Shown here: piece after piece, positions 1 to 64,000 of the stretch
How the letters are laid out: each line of letters begins with the position of its first letter
How positions within the stretch are numbered: the stretch's first letter is position 1
Assembly: GCF_008065135.1 (NCBI RefSeq)
Contig: NZ_CP042914.1
Coordinates: 310,001 to 374,000 of the forward strand
Length of the DNA stretch: 64,000 nucleotides
Reading direction: 5' to 3'
DNA from: Roseimaritima ulvae
GTDB lineage: Bacteria; Planctomycetota; Planctomycetia; Pirellulales; Pirellulaceae
Translations under genes and position numbers: made by a program
Notes under the pieces: generated by a model
Seen by the model: only the letters and a program-made list of their open reading frames with translations
What the model was told of the DNA's origin: nothing
Database searches by the model: none

Positions 1-756
1 GCGCTGTTTGGCCAAAATTGCACTCAAGCGGGGATGGTTAAAAACACCTACGGTACGGGCTGTTTCATGCTGATGAACATCGGCAACGAACCGAAGCCGT
101 CGCAGTGCAAATTGCTGACCACCGTGGCCTGTAGCACGGGAGACGTGCGGGAATACGCGCTGGAGGGCAGCATCTTTATCGCCGGCGCGATCGTGCAGTG
201 GTTGCGTGACGGGCTGGGCATCATCGAATCGTCGACGGAGGTGGAAGCTTTGGCGGCGAGTGTGGATGATACCGACGGCGTGTACTTGGTGCCCGCTTTC
301 GCCGGACTTGGGGCCCCGCACTGGGACGCCTATGCACGAGGCACTCTGGTCGGGCTGACCCGCGGCACCACAAAAGCTCATATCGCCAGGGCGGCATTGG
401 AAGGTATCGCCTTTCAGGTCGCCGATGTACTGGACGCCATGCGCCAGGATGCCGAACTGCCGATCGAAGAACTGCGAGTCGACGGCGGCGCGGCGGCCAA
501 TGATCTCCTAATGCAGTTTCAAGCCGACATCATCGGGGTCCCCGTGGTGCGTCCCAAGGTGATCGAAACGACCGCTTTGGGAGCCGCTTATCTGGCGGGT
601 TTGTCGAGTGGGTTCTGGAACAGCCTGCAAGAACTTTCTCAGGTCTGGCAAACCGAACGCGTCTTCAAGCCTCAGATGTCTGCTGAAGAAGTTGCCACCC
701 GTCGCAAACGTTGGACCGCGGCCCTGGATCGCGCCCGGTCCTGGGAACAGCCATAG
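1..756 (+). CDS. glpK: Glycerol kinase, C-terminal half (cut by window start)
   Basis: This enzyme phosphorylates glycerol with ATP to sn-glycerol 3-phosphate in the cytoplasm. The frame is open from base 1, so the gene starts outside the window and 251 codons are visible, about half of the usual ~500. Visible FGGY-kinase features are KNTYGTGCF near the start, [10 protein letters not shown] in the middle and [19 protein letters not shown] in the C-terminal nucleotide-binding part. The ATG at 34 is internal to the family alignment and is not the true start. glpD follows 9 bp after the stop, so the two are almost certainly co-transcribed, which matches their consecutive steps. The family assignment is secure. 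Confidence 0.96.
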
Positions 757-765
757 GAGTTGGGT

Positions 766-2331
766 ATGAGTCGAGAGAATTACATTGCCTGGCTGCGTGG
801 TCGAACCGAGCCGTGGGATTTGGTCATCATCGGCGGCGGTGCCACCGGCGTCGGTACCGCTCTGGACGCGGCCAGTCGTGGTCTGGATGTCGTGCTGTTG
901 GAACAATCCGATTTCGGCAAAGGCACCTCCAGCCGCAGCACCAAACTGGTGCATGGCGGCGTACGGTATCTGCAGCAGGGCAACATCACGCTGGTTCGTG
1001 ATGCCTTACGCGAACGGTCGTTGCTGCGCAACAACGCGCCGCACCTGGTTCACGACATGCCGTTTTTGATTCCCTGCCGAAATTTGTGGCAGCGGTTTTT
1101 TTACGGCGTTGGACTGAAGGTTTACGACCTGCTGGCGACCCGTAAGAGTTTCGGAAAGTCGCATGGTGTGTCTGGTGGCCAAGCCGTACGCCAGGTGCCC
1201 ACGATTCGTCGTGAGTTGTTGAGCAGCGGCGTGATCTACCACGATGGTCAGTTCGATGATGCGCGGCTGTTGATCAACATGGCTCAGACCGCTCATGAGC
1301 AAGGTGCCACGCTGTTGAACTATTTCGCCGTGACGGGGCTAACGAAAAACGCGAAAGGTAAAATCTCGGGCGTAGTAGCGGAAGATCGGGAAACCTCTGA
1401 AGCCTTCGAAATCGCGGCCCGTTGTGTGGTCAATGCGGCCGGGCCATTTTGCGATGCCGTGCGCAGGCTGGACGATCAGGATTGTGAACGCATGGTGGCG
1501 GCCAGTCAGGGCGTGCACATCGTTCTGCCGCGGTCGTTTTTTCCCGGTGACACCGCGCTGATTGTGCCCAAAACCTCCGACGGCCGGGTGCTGTTTATGA
1601 TCCCCTGGCATGATCATACGTTGGTGGGCACCACCGATACGTCGATCCCCACCGCGACGCTGGAGCCGACGGCGCAAGAGGATGAAATTCAGTTTCTGCT
1701 GGACACCACGGCCGAGTACTTAAATCAGGCACCCACGCGAGCGGATGTGTTGAGCGTGTTTGTGGGCATTCGTCCGTTGGTCAAAGGCGACAAGTCGGCT
1801 CGCACCGCGTCGTTGTCGCGCGACCATGTGATACGTGCCTCCGATTCGGGGCTGTTGACGATCACCGGCGGCAAGTGGACCACGGTGCGAAAAATGTCCG
1901 AAGACTGTGTCGACCGAGTGATCGAAGCGACAGGCCTGACCGCGCAGCCTTGCCCCACCAAAGAATTGCACCTGCACGGCTATCTGCAGCGACCCGAGGA
2001 TTCGCCGCGAGGTTATTACGGATCGGATCTGGCGGAGTTACAGTTGCTGGAATCCGAGACGCCCGAATTGTCGGTGCCTCTGCACGAGGGGCTCACCTTG
2101 CATGGTTCGGACGTTGTCTGGGCGGTGCGGCAGGAGTCCGCGCGGACGGTGGAAGACGTGCTGGCGCGGCGAGCACGTAGCCTGTTTTTGAACGCACCCG
2201 CAGCCGTTGAGGTGGCGCCCAAAGTGGCCGAATTGATGGCGGCCGAGTTGGGCCAGGACGCGGCGTGGTGCGAAGACCAAGTTTCACAGTTCAACGCGAC
2301 GGCAAAACATTATCTGATTGATCACTCGTAG
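766..2331 (+). CDS. glpD: Aerobic-type glycerol-3-phosphate dehydrogenase (FAD)
   Basis: This enzyme oxidises glycerol 3-phosphate to dihydroxyacetone phosphate and passes electrons to quinone at the membrane. The predicted protein is 521 aa, normal for GlpD. Residues about 20-40 carry the FAD dinucleotide-binding motif IIGGGATGVG, followed by STKLVHGGVRYLQQG, typical of the family. The C-terminal half has the HVIRASDSGLLTITGGKWTT block. I chose the ATG at 766 because AGGAG lies at 755-759 with 6-nt spacing; a TTG at 760 is in frame but badly placed. The TAG stop (2329-2331) lies inside the GTAG head of a hairpin repeat. Confidence 0.96.
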   Translation: MSRENYIAWLRGRTEPWDLVIIGGGATGVGTALDAASRGLDVVLLEQSDFGKGTSSRSTKLVHGGVRYLQQGNITLVRDALRERSLLRNNAPHLVHDMPFLIPCRNLWQRFFYGVGLKVYDLLATRKSFGKSHGVSGGQAVRQVPTIRRELLSSGVIYHDGQFDDARLLINMAQTAHEQGATLLNYFAVTGLTKNAKGKISGVVAEDRETSEAFEIAARCVVNAAGPFCDAVRRLDDQDCERMVAASQGVHIVLPRSFFPGDTALIVPKTSDGRVLFMIPWHDHTLVGTTDTSIPTATLEPTAQEDEIQFLLDTTAEYLNQAPTRADVLSVFVGIRPLVKGDKSARTASLSRDHVIRASDSGLLTITGGKWTTVRKMSEDCVDRVIEATGLTAQPCPTKELHLHGYLQRPEDSPRGYYGSDLAELQLLESETPELSVPLHEGLTLHGSDVVWAVRQESARTVEDVLARRARSLFLNAPAAVEVAPKVAELMAAELGQDAAWCEDQVSQFNATAKHYLIDHS

Positions 2332-2423
2332 CTACCTTCGCCAGAAGGTGGGCCCCGATCCGCTCGTAGCTACCTTCGCCAGAAGGTGGGAGATCGGCTC
2401 CACGCTCTGGCGAGCGTAGCTAC
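2328..2423. repeat. Three REP-like hairpins (CGCCAG-loop family)
   Basis: Two direct copies of GTAGCTACCTTCGCCAGAAG (start 2328 and 2366, each continuing GTGG) are followed by one inverted copy with a different stem (2400-2423; read on the minus strand as GTAGCTACGCT, CGCCAG, AGCGTGG). Each can fold into a short hairpin with a GCCA loop. The cluster fills the gap between glpD and glpF and overlaps the glpD stop codon. It may affect mRNA end formation or stability, but that is inference. Confidence 0.85.
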
Positions 2424-2451
2424 GACGCTACAACTCATCTAGGAATCGAAT

Positions 2452-3198
2452 ATGTCGCCATTTGTTGCTGAGTTTATTGGAACGATGATGCTGGTGCTGT
2501 TTGGCAACGGCGTGGTGGCCAACGTGGTTTTGGCTCGCACCAAGGGCAACGGTTCAGGCTGGATCGTGATCACCGCGGGCTGGGGCATCGCCGTGTTTGT
2601 GGGGGCCTTCTGTGCCGGGGATTTCAGCGGTGCCCATTTGAATCCCGCCGTTACAGCGGCGATGCTGATCGCTGGCAAGTTGCCCTGGTCCGCGGGGGTC
2701 AGCTACTGTGCGGCGCAGATGCTGGGGGCCATTACTGGCGCGGCATTGGTGTTTTTGTTCTATCGCGAACACTTTAAAGCCAGCGACGACGCGGAGGGCA
2801 AGCTGGCGTGTTTTTGTACGTCGCCCAATATTCGCAATCTTCCTCAGGCGTTCTTTTGCGAAGTCGTTGGCACCTTCGCGTTGATCTTGCCCATCTTTTT
2901 GATCGTCACCCCCAGCCTGACGCAAGGCGACGTTCCCGCCGATACCGATCCGACGCTGGGGTTGGGCTCGCTGGGGTACCTCACCGTGGGGCTGCTGGTG
3001 TTTGGGATCGGCCTGTCCCTGGGCGGCACCACCGGGTACGCCATCAACCCGGCACGCGACCTGGGGCCGCGTCTGGTCCACGCTCTGTGGCCGATTCCCG
3101 GCAAACGGGACAGCGACTGGAGGTATGCCTGGGTACCGGTCGTGGGGCCGCTGGTCGGAGGAGCTTTGGCGGCAATCGTCTACAAGCTGATCGCCTAG
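2452..3198 (+). CDS. glpF: Aquaglyceroporin / glycerol facilitator (MIP family)
   Basis: This inner-membrane channel lets glycerol diffuse into the cell. The 248-aa protein is the usual size and is strongly hydrophobic with six predicted membrane spans. Both half-helix signature motifs are present: HLNPAVT near residue 63 and INPARD near residue 199. The aspartate after the second NPAR is the classical mark of glycerol-conducting members, as opposed to water-only channels. The start is supported by AGGAA at 2441-2445, 6 nt before the ATG. Its place downstream of glpK and glpD completes a glycerol uptake and catabolism unit. Confidence 0.93.
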   Translation: MSPFVAEFIGTMMLVLFGNGVVANVVLARTKGNGSGWIVITAGWGIAVFVGAFCAGDFSGAHLNPAVTAAMLIAGKLPWSAGVSYCAAQMLGAITGAALVFLFYREHFKASDDAEGKLACFCTSPNIRNLPQAFFCEVVGTFALILPIFLIVTPSLTQGDVPADTDPTLGLGSLGYLTVGLLVFGIGLSLGGTTGYAINPARDLGPRLVHALWPIPGKRDSDWRYAWVPVVGPLVGGALAAIVYKLIA

Positions 3199-3223
3199 CT
3201 ACAATAGGCACCCAGTGGTAGTG

Positions 3224-3288
3224 GTAGCCGAGCGTCGCCAGACTTTGGAAAGCGGCTCGTGCATCCAATCTCTGGCGAGATCGGCTAC
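3224..3288. repeat. Inverted pair of REP-like hairpins (CGCCAG loop)
   Basis: The left copy begins GTAGCCGAGCGTCGCCAGAC and the right copy, on the opposite strand, reads GTAGCCGATCTCGCCAGAGA. The two GTAG ends point outward, as in a BIME. The pair lies just upstream of the ceramidase-like gene and may overlap its promoter region. Confidence 0.85.
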
Positions 3289-3312
3289 GGGATTCATTCT
3301 ACATTCACGAAG

Positions 3313-4929
3313 ATGAGCACCATGTATCCAACTCGAATCCATCGTGGGGCAGCGAATCAACGCGGTTTTTTCGTAGCTACGCTCGCCAGAGCGTGGGAAA
3401 CCTCAGCCACCCCCCTGCTGGCCTTTGTTCTTGCCGCGACGCTCGCTGGGCAAACCGCGAGGGCCGAAACGCCTCGGCCCGACACCCCCCAACCCGACAC
3501 CCTGATGGCGGGCGTGGCCAAGGTCGACATCACCGATCGCGAGGCCGGACCGGTCAACGATCCGCTGTACGTCAAAGCGATCGTGCTGAAATCGGATACG
3601 GAGACCGCGGTGTTGGTTTCGGTCGACGCGGTGGCGATCGGCGAGATCGGACGGATCTCCAACGACTACCTGCCCACCGTTCGCACGCGGCTGCAGCAGG
3701 AACTGGGCATCGCGCCGGCGAACGTATTGATCAATGCCAGTCATTGTCATGGAGTCGTATGTGCCGACGTCGATGAAAAAACCGTGCAGGCCGTCACGCA
3801 GGCGACGAAAAATATGGTGCCGGTAAAGATCGGTGCGGGGGTCGGTCACGAAGATCGGATCATGGAGAACCGACGACTGAAGTTGAAAAGCGGCAAAGAG
3901 GCCGACGTGCGACACGCGTATTCGCTGCCACCCGATGAAGAGGTGGCCGAGGTGGGGCCGGTGGATCCACAGATCGGCATCCTGCGGCTGGATCGTTTGG
4001 ACGGCCGAACGTTGGCCGTCGTTTACAACTTTGCCTGCCATCCGATTCAAGGGGTGCCCAGTGGCGGCAACACGGCCGACATCATCGGCTTCGCGTCGAA
4101 GGTGATCGAGGAAAACTTAAGCGACGACACGCTGGCTCTGTTTCTGCAAGGCTGCGGCGGCGACATCAACCCAGTGACGTATAAAGCCGTCGAGCACCCT
4201 CGCAGCGCCGAACCGCTGGGCAACCTGTTGGGACTCAGCACCCTCCGTGCGGTGCGCAAGATCGAATGCCAAGCCGACCAGCGGCTGACGGTTCGCTCGG
4301 AAACGCTGGCACTGCCGCGCGGCGACCGGACCGAAAGGATCCACCAGTTGGAAATTGAACAGCAGCGTCTGTTGCAGTCGCTCAAGGGCACCAGTCTGAA
4401 TTTGAAGACGTTTCTGCCGCTGGTTGTGAAATACAATTTGTCCGAGGAGTTTCCTTCGTATTACTCGCACCGTTACCTGCATGACGAGAAGCTGGGCCGC
4501 GACGATCTTCGCAAACTGGATAGTGAAAACCGCCGCAACATGAAGGCTTACATCCAGAACATCCATACCATGGAAGCGCTGACGCGGGTGCAAGCCAATC
4601 TGTCACTGCTGCGAAAACATCAGCGTGCGATGGTGGATTCCGGTAAACGCACGGTGGACGTGGAATTGGCGGCGATGCGGATCGGCGATTTTGTATTAAC
4701 GACTTTTCCTGGTGAATTGACAGTGCAGATCGGCTTGAACATCAAGCAGCAGTCGCCGCATCCGCAAACGTTCGTGGCCGGCTACACCAACGGCTATATC
4801 TACTACGCACCGACAGCGGAGCAGTTGCAGAACGTAGGCGGGGCTCAGGAAGATAGCGATTGCATCTTGGCGCCGCAGTGGCAGTCGATCTACGAAACCA
4901 AAGTGGCCGCGATGTTGGAGAACCTGTGA
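3313..4929 (+). CDS. Exported neutral/alkaline ceramidase-like protein
   Basis: This 538-aa protein belongs to the planctomycete group related to the N-terminal domain of neutral/alkaline non-lysosomal ceramidase, a zinc amidase fold. Features seen are GVAKVDITDRE near the mature N-terminus, a His-rich INASHCHGVV in the place of the ceramidase THTH metal motif, NFACHPIQGV, and FLQGCGGDINPV. A hydrophobic segment ending QTARA looks like a signal peptide, but a ~34-residue tail precedes it, and that tail contains a translated REP copy (3373-3396). Start candidates are ATG 3313, ATG 3322 and a poor GTG at 3259. The symporter gene follows 1 bp after the stop, implying a two-gene operon. The substrate is unknown; many family members are not true ceramidases. 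Confidence 0.75.
   Translation: MSTMYPTRIHRGAANQRGFFVATLARAWETSATPLLAFVLAATLAGQTARAETPRPDTPQPDTLMAGVAKVDITDREAGPVNDPLYVKAIVLKSDTETAVLVSVDAVAIGEIGRISNDYLPTVRTRLQQELGIAPANVLINASHCHGVVCADVDEKTVQAVTQATKNMVPVKIGAGVGHEDRIMENRRLKLKSGKEADVRHAYSLPPDEEVAEVGPVDPQIGILRLDRLDGRTLAVVYNFACHPIQGVPSGGNTADIIGFASKVIEENLSDDTLALFLQGCGGDINPVTYKAVEHPRSAEPLGNLLGLSTLRAVRKIECQADQRLTVRSETLALPRGDRTERIHQLEIEQQRLLQSLKGTSLNLKTFLPLVVKYNLSEEFPSYYSHRYLHDEKLGRDDLRKLDSENRRNMKAYIQNIHTMEALTRVQANLSLLRKHQRAMVDSGKRTVDVELAAMRIGDFVLTTFPGELTVQIGLNIKQQSPHPQTFVAGYTNGYIYYAPTAEQLQNVGGAQEDSDCILAPQWQSIYETKVAAMLENL
3373..3396 (+). repeat. REP-like hairpin inside a coding region
   Basis: GTAGCTACGCTCGCCAGAGC followed by GTGG is the same unit found between genes elsewhere in the window. 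Here it is read in frame as part of the N-terminal extension of the ceramidase-like protein (residues about 21-28). Confidence 0.85.
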
Positions 4930-4930
4930 G

Positions 4931-7057
4931 ATGACAACTATTGATTACATCGTCTTGGGCGGCTATTTCCTGGTCATGATTTCGATTGGCCTGTGGGCCA
5001 TGCGGCGGGTCAGCGACCAGGAAGATTACTTCATGGGCGGCCGCGGGTTTGGCAAGCTGCTGCAGACCTTTGCCGCCTTTGGTGCCGGCACCGGCGCACA
5101 CGAACCCGTGCAGGTGGGCAGCACGGCGTGGAATAGCGGCTTGAGTGGTGTGTGGTCGGCGTTGATGTGGTTGTTCGTGACGCCGATCTACTGGATCACG
5201 GCGGTGTGGTATCGCCGCATGCGGCATTTGACGTTGGGCGATTGGTTTGTCGAGCGTTACGAATCGCGTTCGATGGGCGCGGCCTACACGATGTTTGCGA
5301 TTGTGTTCTACATGGTTTACCTATCGACCATGTTTTCCGCGATCGCGGCGTTTGCGGTTCCATTGATGGACATCGAAACCGGTTTGGGCGGCTACGATTT
5401 GAAGTACACGCTGATACCGGCGATCGCCGCCGTGGTGATTTTGTATGGAGTGCTGGGCGGTTTGACGGCCGCGTATTGGACCGACTTAATCCAAGGCCTA
5501 TTTATTATCCTGTTGTCGGTGTTGTTGATCCCCTATGGCTTGTGGGCCTTGGCCAAGCGGTTTGGTGGGGAAGGACAGCAGGGCTTGATGGATGGTTTTC
5601 GGATCCTGCACGAGCGAGTTTCGAGCGACCATTTCAGTTTGTTTTCGGGGCCCAGCAGCGGTGAATTTCCGATCCACTACATCCTTTCGCTGTCGTTGTT
5701 GGGGATGGTCGGGATTGTCGTCCAGCCGCATTTCATCGCGACCGGGGGCGGTTCGGCCAAGAGTGAGGATGAAGCTCGCATCGGCTTGGTCGTCGGTAAC
5801 TTTCTGAAGCGACTTTGTACCGCCGGTTGGGCGCTGACGGCCCTGATCGCTCTGGCACTGCTGGCCGGCAGTTCGGAAATTGTTGCCAACCCCGATCGCG
5901 TCTGGGGTGTGGCCGCAAGAGAGATTCTCGGACCGCTGAACCTAGGACTGGTCGGCTTGATGCTGGCTTGTCTGCTGGCCGCGATGATGAGTTCGGCGGA
6001 TACCTACATGCTGGTGACGTCGGCCCTGGTGGTTCGCAACGTTTACGCGGCGTACATCAATAAAGATGCGGATGAAAAACAGTACGTGATGGTGGGGCGA
6101 CTTACGGGGCTGGTGATCATTGTCGGAGCGGCGGCGTTTGCAATGCTGGTTGGCAACGTGTTCACGCAGTTTAAGATGGCGATGGAGTTGCCGATTTTGT
6201 TTGCGGCTCCGTTTTGGGTGGGCATGTACTGGCGGAAGGCGAATCGGTTTGCCGTGTGGGGAACGATTCTGTTTTCGCTGTTGGTGTTCTTTGTACTGCC
6301 CGTGGCGATTCCCCTGATCAACCCGAGCTTGCGCAGCGACCCTGCCCTGGCGACGACCACCAATGTCACCATGACCACGTTCGAGCGAGCGGCGACCGGC
6401 GCCGACGTGGCTCGCCACGAAGCTTGGCTGGCAGCCAAAGCGGAAGCGCCCGATGCGGAGCTTGGCCCGGAACCACCGAAAGCCGTGCTGGGAGAGCCGA
6501 TCACGATCACGATGAAGACGGGCGGCAAGTCGATTTTTTGGCGAGAAGGGGTGCTGCCGGTGGGCAGGCAAGTCAGAGAACCAGTCAATGGTTGGTTTTT
6601 GGAAAACGGGAAGGTCGAGATCTATCGCTTCGAGGGAGCGAAGTACGGCGAAGGCTCGCTGAATCTGGACTTCCTGTTGTATTCAGCGGCCGGGGTCGAC
6701 CTGTCCGGCGTCTCCAAAGCCACCTTGGAAACGCTGCGTTTACCGCCCCGTTTGTTGACGCCGTTTCTGGTCCTGATACTGCTCAGCTACGTCACGCCGC
6801 GAGGCCACATGGATGTCTTAAATCGCTACTTTGCCAAGATGAATACGCCGGTCGCTGCGGATCCGCAGGCCGATTCTAAGGCGCTTGAGTATGCTTATGT
6901 GCATCCGTTTTCGACAGCCAAGCGGAAACTGTTCCCGGCTTCGGATTGGGAGTTTGTCAAACCGACCCGCAAGGATGTGATTGGGTTCGTCGCATCATGT
7001 TTGGTTTGCGGACTGATCATCGGGCTGTTGATGCTGTTGGCTAGTATCGGCAGTTAG
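4931..7057 (+). CDS. Sodium:solute symporter family (SSS) transporter
   Basis: The 708-aa inner-membrane protein begins MTTIDYIVLGGYFLVMISI, a typical first SSS helix, followed by the DYFMGGRGFGKLLQTFAAFG block. Later helices include MLACLLAAMMSSADTYMLV, the conserved sodium-site helix. It should couple uptake of an organic solute to sodium. The family has about 13 helices. Unusually, a soluble stretch of about 150 residues (roughly 460-610) separates the last helices. The gene starts 1 bp after the ceramidase-like gene, so the solute may be a product of that hydrolase; this is inference. Confidence 0.88.
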   Translation: MTTIDYIVLGGYFLVMISIGLWAMRRVSDQEDYFMGGRGFGKLLQTFAAFGAGTGAHEPVQVGSTAWNSGLSGVWSALMWLFVTPIYWITAVWYRRMRHLTLGDWFVERYESRSMGAAYTMFAIVFYMVYLSTMFSAIAAFAVPLMDIETGLGGYDLKYTLIPAIAAVVILYGVLGGLTAAYWTDLIQGLFIILLSVLLIPYGLWALAKRFGGEGQQGLMDGFRILHERVSSDHFSLFSGPSSGEFPIHYILSLSLLGMVGIVVQPHFIATGGGSAKSEDEARIGLVVGNFLKRLCTAGWALTALIALALLAGSSEIVANPDRVWGVAAREILGPLNLGLVGLMLACLLAAMMSSADTYMLVTSALVVRNVYAAYINKDADEKQYVMVGRLTGLVIIVGAAAFAMLVGNVFTQFKMAMELPILFAAPFWVGMYWRKANRFAVWGTILFSLLVFFVLPVAIPLINPSLRSDPALATTTNVTMTTFERAATGADVARHEAWLAAKAEAPDAELGPEPPKAVLGEPITITMKTGGKSIFWREGVLPVGRQVREPVNGWFLENGKVEIYRFEGAKYGEGSLNLDFLLYSAAGVDLSGVSKATLETLRLPPRLLTPFLVLILLSYVTPRGHMDVLNRYFAKMNTPVAADPQADSKALEYAYVHPFSTAKRKLFPASDWEFVKPTRKDVIGFVASCLVCGLIIGLLMLLASIGS

Positions 7058-7105
7058 CAGGCTGTGGAATGAATTGTTTAACCGATTGCGCTGCAGCCGA
7101 GCAGC

Positions 7106-7258
7106 GTAGCATGGGCCCCTGGCCCGTGTGTCGAGCGCATCGGCCGATGTAGTGGTTGGAGTCCAGCCTATTCGCAGGTTGTTTGCCGGAACAGGAGACA
7201 CGGCCCGGGGGACCATGCTACGAAGATGCGCGGTACACGGCCCGGGGGACCATGTTAC
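7106..7258. repeat. Three GGGCC-type REP-like repeats
   Basis: One forward copy (7106-7128, GTAGCATGGGCC...GGCCCGTG) and two reverse copies (7199-7221 and 7236-7258) fill the space between the convergent symporter and sulfatase genes. The last copy ends only 1 bp before the sulfatase stop codon. Each can form a hairpin with one G-T pair. The gap contains nothing else I recognise. Confidence 0.85.
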
Positions 7259-7259
7259 G

Positions 7260-8729
7260 TTACGGACGCAGCGTCTGCGGCTGGGGTGTGCTGCCTTCGT
7301 CGATGCGTCCTCGCTGGCGTTGCCCCGCCCCTTTCCGTCCTCGGTCCCCCAAGTCCGCTCGAGCTTGTTCGGCCAGCTTCTGCAATCGCTCGACCACCTG
7401 CGGATGTTGATCCGCCACGTTGTGTTCACAGGCGATGTCGTTGACGACGTTGAACAGCAACAGCGCAGGCGGTTGCTTGGCGTTGAAATGCGGATGCCGC
7501 GCGGCCGTGACCGGCAAGAACAATTTCCAAGGGCCGCTGCGGACCGCTTGCAGTTGATCTTGATGGTAATAATAAAACGCCTCGTAGGGCGACTTGGCAT
7601 CGGCGTCGCCGAACAGCAGCGGAGCAATATTGTGGCCATCGATTTTGTTTTCCGTTTGCAGCTTCCCACCGGCCATGGCGGTAAACGTTGGCAGCAGATC
7701 CATCGTGGTAGCCAGTTCGTCGCAAACCGTTCCGGCGGGGATCTTGCCCGGTTGCCAGACGATCGTGGGTACGCGAAAGGCGCCTTCGCTGGTTGTGTAG
7801 CCGCGGCCGTGGAGCGGTTGGTTGGAGCCGCGGCTGAGGTCGCCGGGACGTCGAGCGATCGGCGCGCCGTTGTCGGAGGTCCAAATCACAAACGTGTTCT
7901 CCGCGATTCCTAATTCCTGCAGCTGATTCAACATCACGCCCATCGACCAGTCCAGCTCTTCGATCGCGTCGCCCCACGGCCCGTTGTTACTTTTGCCCTT
8001 GAACTGTGGGCTGGAGAAAGGCGTCGAGGTGCTGCCCGGCATGGCCTGGGGGAAGTACAGGAAGAAGGGCTCGTCGCGATGCTGGGCAATCCACTGCATA
8101 GCCCGCTCGGTATAACGTTTGGTTAAACCGTCGCGGTCGCAGGGAGCTTCGATGACGGTTTCGTTTTCCATCAATGGCAGCGGCGGCCACTTCGACCCAT
8201 CGGTCCACACCCGAGCGGTCATGTCGTCGGAGTACGGCACGCCAAAGAACCAATCAAACCCCTGCCGCGTGGGCAGGAATTGTGGTTGGTCGCCGAGGTG
8301 CCATTTGCCCACGATGGCCGTTGCATAGCCTTGCTGCTTTAAAGCTTCGGCGATCGTATGTTCGTCGGGGTGCAGACCGTAGGGAGATAGCGGACGCAGC
8401 ACCAGGCCATCGCGAGGGTTGGTGTGCATGCCCACGCGTTGCGAATAACAACCCGTCATGATGCTGGCTCGTGAGGGCGTGCAGACGCCGGCCGTGACGC
8501 AGAAATGCGTGAACTTGCGACCTTCTTTGGCCATCCGGTTCAGATTGGGCGTGCGGTGCAACGTCGAGCCAAACGGTTCGATGTCGCCGTAGCCCAGGTT
8601 GTCGCAGAACACGATGATGAAGTTCGGCGGGCGTTGGTCAGCGGCCGGAATTTGGTCGGCGGCATGTAGTTCAGGTGCGACCAGGGGAACCACGGCGAAT
8701 AGACAAAGGCGGCATAGGTGGCGGATCAT
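7260..8729 (-). CDS. Secreted arylsulfatase-type sulfatase
   Basis: This enzyme hydrolyses sulfate esters. The mature part begins NFIIVFCDNLGYGDIEPFG, giving metal ligands near the start, and contains the formylglycine signature GVCTPSRASIMTG, whose Cys must be converted by a sulfatase-modifying enzyme. NAFVIWTSDNGAP-type residues (seen as VIWTSDNGAPIARR) form a second metal site. I chose ATG 8729, which gives 489 aa starting MIRHLCRLCLFAVVPLV, a clear signal peptide; the longer reading from 8864 adds an unconvincing tail. The substrate is not predictable, but planctomycete sulfatases commonly act on sulfated algal polysaccharides. Confidence 0.92.
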   Translation of the reverse strand: MIRHLCRLCLFAVVPLVAPELHAADQIPAADQRPPNFIIVFCDNLGYGDIEPFGSTLHRTPNLNRMAKEGRKFTHFCVTAGVCTPSRASIMTGCYSQRVGMHTNPRDGLVLRPLSPYGLHPDEHTIAEALKQQGYATAIVGKWHLGDQPQFLPTRQGFDWFFGVPYSDDMTARVWTDGSKWPPLPLMENETVIEAPCDRDGLTKRYTERAMQWIAQHRDEPFFLYFPQAMPGSTSTPFSSPQFKGKSNNGPWGDAIEELDWSMGVMLNQLQELGIAENTFVIWTSDNGAPIARRPGDLSRGSNQPLHGRGYTTSEGAFRVPTIVWQPGKIPAGTVCDELATTMDLLPTFTAMAGGKLQTENKIDGHNIAPLLFGDADAKSPYEAFYYYHQDQLQAVRSGPWKLFLPVTAARHPHFNAKQPPALLLFNVVNDIACEHNVADQHPQVVERLQKLAEQARADLGDRGRKGAGQRQRGRIDEGSTPQPQTLRP

Positions 8730-8825
8730 AAGTAAAGATTCACGAGGGGGGCGTTGGTGAGTGAGGTCAAAGGCATTCGTTCCGGGGCTGCCGTCACAAA
8801 TTTCGGAGTCGCGGGCGGCTTTTTG

Positions 8826-8887
8826 TAGCATGGGGAAAAGGCCCGTGTACTCTGCTGCCGACACACGGGCCAGGGGCCCATGCTACG
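8826..8887. repeat. Inverted pair of GGGCC-type REP-like repeats
   Basis: A degenerate left copy (GTAGCATGGGGAAAAGGCCC) faces an intact right copy ending GGGGCCCATGCTAC. The pair separates the sulfatase from the next gene upstream on the same strand. Confidence 0.8.
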
Positions 8888-8898
8888 GGCAATTGGGT

Positions 8899-10461
8899 TT
8901 ACGCCAGCGCTTTGCGTAGCAAGTTGTGCGTGATCTGTTGGACGCGGTCGTCCGGTCCGTGGGGACGCGACCAATGCGACCAGGGCAGCCAATGACCGGG
9001 CGGGCTGGCCAAATCTTGGCACCACCAAATGGTGGACGCATTAAACACAAAATTGCCTTTGGGGCCGGGATAGATCGTGGCGGCCCATTTTTGCGGATTC
9101 ACGCCGCCCTGCAGGGCCGTGCCCTCGGCCACCACTTCCAGGCCCGGAATATCCGCCGGTGGATCGCCGTGGTATTCCCAACCGATCAGCCCAGGAATCG
9201 CTTCACCCTGCTGCATGCCGGTGCCGGCAAAGATCCAATGATCGGGATTGGTGCAAACCCAGTCTCCACCGCCATTGACCGGGCTGACGTTGCGAACGCC
9301 CATCAGATAACCCTCGTCGGGACCACGATGCGGAAACGGACCGTGCCGCTGTTCACGCAATTCGGCCCATGTGTGGTCTCCGCCGTAGGGGCCACCGCGA
9401 AAAATGATCCGATTGGCAGCCCCCGTCGAACTGTCCCGATACGGGCTGACCCAGCACACCGAGTTGCCGGACAAGAACAGCAGGTTAACACCTTCGTCCC
9501 GCATTTTGACCACGCTGTTGTACTGCCGGATGTCCCAGTACTCGTCGTGTCCGTTGCTGATGAAGGCTTTGCATTTCAAGCCGCGGTCGGGTGTCAGCAT
9601 ATCACTGTTGGAACAATAGCTGACGTCGTAGCCGTGTTTCTCCAGCCAGTACGCCAGTGGAAATTCAAAGCATAACCATTCGCCCGAACCGATCGTTTGC
9701 GGGTTTTCGAAGATCTGCGAATACTTGCCGTAGGGCCGATCGAAACTGACGTCGGCCCACGGTCCCTGGTTGCCTTTGGGGTGCGTGTAGATCGAGTAAC
9801 CATCGGGCCATTGGTTGTAGGCTTGCCAAGTGTTATCGGAACACTGCAACAGAATATCGGCCGGCCGGTCATCACGAACGATGAACACGACGTAATTTTG
9901 CCAGTAGCCAAAACCGGTGGTATCCGATTCGGTGGTCAGTCGTCCCAGATACACGCCGCTGGGCCAGTCGTCGGGAATGGTGAACGTGGTCGATGGCTTC
10001 CATTGGCACTCGCGAAGTCGTTTCTCGCCAACTTCGGGAAGCGGCTGTGGTTGTCCGTCGATGGGGCCGAGTTTCGTCATCAGCCGTGCCCCGCGTCCGC
10101 CGTAGTAACCGGTGCGGAAGATTTCGATGACGAACTTTTGGGCCGGAGCGGTCGAGATCATGAACTCAATCGACTCGCCGGCCGTCACGCTTTGTTTGGA
10201 GCAATAGCCTTCGATCGGCGGGCTTCGCATGCCACCGGTTTTGTCCAGTCGGACGCGAGTCAGTTGCCAATCGCGAGCTCCTGGTTTGGCGTTTTCGTCG
10301 CGGATCAATGAGGAGTGTGACGGTTGCGGAGGGGCCGTGCGCGGGGCGTCCTGAGCGCCTGCGGAAATCCCCATAGCGGCAGCCGCTCCAGCCAATGATA
10401 CGGCAGCCGCGTCTTTGAGGAGATCACGACGATGCATTTCGGACGGATCGTTATCCTTCAT
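8899..10461 (-). CDS. Tat-exported N,N-dimethylformamidase beta-subunit-like protein
   Basis: The 520-aa protein opens with MHRRDLLKDAAAVSLAGAA after eight residues, a twin-arginine signal. The body matches what I know of the dimethylformamidase large-subunit-like domain: FRTGYYGGRGARLM near residue 115, CSDNTWQAYNQWPDGYSIY near 210, and SNGHDEYWDIRQYNSVV near 300. Family members range from amidases to uncharacterised exported planctomycete proteins, so the reaction is not assigned. The start at 10461 has GGAG 7 nt upstream; ATG 10437 is the alternative. It lies 36 bp downstream of the ceramidase/dehydrogenase fusion gene and may be co-transcribed with it. Confidence 0.72.
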   Translation of the reverse strand: MKDNDPSEMHRRDLLKDAAAVSLAGAAAAMGISAGAQDAPRTAPPQPSHSSLIRDENAKPGARDWQLTRVRLDKTGGMRSPPIEGYCSKQSVTAGESIEFMISTAPAQKFVIEIFRTGYYGGRGARLMTKLGPIDGQPQPLPEVGEKRLRECQWKPSTTFTIPDDWPSGVYLGRLTTESDTTGFGYWQNYVVFIVRDDRPADILLQCSDNTWQAYNQWPDGYSIYTHPKGNQGPWADVSFDRPYGKYSQIFENPQTIGSGEWLCFEFPLAYWLEKHGYDVSYCSNSDMLTPDRGLKCKAFISNGHDEYWDIRQYNSVVKMRDEGVNLLFLSGNSVCWVSPYRDSSTGAANRIIFRGGPYGGDHTWAELREQRHGPFPHRGPDEGYLMGVRNVSPVNGGGDWVCTNPDHWIFAGTGMQQGEAIPGLIGWEYHGDPPADIPGLEVVAEGTALQGGVNPQKWAATIYPGPKGNFVFNASTIWWCQDLASPPGHWLPWSHWSRPHGPDDRVQQITHNLLRKALA

Positions 10462-10497
10462 TCGGAGACTCCAGCAATGAGATATGTGTCCTACAGT

Positions 10498-13400
10498 TTA
10501 CTTCGGGGCATGACTGCGAATAAATTCGATCAGGTCCGCCAGCTGTTGGTTATCCAAGTCTTTTTCAAAACCGGTAGGCATCAGACTGGTAGGGTTGGAA
10601 CGAAATTCTTCCAGTTCGGATCGCTGCAGCGTTTCTTGTTTGGCGTCCTGTAACCGCAACGTAATAGCCGTGTCGGTCTCGGCGGCCAGCAACCCGGTGA
10701 TAATGCGACCGCTGTCGGTGAGCGCTGTATAAGTGGAATAACGGCTGTCCAGGTTTCTGCTGGGATCAAGGATCTCTTGCGTGAAAAAATCGACCGGCTT
10801 GACCGCCAATGGATCCAGGTCGGGTCCGACCTGGTGGCCCGCGCCATTCAAACGGTGGCAAGTGACGCAGTTCTTGGTGAATAGTTTCTCGCCACGGCTG
10901 GCGTCCGCTGGCAGGGTTGGCACATCGGCATAGGCTGCCAACACGGCCGCGCGGTCCGATGTCGCCGTTCCTGCCAACAGGCGTTCGACTTGCGCCTGCA
11001 TGGTCGCATCGCTGGCATTCAGCATGCGTTGCCGTGTAGCAGGATCGATTTCAGTCGCTCGGATTTGCGCTTGGTCGATGGCGTCAAGCAGCACGGAGAC
11101 CGATGACTTGCGGGACGTTAGCGCGGTCAACATCGCCGCTTTTACCGGGGGCGATGCCTGCGGCCAGCGGTCGACCAACAATTTCGCGGTGTCTTGGCTT
11201 CCGCTTTTCGCCAACACTTCCACGGCTGCTAACTGGACATCGCTCGCGTTGCGGGCGTTCAGTACTTCAGCGAGTGCGGTTTGATCGTGCGGGCTGTCGG
11301 TTTGCCAGCAGTTTAGACAGCGGATGGCAGCGATCCGCACCGCGGCGGATTGGTCTTCGTCGATGCTGGTTTGTCGCGCCAGTTGCAGGCAGGTCGTAAT
11401 GGTTTCGCTGCCAGCATTTTTCTCGAATTCCGTTCGCACGTCGGCTTTGCTGCGGAGCATGGTCAACACCTTGGGCAAAGCGTTCCATTGCCACGATTGC
11501 AGCTGATCGGATTGAACGTCGCAAACTTTGCCAACCAACCGGCTGCCTGTTTCCGGACGACAGATTGCGAGCAGGACGGGAAATAGCCGCGGCGCAAGGG
11601 CTGCGCTGCGATCCATTTGCTGCAACATGCGGTTGGCGAATGCATCCACGTTGTCGGAATGTAAACTGCTCACCACGGCGGATTCAAAGAACGGCACGTT
11701 GTGTTGGTCCAGCAATAAATCTGCCAGCAGGTTGCCGGTCGCGTCACGGGGCCACTCTCCCAACGAACAGGCGACTTGCAGCCGCACACTGGCATCGGGG
11801 TCGTCCACCAGCGTCGCCAGGCGTTCGAACAACGGATCGGATTGGTCGGCGGCGGTCGTCGCGAACTGTTCGGCGACGCGTACCGCTTGCCGTCGCACCG
11901 CGGCGGATTCGTTCCCCAGTGCGAGCTTTGCGTCTTGCGTTTGCAGGTGACCGAGGTTTTGCAGCGTACACAATGCGGCGAGTCTTGCCGTGGGCACAGC
12001 GGATTGGCGAAGCAGTGTTCGCAGCGCCGCAGCGGCTTCCGTGGACGGCTTCCATTGCAGCAACTGCATCGACATGTCGCGCTGCCATCCGTTGGGCGAT
12101 TCCAATAGGGAAACGAGTTCCGCCGGAGTCTTTTGGTCCAGTCGCGGCCAAGGGCGAGTGGGCGTATCGGTTCGGCTGACTCGGTAGATACGTCCGTGAT
12201 CGCTGCCGGCACGAACATCCAACCGCTGCAAGGTCTCTTTGGGGATCCAACGCGGATGTTCGATAACGTGCCGGTACATATCGACGATCCACAAGCTGCC
12301 ATCGGGAGCGGTGCGGGCTTGCACCGGGCGAAACCAAGGGTCGGTCGAAGACAGGAATGCGTGCTTCGTTTCGGCAGCCGGTACCCTGCCCTGCATGGTC
12401 GCTTGATGAGCCGTCAGCTGCAGATGGTGCACCAGCAAGTTGACCGGTTCGCAGGTAAAGATGTCGGACGCGTAGTCCTGTCCCAGGTAACCATCACGAT
12501 AGACGCCGATCCCACAGGCAGCCGTGGCCAGCCCGCTGCGGCCCGACAGTTTGAATAGCTGTAAATCATCGCTGGCTGGAATCAGTTTGGCATCTTGAGC
12601 CGTCGCTGGCGTGTTGACGCTCAGCGGTCCCGGCAGCGCGGACGGATTACGACGGAGGTAGTGCTGTTGCAGCGGGTATTGAAAGGCCAGCGAACCGTTT
12701 GTGCAACCAAACCAGTTGCCCACGCAATCACGCACGCGTCCCTGTTGGGTGCGTCCGACCGCTCGCTCAATTTCACCCGTATCTGGGCGAATGCGAAAAT
12801 CATGGTTGCCAAGTTCTAGCGTAGTGCCGTTGAGGGCCGACGTGATGGAACCGCCGAACAGGCCACACGAACCATATACCCAACCATCTAATCCATACTC
12901 CAGGCTGTTGACGCGAGCTTGGTAATTGTCGGTGCCAAATCCGCTGTAGAGCTTTCGGACAATGTCGGCACGACCATCCTGATCGCGATCTTCGGCGTAT
13001 AGAATATCCGGAGCCGCGCAGACCAACACGCCGGATCGCCAAGCCGTAACACCGGTGGGGAAAGGGATGCCATCGAGAAATATTTCCGATTGGTCGAACG
13101 TTCCGTCGCCGCGACTGGAGCGGAGGACACGAACGCGCCCGCCCGGTTGGTAGTCGCCCTCGATACCTTCCGGGTAATCAAACATTTCCGCCACATAGAC
13201 TTTGCCATCGGGCGAAAAGTCCACCGCGACCGGCGATGCGATCAGCGGCTCGGAAGCTACCAGTCCGACGGCCAAATCGTCCGCGGCAAGTTCCAACAGT
13301 TGCATCGACGCCTGCGGTGTTTTGGCTTGAGTGAGGTTGGCGTCCGCCGAAGCGGCTGGGGAGGTGGCCAGATCGGTCAGGGTATGGCAGAGTGATTCGA

Positions 13401-14712
13401 CCGTCGACAGGATTTGAGTTTCCAGTCCGCTGCGGAGCTTGGTGGGTTGGTCGTAATAGATCATCGCACCTGCCCCTTCGTATCCGCCTTGCCGGAGCAC
13501 GCGCTCGCTGGGTATGTAACAGGGGCAGGCATTGGCATAGGCATTGACCCACATGTCGGGACCGTCGGATACCGCTTTCAGTTGCAGGCCGTATTCCACC
13601 GTCACTTCACCGCCCAAGAACACCATGCACAGCGATTCCCCGAACGCCCAAACTTGTACCGGATAGTCGATCGACTGTCGTAACGATTCGCCTCGTTGCA
13701 GTTTTGCCAGTTGAGTGCGGGCGTGGTAGCCGGTCGGTGAATCGAGTTTGGCCAGTTCGGTGAATTCCTGTTTGCTGGGCAGTTCGTCCAGAGGCAATTC
13801 GATCGGTTGCAGCTTTGCGGATAGCGGCGTTTCGATCGGTGTCATGTCGGTTTGCAACAGCCGCGACACTTCGGCGGCGATCAGGGCACCCTGGGCGCGG
13901 GCGCTGTCGACAAGATTGCGTGGTAGGGAAGCATCCGGATTTTGGTCGCCCGCGCAGCCCACCGACATCATGGCGATGCAGCCTGGATTTGCTTGTTCGA
14001 TTTGTGACTGGGCATATCCCGCCCAGTCGCCACCGATCCGTCGTTCACTTAACGTGACGCAGTGGCAGGCATAGCTGCAGTAAACGCCGATCAGCTTGCC
14101 CGCCGCATCGCGAATCGCCAGGACGGGAAGATCATGATCGACCGGGCCATCGGGCGAGCGGCGGTTGGTGGCGAATTTGATTTGTCCCGTCGCCCACTGC
14201 ATGCTGGCGGGGCGACGATTGGCCAGCGCCGCCTTGGCGACCTCGAACAGACTGTTGGTAAAGTCGGCGGTGTATTGATCGATCCGTTGTTGTTCTTCGG
14301 CCGTAAAATCTCGGGCCAGGATATTGGGGGCGCAACCGTTGATGATCGGAGCGGTGTGCGTATGCGTGGCGGTGATGGCCACACGATCGGCGTCGATTCC
14401 CAGCGGTTCTAGGCGGCGGCAGACTTCGGCTCGAATCGCTGCGGGGATGCCCAGGGTGTCGACGGTAATCAGTACCAGCGGGCTGTTCTGGTCCGCTTTG
14501 ATGGCCATCGCTTTGGCCCAAATCTTTTGTCGAACCCCGGTAGAGGCCTGCTGACGCGACAAAAATCCGTTCAGCAAAATCGGATAATCGGGAGTGATAT
14601 CGGCGCGAGCTAGTCCGACTTGCAGTGACGATTCCTGGGCCGCTGCTTGCGGGCCGTAGCTCATCCAAGAGACGGCGACAAACAGAGTGATGATTTTAAA
14701 GCAATTCAACAT
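10498..14712 (-). CDS. Ceramidase-like domain fused to PVC-type heme-binding dehydrogenase
   Basis: This 1404-aa exported protein is a two-part fusion. After a signal peptide (MLNCFKIITLFVAVSW...), residues about 30-450 are ceramidase-like, with ITATHTHTAPI and YACHCVTLSERRIGGDWAG. From about 475 it becomes a PVC-type membrane-bound dehydrogenase: AVDFSPDGKVYVAEMFDYP and VDMYRHVIEHPRWIP mark a beta-propeller, then helical HEAT-like repeats (about 870-1250), then a cytochrome c domain with CVTCH near residue 1283 for covalent heme. It probably acts in the periplasm and passes electrons from an oxidised sugar-like substrate to the heme. GGAG precedes the ATG by a few bases. No stop or frame break separates the halves. 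Confidence 0.83.
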   Translation of the reverse strand: MLNCFKIITLFVAVSWMSYGPQAAAQESSLQVGLARADITPDYPILLNGFLSRQQASTGVRQKIWAKAMAIKADQNSPLVLITVDTLGIPAAIRAEVCRRLEPLGIDADRVAITATHTHTAPIINGCAPNILARDFTAEEQQRIDQYTADFTNSLFEVAKAALANRRPASMQWATGQIKFATNRRSPDGPVDHDLPVLAIRDAAGKLIGVYCSYACHCVTLSERRIGGDWAGYAQSQIEQANPGCIAMMSVGCAGDQNPDASLPRNLVDSARAQGALIAAEVSRLLQTDMTPIETPLSAKLQPIELPLDELPSKQEFTELAKLDSPTGYHARTQLAKLQRGESLRQSIDYPVQVWAFGESLCMVFLGGEVTVEYGLQLKAVSDGPDMWVNAYANACPCYIPSERVLRQGGYEGAGAMIYYDQPTKLRSGLETQILSTVESLCHTLTDLATSPAASADANLTQAKTPQASMQLLELAADDLAVGLVASEPLIASPVAVDFSPDGKVYVAEMFDYPEGIEGDYQPGGRVRVLRSSRGDGTFDQSEIFLDGIPFPTGVTAWRSGVLVCAAPDILYAEDRDQDGRADIVRKLYSGFGTDNYQARVNSLEYGLDGWVYGSCGLFGGSITSALNGTTLELGNHDFRIRPDTGEIERAVGRTQQGRVRDCVGNWFGCTNGSLAFQYPLQQHYLRRNPSALPGPLSVNTPATAQDAKLIPASDDLQLFKLSGRSGLATAACGIGVYRDGYLGQDYASDIFTCEPVNLLVHHLQLTAHQATMQGRVPAAETKHAFLSSTDPWFRPVQARTAPDGSLWIVDMYRHVIEHPRWIPKETLQRLDVRAGSDHGRIYRVSRTDTPTRPWPRLDQKTPAELVSLLESPNGWQRDMSMQLLQWKPSTEAAAALRTLLRQSAVPTARLAALCTLQNLGHLQTQDAKLALGNESAAVRRQAVRVAEQFATTAADQSDPLFERLATLVDDPDASVRLQVACSLGEWPRDATGNLLADLLLDQHNVPFFESAVVSSLHSDNVDAFANRMLQQMDRSAALAPRLFPVLLAICRPETGSRLVGKVCDVQSDQLQSWQWNALPKVLTMLRSKADVRTEFEKNAGSETITTCLQLARQTSIDEDQSAAVRIAAIRCLNCWQTDSPHDQTALAEVLNARNASDVQLAAVEVLAKSGSQDTAKLLVDRWPQASPPVKAAMLTALTSRKSSVSVLLDAIDQAQIRATEIDPATRQRMLNASDATMQAQVERLLAGTATSDRAAVLAAYADVPTLPADASRGEKLFTKNCVTCHRLNGAGHQVGPDLDPLAVKPVDFFTQEILDPSRNLDSRYSTYTALTDSGRIITGLLAAETDTAITLRLQDAKQETLQRSELEEFRSNPTSLMPTGFEKDLDNQQLADLIEFIRSHAPK

Positions 14713-14873
14713 TTACTCTCCGTGAGTTCATTTCACGGCCCGGGCGGGTTTCGGGCGGGGGGATTATGGTGGGCTGCGTTCCATATTAGCGTGTTTGCTG
14801 CAGGCGAGTTTCGTTTGAGTTAGAATCTGCATCGAACTGTTACCCACCTTCCTTCCCCGTTCGGAATCCCGCC
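14713..14873. promoter_or_regulatory. Divergent intergenic region, probable promoters
   Basis: The 161-bp gap separates two divergently transcribed genes for exported proteins, so it should hold both promoters. I see no confident -35/-10 pair or operator. Transcript mapping would be needed to place starts. Confidence 0.4.
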
Positions 14874-16217
14874 ATGGTAGCCCCCCCGACTCGTCGTTCG
14901 TTTCTTAAATCCGCAGCGATCGCCGGTACCGCCGTCGCTTTGCCCGCCCTGCAGTACTCCCGTGTTTACGGTGCCAATAGTCGGCTGGGAATCGCCAGTG
15001 TGGGGACCGGCGGAAAAGGTTGGAGCGATCTGAATGGGGTGGCGGCCAGTCCCCACGTCGAAGTCGTCGGGTTGTGCAATATCGACAGTTCGAAACCGCA
15101 TCTTGGTCAAGCGGCGGAGAAATATTCTTCCGCTCGGACCTACGCGGATTGGCGGAAGTTGCTGGACGAAGCGAAAGACATTCAGGGTGTGTTGGTGTCG
15201 ACGCCCGACTTCATGCACGCGCCGATTTCGCTGGCTGCGATGCAGTTGGGCAAACATGTGTTCTGTCAGAAACCGCTGACCCATTCGGTGCACGAAGCGC
15301 GTCAGATGCGGTTGGCCGCCGCCAAGTACGGCGCCGTCACGCAGATGTGCAACCAAATTCAATCCCATACGGCGTATCGCACGGCGGTCAATGCGGTGCA
15401 CTCCGGAATGATCGGCAAGGTCAAAGAGGTGCATTCCTGGCAGGGCGGCAGTCCCAGCTGGCCGCGACATATCGCCCGGCCCGGCGGTAGCGATCCGGTG
15501 CCTTCGCACGTGCAGTGGGATCTATGGCAAGGTGTGGCCGCCGAACGTCCGTACAAAAACGGTCTGTATCACGCCTTCAATTGGCGCGGTTGGCAGGCTT
15601 ATGGAACCGGGCAACTGGGCGACTTTGGTTGCCATATTTTGGATCCCGTGTTCAAGTCCTTGAAGTTGACTTCGCCGACCAAGCTGACCGCCGAAGCGCC
15701 GCCGCTGTTCCCGGAAACCTGGACCGATCGAGCCACGGTGCGGTATCAATTCCCGGGCACCGAATACACCGCCGGTTCCACGATTCCGGTTACCTGGTAT
15801 GACGCCGCCGGAGTGTCGCCTTCGCGAGAGTCGCTGACTCATCTCCCGGCTGATTACAAACTGCCTAACGCCGGTTCGGTGTTGGTCGGCGAAAAGGGTT
15901 CGCTGGTGATTCCCCACGTGGCGATGCCGAAATTGTTTCCCGCCGATGGTGTCGCGGAGAAGGAAATGCCGGTGCTGGAGAGCGTCGATCACTACACCCA
16001 GTGGGCCGATGCCTGTCGCGGCGTGGGCGAGACGACCTCGCACTTCGACTATGCCGGTCCGTTGACCGAGACCGTGTTGTTGGGAACGATCGGCGTGCGA
16101 TTCGCCGGGCAGGAATTGCAATGGGACGCCGAGGCGCTGCAGATCACGAATCATCCGCAGGCCCAAGCGTACGTCAGTAAACCCTACCGCAGCGGTTGGG
16201 AACCGAGCTGGATGTAG
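14874..16217 (+). CDS. Tat-exported Gfo/Idh/MocA family oxidoreductase
   Basis: This is a 447-aa NAD(P)-dependent sugar-type oxidoreductase with a twin-arginine signal (TRRSFLKSAAIAGTAVALPA). The nucleotide-binding region starts RLGIASVGTGGKG near residue 42 rather than the textbook GxGxxG, as is common in the planctomycete group. GVLVSTPDFMHAPISLAAM and GKHVFCQKPLTHSV (the EKP-like lysine) follow at about residues 104-145. It acts outside the cytoplasm, with cofactor bound before export. It is divergent from the heme dehydrogenase fusion, and both may serve oxidation of the same kind of sugar; this is inference. Confidence 0.9.
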   Translation: MVAPPTRRSFLKSAAIAGTAVALPALQYSRVYGANSRLGIASVGTGGKGWSDLNGVAASPHVEVVGLCNIDSSKPHLGQAAEKYSSARTYADWRKLLDEAKDIQGVLVSTPDFMHAPISLAAMQLGKHVFCQKPLTHSVHEARQMRLAAAKYGAVTQMCNQIQSHTAYRTAVNAVHSGMIGKVKEVHSWQGGSPSWPRHIARPGGSDPVPSHVQWDLWQGVAAERPYKNGLYHAFNWRGWQAYGTGQLGDFGCHILDPVFKSLKLTSPTKLTAEAPPLFPETWTDRATVRYQFPGTEYTAGSTIPVTWYDAAGVSPSRESLTHLPADYKLPNAGSVLVGEKGSLVIPHVAMPKLFPADGVAEKEMPVLESVDHYTQWADACRGVGETTSHFDYAGPLTETVLLGTIGVRFAGQELQWDAEALQITNHPQAQAYVSKPYRSGWEPSWM

Positions 16218-16284
16218 TCGTATAACCTGTAGCTGCAGGCACCGGCGGACTTAATAGCAGTGAATTGCCATACGATCTCAATTC

Positions 16285-16330
16285 ACCCTCCCCCTGGGAG
16301 GGTCGAGCGTCAGCGAGGGGAGGGTGAAGT
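16285..16330. repeat. CCCTCCC/GGGAGGG hairpin repeat
   Basis: CACCCTCCCCCTGGGAGGGT followed by CGAGCGTCAGCGAGG and GGAGGGTGAAG. The same unit recurs near 32700-32790 and 54870-55010. Its ends can pair with each other. No coding function is apparent. Confidence 0.75.
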
Positions 16331-16350
16331 GCGATTATGTCAGGCGTCTC

Positions 16351-17510
16351 CGCGGGCGCCGGCGCGGGCCGCCGCGGATGTGTGCGTCAACACATTGTGC
16401 ACTCTACCTACGCGCTTCGATGACAACACCCCGGCGGACAACGCCTGCGGAGTCTTGAGGCTCCTCCGGCGCACTCGTTTAACCCGTAGCCGCAGGCGCC
16501 GGCGCGGGCCGCCATGGATGTGTGCGTCAACACATCGTGCACTCTACCTACGCGCTTCGATGACAACACCCTGGCGGACAACGCCTGCGCCTGCGGAGCC
16601 TGTCACGTCGAACGGTGATAGAAAAACGTCTTGAGGCTCCTCCGGCTGCGGGTTAAACGAGACAGGCGCCGGCGCGGGCCGCCATGGATGTGTGCGTCAA
16701 CACATTGTGCACTCTACCTGCGCGCTTCGATGACAACACCCTGGCGGACAACGCCTGCGCCTGCGGAGCCTGTCACGTCGAACGGTGATAGAAAAACGTC
16801 TTGAGGCTCCTCCGGCTGCGGGTTAAACGAGACAGCCGCCGGCGCGGGCCGCCATGGATGTTTGCGTCAACACATCGTGCACTCTACCTACGCGCTTCGA
16901 TGACAACACCCCGGCGGACAACGCCTGCGCCTGCGGAGCCTGTCACGTCGAACGGTGATAGAAAAACGTCTTGAGGCTCCTCCGGCTGCGGGTTAAACGA
17001 GACAGGCGCCGGCGCGGGCCGCCATGGATGTGTGCGTCAACACATTGTGCACTCTACCTACGCGCTTCGATGACAACACCCCGGCGGACAACGCCTGCGC
17101 CTGCGGAGCCTGTCACGTCGAACGGTGATAGAACAACGTCTTGAGGCTCCTCCGGCTGCGGGTTAAACGAGATAGCCGCCGGCGCGGGCCGCCATGGATG
17201 TGTGCGTCAACACATTGTGCACTCTACCTACGCGCTTCGATGACAACACCCTGGCGGACAACGCCTGCGCCTGCGGAGCCTGTCACGTCGAACGGTGATA
17301 GAGAAACGTCTTGAGGCTCCTCCGGCTGCGGGTTAAACGAGACAGCCGCCGGCGCGGGCCGCCATGGATGTTTGCGTCAACACATCGTGCACTCTACCTA
17401 CGCGCTTCGATGACAACACCCCGGCGGACAACGCCTGCGCCTGCGGAGCCTGTCACGTCGAACGGTGATAGAAAAACGTCTTGAGGCTCCTCCGGCTGCG
17501 GGTTAAACGA
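16351..17510. repeat. Tandem array of a 170-bp unit (about seven copies)
   Basis: Six units of exactly 170 bp start at 16491, 16661, 16831, 17001, 17171 and 17341, preceded by a 140-bp unit at 16351 that lacks part of the middle. Units differ by only a few bases, and the units at 16831 and 17341 appear identical. Each contains GGCGCGGGCCGCCATGGATG, a TGCGTCAACACA segment, AACGCCTGCGCCTGCGGAG and GGCTCCTCCGGCTGCGGGTT. The period is not a multiple of three and no frame stays open, so the array does not encode a repeat protein. It is not a CRISPR: there are no short repeats with variable spacers. Confidence 0.95.
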
Positions 17511-17514
17511 TTGA

Positions 17515-17540
17515 AGCTACGCTCTGGCGAGCGTAGCTAC
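17515..17540. repeat. REP-like hairpin at the end of the 170-bp array
   Basis: GCTACGCTCTGGCGAGCGTA is a CGCCAG-loop hairpin read on the minus strand. Its outer CTAC (GTAG on the minus strand) supplies the TAG stop codon of the SGNH hydrolase gene at 17537-17539. Confidence 0.85.
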
Positions 17541-18679
17541 TTGCCCATTGCCTTTCGCAGCACCGGCTCAAACAATTCGGCTTGTCGCATGAAGCCCAGG
17601 TCGCTGGCGTGCGAGCCGTCGGTGGCGCCTTCGCTGTCATCACCGTACAGGTAGTCGCCGGGGATGTAGTGCAGGTTGCTCACGCCCTCGTCGACCAGGC
17701 TATTGTAGGCGGCTTGTAGTGCGGCGTGATTCTTGGTGTGGTGCTGCTGCCGACTGGGCAGGATCCAATCGTTGGTGTTGCGACGGTCTTCGACCAGCAC
17801 GATCGGGGTGTTCGGCCGCGCGGCACGCAACTGCTTTACTAGTGGAATACATTTCTTCGTTACGTCGGCCGGTCCCATGTTGGGCAAGCAATCGATCACA
17901 TACACGGCAGCATCGATCTGGGTTAGGTAGTCGCCGACCGCTTTGTCCATGCGACCGTTGCCGGAAAAGCCCAGGTTGACCACCGGCATGTCGAAGCGGC
18001 GGCCGAGGATCGCGGTATGGACCATGCCCGGTCGGCTGGCACAGGCGCCGTGCGTGATGCTGGTGCCATAGAACACAATCGGTTTCGGTCGCGGGGCGAG
18101 GGCTTCGAAGTGGCTGCCGGGTTTGACGCCGATGCTCATAAACTGCACGCCGTTGTACAGCGGCAAATAAGCTGCGTATTCTCGCTCGCCGGCGGCCAGG
18201 CCGCTGATGATTTGCGTTTTGATTTCTTGGGAGGACGGCCGTGTGACCTGCACCCAACGCCAACGGCCATCTTCGTCGCGGGCATACAAGTCGACGCCGC
18301 TGACACCGGTGGCCGGCATGTGGGCCATCGCCAAGTTGCCCTTTTTCAGTTTGTAATGCACGTGGATCGCGGTGGCATCGGTTTTGAATCGCACCATCAT
18401 GCCCGCGCTGTCACGGCTGAGGCTCCAGACCGCTTTGGTGACCGATTGTTGCGCGGAGGCTGGCAGGCGGTCGAACCATTGTTGTCGGTCTTGGTCGGGC
18501 AAGATGCGTCCTTCAACACCCCACTGCGTAACGTCGTACCAGTCGAGTCCTTCGACGGTTTTTTTGCTGACCTGCATTTCGGGGTCGAGCTTTTCGATCG
18601 CCACGTCTTGGGCGAACGAATAAGAAACGGCGAAGATCATCCAGGTGGCGAACAAGTTGCGAATCAAAGCTGTCATCAT
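17537..18679 (-). CDS. Exported SGNH/GDSL-type hydrolase
   Basis: The 380-aa protein has a signal peptide (TALIRNLFATWMIFAVSYSFA) and a two-domain layout typical of SGNH hydrolases with an N-terminal beta-sandwich. The catalytic block I starts IVFYGTSITHGACASRPGM (serine within GTSIT), NLGFSGNGRMD gives block II glycine, and SDLGFMRQAELF near the end gives the terminal DxxH-like block (seen as DGSHASDLGF). Likely a carbohydrate or lipid esterase acting outside the cytoplasm. Start chosen at the first of two adjacent ATG codons (18679). It sits 31 bp downstream of the endonuclease-like gene on the same strand, so a shared transcript is plausible. Confidence 0.85.
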   Translation of the reverse strand: MMTALIRNLFATWMIFAVSYSFAQDVAIEKLDPEMQVSKKTVEGLDWYDVTQWGVEGRILPDQDRQQWFDRLPASAQQSVTKAVWSLSRDSAGMMVRFKTDATAIHVHYKLKKGNLAMAHMPATGVSGVDLYARDEDGRWRWVQVTRPSSQEIKTQIISGLAAGEREYAAYLPLYNGVQFMSIGVKPGSHFEALAPRPKPIVFYGTSITHGACASRPGMVHTAILGRRFDMPVVNLGFSGNGRMDKAVGDYLTQIDAAVYVIDCLPNMGPADVTKKCIPLVKQLRAARPNTPIVLVEDRRNTNDWILPSRQQHHTKNHAALQAAYNSLVDEGVSNLHYIPGDYLYGDDSEGATDGSHASDLGFMRQAELFEPVLRKAMGK

Positions 18680-18709
18680 GCATTCTCTGAAAGGGAGCGG
18701 ACACATCTG

Positions 18710-19525
18710 TTATTGGCCCCGCCATTCTAACTCGGCGAAGACGGGACGGTGGTCCGAGGCCACGGCTTCGGCGACAACTTTAGCATCGAGCAGGCGAAAC
18801 GCGGCGGCCGGGCGGTAGAAGATGTAGTCGATGCGGCTGGTTGGATTGCCCGCAGGTACGCTGGCCGCCGGAGGATCGTCGGTCGCGTTGGTCCAGTGTT
18901 TCAGCAATTCCTGCACAGGGGCGGCATCGACCACCGCATTCATGTCGCCAGCGAGAATCGTGGGCACGTCGTCGCCTGCGAACAGCTCATTGATGGCCTT
19001 GGCTTCGGCCAGTCGATCTTCGGGAACATTGTGTTGGAAATGAGTACTGACGAATCGCAGTGCTTGGCCATTAGGGCCGCGGACTGTCACTGCAATCGCA
19101 CCGCGTGGATAAGTGACGCGTTCGGTGGTCGCCTCGGTATAGGGCAGCGGATGAATGGCGACATCCAGGATCGGCAGTCGCGTCAATACCGCATTGCCAA
19201 ACAGTCCGCCTTCGTAGTGCTGCGTGGGTCCAAAGCGTACGGCCATGCCGGTTAACTCGGCAAGTCGCTGAGCTTCGTGGACGCGGCCCGAGCGTTTGAC
19301 GCCGACATCCACTTCCTGCAATGCCACCAAGTCCGGTTTCGCGGCATTGATCACGCCGGCAAGTCGTTCGATGTCGTAGTTGCCGTCGGTGCCTTGTCCA
19401 TAGTGGATGTTGTAGCACAGCACGCGCAGCGTATTGGATGGTTCGTCGGCTGCCGCGGTTGTCGCCACGGCAAGCAGCACACAGATTGCGGCTGCGATAC
19501 GGTAGAAGGTCATGGTGGGTTTCAT
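18710..19525 (-). CDS. Exported endonuclease/exonuclease/phosphatase family protein
   Basis: This 271-aa protein has a signal peptide ending TTAAADEPS and the EEP fold signatures: LRVLCYNIHYGQGTDG (metal-site Asn), KPDLVALQEVD (catalytic Glu near residue 75), LAGDMNAVVD (Asp/Asn near 180), and the terminal VASDHRPVFAELE (Asp-His). The fold covers nucleases and phosphoesterases acting on sugars or lipids. Export and small size argue for a secreted phosphodiesterase, but the substrate is unknown. Confidence 0.9.
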   Translation of the reverse strand: MKPTMTFYRIAAAICVLLAVATTAAADEPSNTLRVLCYNIHYGQGTDGNYDIERLAGVINAAKPDLVALQEVDVGVKRSGRVHEAQRLAELTGMAVRFGPTQHYEGGLFGNAVLTRLPILDVAIHPLPYTEATTERVTYPRGAIAVTVRGPNGQALRFVSTHFQHNVPEDRLAEAKAINELFAGDDVPTILAGDMNAVVDAAPVQELLKHWTNATDDPPAASVPAGNPTSRIDYIFYRPAAAFRLLDAKVVAEAVASDHRPVFAELEWRGQ

Positions 19526-19568
19526 GGTGCGAGTTATAAGTTGGGAGAGCAGATTCGGCTGGGATTTT

Positions 19569-19763
19569 TAGCTGCGGAGCAGCGAAAGCATAAAGCCTGG
19601 GGCGCGAGCCCCAGGACACGGTGCGACCGCCACACGAAAAGCTGCGGAGCAGCGACCGCAAGACGGTTTTCGCTGTCGCTGCTCCGCAGCTGTTCATCTC
19701 TCGTTGTCAGATTCCTGGGGCTCGCGCCCCAGGCTCTATGCTGCCGCCGCTACGCGGCTGGGA
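19569..19763. repeat. Nested hairpin repeat cluster (GCTGC-GGA-GCAGC and CTGGGGC families)
   Basis: GCTGCGGAGCAGC occurs at 19571-19583 and 19641-19653 and inverted at 19678-19690. A second hairpin, CCTGGGGCGCGAGCCCCAGG, lies between the first two, and its inverted counterpart CCTGGGGCTCGCGCCCCAGG lies after the third. The whole gap between the two convergent-free genes is built of these units; no gene is visible. Confidence 0.85.
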
Positions 19764-19771
19764 CTAGACCG

Positions 19772-21097
19772 CTACGCGAACAATTCGTGAACGACTTTGG
19801 CTTCTTCGGGGCCGGTCAGGCGATGGCTGCGGCCGCCGTAGTCGTAGGTCAACCGTTCGTGCGACAGTCCCAGCAGGTGCAGGATCGTTGCATGTAGGTC
19901 TCGGAAATGCACTTTGCCTTCGACGGCCCGCGAGCCGGTTTCGGTGGTTTTGCCGTGTGTATATCCGGCCTTTACCCCGCCGCCGGCTAGCCAGAAAGTG
20001 AACCCGTTGGCGTTATGGCCGGATTGGTCTTTTCCATCCTCGGGGACCAGACCGGGGCGGCCGAATTCACCACCCCAGACCAATAGCGTGTCTTCCAGTA
20101 AGCCACGTGTGGCTAGGTCGTCCAGCAGAGCGGCGATCGGAGCGTCGATGGTTTCACAGTTGGCTTTTAAGTCGCGGCGGTGGTTCTTGTGCTGGTCCCA
20201 GCCACCGTGATTGACTTCGATGAATCGCACGCCGGCTTCGGCGAATCGTCTGGCCAGCAAACACTGACGACCGAAATCAGTGGGCCGGCAGGTGCCCACC
20301 GACAGTTTCTTGCCCACCCGATATCGCTGCAGCGTGTGTTCGGTTTCGTTGCTCAAATCCAACAGCTCCGGTGCAGCGGATTGCATCCGAAACGCCAACT
20401 CCATCGATTCGATCACGCCTTCCAGTTGGCCGTCACCGGGGCGATCGGCTAAGTGCCCACGATTCATGGCTTGTACAAAATCCAGCTGGTCGCGTTTGAC
20501 GTGCGGTGGCAGGTGCGTGCCGGAGATGTCACGAATCGTGGCCCGCGACATGTCTTCGCCATTGGTGCCGATCGGAGTGCCGGCGAATTCGGTAGGCAAG
20601 AACGCGCTGGAGTAGACCGATGGTTTGGTGGCATTCAGGCTGATGAAGCCCGGCAGGTTTTCGTTTTCCGAACCCAGACCGTAAGAGATCCAGGAACCCA
20701 TGCTGGGGCGTTTTCTCAATCGCTCGCCGGTGTGCAGTTGCAGGAACGACTGGGCGTGGTTTCCGGTGTCGGCGTGCATGCCGTTAATTACACACAGCCG
20801 GTCGGCATGCCTGGCCGTTTCCGGTAACAGTTCGGAAATCCATTGGCCGCTTTGGCCGTGTTGCTTAAAGTCGAACACCGATCCGGGATGCTTCTTTTTC
20901 TTGCCCACTTGGGGTTTGTAGTCGAAGGTGTCCATCTGTGCCGGGCCACCGCTCATGCACATAAAGATCACGCGTTTGGCGCGAGCTGGAATCGTCGGCT
21001 GGGTGGCCGCTAGCGCACGTGACTGGCACAGCGACTGTAACGCCAGATAGCCAAATCCGCAGGAAGCGGTTTGCAACATGCTTCGTCGTGAAATCAT
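19772..21097 (-). CDS. DUF1501 family exported protein
   Basis: The 441-aa protein begins [20 protein letters not shown], a Tat-like signal. It shows the DUF1501 (sulfatase/alkaline-phosphatase-like) pattern: [60 protein letters not shown] and [10 protein letters not shown]. The C-terminus [22 protein letters not shown] is typical. A TTG at 21109 would overlap the upstream stop; I prefer ATG 21097, 8 bp after that stop. It forms the usual planctomycete pair with the PSD1 gene just upstream. Function is unproven; roles in degradation of complex organic polymers are suspected. Confidence 0.92.
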
Positions 21098-21105
21098 GGG
21101 AATAT

Positions 21106-24100
21106 TCAATCCACGTATCGAAATTCGTTGGTGGTCATCAAAGCTTGGCAGAGGCAGGCCCAGGCTTGCCGCAGCGGTTGGTCGGGAGTGTCGTCAGCGG
21201 GGCCTTCAGGAGCGTCGCGGAGCGCCGCACGGGTGCTCGCTACCAGGGCAAGCGCCTGAGCGACTTCGGATTCGTCGGCGGTGCGCTGCAGTGTGGCGAC
21301 AAACGCCCGTTGCACACGTTGGGCATCGTCGCTGGTCGATTCTTGCAGCAAGCGAGCGGCCAGGTGCTGCGATTGCTGCACGACGAATTCGCTGTTAAGC
21401 AAAAACAGGGTTTGCGATGGCAGCGTGGTGCTGTCCCGCTTGCCCGCAATCCCAACTCCGTCTGGCAAATCAAACGCGGCCAACTCTTTGGGAGCGGCGT
21501 GACGCAGCATGCACAGGTAGACGCTGCGGTGTTGGCTGGGGCGATGCAGGTTGGTCGATTGGCCCAACGGCCAGTTGATCAGCTGGTCGAGCGCTGCGAT
21601 GGCGGAGCCCTGGCCGGGGGCATAGTCCAACGCACCGCTGGCCTGCAGCATGCTGTCGCGAAGCGATTCGGCATCCAGTCGCCGCCGATTCTGTCTGGCA
21701 AGCCAGCGATTGTCGGGATCGGCGGCAACCGTATCGGCGTCGCCGTGACTGCTCAGTTGATACGTCCGCGACAACACGATGGCGCGGATCAGTCGTTTGA
21801 TCGACCAGTTTTGTTGCACAAAGCGAAGGGCCAGATGGTCCAGTAGTTCGGGATGCGAGGGCCGGGCTCCGTAGACGCCAAAATCATCCGGTGTCGTCAC
21901 GATGCCTTGCCCAAACAGATGCAGCCAAACGCGATTCGCCATCACGCGGGCGGTCTGTGGGTGGTTGGGATCGGTCAACCAGGCGGCCAGCTCCAGTCGA
22001 CCGCTGTGTTTGCCATCGATCGGCATGTCCGGGTTCTGTGTGACGTCAGGTGCATCCGGGTCCAGGGTGTGGTAAGCGGTCAGCGTCCCACGTGGCACCT
22101 GCGGGCCCAGTTTGTTGCCTTGGCCGTTGATATGAATCTTGCAATCCACCGGTTTGGGCTTGTCGCGGACGCCCATGGCATAGCCGACGGCGGGCGGCGG
22201 TCGGAGACCTCGAGGCTGGCCGGACGCGGTATGTAGTTGCATCGCCTGTTCGTCGCCGAGAGCTCGCGAAAACAACGCGACTTCGCCGAGGTTGCCGTTC
22301 AGCGGAGCGAAGTTGTCGCTGCGGTTGGCTAAGCAGAACTCCTGTGAATCGCCAAAGGTGGGCTCGAGCGGCTGATTGATTTCCAGTTGTCCGTTAAGAA
22401 AGACTTTCATCTGCCGGCCATCGCGGACCATCGTGATGTGGTTCCAGGTGCCGGTCGGGATCACGGTCGTGCCGACCACCGACTTCTTGGTGGCATTGCC
22501 GTTAAACACAAACAACTTGCCCGTTCGCGCCTTGTCGTGTTTGCCCCCGATCCCCAGGTGGTCGCCCGGTAACGCTTTGTCACCCAATTTGGCCCGCGAG
22601 AACAGGTAGGCGGTGATGGGGCGAGTGTTGTTGGGAGTCTGGTTGCGGAACCAAAAAGAAACCGAGTACGACGGAGTGGGTTCGGGAAATTCGCCCCGGA
22701 TCGTTGTGTCTTTGACGGTGGCGAAGGTATCGGCTGAATAGCTGGGGGCCGGGGACGTGGTCAGCGACTCAGGTGCGACGTCTAGTTTTGCATGGAAGAC
22801 CGGTTGCAGGCTGTCGATGACGCTGGAGTAGTCGGCTGGGAATTTGGGCGTACCCTTGCGATCGGGGCGAGGGCCCGGTTTAGGAAGCGTGGTGGTCAGC
22901 TCATGCAGCGGCGTGGGCGGGGCCGTCAGTTTCTCATTGCCGGCCGCGCCGTACAGCGTTTCAGTGCTGGAGAAGATGCCGGCCAGAGCGTAGTAGTCGC
23001 GGGTGGGAATGGGATCGTGTTTGTGGTCGTGGCAGCGTGCGCAGGCCACGCTCAGGCCCATCACGGTGGTGCACACAGCGTTGATCTGGTCGTCGACGAC
23101 GTCCATGGCGAAGTTGGAATTCATCGCGACGGCGGGTTTGGAACCGATGGCCAGGAAACCGGTGGCGGTCAGTTGGCGATTGCGTTGTGCGGCGGTGTCG
23201 GCGGGCAGCAGGTCGCCGGCGATCTGTTCGGTCAGAAAGCGGTTGTAGGGCACGTCGCGATTGAAGGCATCGATTACATAGTCGCGATATCGCCAGGCGT
23301 GGGGAAAGGTGGCGTTGCGGCCCAGTCCATCGTCGCCGTTGGATTCACCGTAGCGTGCGACGTCCAACCAATGCCGGCCCCAGCGGACGCCGAACTGCGG
23401 GCTAATCAACAGCGTGTCGACCAAGCGTTCGACCGCGGTTTGCCCTTCGCGTTCATAAGCCGCAACAAAGGCGTCCACCTGATCGGCCGAAGGCGGCAGT
23501 CCGATCAGGTCATAGTGCAAGCGACGGATGAGGGTCCGGGGATCTGCGTCGTCGGCGGGCGCGAGGCCCGCGGACTGCATCCGCGCGAGCACAAAGTGGT
23601 CGATCGGATCACGGGGCCAGTGGGAATCGGCAACCGTCGGCAGCGGTGGTTCAATTGGCGGGAAGAAAGACCACAGAGCCTCGTTATCTAGGGAGGCTTG
23701 CGTCTTGGGGGCTGTGCTTTCGGTACGTGGATCGACCGCGCCTTGCGAAACCCATTTTACGAAGTCGTTGATCGTGGCTTCGGGGAGCGGTGCGTCGGGC
23801 GGCATCTGCAGGTCGTCGTACCGCAAGGCTTGGATCAGCAGGCTTTGCTCCGGCTGGCCGGCTTGCAGCACCGGGCCCGATTCGCCCCCGGTTAACATCG
23901 CGTCGCGGCTGTCAACCAGCAGTTTTCCGCCAATCTCTTCGGCATCAGCCGAATGGCATTCGTAGCAGTGCTGGACCAGCACGGGGCGGATTTTGGTCTC
24001 GAAGAATTGCTCGCGCTGGTCCGCGTGGGCGACTGGACCATAGGACCAGCAAGCAAGCACCGTCAACAATACACAGCGTATTTTCTGGCTCACGGCAATC

Positions 24101-24111
24101 CGGTGGGACAA
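21106..24111 (-). CDS. PSD1 / DUF1549-DUF1553 cytochrome c-like protein with LamG domain
   Basis: The 1001-aa exported protein has the planctomycete cytochrome C-like motif [20 protein letters not shown] at about residues 45-65, then DUF1549 ([17 protein letters not shown]-like, seen near residue 190, and [17 protein letters not shown]), a second heme-type motif [20 protein letters not shown], a LamG/concanavalin-like insert (about 470-640) and DUF1553 at the C-terminus ([20 protein letters not shown]). The start may be TTG 24111 or GTG 24093. With the adjacent DUF1501 gene it forms a conserved pair thought to act on complex carbon outside the cytoplasm; the biochemical role is unproven. Confidence 0.92.
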
Positions 24112-24246
24112 ATAGGCAGGGGGGAGGGGGCTGCCATTGTCATGGATCGGAGGGTGAGATGCAAATATTTCTCAAGCGGGTGGTCGCCGAGCGTTTTTCA
24201 CGCTGCGGCGGCGAAGCTGCTTACGGCGTGTGGTCCGCCGTGCCGG

Positions 24247-24888
24247 CTAGAAGCCGATCGTGATGCGCGAGCTGCCGCCGCCGATCGTAATCCCGCGACT
24301 TCGCGTGCGGTGACGGTGGTCGTCGCGATCATGGTGGTGCGAGCGGTCGTCATATCCGCGGCGGTGACTGGTGTACGGCCGAGGTGCGGGGTAGAAGTCG
24401 GGACGGCTGGGGATCACGATTGGCTGCACCGTGTGCCGTGGCCGTCGCAGGGATCGCACATCGTCTTGCAAGTGATGCAGGTTGTCCTCGATCGAATGCA
24501 GCAAGCTTCGCACGTGCGAAGTGTTGCCATGGATGTGCCCGTAGCCGTGGCGAGCGTGGCGTTCGATGCGGGCGAACAGTGATTCCAGGTGATGAAACTT
24601 CGAATCCAGCCGGTTTAGGTCCGCTTCCAGGTGCGACAAGCTGCCGTGGTGATGGGCGACTTCGTGCATGTGGTCAGCCAGACGAGCCATCTCGCGGGCG
24701 TCGGCGACCAAGTGCGGGTATTCCCGAGTGTGCCGATAATGACGGGTCTCGCTAACTACCTGCCGCGATTGCGAGGCGACGCGGAGTGCCAAGTCGTCGA
24801 TGTGATCATAGGTGTCGGCGTAAGAGGTCGCCGACAAGCCGGTGATCGCCAAGCTGAACGCTGCAATAGTTTTCGTGAGCCATGCCAT
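24247..24888 (-). CDS. Small exported His/Arg-rich protein, function unknown
   Basis: I do not recognise a named family. The 213-aa product starts MAWLTKTIAAFSLAITGLSA, a signal peptide, at ATG 24888 with AAGGAA just upstream; a longer in-frame reading to 25080 lacks support. The middle (about residues 30-140) is helical and rich in His, Leu and Glu, with heptad-like spacing (HLEADLNRLDSKFHHLESLF), suggesting a coiled coil. The tail from about 150 is basic and low complexity (DDRSHHHDRDDHRHRTRSRG) and ends in a Gly/Ile beta-type motif. The histidines suggest metal or surface binding, but nothing proves it. Confidence 0.7.
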   Translation of the reverse strand: MAWLTKTIAAFSLAITGLSATSYADTYDHIDDLALRVASQSRQVVSETRHYRHTREYPHLVADAREMARLADHMHEVAHHHGSLSHLEADLNRLDSKFHHLESLFARIERHARHGYGHIHGNTSHVRSLLHSIEDNLHHLQDDVRSLRRPRHTVQPIVIPSRPDFYPAPRPYTSHRRGYDDRSHHHDRDDHRHRTRSRGITIGGGSSRITIGF

Positions 24889-25149
24889 GTCAAGTTCCTT
24901 CGGGGGGGGCTGATGTTGTTTTTGATCAGACGCGTGTCTGTCAGAAAGGTAAAACGCAGCCCCCGTGCCAAAACCCGGATGTGACCGGGAAAACGTCTTG
25001 AAGTCCTGCGTTTTGCTGGGTTTCTTGATGGTCTGGCCGCCTGGACACGCTGCGAGGTAGCGCTGTCCAGTTGATGGCATTCGCCAGAGATTGTGTGTTC
25101 AATCTGATGCACTGTCCAGCATAAGGCATCCGCCGCCTGTGGTTCTTGT

Positions 25150-26767
25150 ATGCTATGGGGGCGGTCGAACCCGTCCCTGGTATTCGGCCAGGCCCCGCCA
25201 AGCCTGTTTGTTAGGACGTCCGAGGAAGTCGAAAGGTTTGTTGCCGATCCCTCGGAGGACGCGTTGGCAACGTTGATCGATCGCTTGTTGGCTTCGCCTC
25301 AGTACGGTGAAAAATGGGGGCGGCATTGGCTGGACGTGGTGCGTTATGCGGACACCGCGGGTGAAAACACCGATCGTCCCCTGCCCCATGCCTGGCGTTA
25401 TCGCAACTGGGTGATCGACGCATTCAACCGCGATCTGGCATTTGATGATTTTGTGCGGCTGCAATTGGCCGGCGACCTTGTACGTCATGATCAGCCCACG
25501 GCAGCCTACCGCGAAGGCGTGATCGCCACCGGATACCTGGCCATCGCACGACGCTTTGGGCACGACATCGATAACGACATTCACCTGATGTACGAAGACG
25601 TGATCGATAACGTTGGCAAGAATTTTTTGGGGCTGAGCGTTGGGTGTGCGCGCTGCCACGACCACAAATACGATCCGGTAGCGGTCTGCCGTCGGTGGAT
25701 CCATGATCTTTCCCGGCATCATGCAGCAACTGCTGGCCGATGCGGGCGAAACATCGGGGCTGCAACAGCCTCACTTTCCGGCCAAAGCCAAACGGGTGAT
25801 CTTTCTGTTTATGACCGGAGGCGTGTCCCACGTCGATACGTTTGATCCCAAGCCTGCGCTGGTTCGGGATCACGGCAAAGAGATCAAGGCCGATCATCCG
25901 GAGATCAAAGATCGACCGGGTTATGAACGCATCTATTTGAAAAAGCCGCAGTGGGAATTCACCGCTCATGGAACCAGTGGCACCGAAGTCAGCGGTTTGT
26001 TTCCGCACGTGGCCAGTTGTGTCGACGACATTGCCCTGATTCGATCGATGCACACGTCGCACTCCAATCACCACAACGCCACGCTGGGGATGCATGCCGG
26101 ATCGTTTGCATTCGCGCGACCCAGTATCGGTTCCTGGGTCAGTTATGGGCTGGGGACGATGAATCGCAACCTGCCCAGCTTTGTGGTCATTGCGCCGCAG
26201 CAAACCTACGCGGGTACTCAGGTTGCTGTTGACCGCTCGCATGCAGTCGTTCGAAACCGCCTTTGGGATGCAGATGGCGATTCCCGACGCTTTCGATTTC
26301 TCCAGTGAATCGCCGGCGACGTTGGACAGCTATGGGTTGCAACCCGGGCAGACCAGCGGTTTCGGGTGGCAATGTTTGGCGGCGCGGCGATTGATTGAAC
26401 GAGATGTGCGATTTGTGGAATTGATCGACACGGGATCGTCGGGCAACTGGGATGCTCATGGCGACATGATGACGCACGTGGGGTTGGCCAAAAACGTCGA
26501 CCAACCGATCGCGGCCCTGTTGAAGGATTTGAAACGAAGCGGTTTGTTGGAAGACACGCTGGTGGTTTGGACCACCTAGTTTGGACGCACACCGTTTAAC
26601 AACACGGCTTGCGAGCGGTCGAGCAACCGGTGCACGTACACGATTTTCACGCCACGATTTTGCATCTAATGGGATTTGACCACGAGCGGTTAACCTACCG
26701 CCACGCCGGCCGCGACTACCGCTTAACCGACGTCGAAGGCAAAGTCGTGCGAGAATTGTTAAGTTGA
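25150..26767 (+). pseudogene. Decayed PSD1-DUF1501 chimera with internal deletions
   Basis: Two formerly adjacent genes have collapsed into one remnant. The first part (25219-25680) is an internal PSD1/DUF1549 fragment: [20 protein letters not shown] and [12 protein letters not shown]; its N-terminal cytochrome motif and whole DUF1553 half are missing. From 25703, in another frame, comes DUF1501 (RVIFLFMTGGVSHVDTFDPK). Around 26220 about 80-100 codons are missing and the frame changes; the reading resumes at QSFETAFGMQMAIPDAFDF. A TAG at 26577-26579 replaces the Glu of WTTEFGR-type motif. After another deletion, [20 protein letters not shown] runs to TGA at 26767. No intact reading frame remains. 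An intact pair of the same type lies at 19.8-24.1 kb. Confidence 0.9.
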
Positions 26768-27174
26768 ACTCTTGGGGGGATTGTTTTCAGCCGCGGGGGA
26801 TGTGCGATTTATAAGTTGCGTATATCCCCTTTTGTAGCATGGGCCCCTGGCCCGTGATTGGTTGAGAATCTCAACGTCAGATCCCCACGGGCCAGGGGCC
26901 CATGCTACAAACTCTCCCAACTTATTTATCGCACGTCGCGAGCAGCTAGAAATTCCGGCCGAGTTGCCGAAACGTATAATAGCAACGCCACCTCCTATCA
27001 ACGCCTTTTGGATTGCGTTGACTAGGAATCGTGGTATGTTGCAGTGTTGGCCTGCGCGAAACGATCACCCCTGCGGTAGGATCTCTCTTTTCGCAATCCG
27101 CTTTTTGCTTCTGTCGAAGATGCTCTTCGACCGACAAACCGCAGCAGGTCTCTCGTTCGCCCAAGGAGGCGATC
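26768..27174. repeat. Intergenic gap with one inverted GGGCC-type REP pair (26834-26908)
   Basis: The gap holds a near-perfect inverted pair: GTAGCATGGGCCCC... at 26834 and ...GGGGCCCATGCTAC ending at 26908, separated by about 30 bp. The rest shows no gene; a promoter for the following small gene is likely in the last 200 bp but I cannot place it. Confidence 0.8.
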
Positions 27175-27606
27175 ATGGTGGATGGTTTTGCCAAAACACC
27201 GCGTTATGTCTTGAGGGATGGTTCTCATCCCACTAGTCCGTTGATTTCACAGTCTTCGTCGGACGCTCAAGCCACAGTGATTTTTGGGTTTGCCGACAAG
27301 CCCGAATACGACATTTTTCTAAGATCCAGTGGGTTGGCATTGACGCCCTATCCGCTGGTGAAAGGCTATTTGCAGAATCCAATTGCGTTGGATAACGGTG
27401 CGTCGAAGTTGGTTGTGCTGGATGCCGCTTCCTCGCAACAACGATTACTGCTTGCAGCGACATTCGAATCCGTCCTGGAAGCGTTTCACCTCAATTCGGA
27501 AGCCGTGGCGGTTTCGCACCGACTAGTGCTCGAAAAGTCATCGTCCGCGTATCGGATCCAAAGATTGGTGAATGCGGCATTCGATGTCACAAAAGATCAG
27601 GTTTAG
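27175..27606 (+). CDS. Hypothetical protein, 143 aa
   Basis: I do not recognise the family. The start at 27175 is backed by a strong AAGGAGG a few bases upstream, which argues it is a real gene. The product begins MVDGFAKTPRYVLRDGSH, has no signal peptide or membrane span, and is mixed alpha/beta in character with a helical C-terminus (SSAYRIQRLVNAAFDVTKDQ). It lies 3 bp ahead of the GH130/glycosyltransferase scar, so it may have been the first gene of a mannan-related operon that has since decayed. Confidence 0.6.
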   Translation: MVDGFAKTPRYVLRDGSHPTSPLISQSSSDAQATVIFGFADKPEYDIFLRSSGLALTPYPLVKGYLQNPIALDNGASKLVVLDAASSQQRLLLAATFESVLEAFHLNSEAVAVSHRLVLEKSSSAYRIQRLVNAAFDVTKDQV

Positions 27607-27609
27607 TTT

Positions 27610-28316
27610 GTGATCGCCAGACTGTCCGATGCACTCTTGCTAGCCCCTTGCGACATCCAACCATCCCAGAGTGGTTGGGAAGTGATTGGCGTTTTTAATC
27701 CCGCCGTTGCGATGTGCGGTGATCAGGTGGTGATCGTGTTGCCGCAACGATGGGTCAGCGACTCGCCGACCGACTGCTGGATATGTACGAATCAACGGCC
27801 ACCGAAGATTGGCCTTGGTTTGAGAACATTGCGACCTACAACAATGCGAAGTTATCGCAGTCCTTGCTTATCCACGGTCGTTGGTCGAGTGATCAGAGGG
27901 CGGCAGAGATTGGTTTGAAATCGTTGCGTTGGCTGTGTGAACAGCAGCTTTCCCCGGAAGGGCGGTTCCGTCCCATCGGTTCCAACGGGTTCAGTCGTGA
28001 GGGCGGCGTGGCAGCGGTCTTCGACCAGCAAGCTATCGAAGCGCATGCGATGGTTTCGGCCTCGATCGAAGCCTATGCCGCAAGCAAAGATCGGTTCTGG
28101 GATGAACAGGCTCACTTGGCATTCGATTGGTTCCTGGGACGCAACGACCTCGGCCAACCGATCTACGATCCAGCCACGGGCGGATGCTACGACGGCTTGA
28201 TGGAGGATCAGGTGAACGAGAATCAAGGTGCCGAATCCACGCTCGCGTTCTTGCTCTCGCTTGTCGAAATGCGCGGTCTCAGCGCAAGCATGCGAGTGCG
28301 CTCAACGTCCTCTTAG
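27610..28316 (+). pseudogene. GH130 N-terminus joined to glycosyltransferase C-terminal domain (scar)
   Basis: From GTG 27610 the reading RLSDALLLAPCDIQPSQSGW through VIGVFNPAVAM matches the start of a GH130 glycoside phosphorylase/hydrolase but stops being GH130 after about 45 codons. At about 27750, in a different frame, GQRLADRLLDMYESTATEDW and PWFENIATYNNAKLSQSLL match the helical C-terminal domain found behind some glycosyltransferases. The catalytic GT domain is absent. The simplest reading is a deletion that joined a GH130 gene to the end of a neighbouring GT gene. Neither part should yield a working enzyme. Confidence 0.75.
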
Positions 28317-28327
28317 CTGAACTGCAC

Positions 28328-29773
28328 GTGCATATTAAACGAACCGGGATCGTTCTCTCGCCCAACAAGCAACGTGTTGTCTTGCGACCGTTCCAGCCAC
28401 CCGGTGACGACCGCGTGCTGCGGGTGATCGCCCGCGTCTGTACGCTCTCTGAACAACAAGTCGACGACCTGTTGGCTCAGGTGCTGGAAGAATTTCATGG
28501 GCGTCATCAAAAACCCGAGGCATTCTTCGAGCATCGATTCGGCGAACTTCGCCGCCACCTGCTCACCGATGCCCCGATCAGCAAACACCGTCGGCTGCTG
28601 TTAGGAGCGTACTTCACCCAAGAATACGCCTTGGAATCGGCTGCCCTGTTTAATCCGTCGCTGGTGTGGCATCCCGACCAGACGAACCTGTCGCCAGGAT
28701 CGCGGCGGTTTGCCATGAGTCTGCGAGCCGTCGGCGAAGGCCACATTTCTTCAATTGTGTTTCGCAGTGGCACCATCAACAGCGATTTGCAGATCACCAT
28801 TGATGAACCCAATCGATTCGTCACCACGCCACGCTTCGTCCCGGATGCGTGTTACGAGAACGATCTGTTCCGACTCAAACTGATTGAGCTGGGGTTGGGG
28901 ACTGCGTTCACCTATGAAGTTTTGGCCGAGTTGCCCGAAGAGTTTACGCTCGAGCAGCTTGAGACGCGACTCAAGGCTTCCTTACGAGAACACCGCTCCC
29001 ATCACGCAGAACTGGCGCCGTTGGTGGACCAAGTCATCATGCTGGCAAAATCGAATTATCAAATTCAATACACGCCGGATCACGAGCTGTCCGAACGCTT
29101 GGTGTTTCCGTTCAGCCCAACCGAAACCAACGGCATCGAAGACGCTCGATTTGTCCACTTTGACGATGATGACGGGAGCAGTCGGTACTATGCGACCTAT
29201 AGCGCTTACGACGGACAGATGGTGTTGCCGCAATTACTGGAAACCAAAGATTTCTTGCGATTCAAAATGCACACGCTGAACGGCCCGGCGGTTTCCAACA
29301 AGGGGATGGCATTGTTTCCAAGGAAGATCAACGGCCATTACGCGATGCTGGGGCGGCAAGATGGCGAGCATTTGTTTTTGATGTATTCGGACATGCTGTA
29401 TTTTTGGCACACCAGCGAACTGATTATCAAACCCACCAACCCGTGGGAATACGTGCAAATGGGGAATTGTGGGTCGCCCATCGAAACCGATGCCGGTTGG
29501 CTGGTGTTGACCCACGGCGTTGGCCCGATGCGCAAATACTGTATCGGCGCCATACTATTGGACTTGGACGATCCCTCTAAAATTATCGCCCGACTACACG
29601 AGCCCCTGATCACTCCCAACGAAGTGGAACGCGAAGGTTACGTGCCCAATGTAGTCTACACATGCGGTGCAATAGCCTACGAAAAGAACTTGATCATTCC
29701 GTATGCCATGTCCGACTACGCGACGACATTTGCCACTGTCGAAATTGCGGTACTGCTTTCATTGATGTCGTGA
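28328..29773 (+). CDS. GH130 family glycoside phosphorylase/hydrolase
   Basis: The 481-aa product belongs to GH130, whose members phosphorolyse or hydrolyse beta-mannosides (mannobiose, mannosyl-glucose, mannosyl-GlcNAc). Visible blocks are ESAALFNPSLVWHPDQTNL near residue 105, NGIEDARFVHFDDDDGSS (catalytic Asp region, about 260-280), MGNCGSPIETDAGWLVLTHG near 380, and GYVPNVVYTCGAI near the end. No signal peptide is seen, so it is cytoplasmic. I place the start at GTG 28328 (HIKRTGIVLSPNKQRV follows), where homologues begin; the frame is open further upstream into the GT scar. It lies 11 bp after that scar. Confidence 0.85.
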   Translation: MHIKRTGIVLSPNKQRVVLRPFQPPGDDRVLRVIARVCTLSEQQVDDLLAQVLEEFHGRHQKPEAFFEHRFGELRRHLLTDAPISKHRRLLLGAYFTQEYALESAALFNPSLVWHPDQTNLSPGSRRFAMSLRAVGEGHISSIVFRSGTINSDLQITIDEPNRFVTTPRFVPDACYENDLFRLKLIELGLGTAFTYEVLAELPEEFTLEQLETRLKASLREHRSHHAELAPLVDQVIMLAKSNYQIQYTPDHELSERLVFPFSPTETNGIEDARFVHFDDDDGSSRYYATYSAYDGQMVLPQLLETKDFLRFKMHTLNGPAVSNKGMALFPRKINGHYAMLGRQDGEHLFLMYSDMLYFWHTSELIIKPTNPWEYVQMGNCGSPIETDAGWLVLTHGVGPMRKYCIGAILLDLDDPSKIIARLHEPLITPNEVEREGYVPNVVYTCGAIAYEKNLIIPYAMSDYATTFATVEIAVLLSLMS

Positions 29774-29803
29774 AACTTTGCTGTTTTCGACGAGCTGATC
29801 CCC

Positions 29804-29816
29804 AGGCTGGAAGCCT
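29804..29816. repeat. Left target-site duplication in GGA-loop hairpin
   Basis: AGGCTGGAAGCCT directly abuts the left end of the insertion sequence and is repeated exactly at 31344-31356 on the other side. The 13 bases form a hairpin with a GGA loop. Confidence 0.85.
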
Positions 29817-31343
29817 GCTGATTACCCAATTCTTTTTTTGAAATCGCAAAAAAACACCGCGATTTCGGCACGCTTTTTGCGCCTCGTGTTACCTATTTTT
29901 ACACGATAGGAGCGCGATTGATGACCATTGAACCAGCCACGATTGAGCACGAATTTGACACCATCGACTTCGGCCATAAAAGCCGTAACGATCGATCGAA
30001 AGAACTTCTCCAGGCCCTCTTCGCCAATCCTCAAGCGAGCATTAATGCGGCTTGCGATAAATGGTGTGCTGCGAAAGGGGCTTACCGGTTCTTGGATAAC
30101 CCCAAGGCCGATAGCCAGGAAATTCTTGCTGCGCACCGTCGGGCGACGATCAAGCGGATCAAGTCCCAGAAGGTGGTTTGCGTGGCCCAAGACACGACGG
30201 AGTTAGACTTCAACGGTCACGCCCCCGACGATGTGAAGTGCCTAAACATGGCAGACCGACGGGGATTGTATGACCATAGCTCTGTAGCCTTTACGCCCGA
30301 GAAGCTTTGTCTGGGCGTGCTGGATGTGGAGTTCTTTGATCGTAGTGAAGACAGCCTAGGAAAGGGCAGTCAACGGAAGAGTGATCCGATCGAAGAGAAG
30401 GAAAGTTTTCGATGGCTTCAAGGCTATCGCCGATGCTGTGAATTGGCCTCACAGTGCCCGGAGACTCAAGTTGTTTCTTTAGCGGATCGCGAAGGTGACA
30501 TCTACGACATCTTTGTTGAAGCTGAACAGCACGATAATCCGGCCGACTTCGTGATTCGCAGCAAGCAAGTCCGGTGTTTGCCTGAAAAAGACGACGAAGC
30601 CGGTGGCGACAGCTACAAGAAGATCCGATCCGAAGTTGCAAAAACAGATCTCGTTACAACGCGGCAAGTCGAGTTGCCAGCCACTGCCCAACGTGCCGCC
30701 CGAATGGCCACTCTAGAAATCCGTGCCATTCGCACAAAGATAAAACCGCCCCATGCACGACGCTCGGCTATTCCGGAAGTGACGCTCAGCGTAGTGCTCG
30801 TTCAAGAGGTCGACGGGCCGCAGGATGGAACCGACCTGAACTGGCTGCTATTGAGCTCCCTTCCGATTGACGATTACCGAGATGTATTGCGGATTGTTGA
30901 CTACTACGTCGCACGGTGGCCTGTCGAAATGTTCTTCCGAGTACTCAAATCGGGATGCCGCGTTGAGGACATCCAGCTGAAAACCAAAGCCAGGCTGATT
31001 CGCGCGTTGATGTTTTACAAAGTTGTTGCATGGCGGATCATGTTTATCACATTCCTCGGACGCGAGTGTCCTGAGTTGCCATGCGATGTTGTATTCAGCG
31101 ACGCTGAATGGAAGTCGGTTTGGAAAGTCGCTAAGGAATCGGAGCCGCCGAAATCAGCTCCCGAACTCTCGCAATTCATCCCCGTGCTTGCTCAGCTAGG
31201 TGGCTACAATGGACGCAAACACGACGGCCCACCAGGAATGGAAACGATCTGGCGTGGAACTCGCCGAATGATGGACTTCGCCTTAGCCTGGCAAGCCTTC
31301 GGGCCTCCAAAATCATCCGTTCACTAAAAATTGGGTAATCAGC
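29817..31343 (+). mobile_element. IS4-family insertion sequence, complete (~1527 bp)
   Basis: The element is bounded by perfect inverted repeats GCTGATTACCCAATT (29817-29831) and its complement (31329-31343), and flanked by a 13-bp direct repeat. It contains one intact transposase gene. Intact ends, duplication and gene suggest recent arrival. The target is itself a short palindromic repeat. Confidence 0.9.
29921..31327 (+). CDS. IS4-family transposase
   Basis: The 468-aa DDE transposase resembles the Tn5/IS50-like branch of IS4. The three acidic positions appear in VVCVAQDTTELDF (first Asp, near residue 90), VVSLADREGDIYDIF (second Asp, near 190) and the YREK-type block YYVARWPVEMFFRVLKSGC (Glu, near 330). 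The start ATG 29921 is preceded by AGGAG at 29908-29912 with 8-nt spacing. The stop lies 1 bp before the right inverted repeat, which is compact as expected for an IS. Confidence 0.95.
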   Translation: MTIEPATIEHEFDTIDFGHKSRNDRSKELLQALFANPQASINAACDKWCAAKGAYRFLDNPKADSQEILAAHRRATIKRIKSQKVVCVAQDTTELDFNGHAPDDVKCLNMADRRGLYDHSSVAFTPEKLCLGVLDVEFFDRSEDSLGKGSQRKSDPIEEKESFRWLQGYRRCCELASQCPETQVVSLADREGDIYDIFVEAEQHDNPADFVIRSKQVRCLPEKDDEAGGDSYKKIRSEVAKTDLVTTRQVELPATAQRAARMATLEIRAIRTKIKPPHARRSAIPEVTLSVVLVQEVDGPQDGTDLNWLLLSSLPIDDYRDVLRIVDYYVARWPVEMFFRVLKSGCRVEDIQLKTKARLIRALMFYKVVAWRIMFITFLGRECPELPCDVVFSDAEWKSVWKVAKESEPPKSAPELSQFIPVLAQLGGYNGRKHDGPPGMETIWRGTRRMMDFALAWQAFGPPKSSVH

Positions 31344-31356
31344 AGGCTGGAAGCCT
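31344..31356. repeat. Right target-site duplication in GGA-loop hairpin
   Basis: Second copy of AGGCTGGAAGCCT. It continues into AGGCTAC, the reversed GTAG cap of the original hairpin repeat, showing that the insertion split a repeat rather than creating it. Confidence 0.85.
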
Positions 31357-31368
31357 AGGCTACGTTGC

Positions 31369-32535
31369 TTAGTTTTCTGCTCGGGTTAACTTGGCTTGCT
31401 GTTTGCTGGTTTCGCTGATTTGGTCCGAAGCTAAAAACGCTCGGGCGGCGGTTTCGGATTTTAGGTGCGCATCCCAGAAGGCGGTCGTAGCGCTCCGTAC
31501 ATAGGTCAAATGGTTGGGCTCCTCGCCTCCGCCGGCGATCCGTCCCGTGACGCCGGAGATGCCGCCCAGGTTGTGTTCAGCGTCTTCGATGAACAGCAGG
31601 TATTTGGGTTGGGCGGGTAGCAGGTCGTAGGTTTTAAATCGCCACTGGTAGCCTTTGCCGGTGCGTGGCGAATTGTCTCGGCTGCCGGTGACGACCAACG
31701 TGGGAGCGGTCAGGCGACGGTACATCGCTTCCCGGGCCTGCTCGTTTGGTCCTGGGGGGCTGAGCATCAGTAGAGCTTGAACGTTGGGGACCTTCAGGTC
31801 GACACCCAGATGTAGGCCGCCGACCAACTGCGTCGTTTGGCCTCCATAAGAATGGCCTCCGACGGCGATGCGGTCCGCGTCCAGCTTGCCCCGCAGCGCC
31901 GCATGTTGTGATTCCAGCTTGTCGAACGAACGCACGATCAAGTCGATTTCTTCGGCTCGCGTTCGCCAATGTTTATTGATATCGACAACCTCGAACGGAT
32001 TTTTCGACCGAAAAACACTTACTTTGATAGTCGGGGCCATCAGCGATATCGAATCACCGTGAGTGGGCTGCAGCACAACGTACCCGTGGCTGGCCCAATG
32101 GCGAGCCAACGGATCGTAGGCGTCTTTGGAACCGAATGCACCGTGCGAAAACACGATCACCGGAAACCGGCCGGTGGACTGCGGGTAGGTGGCGCGGAGC
32201 AGCAGCGGTTGTTTGCGAGCTGGCTCGGTCAGCTCCAGGCTGGTGACCGATTGCACGGCATGCGGACCGGCCGCGGCGGCGTACAGCGACCGCAGTTCGG
32301 CGGGGGGCTGGGTCGCGATTTGCTGATCGCCACCTCGATTTCGAAATTGGTTCCGCATCTCGCGTCGTTCGCTGGCTGATAGTCGTCCGTCGCCGTCGCT
32401 GTCGTAGCGTTCCAGGATATTGGCCATCAGCGGACGGCTTTCCTGGCCCTGGCAGACGGAGCCAAACGATAGCCCAACGGCGATCGATGCCAATAGCTGT
32501 TTCCAATGATTACGACCACTCGGATGCCCACTCAT
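31369..32535 (-). CDS. Exported alpha/beta hydrolase with EF-hand (lipase / PAF-acetylhydrolase-like)
   Basis: The 388-aa protein has a signal peptide (KQLLASIAVGLSFGSVCQG) and then a single EF-hand calcium loop, DSDGDGRLSASE, at about residues 45-56. The hydrolase domain starts near 110 with FPVIVFSHGAFGSKDAYDPL (oxyanion region), has the nucleophile elbow VGGHSYGGQT near 225, and a late EDAEHNLGG that supplies the catalytic histidine. This arrangement resembles platelet-activating-factor acetylhydrolase-like or dienelactone-hydrolase-like enzymes. The substrate is probably an ester; no more can be said. Confidence 0.85.
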   Translation of the reverse strand: MSGHPSGRNHWKQLLASIAVGLSFGSVCQGQESRPLMANILERYDSDGDGRLSASERREMRNQFRNRGGDQQIATQPPAELRSLYAAAAGPHAVQSVTSLELTEPARKQPLLLRATYPQSTGRFPVIVFSHGAFGSKDAYDPLARHWASHGYVVLQPTHGDSISLMAPTIKVSVFRSKNPFEVVDINKHWRTRAEEIDLIVRSFDKLESQHAALRGKLDADRIAVGGHSYGGQTTQLVGGLHLGVDLKVPNVQALLMLSPPGPNEQAREAMYRRLTAPTLVVTGSRDNSPRTGKGYQWRFKTYDLLPAQPKYLLFIEDAEHNLGGISGVTGRIAGGGEEPNHLTYVRSATTAFWDAHLKSETAARAFLASDQISETSKQQAKLTRAEN

Positions 32536-32859
32536 CGCATGACCTCAACGAAACAAGGGATGGAAATCGGTTGTTCGTGGGTGGCAAAGGGATCTTGGTG
32601 GAAAAGTTGTTTAATCCGTAGCTGGAGTCGAGCGGTGGCTGCACAGCTTGGCGGTGCCATGGCAAACCGCCTTCATACTGCGAAGCAGTTAAAGAGAATA
32701 GCCAGGGGTGAGTGATGCGAGCGTCAGCGAGATATCGCGCCACCCCTGGTAGCGAGGCCTTCCTTCACCCTCCCAGGGGGGGGGGGGGTGAAGTGTGGCC
32801 GTATGACAATTCAATACTACTAAGTCGGCAGTCTCCTACGCCTGCGGGTGAAACGATTG
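32536..32859. repeat. Intergenic gap with CCCTCCC repeat remnant and a G13 run
   Basis: No gene is visible. The gap holds a degenerate copy of the CCCTCCC/GGGAGGG repeat (about 32700-32790, GTGATGCGAGCGTCAGCGAG and TTCACCCTCCCA) that ends in a run of about 13 G residues at 32776-32788. A TCCTACGCCTGCGGGTGAAACGA-like tail resembles the end of the 170-bp array unit. Confidence 0.65.
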
Positions 32860-33453
32860 CTAGGTAGTGTTGATACTGCACGTGGCGGGTGGCTGTTTGA
32901 TAATCGCGGCGATAACTAATCCGGCGAGCAGCCAACCAACGATTACGTCGAGTACAAACATGGCCGTATAGTCAGCCGGAAAATGCATCCAGTTGAAATA
33001 GGAGACGTGGCCGGTCAGCGCCAGGAAGAACCCAAAGGCGGTCACAAATCCGACTCGCTGCAGATACGACTTGCAGCAACAGCCGCCGACCGCACAGCAC
33101 AGTAATGTGGCCACGATCGAGGCGGCCAGGAAGTCGGTCAGGAAACCGATAGCCAACACCGACATCGCCATCGGTTGAGCGCCGTGCTGTTGGTAGTAGA
33201 TGGAAAAAATCGGACCGTCGGTATGACGTTTCATGTACTCCGACTCAGGGTCCATCATCGCTTCCTCGCTGCCATAGGGCACGATGTACACCCCGGTCTC
33301 CACTTTTTGTTCAACCAACAGGTCGCGAACCGGGGCTTCGTCTGGCAGCGGTCCGACGGTGGGACCGTGAATGGGTAGCAGCATCCAGGTCAGCATCTGC
33401 CAGACGAAATACACCACCGCGCCGGCAAGGCCAGCCAATACGATTCGTTTCAT
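32860..33453 (-). CDS. Hypothetical inner-membrane protein
   Basis: I do not recognise a named family. The 197-aa product has an N-terminal hydrophobic helix (MKRIVLAGLAGAVVYFVWQM), a soluble loop of about 65 residues, then three to four further helices. A run of cysteines, LLCCAVGGCCCKSY, sits near residue 122. The last helix is VLDVIVGWLLAGLVIAAII. The topology suggests a small integral membrane protein with one extracytoplasmic loop. It reads in the same direction as the oxidoreductase upstream with a gap of about 30 bp, so a shared transcript is possible. Confidence 0.75.
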   Translation of the reverse strand: MKRIVLAGLAGAVVYFVWQMLTWMLLPIHGPTVGPLPDEAPVRDLLVEQKVETGVYIVPYGSEEAMMDPESEYMKRHTDGPIFSIYYQQHGAQPMAMSVLAIGFLTDFLAASIVATLLCCAVGGCCCKSYLQRVGFVTAFGFFLALTGHVSYFNWMHFPADYTAMFVLDVIVGWLLAGLVIAAIIKQPPATCSINTT

Positions 33454-33486
33454 CGATTGAACTTTTGGGTTAGGGAAAGTGAAGGC

Positions 33487-34800
33487 CTAGGCCCACTGGC
33501 GTTGGGCTCGGCTGCGCAGCCGGTTGGCTTCGTCGTCATTGACAAAGGTTTCGGTAGCCGGGTCGATCGTCAGTTTGCGTTGCAGGATCCAGGACAGGGC
33601 CGCGGCATGGCAAGCGATGTGCGAACGCCGCATGACGGTGGGATTGCAAATGGTTTGCTGACGGCTTTTGACGCAATCGATGAAGTTGCGAGCGTGCGCG
33701 GAAACATCCAGTCCGCGGACGCGTTTGGTCTGAGACAATTCCTGTTGCAGCGTCTTGGCGCTGGCGACGATTTCGCCCTCGTCACCCGTTTCGACGGAAC
33801 TTTCACTGCCGACAAACCGCACCGGACAGGTGCCCAGGCGAGTGATCCACCGCGGCCCACGATCGCCGAAGGGGTCTTCGAGAAAATCGACCACCATCTG
33901 AACGCCGTTTTCGTATCGGCAGAGGATATTCTGGTCGTTGGGTTCGTATTCGACCGGCAGCGTGTCGTCGGCCGAATTAGCCCATTGGCAGAGGTCCATG
34001 GTGTGAGCACCCCAGTCCAACAGCCGCGCCCCGCTATCGAAATCGTATTGCCCGCGCCAGCCGCCGCTGACATAGGTCTTGTTGTAGGGACGCCAGGGCG
34101 TTGGCCCCAACCAGAGGTTCCAATCACAGACGTCTTTGCTGGGCGTTGGTTCGGCAGGCAGCCAATCGTTTTTCAGCGTCGGCATATAGACCGTCGCGTG
34201 CAGCTCTTGCAGTTCGCCTAGCCTGCCGGACTGGGCCAAACGCACGACTTCCTGAAAATTGGGAACGCTGCGGCGTTGCGTACCGGCTTGGAAAATGCGT
34301 TTTGTTTTAGCGAACGTTTCGGAAATGTTCTGGCAATCTTTGATCGTGATCCCGCATGGTTTTTCACTGTACACATCTTTGCCGGCCTGAGCCGCCAGGA
34401 TCGATGCGGCGGCATGCCAGCGGTCGCCGGTGGCGATGATCACGGCGTCGATATCTTGGCGAGCCAACAGTTCGCGAAAGTCGCCGTACAGTTGGCAGTC
34501 GTCGTTGCCGTAATGCCCGTCGACCAGTTTCTTGCCGGCGTTTCGCCGTGACTGCTGGACATCGGCGATCGCCACGCACTGCACATCGTTCATTCGCAGG
34601 ATCGACTTCATGTCGTACGTGCAACGCGGGCCCATGCCGATCACGCCCAGGGTGATTTTTTCCGAAGGAGCGACATGCTCGCCGGCGCCCAACGCTTGGG
34701 AGGACACGATCATGGGAACCGCTACGGCTGCCGCTGCGGAGGCGGTGGTGGATAGAAAGTCACGGCGATTGGGCTGGCTGGAAGGAGGCATTGGAAACAT
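33487..34800 (-). CDS. Tat-exported Gfo/Idh/MocA family oxidoreductase
   Basis: The 437-aa protein has the signal PNRRDFLSTTASAAAAVAVP and then KITLGVIGMGPRCTYDMKSI, a nucleotide-binding start with GxGxRC. Conserved blocks include DAVIIATGDRWHAAASILAA, GKDVYSEKPCGITIKDCQ (EKP lysine) and RLLDWGAHTMDLCQWA with the catalytic-type His/Asp. It should oxidise or rearrange a sugar using NAD(P). Compared with the paralogue at 14.9 kb, this one keeps the canonical EKP sequence. It is divergent from the sulfatase at 34.9 kb. Confidence 0.92.
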   Translation of the reverse strand: MFPMPPSSQPNRRDFLSTTASAAAAVAVPMIVSSQALGAGEHVAPSEKITLGVIGMGPRCTYDMKSILRMNDVQCVAIADVQQSRRNAGKKLVDGHYGNDDCQLYGDFRELLARQDIDAVIIATGDRWHAAASILAAQAGKDVYSEKPCGITIKDCQNISETFAKTKRIFQAGTQRRSVPNFQEVVRLAQSGRLGELQELHATVYMPTLKNDWLPAEPTPSKDVCDWNLWLGPTPWRPYNKTYVSGGWRGQYDFDSGARLLDWGAHTMDLCQWANSADDTLPVEYEPNDQNILCRYENGVQMVVDFLEDPFGDRGPRWITRLGTCPVRFVGSESSVETGDEGEIVASAKTLQQELSQTKRVRGLDVSAHARNFIDCVKSRQQTICNPTVMRRSHIACHAAALSWILQRKLTIDPATETFVNDDEANRLRSRAQRQWA

Positions 34801-34926
34801 CCTGAAAGCAAGGAGAGGAAAGTCGGCGGGGGTTTGGTTTCACATCCCAGTGAGCATCAAGCTATTCTAATATTCTGAACACTAGGAATGCCCGTTTTAT
34901 TGTAATACGTCGATGGGTGACGCTGT

Positions 34927-36375
34927 ATGAACACGATCGTGAATTGTTTGGCCGCCGCTTGCGGTGCGGTTTTGTGGGGACTTGCCGCCGACTCGGTCCA
35001 GGCGGCAGATCCGCCCAACGTGTTGATCATCATGGCGGATGATTGCACGTTTAATGATCTGCCGCTGTACGGTGGGCAAAACGCCAAGACGCCTAACATC
35101 GACCAATTGGCCGCCGAGGGCTTGACCTTCGAGCACGCTTATCTGAGCGAAGCGATGTGCCAGCCCTGCCGCTCGGAGCTGTTCACCGGACAATTTCCAA
35201 TGCGCAACGGCTGTGCGTGGAACCATTCCGCCAGCCGTCCGGATACGATCAGCATGCCGCAGCGATTGCAGCCAGCGGGCTATCGAGTGGGATTGGCGGG
35301 GAAGGTGCACGTCAAACCAAAGTCCGTGTTTCCTTTTCAGACGGTGGAAGGATTTGATCCCAATTGTGTCCGCAATCCGACGCGTACCTGTAACCTGCAA
35401 TCGGCAGCCAAATTTATCGCGGCCGATAAACCGTTCGCCCTGGTGGTTGCTCTGGTGGAGCCGCACGTGCCTTGGGTGATGGGCGATGCGTCGCAGTACC
35501 CACCGTCGAAAATCAAGCTGCCTCCAAACATTGCCGACACGAAGCTGACTCGTGAAGCCTTCTCACGCTACTTGGCCGAGATCACCTACATGGATGATCA
35601 AGTCGGACAGCTGCTGCAGATGTTGGAACAGTCGGGCAAGGCAAACGATACGTTGGTGTTATTTACATCCGAACAAGGGGCTCAGTTCCCGGGTTGCAAA
35701 TGGACAAATTGGGATACCGGATTGCATACCGCGTTGGTGGCACGTTGGCCGGGGAAAGTAGCGGCAGGCAAGAGGACGCAGGCGATTGTGCAATACGCCG
35801 ATGTGTTGCCGACGTTGTTGGAGTTGGCCGACGTGGAGAGTGATCCACGTAGCGAAGTGCCGGTGATGGACGGCATCAGTTTTTTACCCGTGTTGCTCGG
35901 CCAGCAGGACAGTTCCCGGCGCTACGCGTACGGGGTGCACAACAATCTTCCCGAAGGTCCTGCCTATCCGATCCGTACGATCAGCGATGGGGCTTACCGC
36001 TACATCCGCAACTTGTCGCCCGATGAGATCTATATCGAGCGGCATCTGATGGGCGTTCAAGGCGATGGCAAATTAAACAATCCGTATTGGCATTCCTGGA
36101 TCGGTCAAGCCAGTGTCGATGCTCGGACCTACGCGTTGGCGCGGCGCTATATGCGTCGTCCGGCCGAACAGCTGTACCATACCGCCGACGATCCGTACGA
36201 AATGCACAATCGCATCGACGATCTCGCCTTGGCCGACAAACGCGCGGAGCTCAGCGCCGCCCTGGATCGGTGGTTGAAGCAGCAAGGCGACCCGGGCCAG
36301 CCGCAAGACAGCATCGAGTCGCTGCAAGCCGCTCGCCGCGGCCAGCATCGTTTCGTGCCGCCAAGCGAACAGTAA
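34927..36375 (+). CDS. Secreted sulfatase with a CxPCR active-site motif
   Basis: The 482-aa protein has a signal peptide ending AADSVQA and begins its mature part NVLIIMADDCTFNDLPLYGG, giving the first two metal Asp residues. The active-site block reads AMCQPCRSELFTGQFPMRNG: the normal CxPSR/CxAxR signature has Cys in place of Ser at the fourth position. Later blocks (TLVLFTSEQGAQFPGCKWTN, LVARWPGK) fit heparan N-sulfatase-like sulfatases. The start ATG 34927 is the first in frame. Whether the cysteine is still converted to formylglycine is not visible from sequence. Confidence 0.88.
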   Translation: MNTIVNCLAAACGAVLWGLAADSVQAADPPNVLIIMADDCTFNDLPLYGGQNAKTPNIDQLAAEGLTFEHAYLSEAMCQPCRSELFTGQFPMRNGCAWNHSASRPDTISMPQRLQPAGYRVGLAGKVHVKPKSVFPFQTVEGFDPNCVRNPTRTCNLQSAAKFIAADKPFALVVALVEPHVPWVMGDASQYPPSKIKLPPNIADTKLTREAFSRYLAEITYMDDQVGQLLQMLEQSGKANDTLVLFTSEQGAQFPGCKWTNWDTGLHTALVARWPGKVAAGKRTQAIVQYADVLPTLLELADVESDPRSEVPVMDGISFLPVLLGQQDSSRRYAYGVHNNLPEGPAYPIRTISDGAYRYIRNLSPDEIYIERHLMGVQGDGKLNNPYWHSWIGQASVDARTYALARRYMRRPAEQLYHTADDPYEMHNRIDDLALADKRAELSAALDRWLKQQGDPGQPQDSIESLQAARRGQHRFVPPSEQ

Positions 36376-36401
36376 TGCGGTTCTCGTGACCGTGTCGCTT
36401 T

Positions 36402-36472
36402 GTAGCATGGGCCCCTGGCCCGTGGAGGCTGCCATCAAGGATTCCAACCCACGGGCCAGGGGCCCATGCTAC
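36402..36472. repeat. Inverted pair of GGGCC-type REP-like repeats
   Basis: An almost perfect inverted pair (GTAGCATGGGCC... at 36402 and ...GGCCCATGCTAC ending 36472) lies between the sulfatase and the heme dehydrogenase. The remaining ~90 bp before the next ATG probably hold that gene's promoter. Confidence 0.87.
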
Positions 36473-36564
36473 TCCAAGCCCCACCCGCACAAACCCGAAC
36501 CGTTCGAATAGAATGGGGGCTCCCACCCCGTGCCCTTCCCTCCTGCGTTCTCCCCCGGTGCTGC

Positions 36565-39500
36565 ATGTGTGTAGAATTTCCCAGCTTTCGTGTCCGTCTG
36601 AGCGTGGCGATTTGCTTGGTTTGTTCCCTGTTCGCCGCGGTCAGCCCGGTGAGCGATGCTCAGGAGCCCACCCTGCCAGCGGGCAATGACGAAGTGGCTC
36701 GCGTGATGCGCGAATTCAAGGGCCGCGGAGACCTGGGCGACGGCTCGGATCCGGCAACCCCGACGGAGACCCTGGAGCGGTTGAAGGTGCCGGCCGATGT
36801 GCAGGTGGAATTGGTCACCGCCGAGCCCACGATCACGCAACCGCTGCACATCAGTTTCGACTTTAAGGGCCGCATGTGGGTGGTGCAGTATCGCCAGTAC
36901 CCCTTCCCCGCCGGGTTGAAGGTGGTTCGCTATGACCAGCATCTACGAGCCGTGTTTGACCGTGTTCCCGCCGCGCCGCCGAATCACGTCGAAGGCGCCG
37001 ACCGGGTCACGATGTTTGAAGATACCAACGGCGACGGTCAATACGATTCGCACCGCGATGTGATCACGGGGCTGAATATCGCCACCAGTGCCGCGGTTAC
37101 TCCTCAGGGCATCTGGGTGATGAACCCTCCCTATTTGCTGTTCTACGAGGATGCCGATCATGACGCGGTGGTCGACGGACCGCCGGCCGTGCATCTGTCT
37201 GGATTTGGTTTGGAAGACACGCACTCGGTGGCCAACAATATTCGCATGGGACCCGATGGTTGGTTGTACGGGGCCAATGGCAGCACCACAACCGCGGCGG
37301 TGCGGGCACCGTTGTCGGCGGACCCCCAAGCCGTGACGGCGTTTCGCGGCCAATGCATTTGGCGCTACCATCCCAGCCAACACGAATTCGAAATCTTCGC
37401 CGAGGGCGGTGGCAACACGTTTGGTTTGGAAATCGATGATGTGGGGCTGACCTTTTCGGGCACCAACGCCGGCAGCACGCGCGGGATGTTTTATCCCCAA
37501 GGCAGCTATGGCGAAAAGAGCTGGGGCAAGCACGGACCATTAACCAACCCCTACGCGTTTGGTTTTTTCCGGCACATGCGTTTCCAAGGGGACACGCGAC
37601 GGTTCACGCAGTCGTTGGCGATCTATCAGGACAACGCCCTGCCCCAGCGTTACCGTGACCAAATCATTGCCATCAATCCGCTGCAACGATGTGTTATCAG
37701 CAGCACATTGGATGACGACACGTCGACGTTTCGCACCACGGATTTTGAGCAAACGATCGACACGGACGATCGCTGGTTCCGGCCGGTGAATATCGCCGTG
37801 GGGCCCGACGGAGCGGTCTACATTGCCGATTGGTACGACACTCGACTGACCCACGTCGATCCCCGTGACACCTGGCACAAATCCAGCGGACGAGTGTACC
37901 GGCTGCGGGCGGCCGACCCCGACGAGGCCGCTTCCACCGACACGTTGCTGCCATCGCGGACACGGTTCGACCTGTTCTCGCTGGAACCCAACCAACTGCT
38001 GGAGCTGCTGTCACACCCTTCTCGCACGCTTCGGTTTTCCTGTCTTGATGTGTTGGCGGCAGCCAGCGACACGTCGCTTGACCCACAGTTGGCGGCGATC
38101 GTCAAAGACGAGACGGACCAGCGGCGATTGAACGCGCTGTGGGTTCTCAGTCGTCGCGGCGCGTTGAACGACGCCCTGCTGTTGGATTTGTTGGCGGCCA
38201 GCGAACCCGATCCCAACCTGCGGCGCTGGGCGATTCGGTTGATCGGCGATCGGCGTACGGCCACCTCGGATCAGGCCACCGCGCTGGCGGCCCTGGCCGA
38301 GAACGAAGCCGACGTTCGCGTGCGCTCGCAGTTGGCATCGTCGGCCAAACGCTTGCCGACCGCGGTTGCGATGCCGGTGATCGAGGCCATGCTGCGGCGG
38401 GATGCGGACGCCGCGGATTTACATCTGCCGCTGTTGGTCTGGTGGGCGCTGGAGGCGCATTGCGGTCGCGACGCGGAAGCGATCACCGAGTTGTTCGCTG
38501 ACGCGTCGCTCTGGGAAACCAAGTTGGTGCAGGACGTGATGTTGTCGCGGTTGATGCGTCGGTTTGCCGCCGCCGGTACCGACGCAGACTATCGCGTGTG
38601 TGCGGAACTGATGAAAGCCGCTCCGAATGTGGACAGCAAACAACGCTTGATGCGAGGATTTGAAGAAGCCTTTACGGGCCGCAAGGTGGATGCTCTGCCG
38701 GCAGAATTGCGCGATGAGTTGGCGGTGTTTCGCGAACAAATGCCGGAATCGGATTTGCCGCTGCGACTGCGACAGGGCGACGCCGAAGCGATCACTGCGG
38801 CGTTACAACAGATTGCCAACCCGGGAGTTTCCGTGCAGCAACGCGTGAAGCTGATCGAGACGCTGGGCGAAACCAAAGCGGCTGCCGCTCCGGCCGCGCT
38901 GCAGAAACGTGTGTCGCAAGATCCTTCGGTGGCCGTGAAGCGAGCGGCGCTACAGGCGCTGTCGCGGTTCGAGGATCCCAGCATCGGTCGCACGATCGCG
39001 TCGTCGTATCACCGTGCGATGGATGCCAGCAGCAACCTGCGAGAGATCGCGATTCGCACGCTGGGCAGTCGTCCGGCTTGGGCGGCCATGCTGATGGAAG
39101 AGATCGCCGCGGCGCGGATCGCCCCCGAACGCGTGCCCGTCGACGTGGTTATGCAGATGCGTTCGATGGACGATCCGCAGCTGAACGAAATGCTGGAACG
39201 ATTTTGGGGCACGCTGCGAGCGACGCCGGCGGAGAAGCAAGCCAAGATCGCCGAGGTCAAGCAGTTGATTGCCAGCGCCGAGCGAATTGAAATGCAGCAC
39301 GGGCAGGCGTTGTTCAAACAGCACTGCGGCAAATGTCATACCCTGTTTGGCGAAGGCGGGCGGGTGGGCCCCGATCTGACGGGGTACGAACGCACCAATG
39401 TGGACTTCTTAACCCATGCTATCGTCGATCCCTCGGCGGCGATTCGCGAAGAATTTACAAACTACCGGATGCTGACGACCGACGGCCAAGTGCTGACCGG

Positions 39501-39693
39501 GTTGTTGGAGAATCAGACGCCGCAAACCTACACCTTGCGGACGGCGGAGGGCCAAGCGGTCCAGATCGCCCGCGACGCGGTGGAAGATCTGAACGCCTCG
39601 CCGGTGTCCTTGATGCCCGACAACCTGTTGACCCCATTGTCGCCGCAGGATATTCGTGATCTGTTTGCATACTTGACTCGCCGCAGCGGCTGA
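36565..39693 (+). CDS. PVC-type heme-binding dehydrogenase with HEAT repeats and cytochrome c domain
   Basis: This exported protein is 1042 aa from ATG 36565, which gives a clean signal peptide (LSVAICLVCSLFAAVSPV). An upstream ATG at 36466 lies inside a REP copy and is unlikely. After about residue 75, PADVQVELVTAEPTITQPLH begins the membrane-bound dehydrogenase beta-propeller, with DGAVYIADWYDTRLTHVDPR near its end. Residues about 470-850 are helical HEAT-like repeats. The C-terminal cytochrome c module has HCGKCHTLFGEGGRVGPDL near residue 920. It is a paralogue of the back half of the 1404-aa fusion but has no ceramidase domain. Confidence 0.9.
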   Translation: MCVEFPSFRVRLSVAICLVCSLFAAVSPVSDAQEPTLPAGNDEVARVMREFKGRGDLGDGSDPATPTETLERLKVPADVQVELVTAEPTITQPLHISFDFKGRMWVVQYRQYPFPAGLKVVRYDQHLRAVFDRVPAAPPNHVEGADRVTMFEDTNGDGQYDSHRDVITGLNIATSAAVTPQGIWVMNPPYLLFYEDADHDAVVDGPPAVHLSGFGLEDTHSVANNIRMGPDGWLYGANGSTTTAAVRAPLSADPQAVTAFRGQCIWRYHPSQHEFEIFAEGGGNTFGLEIDDVGLTFSGTNAGSTRGMFYPQGSYGEKSWGKHGPLTNPYAFGFFRHMRFQGDTRRFTQSLAIYQDNALPQRYRDQIIAINPLQRCVISSTLDDDTSTFRTTDFEQTIDTDDRWFRPVNIAVGPDGAVYIADWYDTRLTHVDPRDTWHKSSGRVYRLRAADPDEAASTDTLLPSRTRFDLFSLEPNQLLELLSHPSRTLRFSCLDVLAAASDTSLDPQLAAIVKDETDQRRLNALWVLSRRGALNDALLLDLLAASEPDPNLRRWAIRLIGDRRTATSDQATALAALAENEADVRVRSQLASSAKRLPTAVAMPVIEAMLRRDADAADLHLPLLVWWALEAHCGRDAEAITELFADASLWETKLVQDVMLSRLMRRFAAAGTDADYRVCAELMKAAPNVDSKQRLMRGFEEAFTGRKVDALPAELRDELAVFREQMPESDLPLRLRQGDAEAITAALQQIANPGVSVQQRVKLIETLGETKAAAAPAALQKRVSQDPSVAVKRAALQALSRFEDPSIGRTIASSYHRAMDASSNLREIAIRTLGSRPAWAAMLMEEIAAARIAPERVPVDVVMQMRSMDDPQLNEMLERFWGTLRATPAEKQAKIAEVKQLIASAERIEMQHGQALFKQHCGKCHTLFGEGGRVGPDLTGYERTNVDFLTHAIVDPSAAIREEFTNYRMLTTDGQVLTGLLENQTPQTYTLRTAEGQAVQIARDAVEDLNASPVSLMPDNLLTPLSPQDIRDLFAYLTRRSG

Positions 39694-39788
39694 GTCGTCA
39701 GCAATCCAGAAAACCAGAAAGTCCCACCATTTCTACAACGGATTCTCAGACCCCTGTCCGAACTGAACCGACCGTAGGAGCCGCCAGG

Positions 39789-41030
39789 GTGCCGGCGGAC
39801 GAGGCCCCCGATCTATCGCGTCCGACCACCTGGCAACCGCTGCAGTCGCCGATGTTTCGGATGTTTTGGTTGGCCTCGCTAGCATCCAATTTGGGTACTT
39901 GGATCCATGAAGTCGGCGCCAGTTGGCTGATGACGGACTTGGTGGATTCGGCCGTGATGGTGTCGGCGGTGCGGACGTCGATGTCGTTGCCGATTTTGTT
40001 TCTGGCGTTGCCGGCGGGCGTGTTGGCCGATCGTATGGATCGCCGGCATCTGCTGATCATGACGCAGTTGTTGATGTTGTCGGTGGCCGCCACGATGGCC
40101 GCGCTCAGCTGGGCCGAACGAGTGCATCCGATGGGTCTGCTGGGGCTGACCATGTTGATGGGCATCGGGATGGTGTTGCACATGCCGACCTGGCAGGCTT
40201 CGACGCCCGAGCTGGTGCCGCGACGGATGTTGCCGCAAGCGGTCGCGATGGGCAGTATCAGTTTCAACCTGGCACGATCCGTCGGGCCGGCCGTGGGCGG
40301 AATCCTGGTCGGATCGTTTGGCGCCTGGTCGGCGTTTGCCGTCAACGCCTGCTCGTTTGCCGGCGTCTTGGTGGTGCTGATTACGTGGAAACGCACGCGG
40401 TTGGAGCACTCCAATGGCAAGTCCTTTGTCGAATCGATGACCGAGGGCATGCGGTTCGTCCGCGATGACCGCACGATGCGACACGTGTTGTTACGTGTAT
40501 TGATGTTTGTCTTGCCAGCCAGTGCGATGTGGTCGCAATTGCCGTTGATCGCTCGTTACCAATTGCTGTGGGGCTCGCGTGGTTTTGGGCTGTTGATCGG
40601 CGGTTTGGGATTGGGCGCCGTGCTGGGAGCGTTTTTGATCGACCGCGTGCGTCGCCGTTTAGGCAGCGATCAATTATTGACCGTCACGATGCTGGTGTTT
40701 GCCGTGTTACTGGCTTGCTTGGCGGCATCGACATCGAAGATCCTGTCGTTCCTGATCATTGTGCCGCTGGGCGGTTGTTGGATGACCGTGCTGACCACCT
40801 TAAACGCCACCGCGCAGATGACGCTGCCGCAGCCGCTGCGAGCTCGCGGCATGGCCTGTTATCTGATGAGTTTGGCCTTGGGGATGGCCGCCGGATCGAT
40901 GATCTGGGGCCAGATCGCTCAACTGGCGTCCCCGGCGACAAGCGTGATCGTCGCCGCCGGGGTGTTGCCGGTGATGGCGCTGGTGGGCAAATCGTGGTCG
41001 GTGGGCACGTCGCTGACGGAGGATAGTTAG
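39789..41030 (+). CDS. MFS transporter (EntS-like exporter group)
   Basis: The 413-aa protein has twelve predicted helices and the major-facilitator loop LPAGVLADRMDRRHLLIMTQ between helices 2 and 3. Its N-terminal WLASLASNLGTWIHEVGASW is typical of the EntS/macrolide-exporter-like branch, so efflux of a small molecule is likely. I chose GTG 39789, with AGGAG 8 nt upstream. The frame is open further upstream to an ATT at 39729 that would give a Ser/Thr-rich tail. It lies 95 bp after the heme dehydrogenase gene. Confidence 0.85.
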   Translation: MPADEAPDLSRPTTWQPLQSPMFRMFWLASLASNLGTWIHEVGASWLMTDLVDSAVMVSAVRTSMSLPILFLALPAGVLADRMDRRHLLIMTQLLMLSVAATMAALSWAERVHPMGLLGLTMLMGIGMVLHMPTWQASTPELVPRRMLPQAVAMGSISFNLARSVGPAVGGILVGSFGAWSAFAVNACSFAGVLVVLITWKRTRLEHSNGKSFVESMTEGMRFVRDDRTMRHVLLRVLMFVLPASAMWSQLPLIARYQLLWGSRGFGLLIGGLGLGAVLGAFLIDRVRRRLGSDQLLTVTMLVFAVLLACLAASTSKILSFLIIVPLGGCWMTVLTTLNATAQMTLPQPLRARGMACYLMSLALGMAAGSMIWGQIAQLASPATSVIVAAGVLPVMALVGKSWSVGTSLTEDS

Positions 41031-41114
41031 CGGCGGAGCGGTATTCGGGGCTTTACAGCCCCGGCAATGGCTATGCCGGCTTAAACCCAGCTGTGGTACA
41101 TCTGCGGCAGTCGC

Positions 41115-41134
41115 CAGGCACGGAGTGCCGACAT
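41115..41134 (+). repeat. GGA-loop hairpin left of the second IS
   Basis: CAGGCACGGAGTGCCGACAT has the stem GGCAC/GTGCC. A sister copy with stem GGCCC/GGGCC (42725-42743) lies on the other side of the IS, with otherwise matching bases. Confidence 0.75.
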
Positions 41135-41155
41135 AATCTCTGCCGGGGGTGTGAA

Positions 41156-42689
41156 CCCAATGCCACCTACTTTGGTTTTTCCGGGGGGGATGGCTGGAAT
41201 CGACAGCTCTTTGGCACGGAATTCGCGCAGTGAAATTGGTTTCTTTTCCAATGTCACTTTGGCGTAGAAACCGTGATGGTAGCACCAACAAACGAATCCG
41301 ATCCTGATTCTCCGTTCTGTCGTGCAAAGACTTTGCTTGCCGATTTGATTGGCTTACCTCAGCTTCAAGCTGCCTTTGAAGGACAGGAACCTTCTCACGC
41401 CAAAAGGGTCTACACGCAGGCACCCACGCTCTGGTTGCTGGTGATGCAGCGACTAGGAGGTGGACTGACGCTTGAGCAAGTTGTCAAAGACCTCATCAAT
41501 AACCACAGTGACATTCTGCCCGAGAATCGACGAGTCACCGAAGGCAAGCTGTCTGAAAATAACTCCGCTTACAACAAGGCTCGGCAGAATCTGCCAATTG
41601 AAGTGATCGAGGAATTCTCACATCGAGTATGCGATCACCTGGCTCGTCGGGCGGAACCAGCTTTCCTAGACCAGCGCGTCTTCATCCTCGATGGAACGAC
41701 CATCACGCTGCCGCCAACACAGGAACTAAAAAAGGCTTTCCCGCCCGCAATGAACAAGCACGGCGAGTCGGTATGGCCAGTGGCTTGTTTGATGGTTGCT
41801 CACGAAATGCAGACCGGCTGCGCGTTGGTTCCCCAGGTCGATCCGATGTACGGCTCCAAAAACTCCAGCGAACCGAAACAAGCTGAGAAGATCATTGACC
41901 GACTTCCCGAGAACTCGATCGTGTTGGCGGATAGCGGTTTCGGCATCTTTTCAGTCGCTTTCCATTGCCAGTTGCGAGCAAAGCCGTTCGTCTTCAGGTT
42001 GACCAAACAGCGTTACAAAGCGTACATCAAGAAGGCCACTCTGATCGAAGAAACGGAAGGTTGCCGAACCTATCACCTGATCTGGAAACCGACCGCTAAA
42101 GAACGAAAGAAACATCCTGCGCTTCCGGCCGACGCAGCCGTCGAGGCATTCATTCATCAAGTCGATTTGGAGAATGAGCAAACGCTTGAATTGGTTACCA
42201 ATGTTGAGACTGATGGGGTATCGGTCGGGGAGTTGTATCGGCGGCGGTATGATATTGAATTCGATATCCGAGACCTGAAGGTCACGATGGACTCCGAGAA
42301 CATTCGTGCCAAGAGCGTCGACACGGTCAAGAAAGAGTTGCTGGGATCAGTGATCGCTTACAACCTAGTGACTCAGTTTCGCAAACAAGCGGCTAAACTG
42401 ATCAATGTCAAACCTCGTCGCCTCAGCTTCAGCGGCGTGTGGACGACATTTCGTTACGACCTTCTGTACAAAGACTTCAACACGCTGGAAGAGTGGAACC
42501 TTGCCTACCAAGGAGCACTGGTGAGCGCATCAGGCCGCAAGCTGCCTAATCGCAAAGAGCCACGGAGCTACCCCCGCCTTGCCCATGCGCGCCGCCAAAA
42601 GACAACCAAATTTCAAAAATCGCTTCGGAAATCCAATACCAAAGACCCAACTCCCCCACCCGATTAACGGAAAAGTAGGTGGCATTGGG
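41156..42689 (+). mobile_element. Second IS4-family insertion sequence, complete (~1534 bp)
   Basis: Perfect inverted repeats CCCAATGCCACCTACTTT (41156-41173) and complement (42672-42689) bound the element, and TGTGAA is duplicated at 41150-41155 and 42690-42695. Removing the element restores CCGGGGGTGTGAACCCCCGG, a hairpin whose loop was the insertion point. It shares no ends with the IS at 29.8 kb. Confidence 0.92.
41276..42667 (+). CDS. IS4-family transposase (second type)
   Basis: The 463-aa transposase shows VFILDGTTITLPPTQELKKA (first Asp, near residue 140), NSIVLADSGFGIFSVAF (second Asp, near 215) and YRRRYDIEFDIRDLKVTMDS (YREK-type Glu block, near 325). The basic C-terminal tail is rich in Lys, Arg and Pro. 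ATG 41276 is preferred to the adjacent GTG 41273. It differs clearly in sequence from the transposase at 29.9 kb, so the window hosts two separate IS lineages. Confidence 0.93.
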   Translation: MVAPTNESDPDSPFCRAKTLLADLIGLPQLQAAFEGQEPSHAKRVYTQAPTLWLLVMQRLGGGLTLEQVVKDLINNHSDILPENRRVTEGKLSENNSAYNKARQNLPIEVIEEFSHRVCDHLARRAEPAFLDQRVFILDGTTITLPPTQELKKAFPPAMNKHGESVWPVACLMVAHEMQTGCALVPQVDPMYGSKNSSEPKQAEKIIDRLPENSIVLADSGFGIFSVAFHCQLRAKPFVFRLTKQRYKAYIKKATLIEETEGCRTYHLIWKPTAKERKKHPALPADAAVEAFIHQVDLENEQTLELVTNVETDGVSVGELYRRRYDIEFDIRDLKVTMDSENIRAKSVDTVKKELLGSVIAYNLVTQFRKQAAKLINVKPRRLSFSGVWTTFRYDLLYKDFNTLEEWNLAYQGALVSASGRKLPNRKEPRSYPRLAHARRQKTTKFQKSLRKSNTKDPTPPPD

Positions 42690-42724
42690 TGTGAACCCCC
42701 GGACTTGAGCCCTTATATACACAG

Positions 42725-42743
42725 CAGGCCCGGAGGGCCGACA
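42725..42743 (+). repeat. GGA-loop hairpin right of the second IS
   Basis: CAGGCCCGGAGGGCCGACA carries the compensated stem GGCCC/GGGCC relative to the copy at 41115. Confidence 0.75.
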
Positions 42744-42779
42744 CAGTTTTGCGATGTCTGTGTCGCGGTAACCGAGGCC

Positions 42780-44420
42780 CTACAGCCCCAGCACGTCCAC
42801 GCCCTGTTCGAACACCACGTCGACGGGGATGCCGAGGTCGCTCAGGCGATCGAGTTCGGCTTGCAGGTCGGGTTTGATGATGCCTTGTTCGGCGACCAGT
42901 TTGGCCGCGCCGGCGTAGTCGCCGTCTCCTTGCAGTTTTAATAGCAAGCCGGAAAGTTCTTGCGTGGCGGCTTGCAACCGCTGCATGTCGACACGGTACC
43001 GGCCGTCTTCACCGCGCTGGAACGCTCCGCGGCTTTGGAAGAAGTTAAAACGAATCATGTTCGCTTTGCCGTGCGCACTCGACGCACCGAATCGCACGCT
43101 GCGAAAGATGCCGGCCATGAAGGTCACGTAGTAGTCTTCCAGCTTGCCTTCGATTTCACCCTGCTGGTGCAACTGGGTGATCATATGCAGGCCCAGGATA
43201 TCGGCTTTGCCTTCTTCGATCGCTCCGTACTGTTCCTTTAACGCTTCGCGACAGGTTTGTTGGCCGTCCAGGGTGTTTTTGATGCCCAGCCCGTGCGCGA
43301 CTTCGTGGAACATGATGTTGCTGAAGAAGGCGTCGAAGGTGATGTGTTTGCGTTGGTCTTCGGCGATCAATTCGTCGGCGATGGGAATCAGGATTTTGTC
43401 GAATTTGGCCCGCATGGCGTTCTGCAGTTGTAGCCGTCGCGTGCCTTTTTTGATCTGCACCTGTTCGTCATTGGGCAGGTTGATGGCGATCGTTTTGGAG
43501 CCCGAGTTGCAGTCGCCGGCGTAGTAGACCACGTCGTAGGCGTTCAGCTCGGTGTCGGTGCCAGGTTTTTCTTGCTTGTAGGCGTCCGGTACCGGCAAGC
43601 TGGCCTGCAGTGCCGGCAGGAACTGGGCGTAGTGCGCCAGTCGCTCGCTCCACTGTTTGTCTTTGATCAGCACGTAACATTCGTGCGCGGTTTTGTAGCC
43701 GTAAAGTTTGTCTTCGTAGTTTTCGATCGGTCCGATGACGACGTCGATGGTGTTGGTTTTCATGTCCAGCCAAGCGAAATCGGAGGGCTGGTAATCATCG
43801 GTCAAAAGCGCGTCGGCACGCAGTTCCAGGTACCGTCGTAGTCCCACGTCGTCGGCCAACGCAGCGGCTTTGCGGAGCAGCGTGGCGGCTTGTTTAACTT
43901 CGGCTTTGAAATGGCGATGGTAGGGAACCACCGTCAGCGCGCCGGCAGCGTCGCGTCGTAAGAACGTGTATTGACTGTCTTTGCCCGGCAGTTTGACGGC
44001 GTTGAATTCTTCCTTGGTCATGTCCGTCGGGTAGAAGTTCGCTCCGGCCGGTTTTTCACCCACGCCGGGGATGAAGGGCGAGTTGCCGTCGAGCCGATCC
44101 CAGGGGCCGTAATTGATGCGAGCGAATTTCCGGGCGACCGGGGAATCGATCGACTGCAGCAATTGTTCGCGGTCGCCATAAGCTTCGTACCAGAAGCAGC
44201 GATCCATGATGTCCGCCGCTTCGATCAACAGCGGAAGCATCTGCTTCTCCCGGTCGGACAGTTGCGACAGGTCGGTGGTCAGGCGGACGGGCGCGTATTG
44301 GTCCAATCGCTGTTGGATCGATGCGGTCGCGGAGGTGTCTTGTGAGAAGGCGCTCAGTGGAAACAGCGCGGTTGCGGCCAAGGTGAGGACGGTGAGCGAA
44401 AGCAGGCTGGATTGTCGCAT
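42780..44420 (-). CDS. Exported dipeptidyl-peptidase III (M49)-like zinc hydrolase
   Basis: The 546-aa protein has a signal peptide (LLSLTVLTLAATALFPLSAF). Residues about 340-400 hold NIMFHEVAHGLGIKNT and IEEGKADILGLHMI. These supply two zinc His, a catalytic Glu and a downstream Glu ligand. Classical M49 enzymes use HExxxH, while this one has HEVAH (HExxH) spacing, as I recall for some bacterial relatives. It probably cleaves short peptides outside the cytoplasm. The last residues VDVLGL abut the repeat-rich region beside the IS. No operon partner is evident. Confidence 0.78.
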   Translation of the reverse strand: MRQSSLLSLTVLTLAATALFPLSAFSQDTSATASIQQRLDQYAPVRLTTDLSQLSDREKQMLPLLIEAADIMDRCFWYEAYGDREQLLQSIDSPVARKFARINYGPWDRLDGNSPFIPGVGEKPAGANFYPTDMTKEEFNAVKLPGKDSQYTFLRRDAAGALTVVPYHRHFKAEVKQAATLLRKAAALADDVGLRRYLELRADALLTDDYQPSDFAWLDMKTNTIDVVIGPIENYEDKLYGYKTAHECYVLIKDKQWSERLAHYAQFLPALQASLPVPDAYKQEKPGTDTELNAYDVVYYAGDCNSGSKTIAINLPNDEQVQIKKGTRRLQLQNAMRAKFDKILIPIADELIAEDQRKHITFDAFFSNIMFHEVAHGLGIKNTLDGQQTCREALKEQYGAIEEGKADILGLHMITQLHQQGEIEGKLEDYYVTFMAGIFRSVRFGASSAHGKANMIRFNFFQSRGAFQRGEDGRYRVDMQRLQAATQELSGLLLKLQGDGDYAGAAKLVAEQGIIKPDLQAELDRLSDLGIPVDVVFEQGVDVLGL

Positions 44421-44435
44421 GAGTTATCAACCAGT

Positions 44436-44459
44436 CCACCGTCTGGCGACGGTAGCTAC
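44436..44459 (-). repeat. REP-like hairpin (CGCCAG loop) between two genes
   Basis: On the minus strand it reads GTAGCTACCGTCGCCAGACG then GTGG. The stem triplet CGT/ACG is unique to this copy in the window and is fully compensated. Confidence 0.8.
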
Positions 44460-44479
44460 GAGAAAGAAGGTATCGAAAA

Positions 44480-45286
44480 CTACTTAAAACTGTGTTTGGC
44501 TTCCGGGTATTCGCCGCTGCGGACTTCGTCGCAGTAGCTGCGTACCGAATGGGAAATCGTCTGTCGAAGATTATCGTATTGTTTGACAAACCGAGGCAGG
44601 TAGCCGGCGGTTAATCCGATCAGGTCGTTGGTCACCAGTACTTGCCCGCTGACATGCGGGCCCGCGCCGATCCCGATCGTGGGCACCGAGAGGGCTTCGG
44701 TGATCTGCCGCGCGGTATCGGTGGGCACACATTCGATCAGCACGGCAAACGCGCCGGCTTGTTCGGCGGTATTCGCGTCGAGGATAAGTTTTTCGGTGTC
44801 GCGTTGCACTCGATAGCCACCGTCCTGATGCACGTTCTGTGGTCGCAGGCCGACGTGGGCCATCACCGGGATGCCGGCCGTGGCCAGGGCTTCGATCCGC
44901 TGAGCCTGTTCGCTGCCGCCTTCCAGTTTGACGGCGTGGCAGCGGGTTTCTTTCAGCACGCGGGCGCCGGCGCGAAGCGATTGCTCGATCGACAACTGGC
45001 CTTCGGGAAAAGGCAGATCGACCACCACCAAGGCACGCTGCGCGGCGCGACCCACCATTTCGGCATGGTAGATCATCTGGTCCATGGTCACCGGCAGCGT
45101 GGTCTCATGGCCCTGCACCACCATCGCCATGGAATCGCCAACCAGCAAACAATCCACCCCGGCCTCGTCCAAGATCTGGGCGGTGGGAAAGTCGTAGGCC
45201 GTCAGCATCGTGATCGGCTGCGCATCGCGAGCCATCTGGGCGAGGGTGGTCGTGGTGATGCGGGGGGGCGGCGAAGGGTTGGACAT
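44480..45286 (-). CDS. panB: 3-methyl-2-oxobutanoate hydroxymethyltransferase
   Basis: The first committed enzyme of pantothenate synthesis transfers a hydroxymethyl group from methylene-tetrahydrofolate to alpha-ketoisovalerate. The 268-aa product is standard length. Recognisable blocks are ITMLTAYDFPTAQILDEAGV, LLVGDSMAMVVQGHETTLPV (metal-binding Asp), AVKLEGGSEQAQRIEALATA, and the C-terminal TIGIGAGPHVSGQVLVTNDL. I chose ATG 45286 over an in-frame start at 45352. No other pan genes are in the window. Confidence 0.95.
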   Translation of the reverse strand: MSNPSPPPRITTTTLAQMARDAQPITMLTAYDFPTAQILDEAGVDCLLVGDSMAMVVQGHETTLPVTMDQMIYHAEMVGRAAQRALVVVDLPFPEGQLSIEQSLRAGARVLKETRCHAVKLEGGSEQAQRIEALATAGIPVMAHVGLRPQNVHQDGGYRVQRDTEKLILDANTAEQAGAFAVLIECVPTDTARQITEALSVPTIGIGAGPHVSGQVLVTNDLIGLTAGYLPRFVKQYDNLRQTISHSVRSYCDEVRSGEYPEAKHSFK

Positions 45287-45433
45287 GGGGCGTCGAGCGG
45301 GAGAGACCAAAGGGACAGAAAGGAAAACAGGGACAGAAAGGACGGCAGGCACCTTTGTCAGAACCAGTCTATGCCTTCGGCCATGAGGCGTCAGGGGATA
45401 GGCTCTTACCCTTTTGATTCTAAGGCTTCTGCT

Positions 45434-45500
45434 GTAGCCGAAGTCGCCAGACTTTGGAGACGTTTGCCGGGGCGGTCCAATCTCCGGCGAGATCGACTAC
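45434..45500. repeat. Inverted pair of REP-like hairpins (CGCCAG loop)
   Basis: The left copy is GTAGCCGAAGTCGCCAGACT and TTGGA; the right copy, reversed, is GTAGTCGATCTCGCCGGAGA and TTGGA. The pair lies in the divergent gap between panB and the metallophosphoesterase, where promoters of both genes must also be. Confidence 0.85.
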
Positions 45501-45561
45501 GTTAGAACGGAATATTGATACTGCACCCGTCCTTAAAAACTTGCGAAACGAAATCCGTGTG

Positions 45562-46185
45562 ATGAAAATTTTGTGCTTTAGTGACCTGCATCGTGACACG
45601 GCTGCGGCCGAACGCTTGGTGACGTTGGCCGATGGCGTGGATCTGGTGATCGGTGCCGGCGATTTTGCCAATCAACATCATGGACTGGCCGATACGCTGG
45701 ATATTCTGGCCGCGATTTCCCAGCCGGCCATTTTGGTGCCCGGCAATGGCGAGACGGTGGAAGAGCTGCGAGACGCGGTGACGATGGCTAATTGGTCTAG
45801 CGCCACGGTGCTGCACGGCGGAGGCTGTGAGCTGGCCGGAGTACCCTGTTGGGGTGTCGGTGGCGGAATTCCGGTGACCCCGTTCGGGGCGTGGAGCTAC
45901 GACTTTGATGAGTCGCAGGCGACGGAAATGTTGAGCGGTTGTCCGCAGGGCGGGATTCTGGTCGTGCATTCGCCGCCGCTCGATACGGTCGATCACGATA
46001 GTTCGGGCCGGGTCCGCGGCAGCCAAGCGATTCGCGACGCGGTGCTCGAGAAGCAGCCCCGGCTGGTGGTCTGCGGCCACATCCACAGCGACTGGGGCAA
46101 GCAGGTTACGCTGGGCGAATCGCAGATTCTGAACGCCGGCCCACAAGGCGTGGTGGTGGAGTTGCCGGCAGGCAGCCGCCGGTAG
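45562..46185 (+). CDS. Calcineurin-like metallophosphoesterase
   Basis: The 207-aa cytoplasmic protein starts MKILCFSDLHRDTAAAERLV (first metal motif, DxH). It continues with DLVIGAGDFANQHHGL (GD), LVPGNGETVEEL (GNxE), VVHSPPLDTVDHD (H) and VVCGHIHSDWGKQV (GHxH), which is the complete motif set. It is expected to cleave phosphoesters with two metals; the substrate is unknown. The longer reading from 45454 translates through a REP copy and is rejected. The TAG stop falls within GGTAGCCGAG, a degenerate REP head. Confidence 0.93.
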   Translation: MKILCFSDLHRDTAAAERLVTLADGVDLVIGAGDFANQHHGLADTLDILAAISQPAILVPGNGETVEELRDAVTMANWSSATVLHGGGCELAGVPCWGVGGGIPVTPFGAWSYDFDESQATEMLSGCPQGGILVVHSPPLDTVDHDSSGRVRGSQAIRDAVLEKQPRLVVCGHIHSDWGKQVTLGESQILNAGPQGVVVELPAGSRR

Positions 46186-46205
46186 CCGAGGACGTGGCTC
46201 CCATT

Positions 46206-46372
46206 ACCATGGGCCCCCGGCCCGTGGCGCGATTCCCCGTAGCATGGGCCCCTGGCCCGTGTTGAGCCTCTTCGTAGCATGGGCCCCTGGCCCGTGTTGA
46301 GCGAATACGGAGAGAAGCAGTGAAACACGGGCCCATGCTACTTTCTTACACGGGCCGGGGGCCCATGCTACG
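46206..46372. repeat. Cluster of five GGGCC-type REP-like repeats
   Basis: Three forward copies (ending near 46230, 46261 and 46297, each with GGGCCCC and GGCCCGTG) are followed by two reverse copies (ACACGGGCCCATGCTAC, and ACACGGGCC...GGCCCATGCTAC). This is the densest cluster of the family in the window and separates two convergent genes, where transcription terminates from both sides. Confidence 0.88.
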
Positions 46373-46380
46373 TTTTGGGG

Positions 46381-49300
46381 CTACGGAAAACGCATCCAGA
46401 AAGCTCGGAAGCGTTGTTGGCGGGTGAGTTGGTGCTGGTTCTTTTGCCAGACCGCTGCCGCTTCGGCCGCTTGAGCGGGGACCGGCGGGTAGGCGGTCAT
46501 GGCGCGGAACGGCAGCGGATCGAATTGCTGGCCGGTCAGAGTGTTCAGATCGGCGTCTTTGTCCCAGCCCACGCTGTGCAGCACAAAGTCGCGCTGCCAA
46601 CCTTCGGGCAAGGGTTTCTCGGGAACGGAGAACCGCAGCTGGATCTCGTCGCCGGCGCCCATCACGATCATCCGATCGTCCCAGGTGGTTAGCAGCGGCA
46701 GGACGTCGCCGTAGCCGGACAGTGGGCCTCGCATGGGCGGCCACCGCGGCGCCGATTCGGCTTCGTGGTATTCGTACGTTTCCGGTTGATCGCCGCCGTC
46801 GCTCCGCCGCCGCGAGAACCCGTGCCAAGTCAGATGGGCCGACTGTAATTTGAGGACGTGTTGTTCCAGCGGTTGTTCGGGCGGATTGATGGCGACCGCC
46901 GCCCGGTCCCAATAGATCTGCGCCGAGGTGCGGATACGGACGCGGGGATCGTCGGCGTTGACGTGCCCGCTCAGGTCGACCACGATCGTCTTGGTTTTGC
47001 CGCCGGGGAATCCCATAAACGGAATCGCCACTCGCCAGTCGTCGCCATCGGGCACCAACACCTGTGGCGGTTGCACGGCCGGCAAGGCGGGGTTCTGGTC
47101 GATCTGGATATTCAACGACGTGTCGGTGGGCAGGATCCAACCGGTCAGCACCAACAGGACTTTATCGTCTGCGGCCACCGAGCCCAGATCCAGGTCGATC
47201 CAATGCGGCGGGCAAAGCCCCTGACGCAGTCGGTAATCAAAACCTTTAACGAACGTCTTGTCCTCATCGGCCAGCGTTGCCGACACGTCACGGCCCTGGG
47301 TGTCCAATGCCGCGGCGGTCGGCCGCAGAGTGTCCGGGTCGAAGGCGAAAATCGTGTGCTCGGCGATCGAACCGGGGCCTACTTTTTCGTTTGTGAAAAT
47401 TTCCACATCGGCCGGGTGATCGACGGCGGTCAGTTCCACGTGATCGAAATAAGCGGCTTCCCAAAGTTCTTCGGTGATGCGGAATTCGTATTGGCCGTCG
47501 CGAGGAGCAACAAACCGGCCCGGGACCTTTAAATATTCCCAAGGACGATCCGGCGCGACCACTCCGTCGGCCAGTTGCAGCCCCAGCGGTGCGGCCCACA
47601 GGCAGTCGGTTACAAAGGCAAACCGTTCGCCGTCCCATGCGTACAAGTAGGGGCAGGAACCCTTCAGCGTTTGTTCTTCGTCCAGCACCGTGTCGACCGG
47701 CGGGGCCACGGTGTTCTGAGTGATCCCGTTGGGCAGGATGGCGCGAACCGTATCGACCGAATCAAACCCGTCGATGCCAAAGTGGGTGGTCCGCTGAGTG
47801 ATGACTTGGGCGCGGTAGTGGGGACCGAATCGCAGTTCCAGGACGGTGCCGATGCCGTAGTGGTTGATGCGTCCGGAATTTTCGTTGTTGTCGTTCTTGC
47901 CGCGGAATCGAACATCGATGTAGTGCCCCGGATCGACCGTGGTGTTCAGCGCTGTCCAGATTTCGGAATCGGCAATCCCGACCAAGTCCAATAGGCCATC
48001 ACCATTCAGGTCACAAGCGGCTATCGCGGTTGAAGCCGCAGGCAGGTCGGATTCGGTGGGCAGCGGTTGTTGGCCCCACGGTCCCAGTGAGTATGCCGCG
48101 GTGGCTTGTTCGCCGATGCTGATCCAGTCCAGCCAGGAATCATTGTTCAGGTCGGCCAGCAGCGAGGCGGTGGTCGGTTGTTCGAGGCTTGTGTTTTGGG
48201 TGACATCGACCAGACCGGCGTCGACGGTTTGCGTGAAGGCAAGTTGCAGCCCCGCAGCGCCAGCGGCCACGACATCCCACGAGGCGTCTCCGTCGATCTC
48301 TTCCAAGCTGACCAGGGCGGGATCGGTCAGCGGTTCGATGCCTTCCAACAGCTTCCAGCGAAACTGCAGGTGCAGCAGGTTTTCCAGCACCGCCACCCGC
48401 CCCGAGCGGCCGTGGGTGAGCAGGATGTCGAGGTCCAGGTCGCGATCGATATCCCCGATACTCATCGCCGTGACGGGATCGTCGGCCGGCGGCAGCGAGC
48501 TGTGCTGGGAGACTTCGAAAAACGTCATGTTGCCGCGGTTAATCCAGATTCGCAGTCCATCGTCGGCCGTCGCGACGACCAGATCCAAATCGCCGTCGCC
48601 GTCCAGATCGCCGGGCTGCACGCCCGTGACGGCGGTCACGTCTTGCAAGCCCGAGGGGGCGGCGGGGGGCAACAAGCGTTTGTCGGGATCGGAATCGCTG
48701 CGTCCGTCGATACGAAAAATTTCGATCCCGCTGTCGCCAAACACCACCGCGCTGGGAAAGGTTTCGTGGCGTTTGGAGGCCGCTGCCGCTTCGCTGGTGT
48801 CCAGGTCCGCCGCGGCCGGTTTGCGAATCCGCGACGGTTCGCCGGCGTCGACCATAAACAGATCGGTGACGATCACGCCTCGGGTATCTTCGGCGATGGT
48901 TGTGGACGCGTACGGTTCCCAGGCGTCGCTACTGCGGCGAGTCAGCGTCAGTTGGTTTTCGAAGACCGACACGATGTCCGGGGTCCCGTCCAGATCGAAG
49001 TCCACCGTGCATAGCGCGGTGGCACGGAGGGGGCTGTCGGTCGGTTGCCGCTGGAATTGCAGCGGCGCCTTAGCGGTTGCGAGCGATTGTTCCGCGGCGG
49101 ATGCGGCGGCCAGTTTTCGCAGGCCTTGGAAGGACAGCAGATCCAGAGCGTTGGGGTTGGCACGCTTGCGATCGGTCCGCACGATTTCGGTGGGAGTCAG
49201 CACGTTGCGGATTTGCTGTGCCAGGATGGCGGCCAGCGACCAATTGTCCGCCGCGATGGCGTCGCGGATGGCGGCGGTTTGTTTGTCAATAAACGTGCGG

Positions 49301-50109
49301 TCGGCTGTGGCGTAGCGTTCCAGCAGTCCCGCCAGAGGTTCCGTTAGTTGTTCGACGTGGTCCACTTGGTCCAGCGCTCGAGGGTCTTGGGCTTTGACCA
49401 ATCGCAGCATGGTTTCGATGGCCAGGAACAGGTTCCGCGGGTACTTTTCCGACACGTTGACCAGCACGTCGGGGTAGCGGCTGGCAACCTCCGGCGGCAA
49501 GCCTTTGACGGCGTCATCGAGCAGCACCGCCAGTTCGCTCAGCGGGCCCATCAGGATCAGCGGCGCGGCCGTTTGTTCGATGCTGTCGGCCAATTTCAGA
49601 AAGGCTTCGCTGTGCGCCAGTGTCTGTTCGGCCGGCGGCAACTGGTTGGCTTCCTGGATATCGACGATGGCCCGCATCCAGCTGACCAGTTGCGGTTGCT
49701 CGGATTGTTTGGCGTAGGCGTCGATCGCCGCGCGGGCTTGTTGCAAGGCGACGGGCAAACGCTCTCGCGCGGCGGCTTTTTCGGCTGGAGAAAGCGAGCC
49801 GTCGTAGAGCTGTGCGACGGTTTGCTCGACGGTGGAAACGCGCGTTAGGGCGGCGTTGCGAAGCGCGTCCGGGTCATCGCCGCGGAGCTGCAGGACTTCC
49901 GACCAGCGCTGGTTGGCTTGGTCGGAATCCAGATTCTCCGTCGCCGCCAGGGCGGCACGGGTTAATTCAAACGCCGCGGTGGGGTCGCTTGCGGGGTCCG
50001 GTGTGCCGTTCGACCTGCTGCGAACCAGGAGTACCACTCCCACGGCTAACGCAGCGACAAGTAGTAACGCGGCGACGACTCTCGTCTTGGCAAATGCGCG
50101 TCGCACCAT
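46381..50109 (-). CDS. Giant FG-GAP/VCBS repeat and ASPIC/UnbV-type exported protein
   Basis: The 1242-aa protein is anchored by one N-terminal helix (VVAALLLVAALAVGVVLLV). Residues about 30-340 are helical with no family I recognise. From about 365 come five FG-GAP-type calcium loops: DFDLDGTPDIVSVF, DLDGDGDLDLVVAT, DIDRDLDLDILLTHG, DLNNDSWLDW and DLNGDGLLDLVGI. These suggest a beta-propeller for surface or carbohydrate contact. YGIGTVLELRFGPHYRAQVI (about 780) fits an ASPIC/UnbV-like domain. The last 350 residues are unassigned. It probably faces the periplasm. The stop lies only 8 bp from the REP cluster. Confidence 0.82.
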   Translation of the reverse strand: MVRRAFAKTRVVAALLLVAALAVGVVLLVRSRSNGTPDPASDPTAAFELTRAALAATENLDSDQANQRWSEVLQLRGDDPDALRNAALTRVSTVEQTVAQLYDGSLSPAEKAAARERLPVALQQARAAIDAYAKQSEQPQLVSWMRAIVDIQEANQLPPAEQTLAHSEAFLKLADSIEQTAAPLILMGPLSELAVLLDDAVKGLPPEVASRYPDVLVNVSEKYPRNLFLAIETMLRLVKAQDPRALDQVDHVEQLTEPLAGLLERYATADRTFIDKQTAAIRDAIAADNWSLAAILAQQIRNVLTPTEIVRTDRKRANPNALDLLSFQGLRKLAAASAAEQSLATAKAPLQFQRQPTDSPLRATALCTVDFDLDGTPDIVSVFENQLTLTRRSSDAWEPYASTTIAEDTRGVIVTDLFMVDAGEPSRIRKPAAADLDTSEAAAASKRHETFPSAVVFGDSGIEIFRIDGRSDSDPDKRLLPPAAPSGLQDVTAVTGVQPGDLDGDGDLDLVVATADDGLRIWINRGNMTFFEVSQHSSLPPADDPVTAMSIGDIDRDLDLDILLTHGRSGRVAVLENLLHLQFRWKLLEGIEPLTDPALVSLEEIDGDASWDVVAAGAAGLQLAFTQTVDAGLVDVTQNTSLEQPTTASLLADLNNDSWLDWISIGEQATAAYSLGPWGQQPLPTESDLPAASTAIAACDLNGDGLLDLVGIADSEIWTALNTTVDPGHYIDVRFRGKNDNNENSGRINHYGIGTVLELRFGPHYRAQVITQRTTHFGIDGFDSVDTVRAILPNGITQNTVAPPVDTVLDEEQTLKGSCPYLYAWDGERFAFVTDCLWAAPLGLQLADGVVAPDRPWEYLKVPGRFVAPRDGQYEFRITEELWEAAYFDHVELTAVDHPADVEIFTNEKVGPGSIAEHTIFAFDPDTLRPTAAALDTQGRDVSATLADEDKTFVKGFDYRLRQGLCPPHWIDLDLGSVAADDKVLLVLTGWILPTDTSLNIQIDQNPALPAVQPPQVLVPDGDDWRVAIPFMGFPGGKTKTIVVDLSGHVNADDPRVRIRTSAQIYWDRAAVAINPPEQPLEQHVLKLQSAHLTWHGFSRRRSDGGDQPETYEYHEAESAPRWPPMRGPLSGYGDVLPLLTTWDDRMIVMGAGDEIQLRFSVPEKPLPEGWQRDFVLHSVGWDKDADLNTLTGQQFDPLPFRAMTAYPPVPAQAAEAAAVWQKNQHQLTRQQRFRAFWMRFP

Positions 50110-50129
50110 GGCGGTTGTCTCTTGGTATC

Positions 50130-50218
50130 GTAGGCCGGAACAAGCCGTGCGCAGTTCCGGCTACCATGACCGATGGAGTTTGCCTTGCCGGAACTGCGCA
50201 CGGCTTGTTCCGGCCTAC
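50130..50218. repeat. Long inverted repeat capped by GTAG at both ends
   Basis: GTAGGCCGGAACAAGCCGTG continues through GCGCAGTTCCGGC and is repeated in reverse from 50186 to 50218 after a ~24-bp centre. Arms of about 32 bp match exactly. A GGCTAC inside the left arm gives a further GTAG. This would form a strong stem-loop between the aconitase and the VCBS protein genes and is a candidate terminator or mobile hairpin. Confidence 0.88.
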
Positions 50219-50246
50219 ATTAGTACTGCCCGGCGCGACAACAAGT

Positions 50247-52955
50247 TCAGCCGCCCGTCGCCAGATTGCGGAGCACGGTCGGCAGGATGCCGCCGTTGCG
50301 ATAGTACTGCATTTCCACCGGCGTATCGATCCGCACGTCGCACTGGAAGGACTTCGCCGAGCCGTCCTCGGCGGTGGCAGTGACGGTCAGCTGACTGCGG
50401 GGCTGCAGGTCGTTATCGAGTCCCGCGATGTCGTAGGTCTCCTCACCGGTCAAGCCCAGCGACTGCCAGGATTCGCCGTCGGCGAACTGCAGCGGCAACA
50501 CGCCCATGCCCACCAAGTTGCTGCGGTGGATGCGTTCGTAGCTGGCGGCGATGACGGCTTTGACGCCCAGCAGCATGGTGCCTTTGGCGGCCCAGTCGCG
50601 GCTGCTGCCGGTACCGTATTCTTTGCCGGCCAGCACGATCAGCGGGGTGCCTTCGGCGCGGTACTGCATGGCCGCATCGTAGATGCTGGTGACTTCACCG
50701 CCGGGCAGTTTACGGGTCACGCCGCCCTCGGTGCCGGGCGCCAACTGGTTGCGGATGCGGATGTTGGCAAACGTGCCGCGAACCATCACGCGATCGTTGC
50801 CGCGGCGGCTGCCGAAGCTGTTGAATTCTTTCGGCGCGATGCCCTGCTCTTGCAAGTACTTGCCGGCCGGTCCGTCTTTGGCGATCGCACCGGCGGGCGA
50901 GATGTGGTCGGTGGTAACCGAGTCGGCCAACAACGCCATCACGCGGGCGCCTTGGATGGATTCGATGTCCGGAACGGTGGTGGTTAGTTCGGACAAGAAC
51001 GGCGGCTCTTGGATGTACGTGCTGGTCGGTTGCCAGTCAAAGATCGCCGACTGTTCGACTTCGATGCTGTTCCAGTGAGCGTCGCCACCCACCGCTTCGG
51101 AATATTCTTTGACGAACATTTCTGGCTGGACGGCTTCGCGAACCGTGCTAAGAACTTCATCGGAGGAAGGCCAAAGGTCTTTGAGGAACACCTGGTTGCC
51201 GTCGGCATCGGTACCCAGGGGATCGTTGACCAAGTCGATGTCCGTGGTTCCGGCCAGGGCGTAGGCCACGACCAGCGGAGGGCTGGCCAGGTAGTTGGCG
51301 CGGGTCAGCGGGTTGACGCGGCCTTCGAAGTTGCGGTTACCGCTGAGCACGGCCGAAGCGACCAGGTCGCCTTCGGTGATGGCGTTGGCGACCGGTTCGG
51401 GCAACGGGCCGCTGTTGCCAATGCACGTCGTGCAGCCGTAGCCCACGGTTTGGAAGCCCAACTGGTTGAGGGCATCGGTCAAGCCCGCGCGGTCCAGGTA
51501 GTTGGTGACAACTCGCGAGCCCGGTGCCAAGCTGGTTTTCACATGGTGGGGGACTTTCAGGCCTCGTTCGACCGCTCGTTTGGCCAGCAGCCCGGCGCCG
51601 ATCATCACCGACGGGTTGCTGGTGTTGGTGCAGGACGTGATGGCGGCGATGACGACCGCGCCATGGGTCAGCGAGGAGGAGTGGCCGTTGTCCTGGAAGG
51701 CGCCGGTCCGCGACAATTCGTCGGACTTCAGACCAAAGCCTTTGGCGCCGACCGGTGCGGTCAGCGAGTTGCGGAAGTCGCTCTGCATTTCTCGCAAGGC
51801 CACGCGGTCCTGCGGCCGTTTGGGGCCGGCCAAGCTGGGTTCGATCGTGCTGAGGTCCAGCGACAGCGATTTGGTGTAGGTCAGCGGTGCGTCGTCGTCG
51901 CTGCGGAACAGGCCTTGTTCCTTGCAGTAACGTTCGACCAGTTGGACCTGTTTCTCGTCGCGGCCGGTCATCCGCATGTATTGCAGCGTGACGTCATCGA
52001 CGGGGAAGAAGCCCATCGTGGCCCCGTATTCGGGCGCCATGTTGGCCAGCGTAGCGCGGTCCGCGAGGCTCATGTGAGACACGCCGGGGCCGAAGAATTC
52101 GACGAATTTTCCGACCACGCCTTCGGCCCGCAGGACCTCGGTCACCCGCAGCACCAAGTCGGTGGCCGTGGCGCCGGTGGGCAGCGAGCCGGTCAGCTCA
52201 AAGCCGACCACTTCGGGCATCAGCATGTACAGCGGTTGGCCCAGCATGTTGGCTTCGGCTTCGATACCGCCGACGCCCCAGCCCAGTACGCCCAGGCCGT
52301 TGATCATCGTGGTGTGGCTGTCGGTACCGACCAGCGTGTCGGGCATGGCCACCATTTCGTCGCCGACCTTACGCAGCGAAACGACACTGGCCAGGTATTC
52401 CAGATTGACCTGGTGCACGATGCCCACGTTGGGCGGCACGACGCGGAAGTTGGCGAATGCCTGTTGACCCCATTTGAGGAATTCGTAGCGTTCGCGGTTG
52501 CGCTGGAATTCGATATCGACGTTGCGTTTGAGGGCGTCGGCGGAGCCGAAGAAATCGACTTGGACGCTATGGTCGATGACCAGGTCGACGGGGATCAGCG
52601 GATTGATTTTTTCCGGATCGCCGCCCAAACGCTGCATGGCGCTCCGCATGGCGGCCAAATCTACGACGGCCGGTACGCCGGTGAAGTCCTGCAGAACCAC
52701 GCGAGATGGCTTGAAGGGAATTTCCTGTTTCTCCGGCGCAGCCGCGTTCCAGCTGGCCAGATTACGGACGTCTTGTTCGGTGACTGCGAAACCATCACAG
52801 TTGCGCAGCACCGCTTCCAGCAGAATACGGATCGAGAAAGGCAACTTGCTGATCTCGCCCAAGCCAGCCTCTTGCAGGCGGCTGAGGCGGTAGATCACAG
52901 CGGGGCCATTACCAGAATCAAACGTATCGCGGGCACCAAATGGATCAGAACTCAC
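50247..52955 (-). CDS. acnA: Aconitate hydratase A
   Basis: The TCA-cycle enzyme interconverts citrate and isocitrate with a [4Fe-4S] cluster. The 902-aa product is standard for AcnA/IRP1-type. Visible blocks are [60 protein letters not shown] (first cluster Cys), [20 protein letters not shown] (two cluster Cys), and [16 protein letters not shown] near the C-terminus. I prefer GTG 52955, because AAGGTGG lies 7 nt upstream; TTG 52961 is less well placed. IRP1-like moonlighting as an RNA-binding protein is possible but cannot be judged here. Confidence 0.97.
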
Positions 52956-53084
52956 AAGCAAACCACCTTATGTCGAACGGGCTGTAAAGATGGCCTATTC
53001 TAGCGATTGCTGTTGGGCTGCGAATAGCCTGCCGAATCGTAAAGTGTTGGAAAACGGCGGCGAGTTCGTCCCTAATGGTGGTGA

Positions 53085-53174
53085 TTATTTTTTGCGATGG
53101 CGAATTTTGGCACGCATCCGACGCTTCTTACGACCCACTTTGCGACGACCTTTGCCTGTCTTTTTCGTACCCAT
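53085..53174 (-). CDS. 29-residue highly basic protein, COX24/AURKAIP1-like
   Basis: A tiny frame starts ATG 53174 and ends TAA 53085. The product is MGTKKTGKGRRKVGRKKRRM followed by RAKIRHRKK, i.e. 18 Lys/Arg of 29 residues and no acidic residue. GGGAG lies upstream, about 11 nt from the ATG. The KKRRMRAKIRHRK core resembles the short COX24/AURKAIP1 (DUF1713) motif, whose mitochondrial version is a ribosomal protein, so a role on the ribosome or RNA is the best guess. Normal gene callers would miss it. It reads away from the aconitase start on the same strand, about 130 bp upstream of it. Confidence 0.72.
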   Translation of the reverse strand: MGTKKTGKGRRKVGRKKRRMRAKIRHRKK

Positions 53175-53314
53175 CCAGCCACTAACTCCCAAAAATAATC
53201 GGATTTCAGGCGTGGAACCGCCACGCCGCGAACCTCGGATACTAACAAAAATACCGGCAAACACAATGCCAAGGCAAATTGACCGGTCGGCGGGCCGTGA
53301 GTGGGCGGCAGAAC

Positions 53315-53375
53315 GTAGCCGAACTCGCCAGAGTTTGGAGATTCCGTCGATCTGTCCAAAGTCTGGCGGCGAACG
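53315..53375. repeat. Inverted pair of REP-like hairpins (CGCCAG loop)
   Basis: The left copy reads GTAGCCGAACTCGCCAGAGT then TTGG; the right copy ends TCCAAAGTCTGGCGGCGAAC and is degenerate. The pair lies between the small basic gene and the SelA-like gene, which are divergent. Confidence 0.8.
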
Positions 53376-53429
53376 ATTATGATGGACCTCGAGCGGTTAC
53401 CTCAAAACAGTACGACAAAGAGAGTTTTT

Positions 53430-54725
53430 ATGGCGATTCCGGATTGGGCGGTCGAGCAACTGAAGCGGCAACTGAACGACGTGGCGTCTCAGCTGAAAAA
53501 CCCCGAAGCGGTGCAGCAACTGCGTGATCGAGCGACCGAATTCCTGCACGAACTGCCGCAAACCGCCAAGGGCGTCTGGCAGCAGGCCCGCGAAGGTGTC
53601 CAGCCCGGCCGCACACGCAGTCAGGTTTCTCCCATGGGGGCCGCGGTGATCAACGCCACGGGAGCCTTCTGCGGAGGTCCCATCGGCGGGGTGCCCCTGG
53701 CGGCCGCCGCCGTGGATGCCGGCGTGGAGTCGTTGACGTCCTTCCGCACTGCCCTGCAGGATTCACCGGACTGGTTCCAACGAGAAGCGTCGCGGGTCGC
53801 CAAACGGATCGGCTGCGAACGGCTGTTGGCGGCCAGTCACGTGGAGTCCGCGCTGTTGGTGCTGGCCGACGTTGCCAAGAAACGGCAAGCCAAAGTGTTT
53901 GTGCCGCGGTGCTGCGCGGTGGGGCTGGGCGACGGCATGTCCTTGCCCGATCTGCTGACCGTCGCCGGAGCCGAAGTGCGGGAAATCGGTTCCAGCGAGG
54001 GACTCAACGCGGCCGATTGGCGGCGAGCCGCCGCCGGCGCCAACGATATCCTGGTGGTTTCCGGCGACCCCAAGCAACTGGAACTGCCGCCCGCCGACGT
54101 GGAGTGTTTGCTGGTCAGCGTGGTGACCTGGGGCACGGTAGAGCCGCTGGGACCGTCGGTCACGCCGCTGCCACCTACCTTCGGCGACTTGCTGAAGGGC
54201 GCCTGCGACGTGGTAATCACCTCGGCCGCGGGGCTGTTGGGCGGCCCCGAGTGTGGGCTGGTGATGGGCGATCGGCAGGCCGTCGGTGAGATCGCGGCCA
54301 GCCCGTTGTGGTCGATCGTGGAAGCGCCGGCAAGCACCCAAGCGATGTTGGTCGCCGCCTTGGAGCAGCCCAGTCCGCTAGCGGGGTTGCTGGAAACGTC
54401 GATCGAAAACCTGCGGCATCGAGCCGACAACTTGGCCACCCGCCTGGCAGCGGCTGGCGAAGGCGAAGACGAGGGCGGGTCGATCAAGCAGTGCCTGCTG
54501 ACCGACTATCCGGCCCGGTTGGCCGTGGGAGCCCCCTACGAAGTCAGCTCGCGGCAATTGCGACTGCGGCACGCCAGTTTGTCGGCCCAGCAGTGGGCGG
54601 CCAAATTGATCGAGCAGTCGCCGGCGATCCTGGCCAAGGTCGAGGACGACGTGTTGGTTGTCGACCTGCGGTGGGTGGATGTCTCGCAGGATTCCGCCCT
54701 GGCGCTGGGGCTGACCGGCTCGTAG
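53430..54725 (+). CDS. SelA-like (fold-type I PLP enzyme family) protein lacking the PLP lysine
   Basis: The 431-aa protein is related to L-seryl-tRNA(Sec) selenium transferase and similar fold-type I enzymes. The N-terminus is helical (MAIPDWAVEQLKRQLNDVAS), and VINATGAFCGGPIGGVPLAA near residue 70 matches the SelA INATG block. In SelA the cofactor lysine lies in SGDKLLGGPQAG; here the aligned stretch is TSAAGLLGGPECGLVMG (about residue 268), so Lys is replaced by Gly. The protein is unlikely to act as a normal PLP transferase. No selenocysteine genes are nearby. Start ATG 53430; the stop TAG lies in a REP head. It may be a scaffold or regulatory homologue. Confidence 0.72.
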   Translation: MAIPDWAVEQLKRQLNDVASQLKNPEAVQQLRDRATEFLHELPQTAKGVWQQAREGVQPGRTRSQVSPMGAAVINATGAFCGGPIGGVPLAAAAVDAGVESLTSFRTALQDSPDWFQREASRVAKRIGCERLLAASHVESALLVLADVAKKRQAKVFVPRCCAVGLGDGMSLPDLLTVAGAEVREIGSSEGLNAADWRRAAAGANDILVVSGDPKQLELPPADVECLLVSVVTWGTVEPLGPSVTPLPPTFGDLLKGACDVVITSAAGLLGGPECGLVMGDRQAVGEIAASPLWSIVEAPASTQAMLVAALEQPSPLAGLLETSIENLRHRADNLATRLAAAGEGEDEGGSIKQCLLTDYPARLAVGAPYEVSSRQLRLRHASLSAQQWAAKLIEQSPAILAKVEDDVLVVDLRWVDVSQDSALALGLTGS

Positions 54726-54792
54726 CCGAAGTCGCCAAGACTTTGGAGAGGCGATTTGGGGAGGGCGTTCGAACTCTGGCGAATTCGACTGC
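54722..54792. repeat. Inverted REP-like pair overlapping a stop codon
   Basis: The left copy, GTAGCCGAAGTCGCCAAGAC and TTTGGA, provides the TAG stop of the SelA-like gene. It carries one extra A in the loop. The right copy is worn (GAACTCTGGCGAATTCGAC). Confidence 0.8.
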
Positions 54793-54793
54793 G

Positions 54794-55010
54794 TTGCGTT
54801 CGCGGAGCGAACGACGACCATTACGTTGCGTTCGCGGAGGACGTGAAACGTATTATTGACGGATTTACTTCACTCTCCCTCTGGGAGAGTCGAGCGTCAG
54901 CGAGGAGAGGGTTTTTCGGCTGCGGAAAATGGCTCTAACAACCTGCAAGTCCAACGCACCCTCCCCGCTCGTTCCTCGCGACCCTCCCAGAGGGAGGGTG
55001 AAATGCTACT
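54794..55010. repeat. Repeat block: CGTTCGC-GGA-GCGAACG units and CCCTCCC units
   Basis: One full and one partial GCGTTCGCGGAGCGAACGAC unit (54797-54840) are followed by two opposed CCCTCCC/GGGAGGG units, 54870-54912 and about 54958-55003. The ~320-bp gap between the SelA-like gene and the DUF1499 gene is thus almost entirely repeats; the two genes converge here. No gene is visible. Confidence 0.8.
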
Positions 55011-55046
55011 AAGGCAGGCACCTCCTGCGGCTAAGGGTTAAACGAT

Positions 55047-55532
55047 TCAATCGACGACCTTGCGGACGGCTTGGATTAGCTGTTGGATGTTGCGGGGGTT
55101 TTGACCTAGGTCGCCCTTGCCGATGCGGGATTGGCTGTGCACCGAGAGCGTGCTTTGCTGGGTTTTCGTGTCGCCGATGATGACGACGTGGATGTCGTCG
55201 GTAAAGTGAAACAGTCGCGTGCGGCGAGTTAAATGCAGTCGCAGGCCCTCGTCAATTGCTTGGCGGTCTTCCAATTGCCACTGCGGTGCCGTGGCAACCC
55301 ATTGCTCGACGGCTTCGGCCAGTTGCTGTGGCGAGCGTTCGACGACCAGGGGCTGCATGTCGGGGTTGGTCGCCGTGGGGTCGGTGACCGCCGTGTTGGT
55401 GGTGAAGTCGCGGCTCCAGTCGTCGATAAACCAAGCCATCCAGAGCAGGCTCGCGGTGCCGACCGCCAGTACCCCCCAAGCCCATTTGCGTTTACGCTGC
55501 TGAATTGGGGAACGTTTTAATTGGTCGAGCAT
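55047..55532 (-). CDS. DUF1499 family protein, membrane-anchored
   Basis: The 161-aa protein has a basic N-terminus and one membrane helix (WAWGVLAVGTASLLWMAWFI, about residues 17-36), then a soluble domain. The ending VHSQSRIGKGDLGQNPRNIQ matches the DUF1499 signature, in which SxSRxGxxDxGxNxxRI is conserved. The biochemical role of DUF1499 is unknown. The gene starts 12 bp from the rarA start on the opposite strand, so the two promoters must overlap or lie within each other's coding sequence. Confidence 0.82.
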   Translation of the reverse strand: MLDQLKRSPIQQRKRKWAWGVLAVGTASLLWMAWFIDDWSRDFTTNTAVTDPTATNPDMQPLVVERSPQQLAEAVEQWVATAPQWQLEDRQAIDEGLRLHLTRRTRLFHFTDDIHVVIIGDTKTQQSTLSVHSQSRIGKGDLGQNPRNIQQLIQAVRKVVD

Positions 55533-55544
55533 GTGGATGGGTCC

Positions 55545-56858
55545 ATGAGTCTGTTTGCGCAGTCGGAAGCCGAAAACTTACGCGGGGCGATGCCTCTGGC
55601 CGCTCGTATGCGCCCGCAACGACTGGACGATTTGGTCGGCCAGCAACACATTCTAGGGCCCGGTAAACTTTTGCGGCGCATGATCGATGCCGGGCGACTG
55701 GGGTCGATCATCCTGTTTGGACCTCCGGGAACCGGAAAAACCACGGTCGCCAATTTGCTGGCCAGCGAAACCGCGGGAGCCTTTCGTGAGCTTAGCGCGG
55801 TGACCAGCGGCGTCAAGGATGTCCGCGAAGTCATGCAGTGGGCCCGCGATTGTGTGGCGGCCGGGGACGCTCGACCGATTTTGTTTATCGACGAAATTCA
55901 CCGCTTCTCCAAGTCGCAGCAGGACGTGCTGTTGCCGGATGTGGAAGCTGGGATCGTGACGTTGGTCGGCGCCACCACGGCCAACCCCTTCTTCTCCGTC
56001 AACGCGGCGCTGCTCAGTCGCAGTCAGTTGTTCCAGTTGGAATCGTTGACCAGCGAAGAAATCTCGCAGCTTCTGCGGCGTGCGATCGCCGACAGCAAAA
56101 ACGGCTTGGGGTATCTGAAAATCAAGGCCGACGACGAGGCCATCGAGTTTCTGTCGAAAGTCTGCGAAGGCGACGCTCGCCGGGCACTGACGGCCCTGGA
56201 AATCGCCGTGCTGAGCGATCGCGGAGAGGGCACGATCCATTTGACTGAATCGCTGGTCCGCGAATCGGTGCAACAAAAGCAAGTTGGCTATGACGGCACC
56301 GGCGACGATCACTACGACGTCGCCAGTGCGCTGATCAAAAGCATCCGTGGCAGCGATGTGGACGCGGCCATGTACTGGCTGGCGCGGATGCTCGAAGGCG
56401 GCGAAGACATTCGTTTTATCTGTCGGCGGCTGGTGATCTTGGCCAGCGAAGACATCGGCAACGCCGACCCACAAGCGTTGTCGTTGGCCGTCGCCGCCAT
56501 GCAGGCTTGCGAATTCGTGGGGTTGCCCGAATGCCAATTAACGCTCAGTCAATGTGTGGCCTATCTGGCGTGTGCGCCGAAAAGCAACGCCGCCACGACA
56601 GCTATCGGAGCCGCTCGCAAAGACGTTCGCGAGGGGCAAATCTTGCCCGTGCCAATGCATCTTCGCGACGGTCACTACAAGGGAGCCGAAAAGTTGGGGC
56701 ACGGCGACGGCTATCAGTATTCGCACAACGAAGCCGACGGGATCGCCGCACAGGATTACCTGGGCGTCGATCGCGTGTATTACGAACCCACCGATCGAGG
56801 TTTCGAAGCCGATCTGCAGAACCGACTAAAAACCATCCGCCAACGCTTAAAGGGTTGA
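55545..56858 (+). CDS. rarA: Replication-associated recombination protein A (AAA+ ATPase)
   Basis: RarA/MgsA acts at stalled replication forks. The 437-aa product has the AAA+ motifs: Walker A LFGPPGTGKTTVANLLA near residue 60, Walker B ILFIDEIHRFSKSQQDVLLP near 115, sensor 1 VTLVGATTANPFFSVNAALL, and the GDARRALTALEIAV sensor 2 region. The C-terminal tetramerisation part contains RDGHYKGAEKLGHGDGYQYS and ends in the RarA-typical DYLGVDRVYYEPTDRGFE. I chose ATG 55545; GTG 55533 and TTG 55521 are in frame. Confidence 0.95.
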   Translation: MSLFAQSEAENLRGAMPLAARMRPQRLDDLVGQQHILGPGKLLRRMIDAGRLGSIILFGPPGTGKTTVANLLASETAGAFRELSAVTSGVKDVREVMQWARDCVAAGDARPILFIDEIHRFSKSQQDVLLPDVEAGIVTLVGATTANPFFSVNAALLSRSQLFQLESLTSEEISQLLRRAIADSKNGLGYLKIKADDEAIEFLSKVCEGDARRALTALEIAVLSDRGEGTIHLTESLVRESVQQKQVGYDGTGDDHYDVASALIKSIRGSDVDAAMYWLARMLEGGEDIRFICRRLVILASEDIGNADPQALSLAVAAMQACEFVGLPECQLTLSQCVAYLACAPKSNAATTAIGAARKDVREGQILPVPMHLRDGHYKGAEKLGHGDGYQYSHNEADGIAAQDYLGVDRVYYEPTDRGFEADLQNRLKTIRQRLKG

Positions 56859-56865
56859 TGGTCCA

Positions 56866-56999
56866 AGGTCGTTGTTCGCTCCGCGAACATAACGAAACCA
56901 TACAGTCGTAGCGTTCGCGGAGCGAACGACGACCATACGTTGCGTTCGCGGAGCGAACGACGACCTTGCGTTGCGTTCGCGGAGCGAACGACGACCATG
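56866..56999. repeat. Four CGTTCGC-GGA-GCGAACG hairpin units
   Basis: One reverse unit (GGTCGTTGTTCGCTCCGCGAAC, 56866-56887) is followed by three direct units near 56908, 56940 and 56973, each GCGTTCGCGGAGCGAACGAC then GACC. The first direct unit is headed by GTAG. The block separates rarA from the pyrophosphorylase gene and lies upstream of the latter's start. Confidence 0.87.
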
Positions 57000-57070
57000 T
57001 GTTTTGCTTGGGTTGCCGATCGGCTAACTTGTTATTGGGTTTCTTGTTCCTCCGACTCCAATTGAGCTTC

Positions 57071-58483
57071 ATGTCTTCTTCGCAAACTATTGATATCGAT
57101 TCGCTGCGAACTCGCTTGGCTCGTTACGAGCAGTCGCATCTGTTGCAGTTCTGGGATCATTTGTCGGCGACCGAGCAGCAGCGTTTGCACGACCAATTAA
57201 CGGCCATCGACTTTGACCAGCTGGCCACGTTGGTGGCGGGCAAAGCGGACGAGATTGATTTTGCCGCTTTGGCCGCTCGCAGCACCACGCCGCCGGCCGT
57301 TAACGCCAACGGGTCGGGAGCCGCTTGGACGCAGGCCGAAGCCGAAGAAAAAGGACGCCAAGCACTGGCGGCGGGCCAGGTCGGCGCGGTAATCGTGGCC
57401 GGCGGTCAGGGCACGCGATTGGGGTTTGATAAACCCAAGGGAATGTTTCCGATCGGGCCCTTGTCCGAACGCACGCTGTTCCAGATCTTTGCCGACCGGC
57501 TGTTGGCGATCGGCGACGCGTTTGGCGTTTCGATTCCGCTGTACCTGATGACCAGTCCGGCGACGCACGAAGAAACGGTCGCCTACTGGGAAGAAAATCA
57601 CTGGTTGGGTATGTCTCCCGATGACGTGCACGTGTTCTGCCAAGGCACGATGCCGGCGGTGGATCAGCGCTCGGGCAAGGTGCTGCTGGCCGACAAGGGC
57701 GAAGTCGCACTCAGCCCCGACGGCCACGGCGGCACGGTTGCGGCGCTGAAGAATTCGGGCTGTCTTGAGGACGCTCGCCGCCGCGGGATCCGTTACCTGT
57801 CCTACGGGCAGGTCGATAACCCGTTGGTGTACCTGTGCGATCCCGGTCTGATCGGGCACCACATCGCGGCCGACAGTGAAATGACCACGCAGGTCGTCCG
57901 CAAACGTTATCCCACCGAAAAGGTGGGTAACGTGGTGCTGGCCGATGACCAAGTGCAGATTATCGAATACAGCGACCTGCCCGAGCAGGCGGCTCATCAG
58001 ACCGACGAATCCGGCGAATTGAAGTTGTGGGCGGGCAGCATCGCGGTGCATGTGTGCGATGTCGATTTCCTGGAACGAATGAGCTCCCAGGCCGATGCCC
58101 TGCCCTTCCATCGCGCCAATAAAAAGGTGCCGTACGTCGACGAGCATGGTGACGAGGTTTCGCCATCGGAACCCAATGCGATCAAGTTCGAACGCTTTAT
58201 CTTCGACTTGCTGCCGGCGGCCAAGAACGCGTTTGTGGTCGAAGGCCGACCGGAAGAGATTTTTGCACCGGTGAAAAACGCTGATGGAGCTCCGGCCGAT
58301 ACGCCCGAACTGGCTCGGCAAGCCATCGTCGACCAGGCTCGCCGCCGTTTGCAAGAGGCCGGCGTGGAAGTGGCCGAAGGCGTGCAGGTGGAAATCAATC
58401 CCCGCTTCGCCGTCGACGTCGGCACGCTGCGAGCCAAGCTGGCCGGCCAGCCAAAGATCGATCGCGATACCTACCTGCAGTAG
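57071..58483 (+). CDS. UDP-sugar pyrophosphorylase (UAP1/UDPGP family)
   Basis: The 470-aa cytoplasmic enzyme belongs to the UDPGP family of eukaryote-like UTP:sugar-1-phosphate uridylyltransferases. Key blocks are VIVAGGQGTRLGFDKPKGMF near residue 110 (nucleotide binding, Lys at the phosphate), LYLMTSPATHEETVAYWEEN, GTMPAVDQRSGKVLLADKGE, and NPLVYLCDPGLIGHHIAADS. The pattern is closer to UDP-N-acetylglucosamine pyrophosphorylase (UAP1) than to bacterial GalU, but substrate choice between GlcNAc-1-P, Glc-1-P and others cannot be settled. The start at ATG 57071 avoids reading through the repeat block. Confidence 0.9.
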   Translation: MSSSQTIDIDSLRTRLARYEQSHLLQFWDHLSATEQQRLHDQLTAIDFDQLATLVAGKADEIDFAALAARSTTPPAVNANGSGAAWTQAEAEEKGRQALAAGQVGAVIVAGGQGTRLGFDKPKGMFPIGPLSERTLFQIFADRLLAIGDAFGVSIPLYLMTSPATHEETVAYWEENHWLGMSPDDVHVFCQGTMPAVDQRSGKVLLADKGEVALSPDGHGGTVAALKNSGCLEDARRRGIRYLSYGQVDNPLVYLCDPGLIGHHIAADSEMTTQVVRKRYPTEKVGNVVLADDQVQIIEYSDLPEQAAHQTDESGELKLWAGSIAVHVCDVDFLERMSSQADALPFHRANKKVPYVDEHGDEVSPSEPNAIKFERFIFDLLPAAKNAFVVEGRPEEIFAPVKNADGAPADTPELARQAIVDQARRRLQEAGVEVAEGVQVEINPRFAVDVGTLRAKLAGQPKIDRDTYLQ

Positions 58484-58497
58484 CGGAGACATCACCC

Positions 58498-58563
58498 GTA
58501 GCCGAACTCGCCAGAGTTTGGAGGCTTGGGGGTGCCGGTCCAATCTCTGGCGAGATCGGCTAC
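58498..58563. repeat. Inverted pair of REP-like hairpins (CGCCAG loop)
   Basis: The left copy GTAGCCGAACTCGCCAGAGT and TTGGA and the right copy, reversed, GTAGCCGATCTCGCCAGAGA and TTGGA are both intact but have different, fully paired stems. The pair lies between two convergent genes. Confidence 0.87.
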
Positions 58564-58581
58564 GAAGAAATTTGAAGTACG

Positions 58582-59118
58582 CTAGGACTGGGCGACCATT
58601 TTGATGATCTGGCGGCAGAAGGCCGGCAGGTCGTCCGGGCGGCGGCTGCAGATAAAATGGCGATCCACCACCACTTCGGCGTCTTCGTAAATCGCTCCGG
58701 CGTTGACCAGGTCGTCTTTGATGCCGGGCGAGCCGGTGACGCGAACGCCGCGGTAGACGCCGGCGGAGATCGGGATCCAGCCGCCGTGGCAGACCGCCGC
58801 GATGCACTTGCCGGCGGCGGCAAAGTCGCGGACCAGCTGCAGCACCTGGGCGTCTCGCCGCAGTTTGTCGGGCATGAAACCACCCGGCACGATCAAGCCG
58901 TCGAAATCGGCTTCGCGCATGTCCGCCAGGGCGGCCTCGCTGCGGCAGGGGTAGCCGTGTTTGCCCGCGTACGTCTGCTCTGCTTCCGGGCCCGCCATGA
59001 CCACGCTGCCCCCGGCTTCTTCCAGCCGCAGCTTGGGATACCAGACCTCCAGATCCTCGTAGATTTCGCCGACGAACATTAAAAATCGTTTATTGGCCAG
59101 GGGCTGCTGTTCTAGCAT
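58582..59118 (-). CDS. DJ-1/PfpI family protein
   Basis: The 178-aa protein has the type I glutamine-amidotransferase-like fold. The start RFLMFVGEIYEDLEVWYP carries the Glu of the active site, FDGLIVPGGFMPDKLRRD precedes the nucleophile elbow, and CIAAVCHGGWIPISAG (about residues 100-115) holds the catalytic Cys-His pair. Members include intracellular proteases, deglycases and hydratases; the exact reaction is open. It is divergent from dapL, 72 bp apart. Confidence 0.92.
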   Translation of the reverse strand: MLEQQPLANKRFLMFVGEIYEDLEVWYPKLRLEEAGGSVVMAGPEAEQTYAGKHGYPCRSEAALADMREADFDGLIVPGGFMPDKLRRDAQVLQLVRDFAAAGKCIAAVCHGGWIPISAGVYRGVRVTGSPGIKDDLVNAGAIYEDAEVVVDRHFICSRRPDDLPAFCRQIIKMVAQS

Positions 59119-59190
59119 CGGGGCTCTCTGTTAGGCTGACGGGCTCGTATTTGGAAACTTTGTTGTAACCTTTGTCAGCCTATTCGAATC

Positions 59191-60453
59191 ATGTCCACGA
59201 CTGAACAGCCCACCAGCGAAACCGCTGATCCCTATTTCCAGCAACTGTTTGCCGATCGCATCGGCGGTGCCAATTACGGTAAAGGCACGGCGATCTACAA
59301 ATTTGAAAAGATCAAACGCGCCAAACGCAAGGCTCTGGCCGACCATCCGCAGCGTGAATTGCTGGACTTCGGCATCGGCGAAAACGACTCCATGGCCGCC
59401 CCCCAAGTCCGTAAGACGATGGAAGCGGAAGTCAACAAACCCGAAAACCGCGGCTACGCCGACAATGGTGTGGCGGAATACAAAGCCGCCGCAGCGCGCT
59501 TCATGCAACGCCAGTTTGGCGTCCAGCTGGACCCCGAAACCCAGATCAACCACTGCATCGGCAGCAAGCCGGCTTACGCCATGCTGCCGGCCTGTTTCAT
59601 CAATCCCGGCGACATCACGATGATGACCGTGCCCGGCTACCCGGTCGCCGGCACGCATACGCAGTACTACGGCGGCGAAGTTTTCAAATTGCCGCTGCTG
59701 GCCGAAAACGGTTTTCTGCCCGATTTGGACAAGGTCCCCGACGACATCTACCGCCGCACCAAGATGCTGGTGTTGAACTATCCCAACAGCCCCACCGGCC
59801 GCACGGCGCCGGCGGAGTTCTTTGAGAAAGTCGTGGCGCTGGCCAAAGAGAAACAGTTTATCGTCGTCCACGACGCGGCCCATATCATGCTGACCTTTGA
59901 TGGCCAGCCACGCAGCTTTCTGCAGACGCCCGGTGCCATGGACGTGGGCGTCGAAGTCCACTCGATGAGCAAGGGCTACGACATGATCGGCTGGCGAATG
60001 GGCTGGGTCTGCGGGCACCCGCAAATCGTCCGCGCCTTTGCCGACGTCAAGGACAACAGCGACAGTGGTCAGTTCATCGCCACGCAAATCGCCGCCGCCG
60101 CGGCCTTGGACGATGATTCCATCCCGGCCGCGATCAACGCCAAGTACCGTCGCCGTGCGGAAAAGCTGGTCGCCGTGCTGAAAGACTGTGGCTTCCAATG
60201 TGAAATGCCCGGCGGCACGTATTTCATCTACACCGCCGCCCCCAAGGGCACCGTCGACGGTGTGGAATTCCCGGCAGCCGAAGACGCCACGCGGCACTTG
60301 ATCGAACAGCACGGCATCGTGACCGTGCCCTGGGACGATGCGGGCCCGTTCCTGCGGTTTAGCGTCACCTATGTGGCCGCCGATGAAGCCGCCGAAGACG
60401 CTTTGATGGAAGAAACCCGCCAGCGGTTGTCGGCCGCCAAACTGCGGTTCTAA
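59191..60453 (+). CDS. dapL: LL-diaminopimelate aminotransferase
   Basis: DapL converts tetrahydrodipicolinate directly to LL-diaminopimelate, the short route to lysine and peptidoglycan precursors. The 420-aa product has ADRIGGANYGKGTAIYKFEK near the start, LLDFGIGENDSMAAP, MLVLNYPNSPTGRTAP, FIVVHDAAHIMLTFDG (PLP Asp), and EVHSMSKGYDMIGWRMGWVC, whose Lys binds PLP (about residue 260). The DapL pathway is usual for planctomycetes, which fits. The wording of substrate specificity within class I/II aminotransferases carries slight uncertainty. Confidence 0.88.
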   Translation: MSTTEQPTSETADPYFQQLFADRIGGANYGKGTAIYKFEKIKRAKRKALADHPQRELLDFGIGENDSMAAPQVRKTMEAEVNKPENRGYADNGVAEYKAAAARFMQRQFGVQLDPETQINHCIGSKPAYAMLPACFINPGDITMMTVPGYPVAGTHTQYYGGEVFKLPLLAENGFLPDLDKVPDDIYRRTKMLVLNYPNSPTGRTAPAEFFEKVVALAKEKQFIVVHDAAHIMLTFDGQPRSFLQTPGAMDVGVEVHSMSKGYDMIGWRMGWVCGHPQIVRAFADVKDNSDSGQFIATQIAAAAALDDDSIPAAINAKYRRRAEKLVAVLKDCGFQCEMPGGTYFIYTAAPKGTVDGVEFPAAEDATRHLIEQHGIVTVPWDDAGPFLRFSVTYVAADEAAEDALMEETRQRLSAAKLRF

Positions 60454-60460
60454 GGACGCT

Positions 60461-60718
60461 AGGGAGCGTTCTCAAATAAGTCACCGAATCAAATTGTAGC
60501 GGCAGGGCGCAAGCCCTCCGGTTTTACGGCACCGGACGGCTTGCGCCGTTCCGCTAGTTTGCGGCACCGGACGGCTTGCGCCGTTCTAGGGAGCGTTCTC
60601 AAATAAGTCACCGAATCGAATTGTAGCGGCAGGGCGCAAGCCCTCCGGTTTTGCGGCACCGAACGGCTTGCGCCGTTCCGCTAGTTTGCGGCACCGGACG
60701 GCTTGCGCCGTTCCGCTA
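60461..60718. repeat. Tandem duplication of a 127-bp repeat-bearing segment
   Basis: AGGGAGCGTTCTCAAATAAG starts at 60461 and again at 60588, and the two segments match over their whole length apart from a few bases. Each contains GTAGCGGCAGGGCGCAAGCC and CTCC (hairpin with GCAA loop) and two copies of GGCACCGGACGGCTTGCGCC. The ~310-bp gap between dapL and the DUF6807 gene, which converge, holds nothing else I recognise. Confidence 0.88.
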
Positions 60719-60761
60719 AGGCGGTAACTGAGCTGGTACTCGGTATGTCAGCCTGGAAAGG

Positions 60762-61754
60762 CTACTTGCCTTTGGCGTAGGCTTGCCAGTGTTTGTCGAT
60801 GTCTTCGACATCCGGCGGGCCGTCGTGGACCAGGTATCGATATCGCGCCTGATAGGGGTTGTCGGGCGTGATCTCAAAACCTTCTTGCACCATCGGCGCA
60901 AAACAAAAATACGGCATCGTGGGGTGCAGCCGTACCGCTTGCGGCGCCCGCAGATTACTGGGATGGCTGAGCATCGCGATGCCGACGGTCTGGCCGTCGA
61001 CCGAGCCGTACATATCAACCCAACGAGCCGTGGTGTGGTTGCCATCGTCACGGTCGTGCCCTTCGCTGGTCAGAAACTGACAGCCGATCGCGTCCGTTTT
61101 AAACCACTGGTTGTGGCCTCGCAACGCCATCCCACCATAGTGGTATTTCAACAGCCGAAGCGGTTTGTCTGAAACGCAGCGCTGCTGCACGGCGATGTCG
61201 AACACGTGGTACGGCCCGGTCCGCGGGTGAACATGCACCGTCCAGGTTTCCAACAACACCGAAACCGGATCGTCGCCTTGCGTGAGGTCTTGATAGATGT
61301 GTTCGACGACAAACTGCGCGCCGCGATCGTCGTTGGTGGTCGAAACAACTCGCTTGTGCACGACGCGGCCGGTGCCTTTGTGGAGGTTCCAGAAATCGAC
61401 CGCATGGCCATCAAATTCGGTCTTCACCCAAGCACCGAACAGAGCGTGTTGATGGGCGTGGTCGGGCGAGAAGTCGCCGGTGACGATAGTCCCTGCAGGC
61501 GTGCGGACGGGGTGGATGTAGCCGCTCCGCCGATAGATCGCATCGAGCTCCGGTGGCGCGGGAACCGTGGCCGTGTGGTAACGCAATGCTTCGACCTCGC
61601 CGGTGCGAACCACCAACGCCCCCTGCTGCGGTTCCACGCGACTGGGTTGTGGAGGGCCGGAGGATGGGGCGGGTTGTTGAGCGGTGAGTGTCGTGGCGAC
61701 CAGCAGGCCGGATGCCAGCGCAAAGGGGAGAGGGATGAGCCAGGAGGAACGCAT
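60762..61754 (-). CDS. Exported DUF6807 (PmoA-like) family protein
   Basis: The 330-aa protein has a signal peptide (LIPLPFALASGLLVATTLTA). The mature part includes YRRSGYIHPVRTPAGTIVTG, DFSPDHAHQHALFGAWVKTE (HxHQHxxF-type motif) and HYGGMALRGHNQWF, which match the planctomycete family annotated as PmoA-like / DUF6807. The C-terminus RYRYLVHDGPPDVEDIDKHW is also typical. Despite the name there is no sign of methane oxidation: no partner subunits and no membrane helices beyond the signal. GGAG precedes the ATG by 5 nt. Confidence 0.8.
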   Translation of the reverse strand: MRSSWLIPLPFALASGLLVATTLTAQQPAPSSGPPQPSRVEPQQGALVVRTGEVEALRYHTATVPAPPELDAIYRRSGYIHPVRTPAGTIVTGDFSPDHAHQHALFGAWVKTEFDGHAVDFWNLHKGTGRVVHKRVVSTTNDDRGAQFVVEHIYQDLTQGDDPVSVLLETWTVHVHPRTGPYHVFDIAVQQRCVSDKPLRLLKYHYGGMALRGHNQWFKTDAIGCQFLTSEGHDRDDGNHTTARWVDMYGSVDGQTVGIAMLSHPSNLRAPQAVRLHPTMPYFCFAPMVQEGFEITPDNPYQARYRYLVHDGPPDVEDIDKHWQAYAKGK

Positions 61755-61861
61755 GAGGACTCCAAAGCGGGAATTGGTAGAAGGGCTAGGCCGAGCCTAC
61801 TATCATACAAGCTTCTTCCCCACCCTGACGCTCCTTGATTTACCCACGCGAAGGTCTCTCC

Positions 61862-62599
61862 ATGCGCTCGCTGTTGCTTACCGTCTGTTTGTTATCGGTC
61901 TTGTTGCCGGCCGCCGAAGCACAAGATGCCCCGGCTACCACGGCGGCGGATACCTCTCAGAAGCCCGTCTATGCAGCCTACGAAGCGGCCGCGAGCAAAC
62001 GCTGGGAGTCCGCCATTGCGGCTTTGGAAAAATTGGATCAGCAGCAAACGCATCCCGACGACGCGGTGCTGTTTGTGGGCAGCAGCAGCATCCGCTTGTG
62101 GGACACTTTGGCTGAAGACATGTGGCCCTATGACACGATTCGCCGCGGCTACGGCGGCGCCCGGTATTCGGATCTGGCCGTGTTCGCCAAACGCTTGATC
62201 GAGCCCCACAAGTATCGGGCCTTGGTATTGTTTGTCGCCAACGATGTGACCGGTGGCGACCAGGATCGCACGCCCGAGGAAGTCGCCGAATTGTTGCGGT
62301 ACGTGATCCACGTCTCGCGAGCTCACCAGCCCGACGCGCCGGTGTTTGTGTTGGAGGTCACGCCGACGGCAAGCCGTTGGAAGGTGTGGCCGGAAATTCG
62401 TGAAGTCAACGCGGCGATGCGGGACGTTTGTTTGACCGAACCAAACACCTATCTGGTTCCCACGGCGGAGTATTTTCTGGACGAAGAAAACCAACCGATC
62501 GAAAAACTGTTTCGCAGCGATCGGCTGCATCTGACCCACGACGGCTACAAAATCTGGACGGAAATATTGAAGCGCCGATTTGAAGAAGTGTTGCAGTAG
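61862..62599 (+). CDS. Exported SGNH/GDSL hydrolase
   Basis: The 245-aa protein has a signal peptide (MRSLLLTVCLLSVLLPAAEA). Block I is DAVLFVGSSSIRLWDTLAED (catalytic Ser near residue 82), block III LVLFVANDVTGGDQDRTPEE gives the Asn, and LFRSDRLHLTHDGYKIWTEI near the end gives the Asp and His. It is shorter than the SGNH protein at 17.5 kb and lacks its N-terminal domain. Expected to hydrolyse an ester, probably from a carbohydrate. Start ATG 61862 begins at the signal peptide. Confidence 0.9.
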   Translation: MRSLLLTVCLLSVLLPAAEAQDAPATTAADTSQKPVYAAYEAAASKRWESAIAALEKLDQQQTHPDDAVLFVGSSSIRLWDTLAEDMWPYDTIRRGYGGARYSDLAVFAKRLIEPHKYRALVLFVANDVTGGDQDRTPEEVAELLRYVIHVSRAHQPDAPVFVLEVTPTASRWKVWPEIREVNAAMRDVCLTEPNTYLVPTAEYFLDEENQPIEKLFRSDRLHLTHDGYKIWTEILKRRFEEVLQ

Positions 62600-62609
62600 C
62601 AGAAGCCGC

Positions 62610-62884
62610 GTAGCATGGCCCCCCGGCCCGTGTGGCTATTTCGTAGCATGGGCCCCTGGCCCGTGTGGGCAGCGACGACGCTCCTGCTAACACGGTGGGC
62701 ATGCGCTGGCAAAAAAGATGATTCGACACGACAGCCCACCGGGGAGGACCTGCTTCTGACAGCCGCGCGAGATTGCAAAATGCAAAATGCAAAATGTAAA
62801 ATGTAAAGTTGCAAAGTTGCCGCAGCCGTTATTCCTTTAGTCCTGGGGCTCCTGCTGCTTACACGGGCCGGGGGCCCATGCTAC
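62610..62884. repeat. GGGCC-type REP-like repeats (two forward, one reverse) with low-complexity spacer
   Basis: Forward copies begin at 62610 and 62643; a reverse copy ends at 62884. Between them lies a short direct repetition, TGCAAAATGCAAAATGCAAA (62774-62800), of no evident function. The flanking genes converge here and no gene is visible in the gap. Confidence 0.83.
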
Positions 62885-62897
62885 TGGCTTATGCTGC

Positions 62898-63860
62898 TTA
62901 GTTGGCTTTGGTGAATTGGATGGCTTTGCTGCCGGGCAGTTGCAGGTCGAAGCCTTTGGTGCCGTTCAGGCGGACTGTGCCCTGCAGTTTGGTGCCATCG
63001 TCGCCCGTCAAATTCAACGTTTGACCGCTCAGCGAAAACGTGCCGTTGGAGCGCGTTGTGTTGGCGCCTTTGGCGATCGCCAAAATGAATTTTCCATTGG
63101 CGTCCAGCTTCATCGCGATGGCTTCTTTTTTTCCTCGGTCCGCGGCCCAAGTGCCCAGCAAAGCGGAAACGGTTAGTGAGGACGTGCCCGGTTGAGGTGC
63201 GCTCGGTGCGGTGGTGGGTTGGGTCGCCGCGGTTTTGGTTTTGTTTTTAGTTTGGGTTTTGCTTTTGGCTTTGGACAGGTTCCAGGCCGCTTCGTTGTCG
63301 ACGGCGATGTCGGCCAAGCGTTCGAGTTGGCGTTTGAGGCTGGCCGTGGTGACGCCGCGGTTGCTGATCCGCTGCCGCAGTTCGATGCGTTTGTTCTCGG
63401 CGTCATAAGCAAAGAAGGCGGGCGCAAAGTTGCGGCTGGCGGCCATCAGTTCCAGCAGTTTTTCCGGCGACACGTCGGCTTCGTCGTAGTCGTTGCCCAG
63501 GGCCTTGAGCAGCAGGGCCAGTTCCAGTTGATCGTCGTCGTAGAACACGCTGACGCGAACCGGAATGTTCCACTTGTCGCGACGGATCTTCGTCGCCACC
63601 ACGCGGGTGTTGACCGATTTGGCTTGGAAATCTGCCGCTTCCAGCAGGCTGGTCAAGGCCGAGGCGCCAGTGACCCGCGCTGGGCGAGGGGCGGATGAGG
63701 TGGGCGCGTCGGGGCTGTCGTCGGCTTGGGCGAAGGGCGCGTCAATGGATACGTTGGAGAACAAATCATCGCCGGCTCGAACGGTGCAAAGCGACCCGGC
63801 ATGCAAGATGAAACCGGTGACCAGCATCCATCCCGGTAAACGTGGCAGCGAGATTGTCAT
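62898..63860 (-). CDS. Exported hypothetical protein with Lys/Thr-rich linker
   Basis: I do not recognise the family as a whole. The 320-aa product has a signal segment (LPGWMLVTGFILHAGSLC), an N-terminal alpha/beta domain (about 60-190, with TSLLEAADFQAKSVNTRVVA), a low-complexity Lys/Thr/Pro linker near 200-225 (SKAKSKTQTKNKTKTAAT), and a small C-terminal beta domain (LLGTWAADRGKKEAIAMKLD onward) that looks lipocalin-like, as in proteins that begin GTW. ATG 63860 is preferred over GTG 63869 because AGGTGA lies just upstream. Confidence 0.72.
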   Translation of the reverse strand: MTISLPRLPGWMLVTGFILHAGSLCTVRAGDDLFSNVSIDAPFAQADDSPDAPTSSAPRPARVTGASALTSLLEAADFQAKSVNTRVVATKIRRDKWNIPVRVSVFYDDDQLELALLLKALGNDYDEADVSPEKLLELMAASRNFAPAFFAYDAENKRIELRQRISNRGVTTASLKRQLERLADIAVDNEAAWNLSKAKSKTQTKNKTKTAATQPTTAPSAPQPGTSSLTVSALLGTWAADRGKKEAIAMKLDANGKFILAIAKGANTTRSNGTFSLSGQTLNLTGDDGTKLQGTVRLNGTKGFDLQLPGSKAIQFTKAN

Positions 63861-63973
63861 GGAATTCACCTGGAAAAAACGCGTGCAAGGAACGCCGCAG
63901 CCGGAAGTCGGCGGCGGTGGGTACCTTTACAAGCGTCGTCGTCGAGCAGGTGTTACCAAGAAATTTTAATTCC

Positions 63974-64000
63974 GTAGCCGAAGTCGCCAGACTTTGGAAA
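63974..64000 (+). repeat. REP-like hairpin (CGCCAG loop), cut by window end
   Basis: GTAGCCGAAGTCGCCAGACT and TTGGAAA run to the last base. An inverted partner is probably just outside the window. Confidence 0.8.

Follow-up and report, generated by a model that had tools for sequence, protein, structure and literature searches.

GTAG-type REP sequences and the REPINs built from them are known from E. coli, Pseudomonas and Stenotrophomonas as extragenic, high-copy elements in which a GTAG head is joined to a short stem-loop and which occur in inverted pairs. Heterodimers are known in several of these families (excerpt of PMC3733652), and the spacers of REPINs are less conserved than their ends (excerpt of PMC3116915). 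The y, z1 and z2 BIMEs of E. coli are likewise inverted units of two different REP types, which, according to the excerpted text of PMC8266576, are of unequal length and have a mismatch bulge that is needed for activity. A second relevant group is formed by the Y1 transposases of subclass 1.2, for which typical terminal structures are described as generally lacking in the excerpt of PMC6006769.

We analyzed a window of 64,000 nucleotides of the Roseimaritima ulvae genome (NZ_CP042914.1, positions 310,001 to 374,000), together with larger parts of that genome and related genomes. The hairpins found, here called the core family, share the features of GTAG-type REPs and REPINs listed above, but differ from them in having an 8-bp stem, a GCCA loop and a very strict left/right swap of the stems, and in that no REPtron of their own was found in this genome. 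Unlike those of the E. coli BIMEs, their arms differ by compensated swaps.

Design, copy number and pairing of the core hairpins

The core hairpin is 24 nt long and consists of GTAG, an 8-bp stem and a GCCA loop. Six bases lie between GTAGC and CGCCAG, namely TAC or CGA followed by a triplet that varies only in its first two letters and nearly always ends in T. A G.T wobble is kept at stem position 2 or 3. The first-pass annotation had described units that share GTAGC, a triplet and CGCCAG; the hairpin family is real, and the unit coordinates were correct to within 2 nt, but that wording omits three bases, and the literal pattern GTAGCNNNCGCCAG has no matches. The genome (8.21 Mb) contains 1123 exact-pattern copies, versus none of the reversed pattern, and GTAG is carried by 120 of the 123 hairpins of core shape in 704 kb. 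A genome-wide covariance search gave 176 matches, which are no total copy count because 150 of its 8159 candidates were scored. The copies in the window are listed in Table 1; inspection of the window hairpins displayed revealed no T run, the mark of an intrinsic terminator, directly after the hairpin.

Table 1. Positions of core-family hairpins and their decayed partners in the window
Positions	Strand	Hairpin	Remarks
2328-2351	+	Class A left type (CTT/AAG)	TAG closes ORF 760-2331
2366-2389	+	Class A left type (CTT/AAG)	Paired with 2400-2423
2400-2423	-	Class A right type (GCT/AGC)	
3224-3248	+	Mispaired, one extra base	Left arm of unit 3224-3288
3265-3288	-	Class B right type (TCT/AGA)	
3373-3396	+	Class A right type (GCT/AGC)	Single
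17517-17540	-	Class A right type (GCT/AGC)	End GTAG, not GTGG; head TAG closes ORF 17537-18706(-)
44436-44459	-	Class A left type (CGT/ACG)	Single
45434-45457	+	Class B left type (AGT/ACT)	
45477-45500	-	Class B right type (TCT/AGA)	Two substitutions
53315-53338	+	Class B right type (ACT/AGT)	
53356-53379	-	Decayed partner hairpin	Loop and 3' arm still discernible
54722-54746	+	Class B left type	Inserted A in loop; TAG closes ORF 53379-54725
54769-54792	-	Decayed partner of 54722	20.7 bits, E 0.2
58498-58521	+	Class B (ACT/AGT)	
58540-58563	-	Class B right type (TCT/AGA)	
63974-63997	+	Class B left type (AGT/ACT)	Inverted partner just outside the window (genome 374015-374038, - strand)

The earlier statement that the stems always pair goes too far, given the mispaired copy at 3224, the loop insertion at 54722 and the decayed partners near 53356 and 54769. 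In 14 window copies (9 distinct rows), 98.6% of the cells pair, against a mean of 79.3% after shuffling, and none of 500 shuffles scored as high. In 704 kb, 134 model matches (44 distinct rows) gave 96.0% paired cells versus 78.0% when shuffled (0/500), in an alignment that was fitted to the covariance model and so leans towards structure. We also made an unfitted count on 119 copies with at most two mismatches from 640 kb sampled at even steps, in which the pattern left pairs 8-21, 9-20 and 10-19 free. These pairs were Watson-Crick in 112, 112 and 119 of the 119 copies, respectively, one of the copies being a member of the sister family CATGGG. Pairing far beyond that of the shuffles upholds the view that the hairpin is maintained through compensated changes. 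With GTAG at the foot of a short stem-loop, a high and mainly extragenic copy number, and compensated stem variation, the core hairpins are a GTAG-type REP family.

Inverted units and the left/right rule

The expectation that GTAG-headed REPs occur in inverted pairs was borne out by recurrent inverted neighbours, 51 of which are found at 24-70 nt, as in REPINs. The start-to-start distance is 38-43 nt in 34 of 61 inverted neighbours, and the spacer measures 13-21 nt in 38 of the 51 pairs. The length of the spacers is better kept than their sequence, and by eye most are unrelated. The units are polar, with stem xGT or xTT at the left end and xCT at the right end. Stem position 10 differs in 49/51 inverted pairs versus 1/47 same-strand neighbours (Fisher p = 3e-24). 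The stem classes, previously taken for subfamilies that each have their own RAYT, are by this count mainly the two ends of one kind of unit.

Relatives largely follow the same rule. Among the pairs listed, all five inverted pairs of the congener G001 differ (one combines AGT with ATT), as do 13 of the 14 pairs of G012, G017 and G019 together, with one G019 pair having like arms; for G022, the one pair in this listing differs and six pairs listed elsewhere all differ. The rule is not universal: of the seven inverted pairs listed for G027, the triplet is identical in four, and position 10 carries one and the same letter in five; a further inverted pair of G027 also agrees at that position. No strand bias in unit orientation was seen between the chromosome halves (13/19 versus 7/5, p = 0.33).

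DNA folding of 35 units gave -20.6 kcal/mol for the best fold, -10.8 for two hairpins and -33.3 for versions with identical arms; hence, even with the swap, two hairpins are not the preferred fold. Because the arms differ by compensated swaps, the single hairpins fold and the long arm-to-arm fold is broken by mismatches. We infer that the swap would be kept because it weakens the long palindrome. That it merely descends from a single asymmetric ancestral unit and is under no selection today is a plausible alternative that falls a little short of an even chance. Related genera show this polarity as well (xGT or xTT with xCT), as common descent predicts, and the BIMEs of E. coli likewise join REPs of different types (excerpt of PMC8266576). 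However, classes A and B, with their differing stems and largely unrelated spacers, both follow the rule, as do chimeric A/B units, and the excerpt of PMC3733652 reports a preference for heterodimers in most REP families, which it describes as unexplained. One chimeric unit, CGT/ACT, occurs four times with closely similar spacers, a sign of recent copying.

The core family thus provides a large natural data set on why REP pairs are so often heterodimers. The question can be tested within one genome, as the strict asymmetry of the core units can be set against the GTAGCATGGGCC family (40 copies in 640 kb; 14 in the window), in which identical arms are the most frequent pairing among inverted copies (4 of the 11 listed).

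Y1 transposase loci, spread and genomic placement

As foreseen in the first-pass annotation, the genome contains Y1 (RAYT-type) genes; there are 17 distinct loci, at least nine of which have their own counted repeat family alongside. Since Y1 genes are present and paired stem changes are in excess, the initial idea is not overturned in its entirety. The proposed flanking of Y1 genes by matching hairpins was not observed: core hairpins adjoin none of the 17 loci, the nearest being ~1.05 kb away. When the exact core pattern was run over 188 Y1 stretches drawn from all genomes, a few of them the same gene fetched twice, it yielded five matches and no stretch truly flanked by core hairpins, as a REPtron would be. 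L001 and its copy L172 match via a sister family with stem CCATGGGC; L013 and L051 are one locus with a core hairpin about 1 kb away; and at L206 the core hairpin is about 2 kb away. Eleven further Y1 loci in G123 had no core flanks, and the core family was found at none of the Y1 loci examined in G001 (7 of the 8 listed) and G026 (4 of 5). From one Y1 search, 30 of the matches were taken as loci. RAYT-like frames matched by translated repeats were discarded as false matches. A repeat is visible at locus L046.

A cognate transposase may once have been present and now be lost or too diverged to detect, the copies being young leftovers, but we consider this rather unlikely. G331 retains 51 core copies and gave no Y1_Tnp match at E 0.001 (a draft of 290 contigs, 99% complete), and many E. 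coli strains are reported to have lost REPtrons by deletion (excerpt of PMC3733652). Against this, many core copies are perfect, and 12 of 60 near genomes, counting this one, carry the family, which is absent from the examined Y1 loci of G001 and G026, so that loss would need repeating.

The copies favour the 3' ends of genes. According to home-made gene calls, 18 of 186 copies lie inside genes; gaps between convergent genes hold 66 of the 160 placed copies and 23% of the intergenic bases, an enrichment, and divergent gaps hold 18 of the 160 copies and 24% of these bases. At stop codons there is an excess of copies (15) at offset -3. This excess does not show a preference for resident TAG stops as the target, since insertions in frame close to gene ends would produce it too.

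A stretch collinear between this genome and G001 contains seven core hairpins in the former and two in the latter, with no site in common. The strict pattern found none in the G001 stretch; allowing three mismatches revealed one inverted pair at C131:32306-32373, and the window has no pair at the corresponding place. The alignments yielded no clean empty site relative to the congener because intergenic DNA is too diverged. The different sites in the congener, together with the one group of units with similar spacers, may be taken as an indirect pointer to transposition.

It is unlikely that the hairpins are retained primarily for a function at the DNA or RNA level (in 3'-end protection, attenuation or protein binding), with mobility being secondary. 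Near-perfect hairpins around mostly unrelated spacers and the enrichment between convergent genes would fit such a role, but the lack of a common site in the collinear stretch and the patchy spread (besides the near genomes, 4 of 392 genomes of a phylum sample, own included) argue against it. Separate REP subfamilies for the stem classes, each served by a RAYT of its own in the genome, are very improbable: other REP families here do adjoin their own Y1 gene, and repeat-specific REPtrons are reported in species with several GTAG families (excerpt of PMC3733652), but the stem types pair left and right inside single units, no core hairpin is adjacent to any of the 17 loci, and the five matches in the 188 stretches are otherwise explained.

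Our main reading, which we consider likely, is that the core family is a GTAG-type REP family arranged largely as REPINs, two inverted 24-nt hairpins with asymmetric compensated arms around a short spacer. The units would be non-autonomous mobile DNA, and a Y1 HUH transposase would move them in trans.

Hairpins beside subclass-1.2-like genes

The core design is matched most closely by the terminal hairpins of a small, IS200-like Y1 family that fits subclass 1.2 in its Y---Q--HH signature, which is present in 16 of 17 aligned related proteins, including C1:3475529 of this genome. The genome has three subclass-1.2-like proteins, as well as class-2 RAYTs. These hairpins have the design NTAG + 8 bp + GNNA. 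At the 80 named subclass-1.2-like loci, 65 such hairpins, often in inverted orientation, lie within 1 kb (149,826 bases) versus 2 beyond (268,745 bases); at 13 of the 80 loci they flank the gene on both sides, and 58 loci have none within 1 kb. Unlike the core stems with their G.T wobble, the stems are mostly perfect, and the hairpins are placed on either side of a gene of ~450 nt, whereas the core units are ~65 nt long and gene-less. A relative of the subclass-1.2-like gene is present in 10/10 near genomes with at least five core copies versus 29/50 others (p = 0.008, a value that ignores kinship).

Matches to Acido-Lenti-1 RNA (Rfam RF01687) fall on the hairpins of common TAG/GNNA design beside subclass-1.2-like genes. 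In a scan of the window, the core hairpins remained below its gathering threshold, and the only matches were 19570-19615(-) and 19714-19759(+). As Rfam thus names these terminal hairpins Acido-Lenti-1 RNA, the "sRNA" may be the end of a transposon, which would change the annotation of many genomes.

The subclass-1.2-like family is tentatively our first candidate for the enzyme that would move the core units; its own terminal hairpins have the same NTAG + 8 bp + GNNA design. The findings point to a repeat as partner of the subclass 1.2 Y1 transposases. Somewhat more doubtful is a distinct REP system in which such hairpins (Acido-Lenti-1 where gene-flanking) would terminate the subclass-1.2 Y1 elements of Planctomycetota, Acidobacteria, Verrucomicrobia and other groups, and in which the enzyme would amplify a gene-less REPIN in trans to more than 1000 copies, the asymmetric arms preventing it from locking into one long hairpin. 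In G027 (L208), ~0.7 kb from a subclass-1.2-like gene, there is a hairpin pair whose stems (AGT and ACT) resemble class B but whose loops are GCAA and GTGA.

The core hairpin family

The core hairpins are an ordinary kind of element, REP/REPIN, but this family stands out by its unusual abundance, strict asymmetry and orphan state; a Y1 subclass distinct from the classical RAYTs is a reasoned but unproven candidate for its mover. The hairpins reported in the first-pass annotation are present in the window where it placed them; its literal wording (GTAGC, three bases, CGCCAG) gave no matches, with three bases having been left out. The core unit is 24 nt long: GTAG is followed by an eight-pair stem, which a C-G pair closes at a GCCA loop. 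The sequence is GTAGC TAC NNT CGCCAG ANN GTGG in class A and GTAGC CGA NNT CGCCAG ANN TTGG in class B; a single G.T wobble is retained in each, at stem position 2 in A and 3 in B. A few window copies are damaged (3224, 54722, and the partners near 53356 and 54769).

The exact pattern, which leaves eight positions free, has 1123 matches (555+568) in the genome of 8,212,515 bases, and none when read backwards. A 640-kb sample, made up of 32 stretches at even steps, contains 94 exact copies and 42 with one to three mismatches, compared with five in the reversed sequence. Among its 119 copies with at most two mismatches, one of which belongs to the sister family CATGGG, the three pattern-free pairs are Watson-Crick in 112, 112 and 119. 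None of 500 shuffles reached the observed pairing or covariation score for the window copies (9 distinct rows), nor did any of 500 for 134 model matches (44 distinct rows), an alignment that was fitted to the model and is biased towards the structure. The number of pairs changed on both sides was not unusual in the small window set (111/500 shuffles). Core units also form tandem arrays at C1:61780-62234 (period ~97 nt) and C1:6716118-6716511 (~93 nt).

The two ends of inverted units

The stem classes had been read as subfamilies; they instead correspond mainly to the two ends of units: the letter at stem position 10 differs in 49 of the 51 inverted pairs, versus 1 of 47 same-strand neighbours. 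The comparison covers neighbours 24-70 nt apart with at most two mismatches, not counting the sister family; 118 copies came from the even stretches, 65 from stretches picked for listed copies and 13 from the window. Two inverted pairs break the rule: 58498/58540 in the window, where the difference falls at position 9, and a class B/class A pair separated by a 3-nt spacer. A left end has the stem xGT or xTT and a right end xCT, and both orientations of the unit are about equally common (C/G 25, G/C 20).

In the congener G001, all five inverted pairs listed differ, one of them being AGT with ATT, both left types by our naming. The arms also differ in 13 of 14 listed inverted pairs of G012, G017 and G019 together and in the single one from G022, for which six further pairs 47-54 nt apart are listed, all different. 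The rule is partly broken in G027, where four of seven listed inverted pairs share the triplet and five the position-10 letter; this letter is also shared in one further G027 pair and one G019 pair. For the GTAGCATGGGCC family of R. ulvae, the commonest inverted combination (4 of 11 listed, among the 12 commonest combinations listed) has identical arms. REP-family heterodimers are already described, and termed unexplained, in a passage of PMC3733652, so the phenomenon itself is known; new here are its strictness and the exact compensated swap.

When 35 units were folded with DNA parameters, the best fold (mean -20.6 kcal/mol) was mostly one long hairpin in which the two arms pair with each other, leaving gaps where they are swapped. 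The mean was -10.8 kcal/mol for two separate hairpins and -33.3 kcal/mol with both arms made identical. By this modelling, the arm swap would take ~13 kcal/mol off the long fold; it did not make two hairpins the better fold in these 35 units. The swap is compatible with two published ideas, as worded in passages of the sources: the clover fold as the active form (PMC3116915), and avoidance of enzymes that cleave hairpins (PMC3733652). SbcCD, clover fold and REPtron are terms of the cited papers, from which it is also known that single-stranded DNA has a role in Y1 transposition.

The spacer is 13-21 nt long in 38 of the 51 inverted pairs, and spacer sequences are mostly unrelated by eye. One A/B chimera was found four times, its spacers closely resembling one another, as if the whole unit had been copied recently. 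For the REPINs of SBW25, a passage of PMC3116915 reports ends conserved more strongly than spacers. Three outward core pairs 16 nt apart occur in the R. ulvae sample, and at C17:32540-32579 of G331 and similar sites, the self-complementary class A head GTAGCTAC is common to two opposite hairpins, whose stems again differ.

Y1 genes and a subclass 1.2 lead

The Y1_Tnp and REP_Tyr_transpos models gave 17 distinct Y1 loci in R. ulvae, a gene in two pieces being scored as one. At nine of them a repeat family of the locus's own was counted next to the gene, and at a tenth locus, C1:2509330, such a family is visible by eye; copies of four of these families are also scattered through the 640-kb sample. 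The suggestion that each stem class has its own RAYT with matching hairpins was not borne out, since none of the 17 loci is flanked by core hairpins. The closest lies ~1.05 kb from C1:232012; by simple arithmetic, copy number alone would give any gene ~0.4 exact copies at a distance of 1.5 kb or less. In 188 Y1 stretches of R. ulvae and relatives (30 loci fetched from about 100 Y1 matches listed in nine genomes, with further loci added), the exact pattern gave no flanking copy, its five matches being of the sister family (L001, L172) or 1-2 kb off. The pattern was also absent from 11 Y1 loci of G123. BLAST against Y1 proteins found no Y1 gene in the frames near 67 core copies, except for a 57-aa fragment-like frame in G026 (L059) that resembles long TIR-type proteins. 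Within the scope of these searches, the core family is an orphan.

A subclass-1.2-like Y1 family as the enzyme for the core hairpins is a reasoned but unproven lead. The 3' flank of the R. ulvae Y1 gene C1:3475529 contains GTAG-CCATGGGC-GCCA-GCCCATGG, with design and loop as in the core. Its family, which NCBIfam labels IS200/IS605 transposase (two proteins), is provisionally assigned to subclass 1.2 on the Y---Q--HH motif, present in 16 of 17 aligned proteins; a passage of PMC6006769, the only source found to treat subclass 1.2 together with REP, gives this motif as the mark of the subclass and says that typical terminal structures are generally missing from the group. A G027 pair (L208) gives another hint: its stems, AGT and ACT, are class-B-like, but its loops are GCAA and GTGA, and a gene of this family is ~0.7 kb away. 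The lead is opposed by the G.T wobbles of the core hairpins and by genome G331, which has 51 core copies yet no Y1_Tnp match.

We surveyed 80 named subclass-1.2-like loci, the best 80 of 581. In 22 of them, one or more NTAG+8bp+GNNA hairpins lie within 1 kb of the gene. Counted by hairpin, 65 lie within this distance (149,826 bases), versus two farther away (268,745 bases) and nine in reversed stretches (454,041 bases). The remaining 58 loci, which also speak against the lead, include 34 from Bacteroidota and about a dozen from Planctomycetota by record title. Thirteen loci have hairpins on both sides, facing as in a REPIN, at 77-132 nt upstream and 39-85 nt downstream; the stems differ in six of these pairs and are the same in seven.

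The Rfam model Acido-Lenti-1 scored in three of six loci first tried. Among the best 80, it scored in 17 of 20 hairpin-bearing loci (of 22; L314 and L326 omitted) versus 3 of 20 of the 58 others. The original listing of the motif (passage of PMC2864571) gives it as a probable RNA of Acidobacteria and of Lentisphaerae; other passages naming it treat it as an ncRNA of little-known function or as annotation, and none found in a limited search ties it to transposases. The window contains an inverted Acido-Lenti-1 pair, ~100 nt apart, at 19570-19615 (-) and 19714-19759 (+), and in related loci the motif flanks subclass-1.2-like Y1 genes.

Turnover, genomic context and other repeats

Window positions 42780-62600 are collinear with C131:24329-43592 of G001, in blocks of 66-83% identity. 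The window side contains seven core hairpins (at most three mismatches) and, in addition, three copies of the GTAGCATGG repeat and four of GTTGCGTTCGC; neither repeat occurs in the collinear G001 stretch. That stretch has one inverted core pair (C131:32306 and 32350), seen when three mismatches were allowed and not with a stricter pattern. The window lacks a core hairpin at the corresponding place, and no core site is shared along the stretch. G001 has 277 exact copies in total, and the exact pattern is present in 12 of 60 near genomes and 4 of 392 genomes of a phylum sample, R. ulvae included in both.

Relative to genes called by a home-made, codon-based method, 160 of 186 copies lie in a gap between neighbouring genes (codirectional 76, convergent 66, divergent 18), 18 within a called gene and 8 at stretch ends; intergenic gaps of at least 40 bases comprise 59,648 codirectional, 25,039 convergent and 26,352 divergent bases. 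The hairpin's own TAG is the stop codon of a gene in 15 cases, and heads close a frame of at least 200 codons in 14 of 179, versus 1 and 2 for the remaining frames. Insertion in frame close to the ends of genes is enough to account for this excess, with no need for a target preference. A single case was compared: the gene that ends at 54725 has a G001 orthologue without a core hairpin nearby.

Other repeats of the window
Feature	Window positions	Remark
GTAGCATGGGCCCCTGGCCCGTG REP family	7105-8887, 26831-26911, 36401-36472, 46203-46371, 62609-62884	
GTTGCGTTCGCGGAGCGAAC REP family	54790-54821, 56864-56999	copies flank Y1 gene at genome C1:232012
Perfect 32-nt inverted repeat, starts GTAGGCCGGAACAAGCC	50130-50218	
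Tandem array of ~170-nt repeats	16345-17440	

The second abundant REP family, GTAGCATGGGCCCCTGGCCCGTG, has 14 copies in the window and 40 in 640 kb; among the R. ulvae Y1 loci, it occurs in the C1:232012 stretch only, with two copies. The GTAGGCCGGAACAAGCC inverted repeat also flanks the best REP_Tyr_transpos gene, C1:2526648. The tandem array shares sequence with the repeat beside Y1 gene C1:6434281, of which one motif copy is present in the window.
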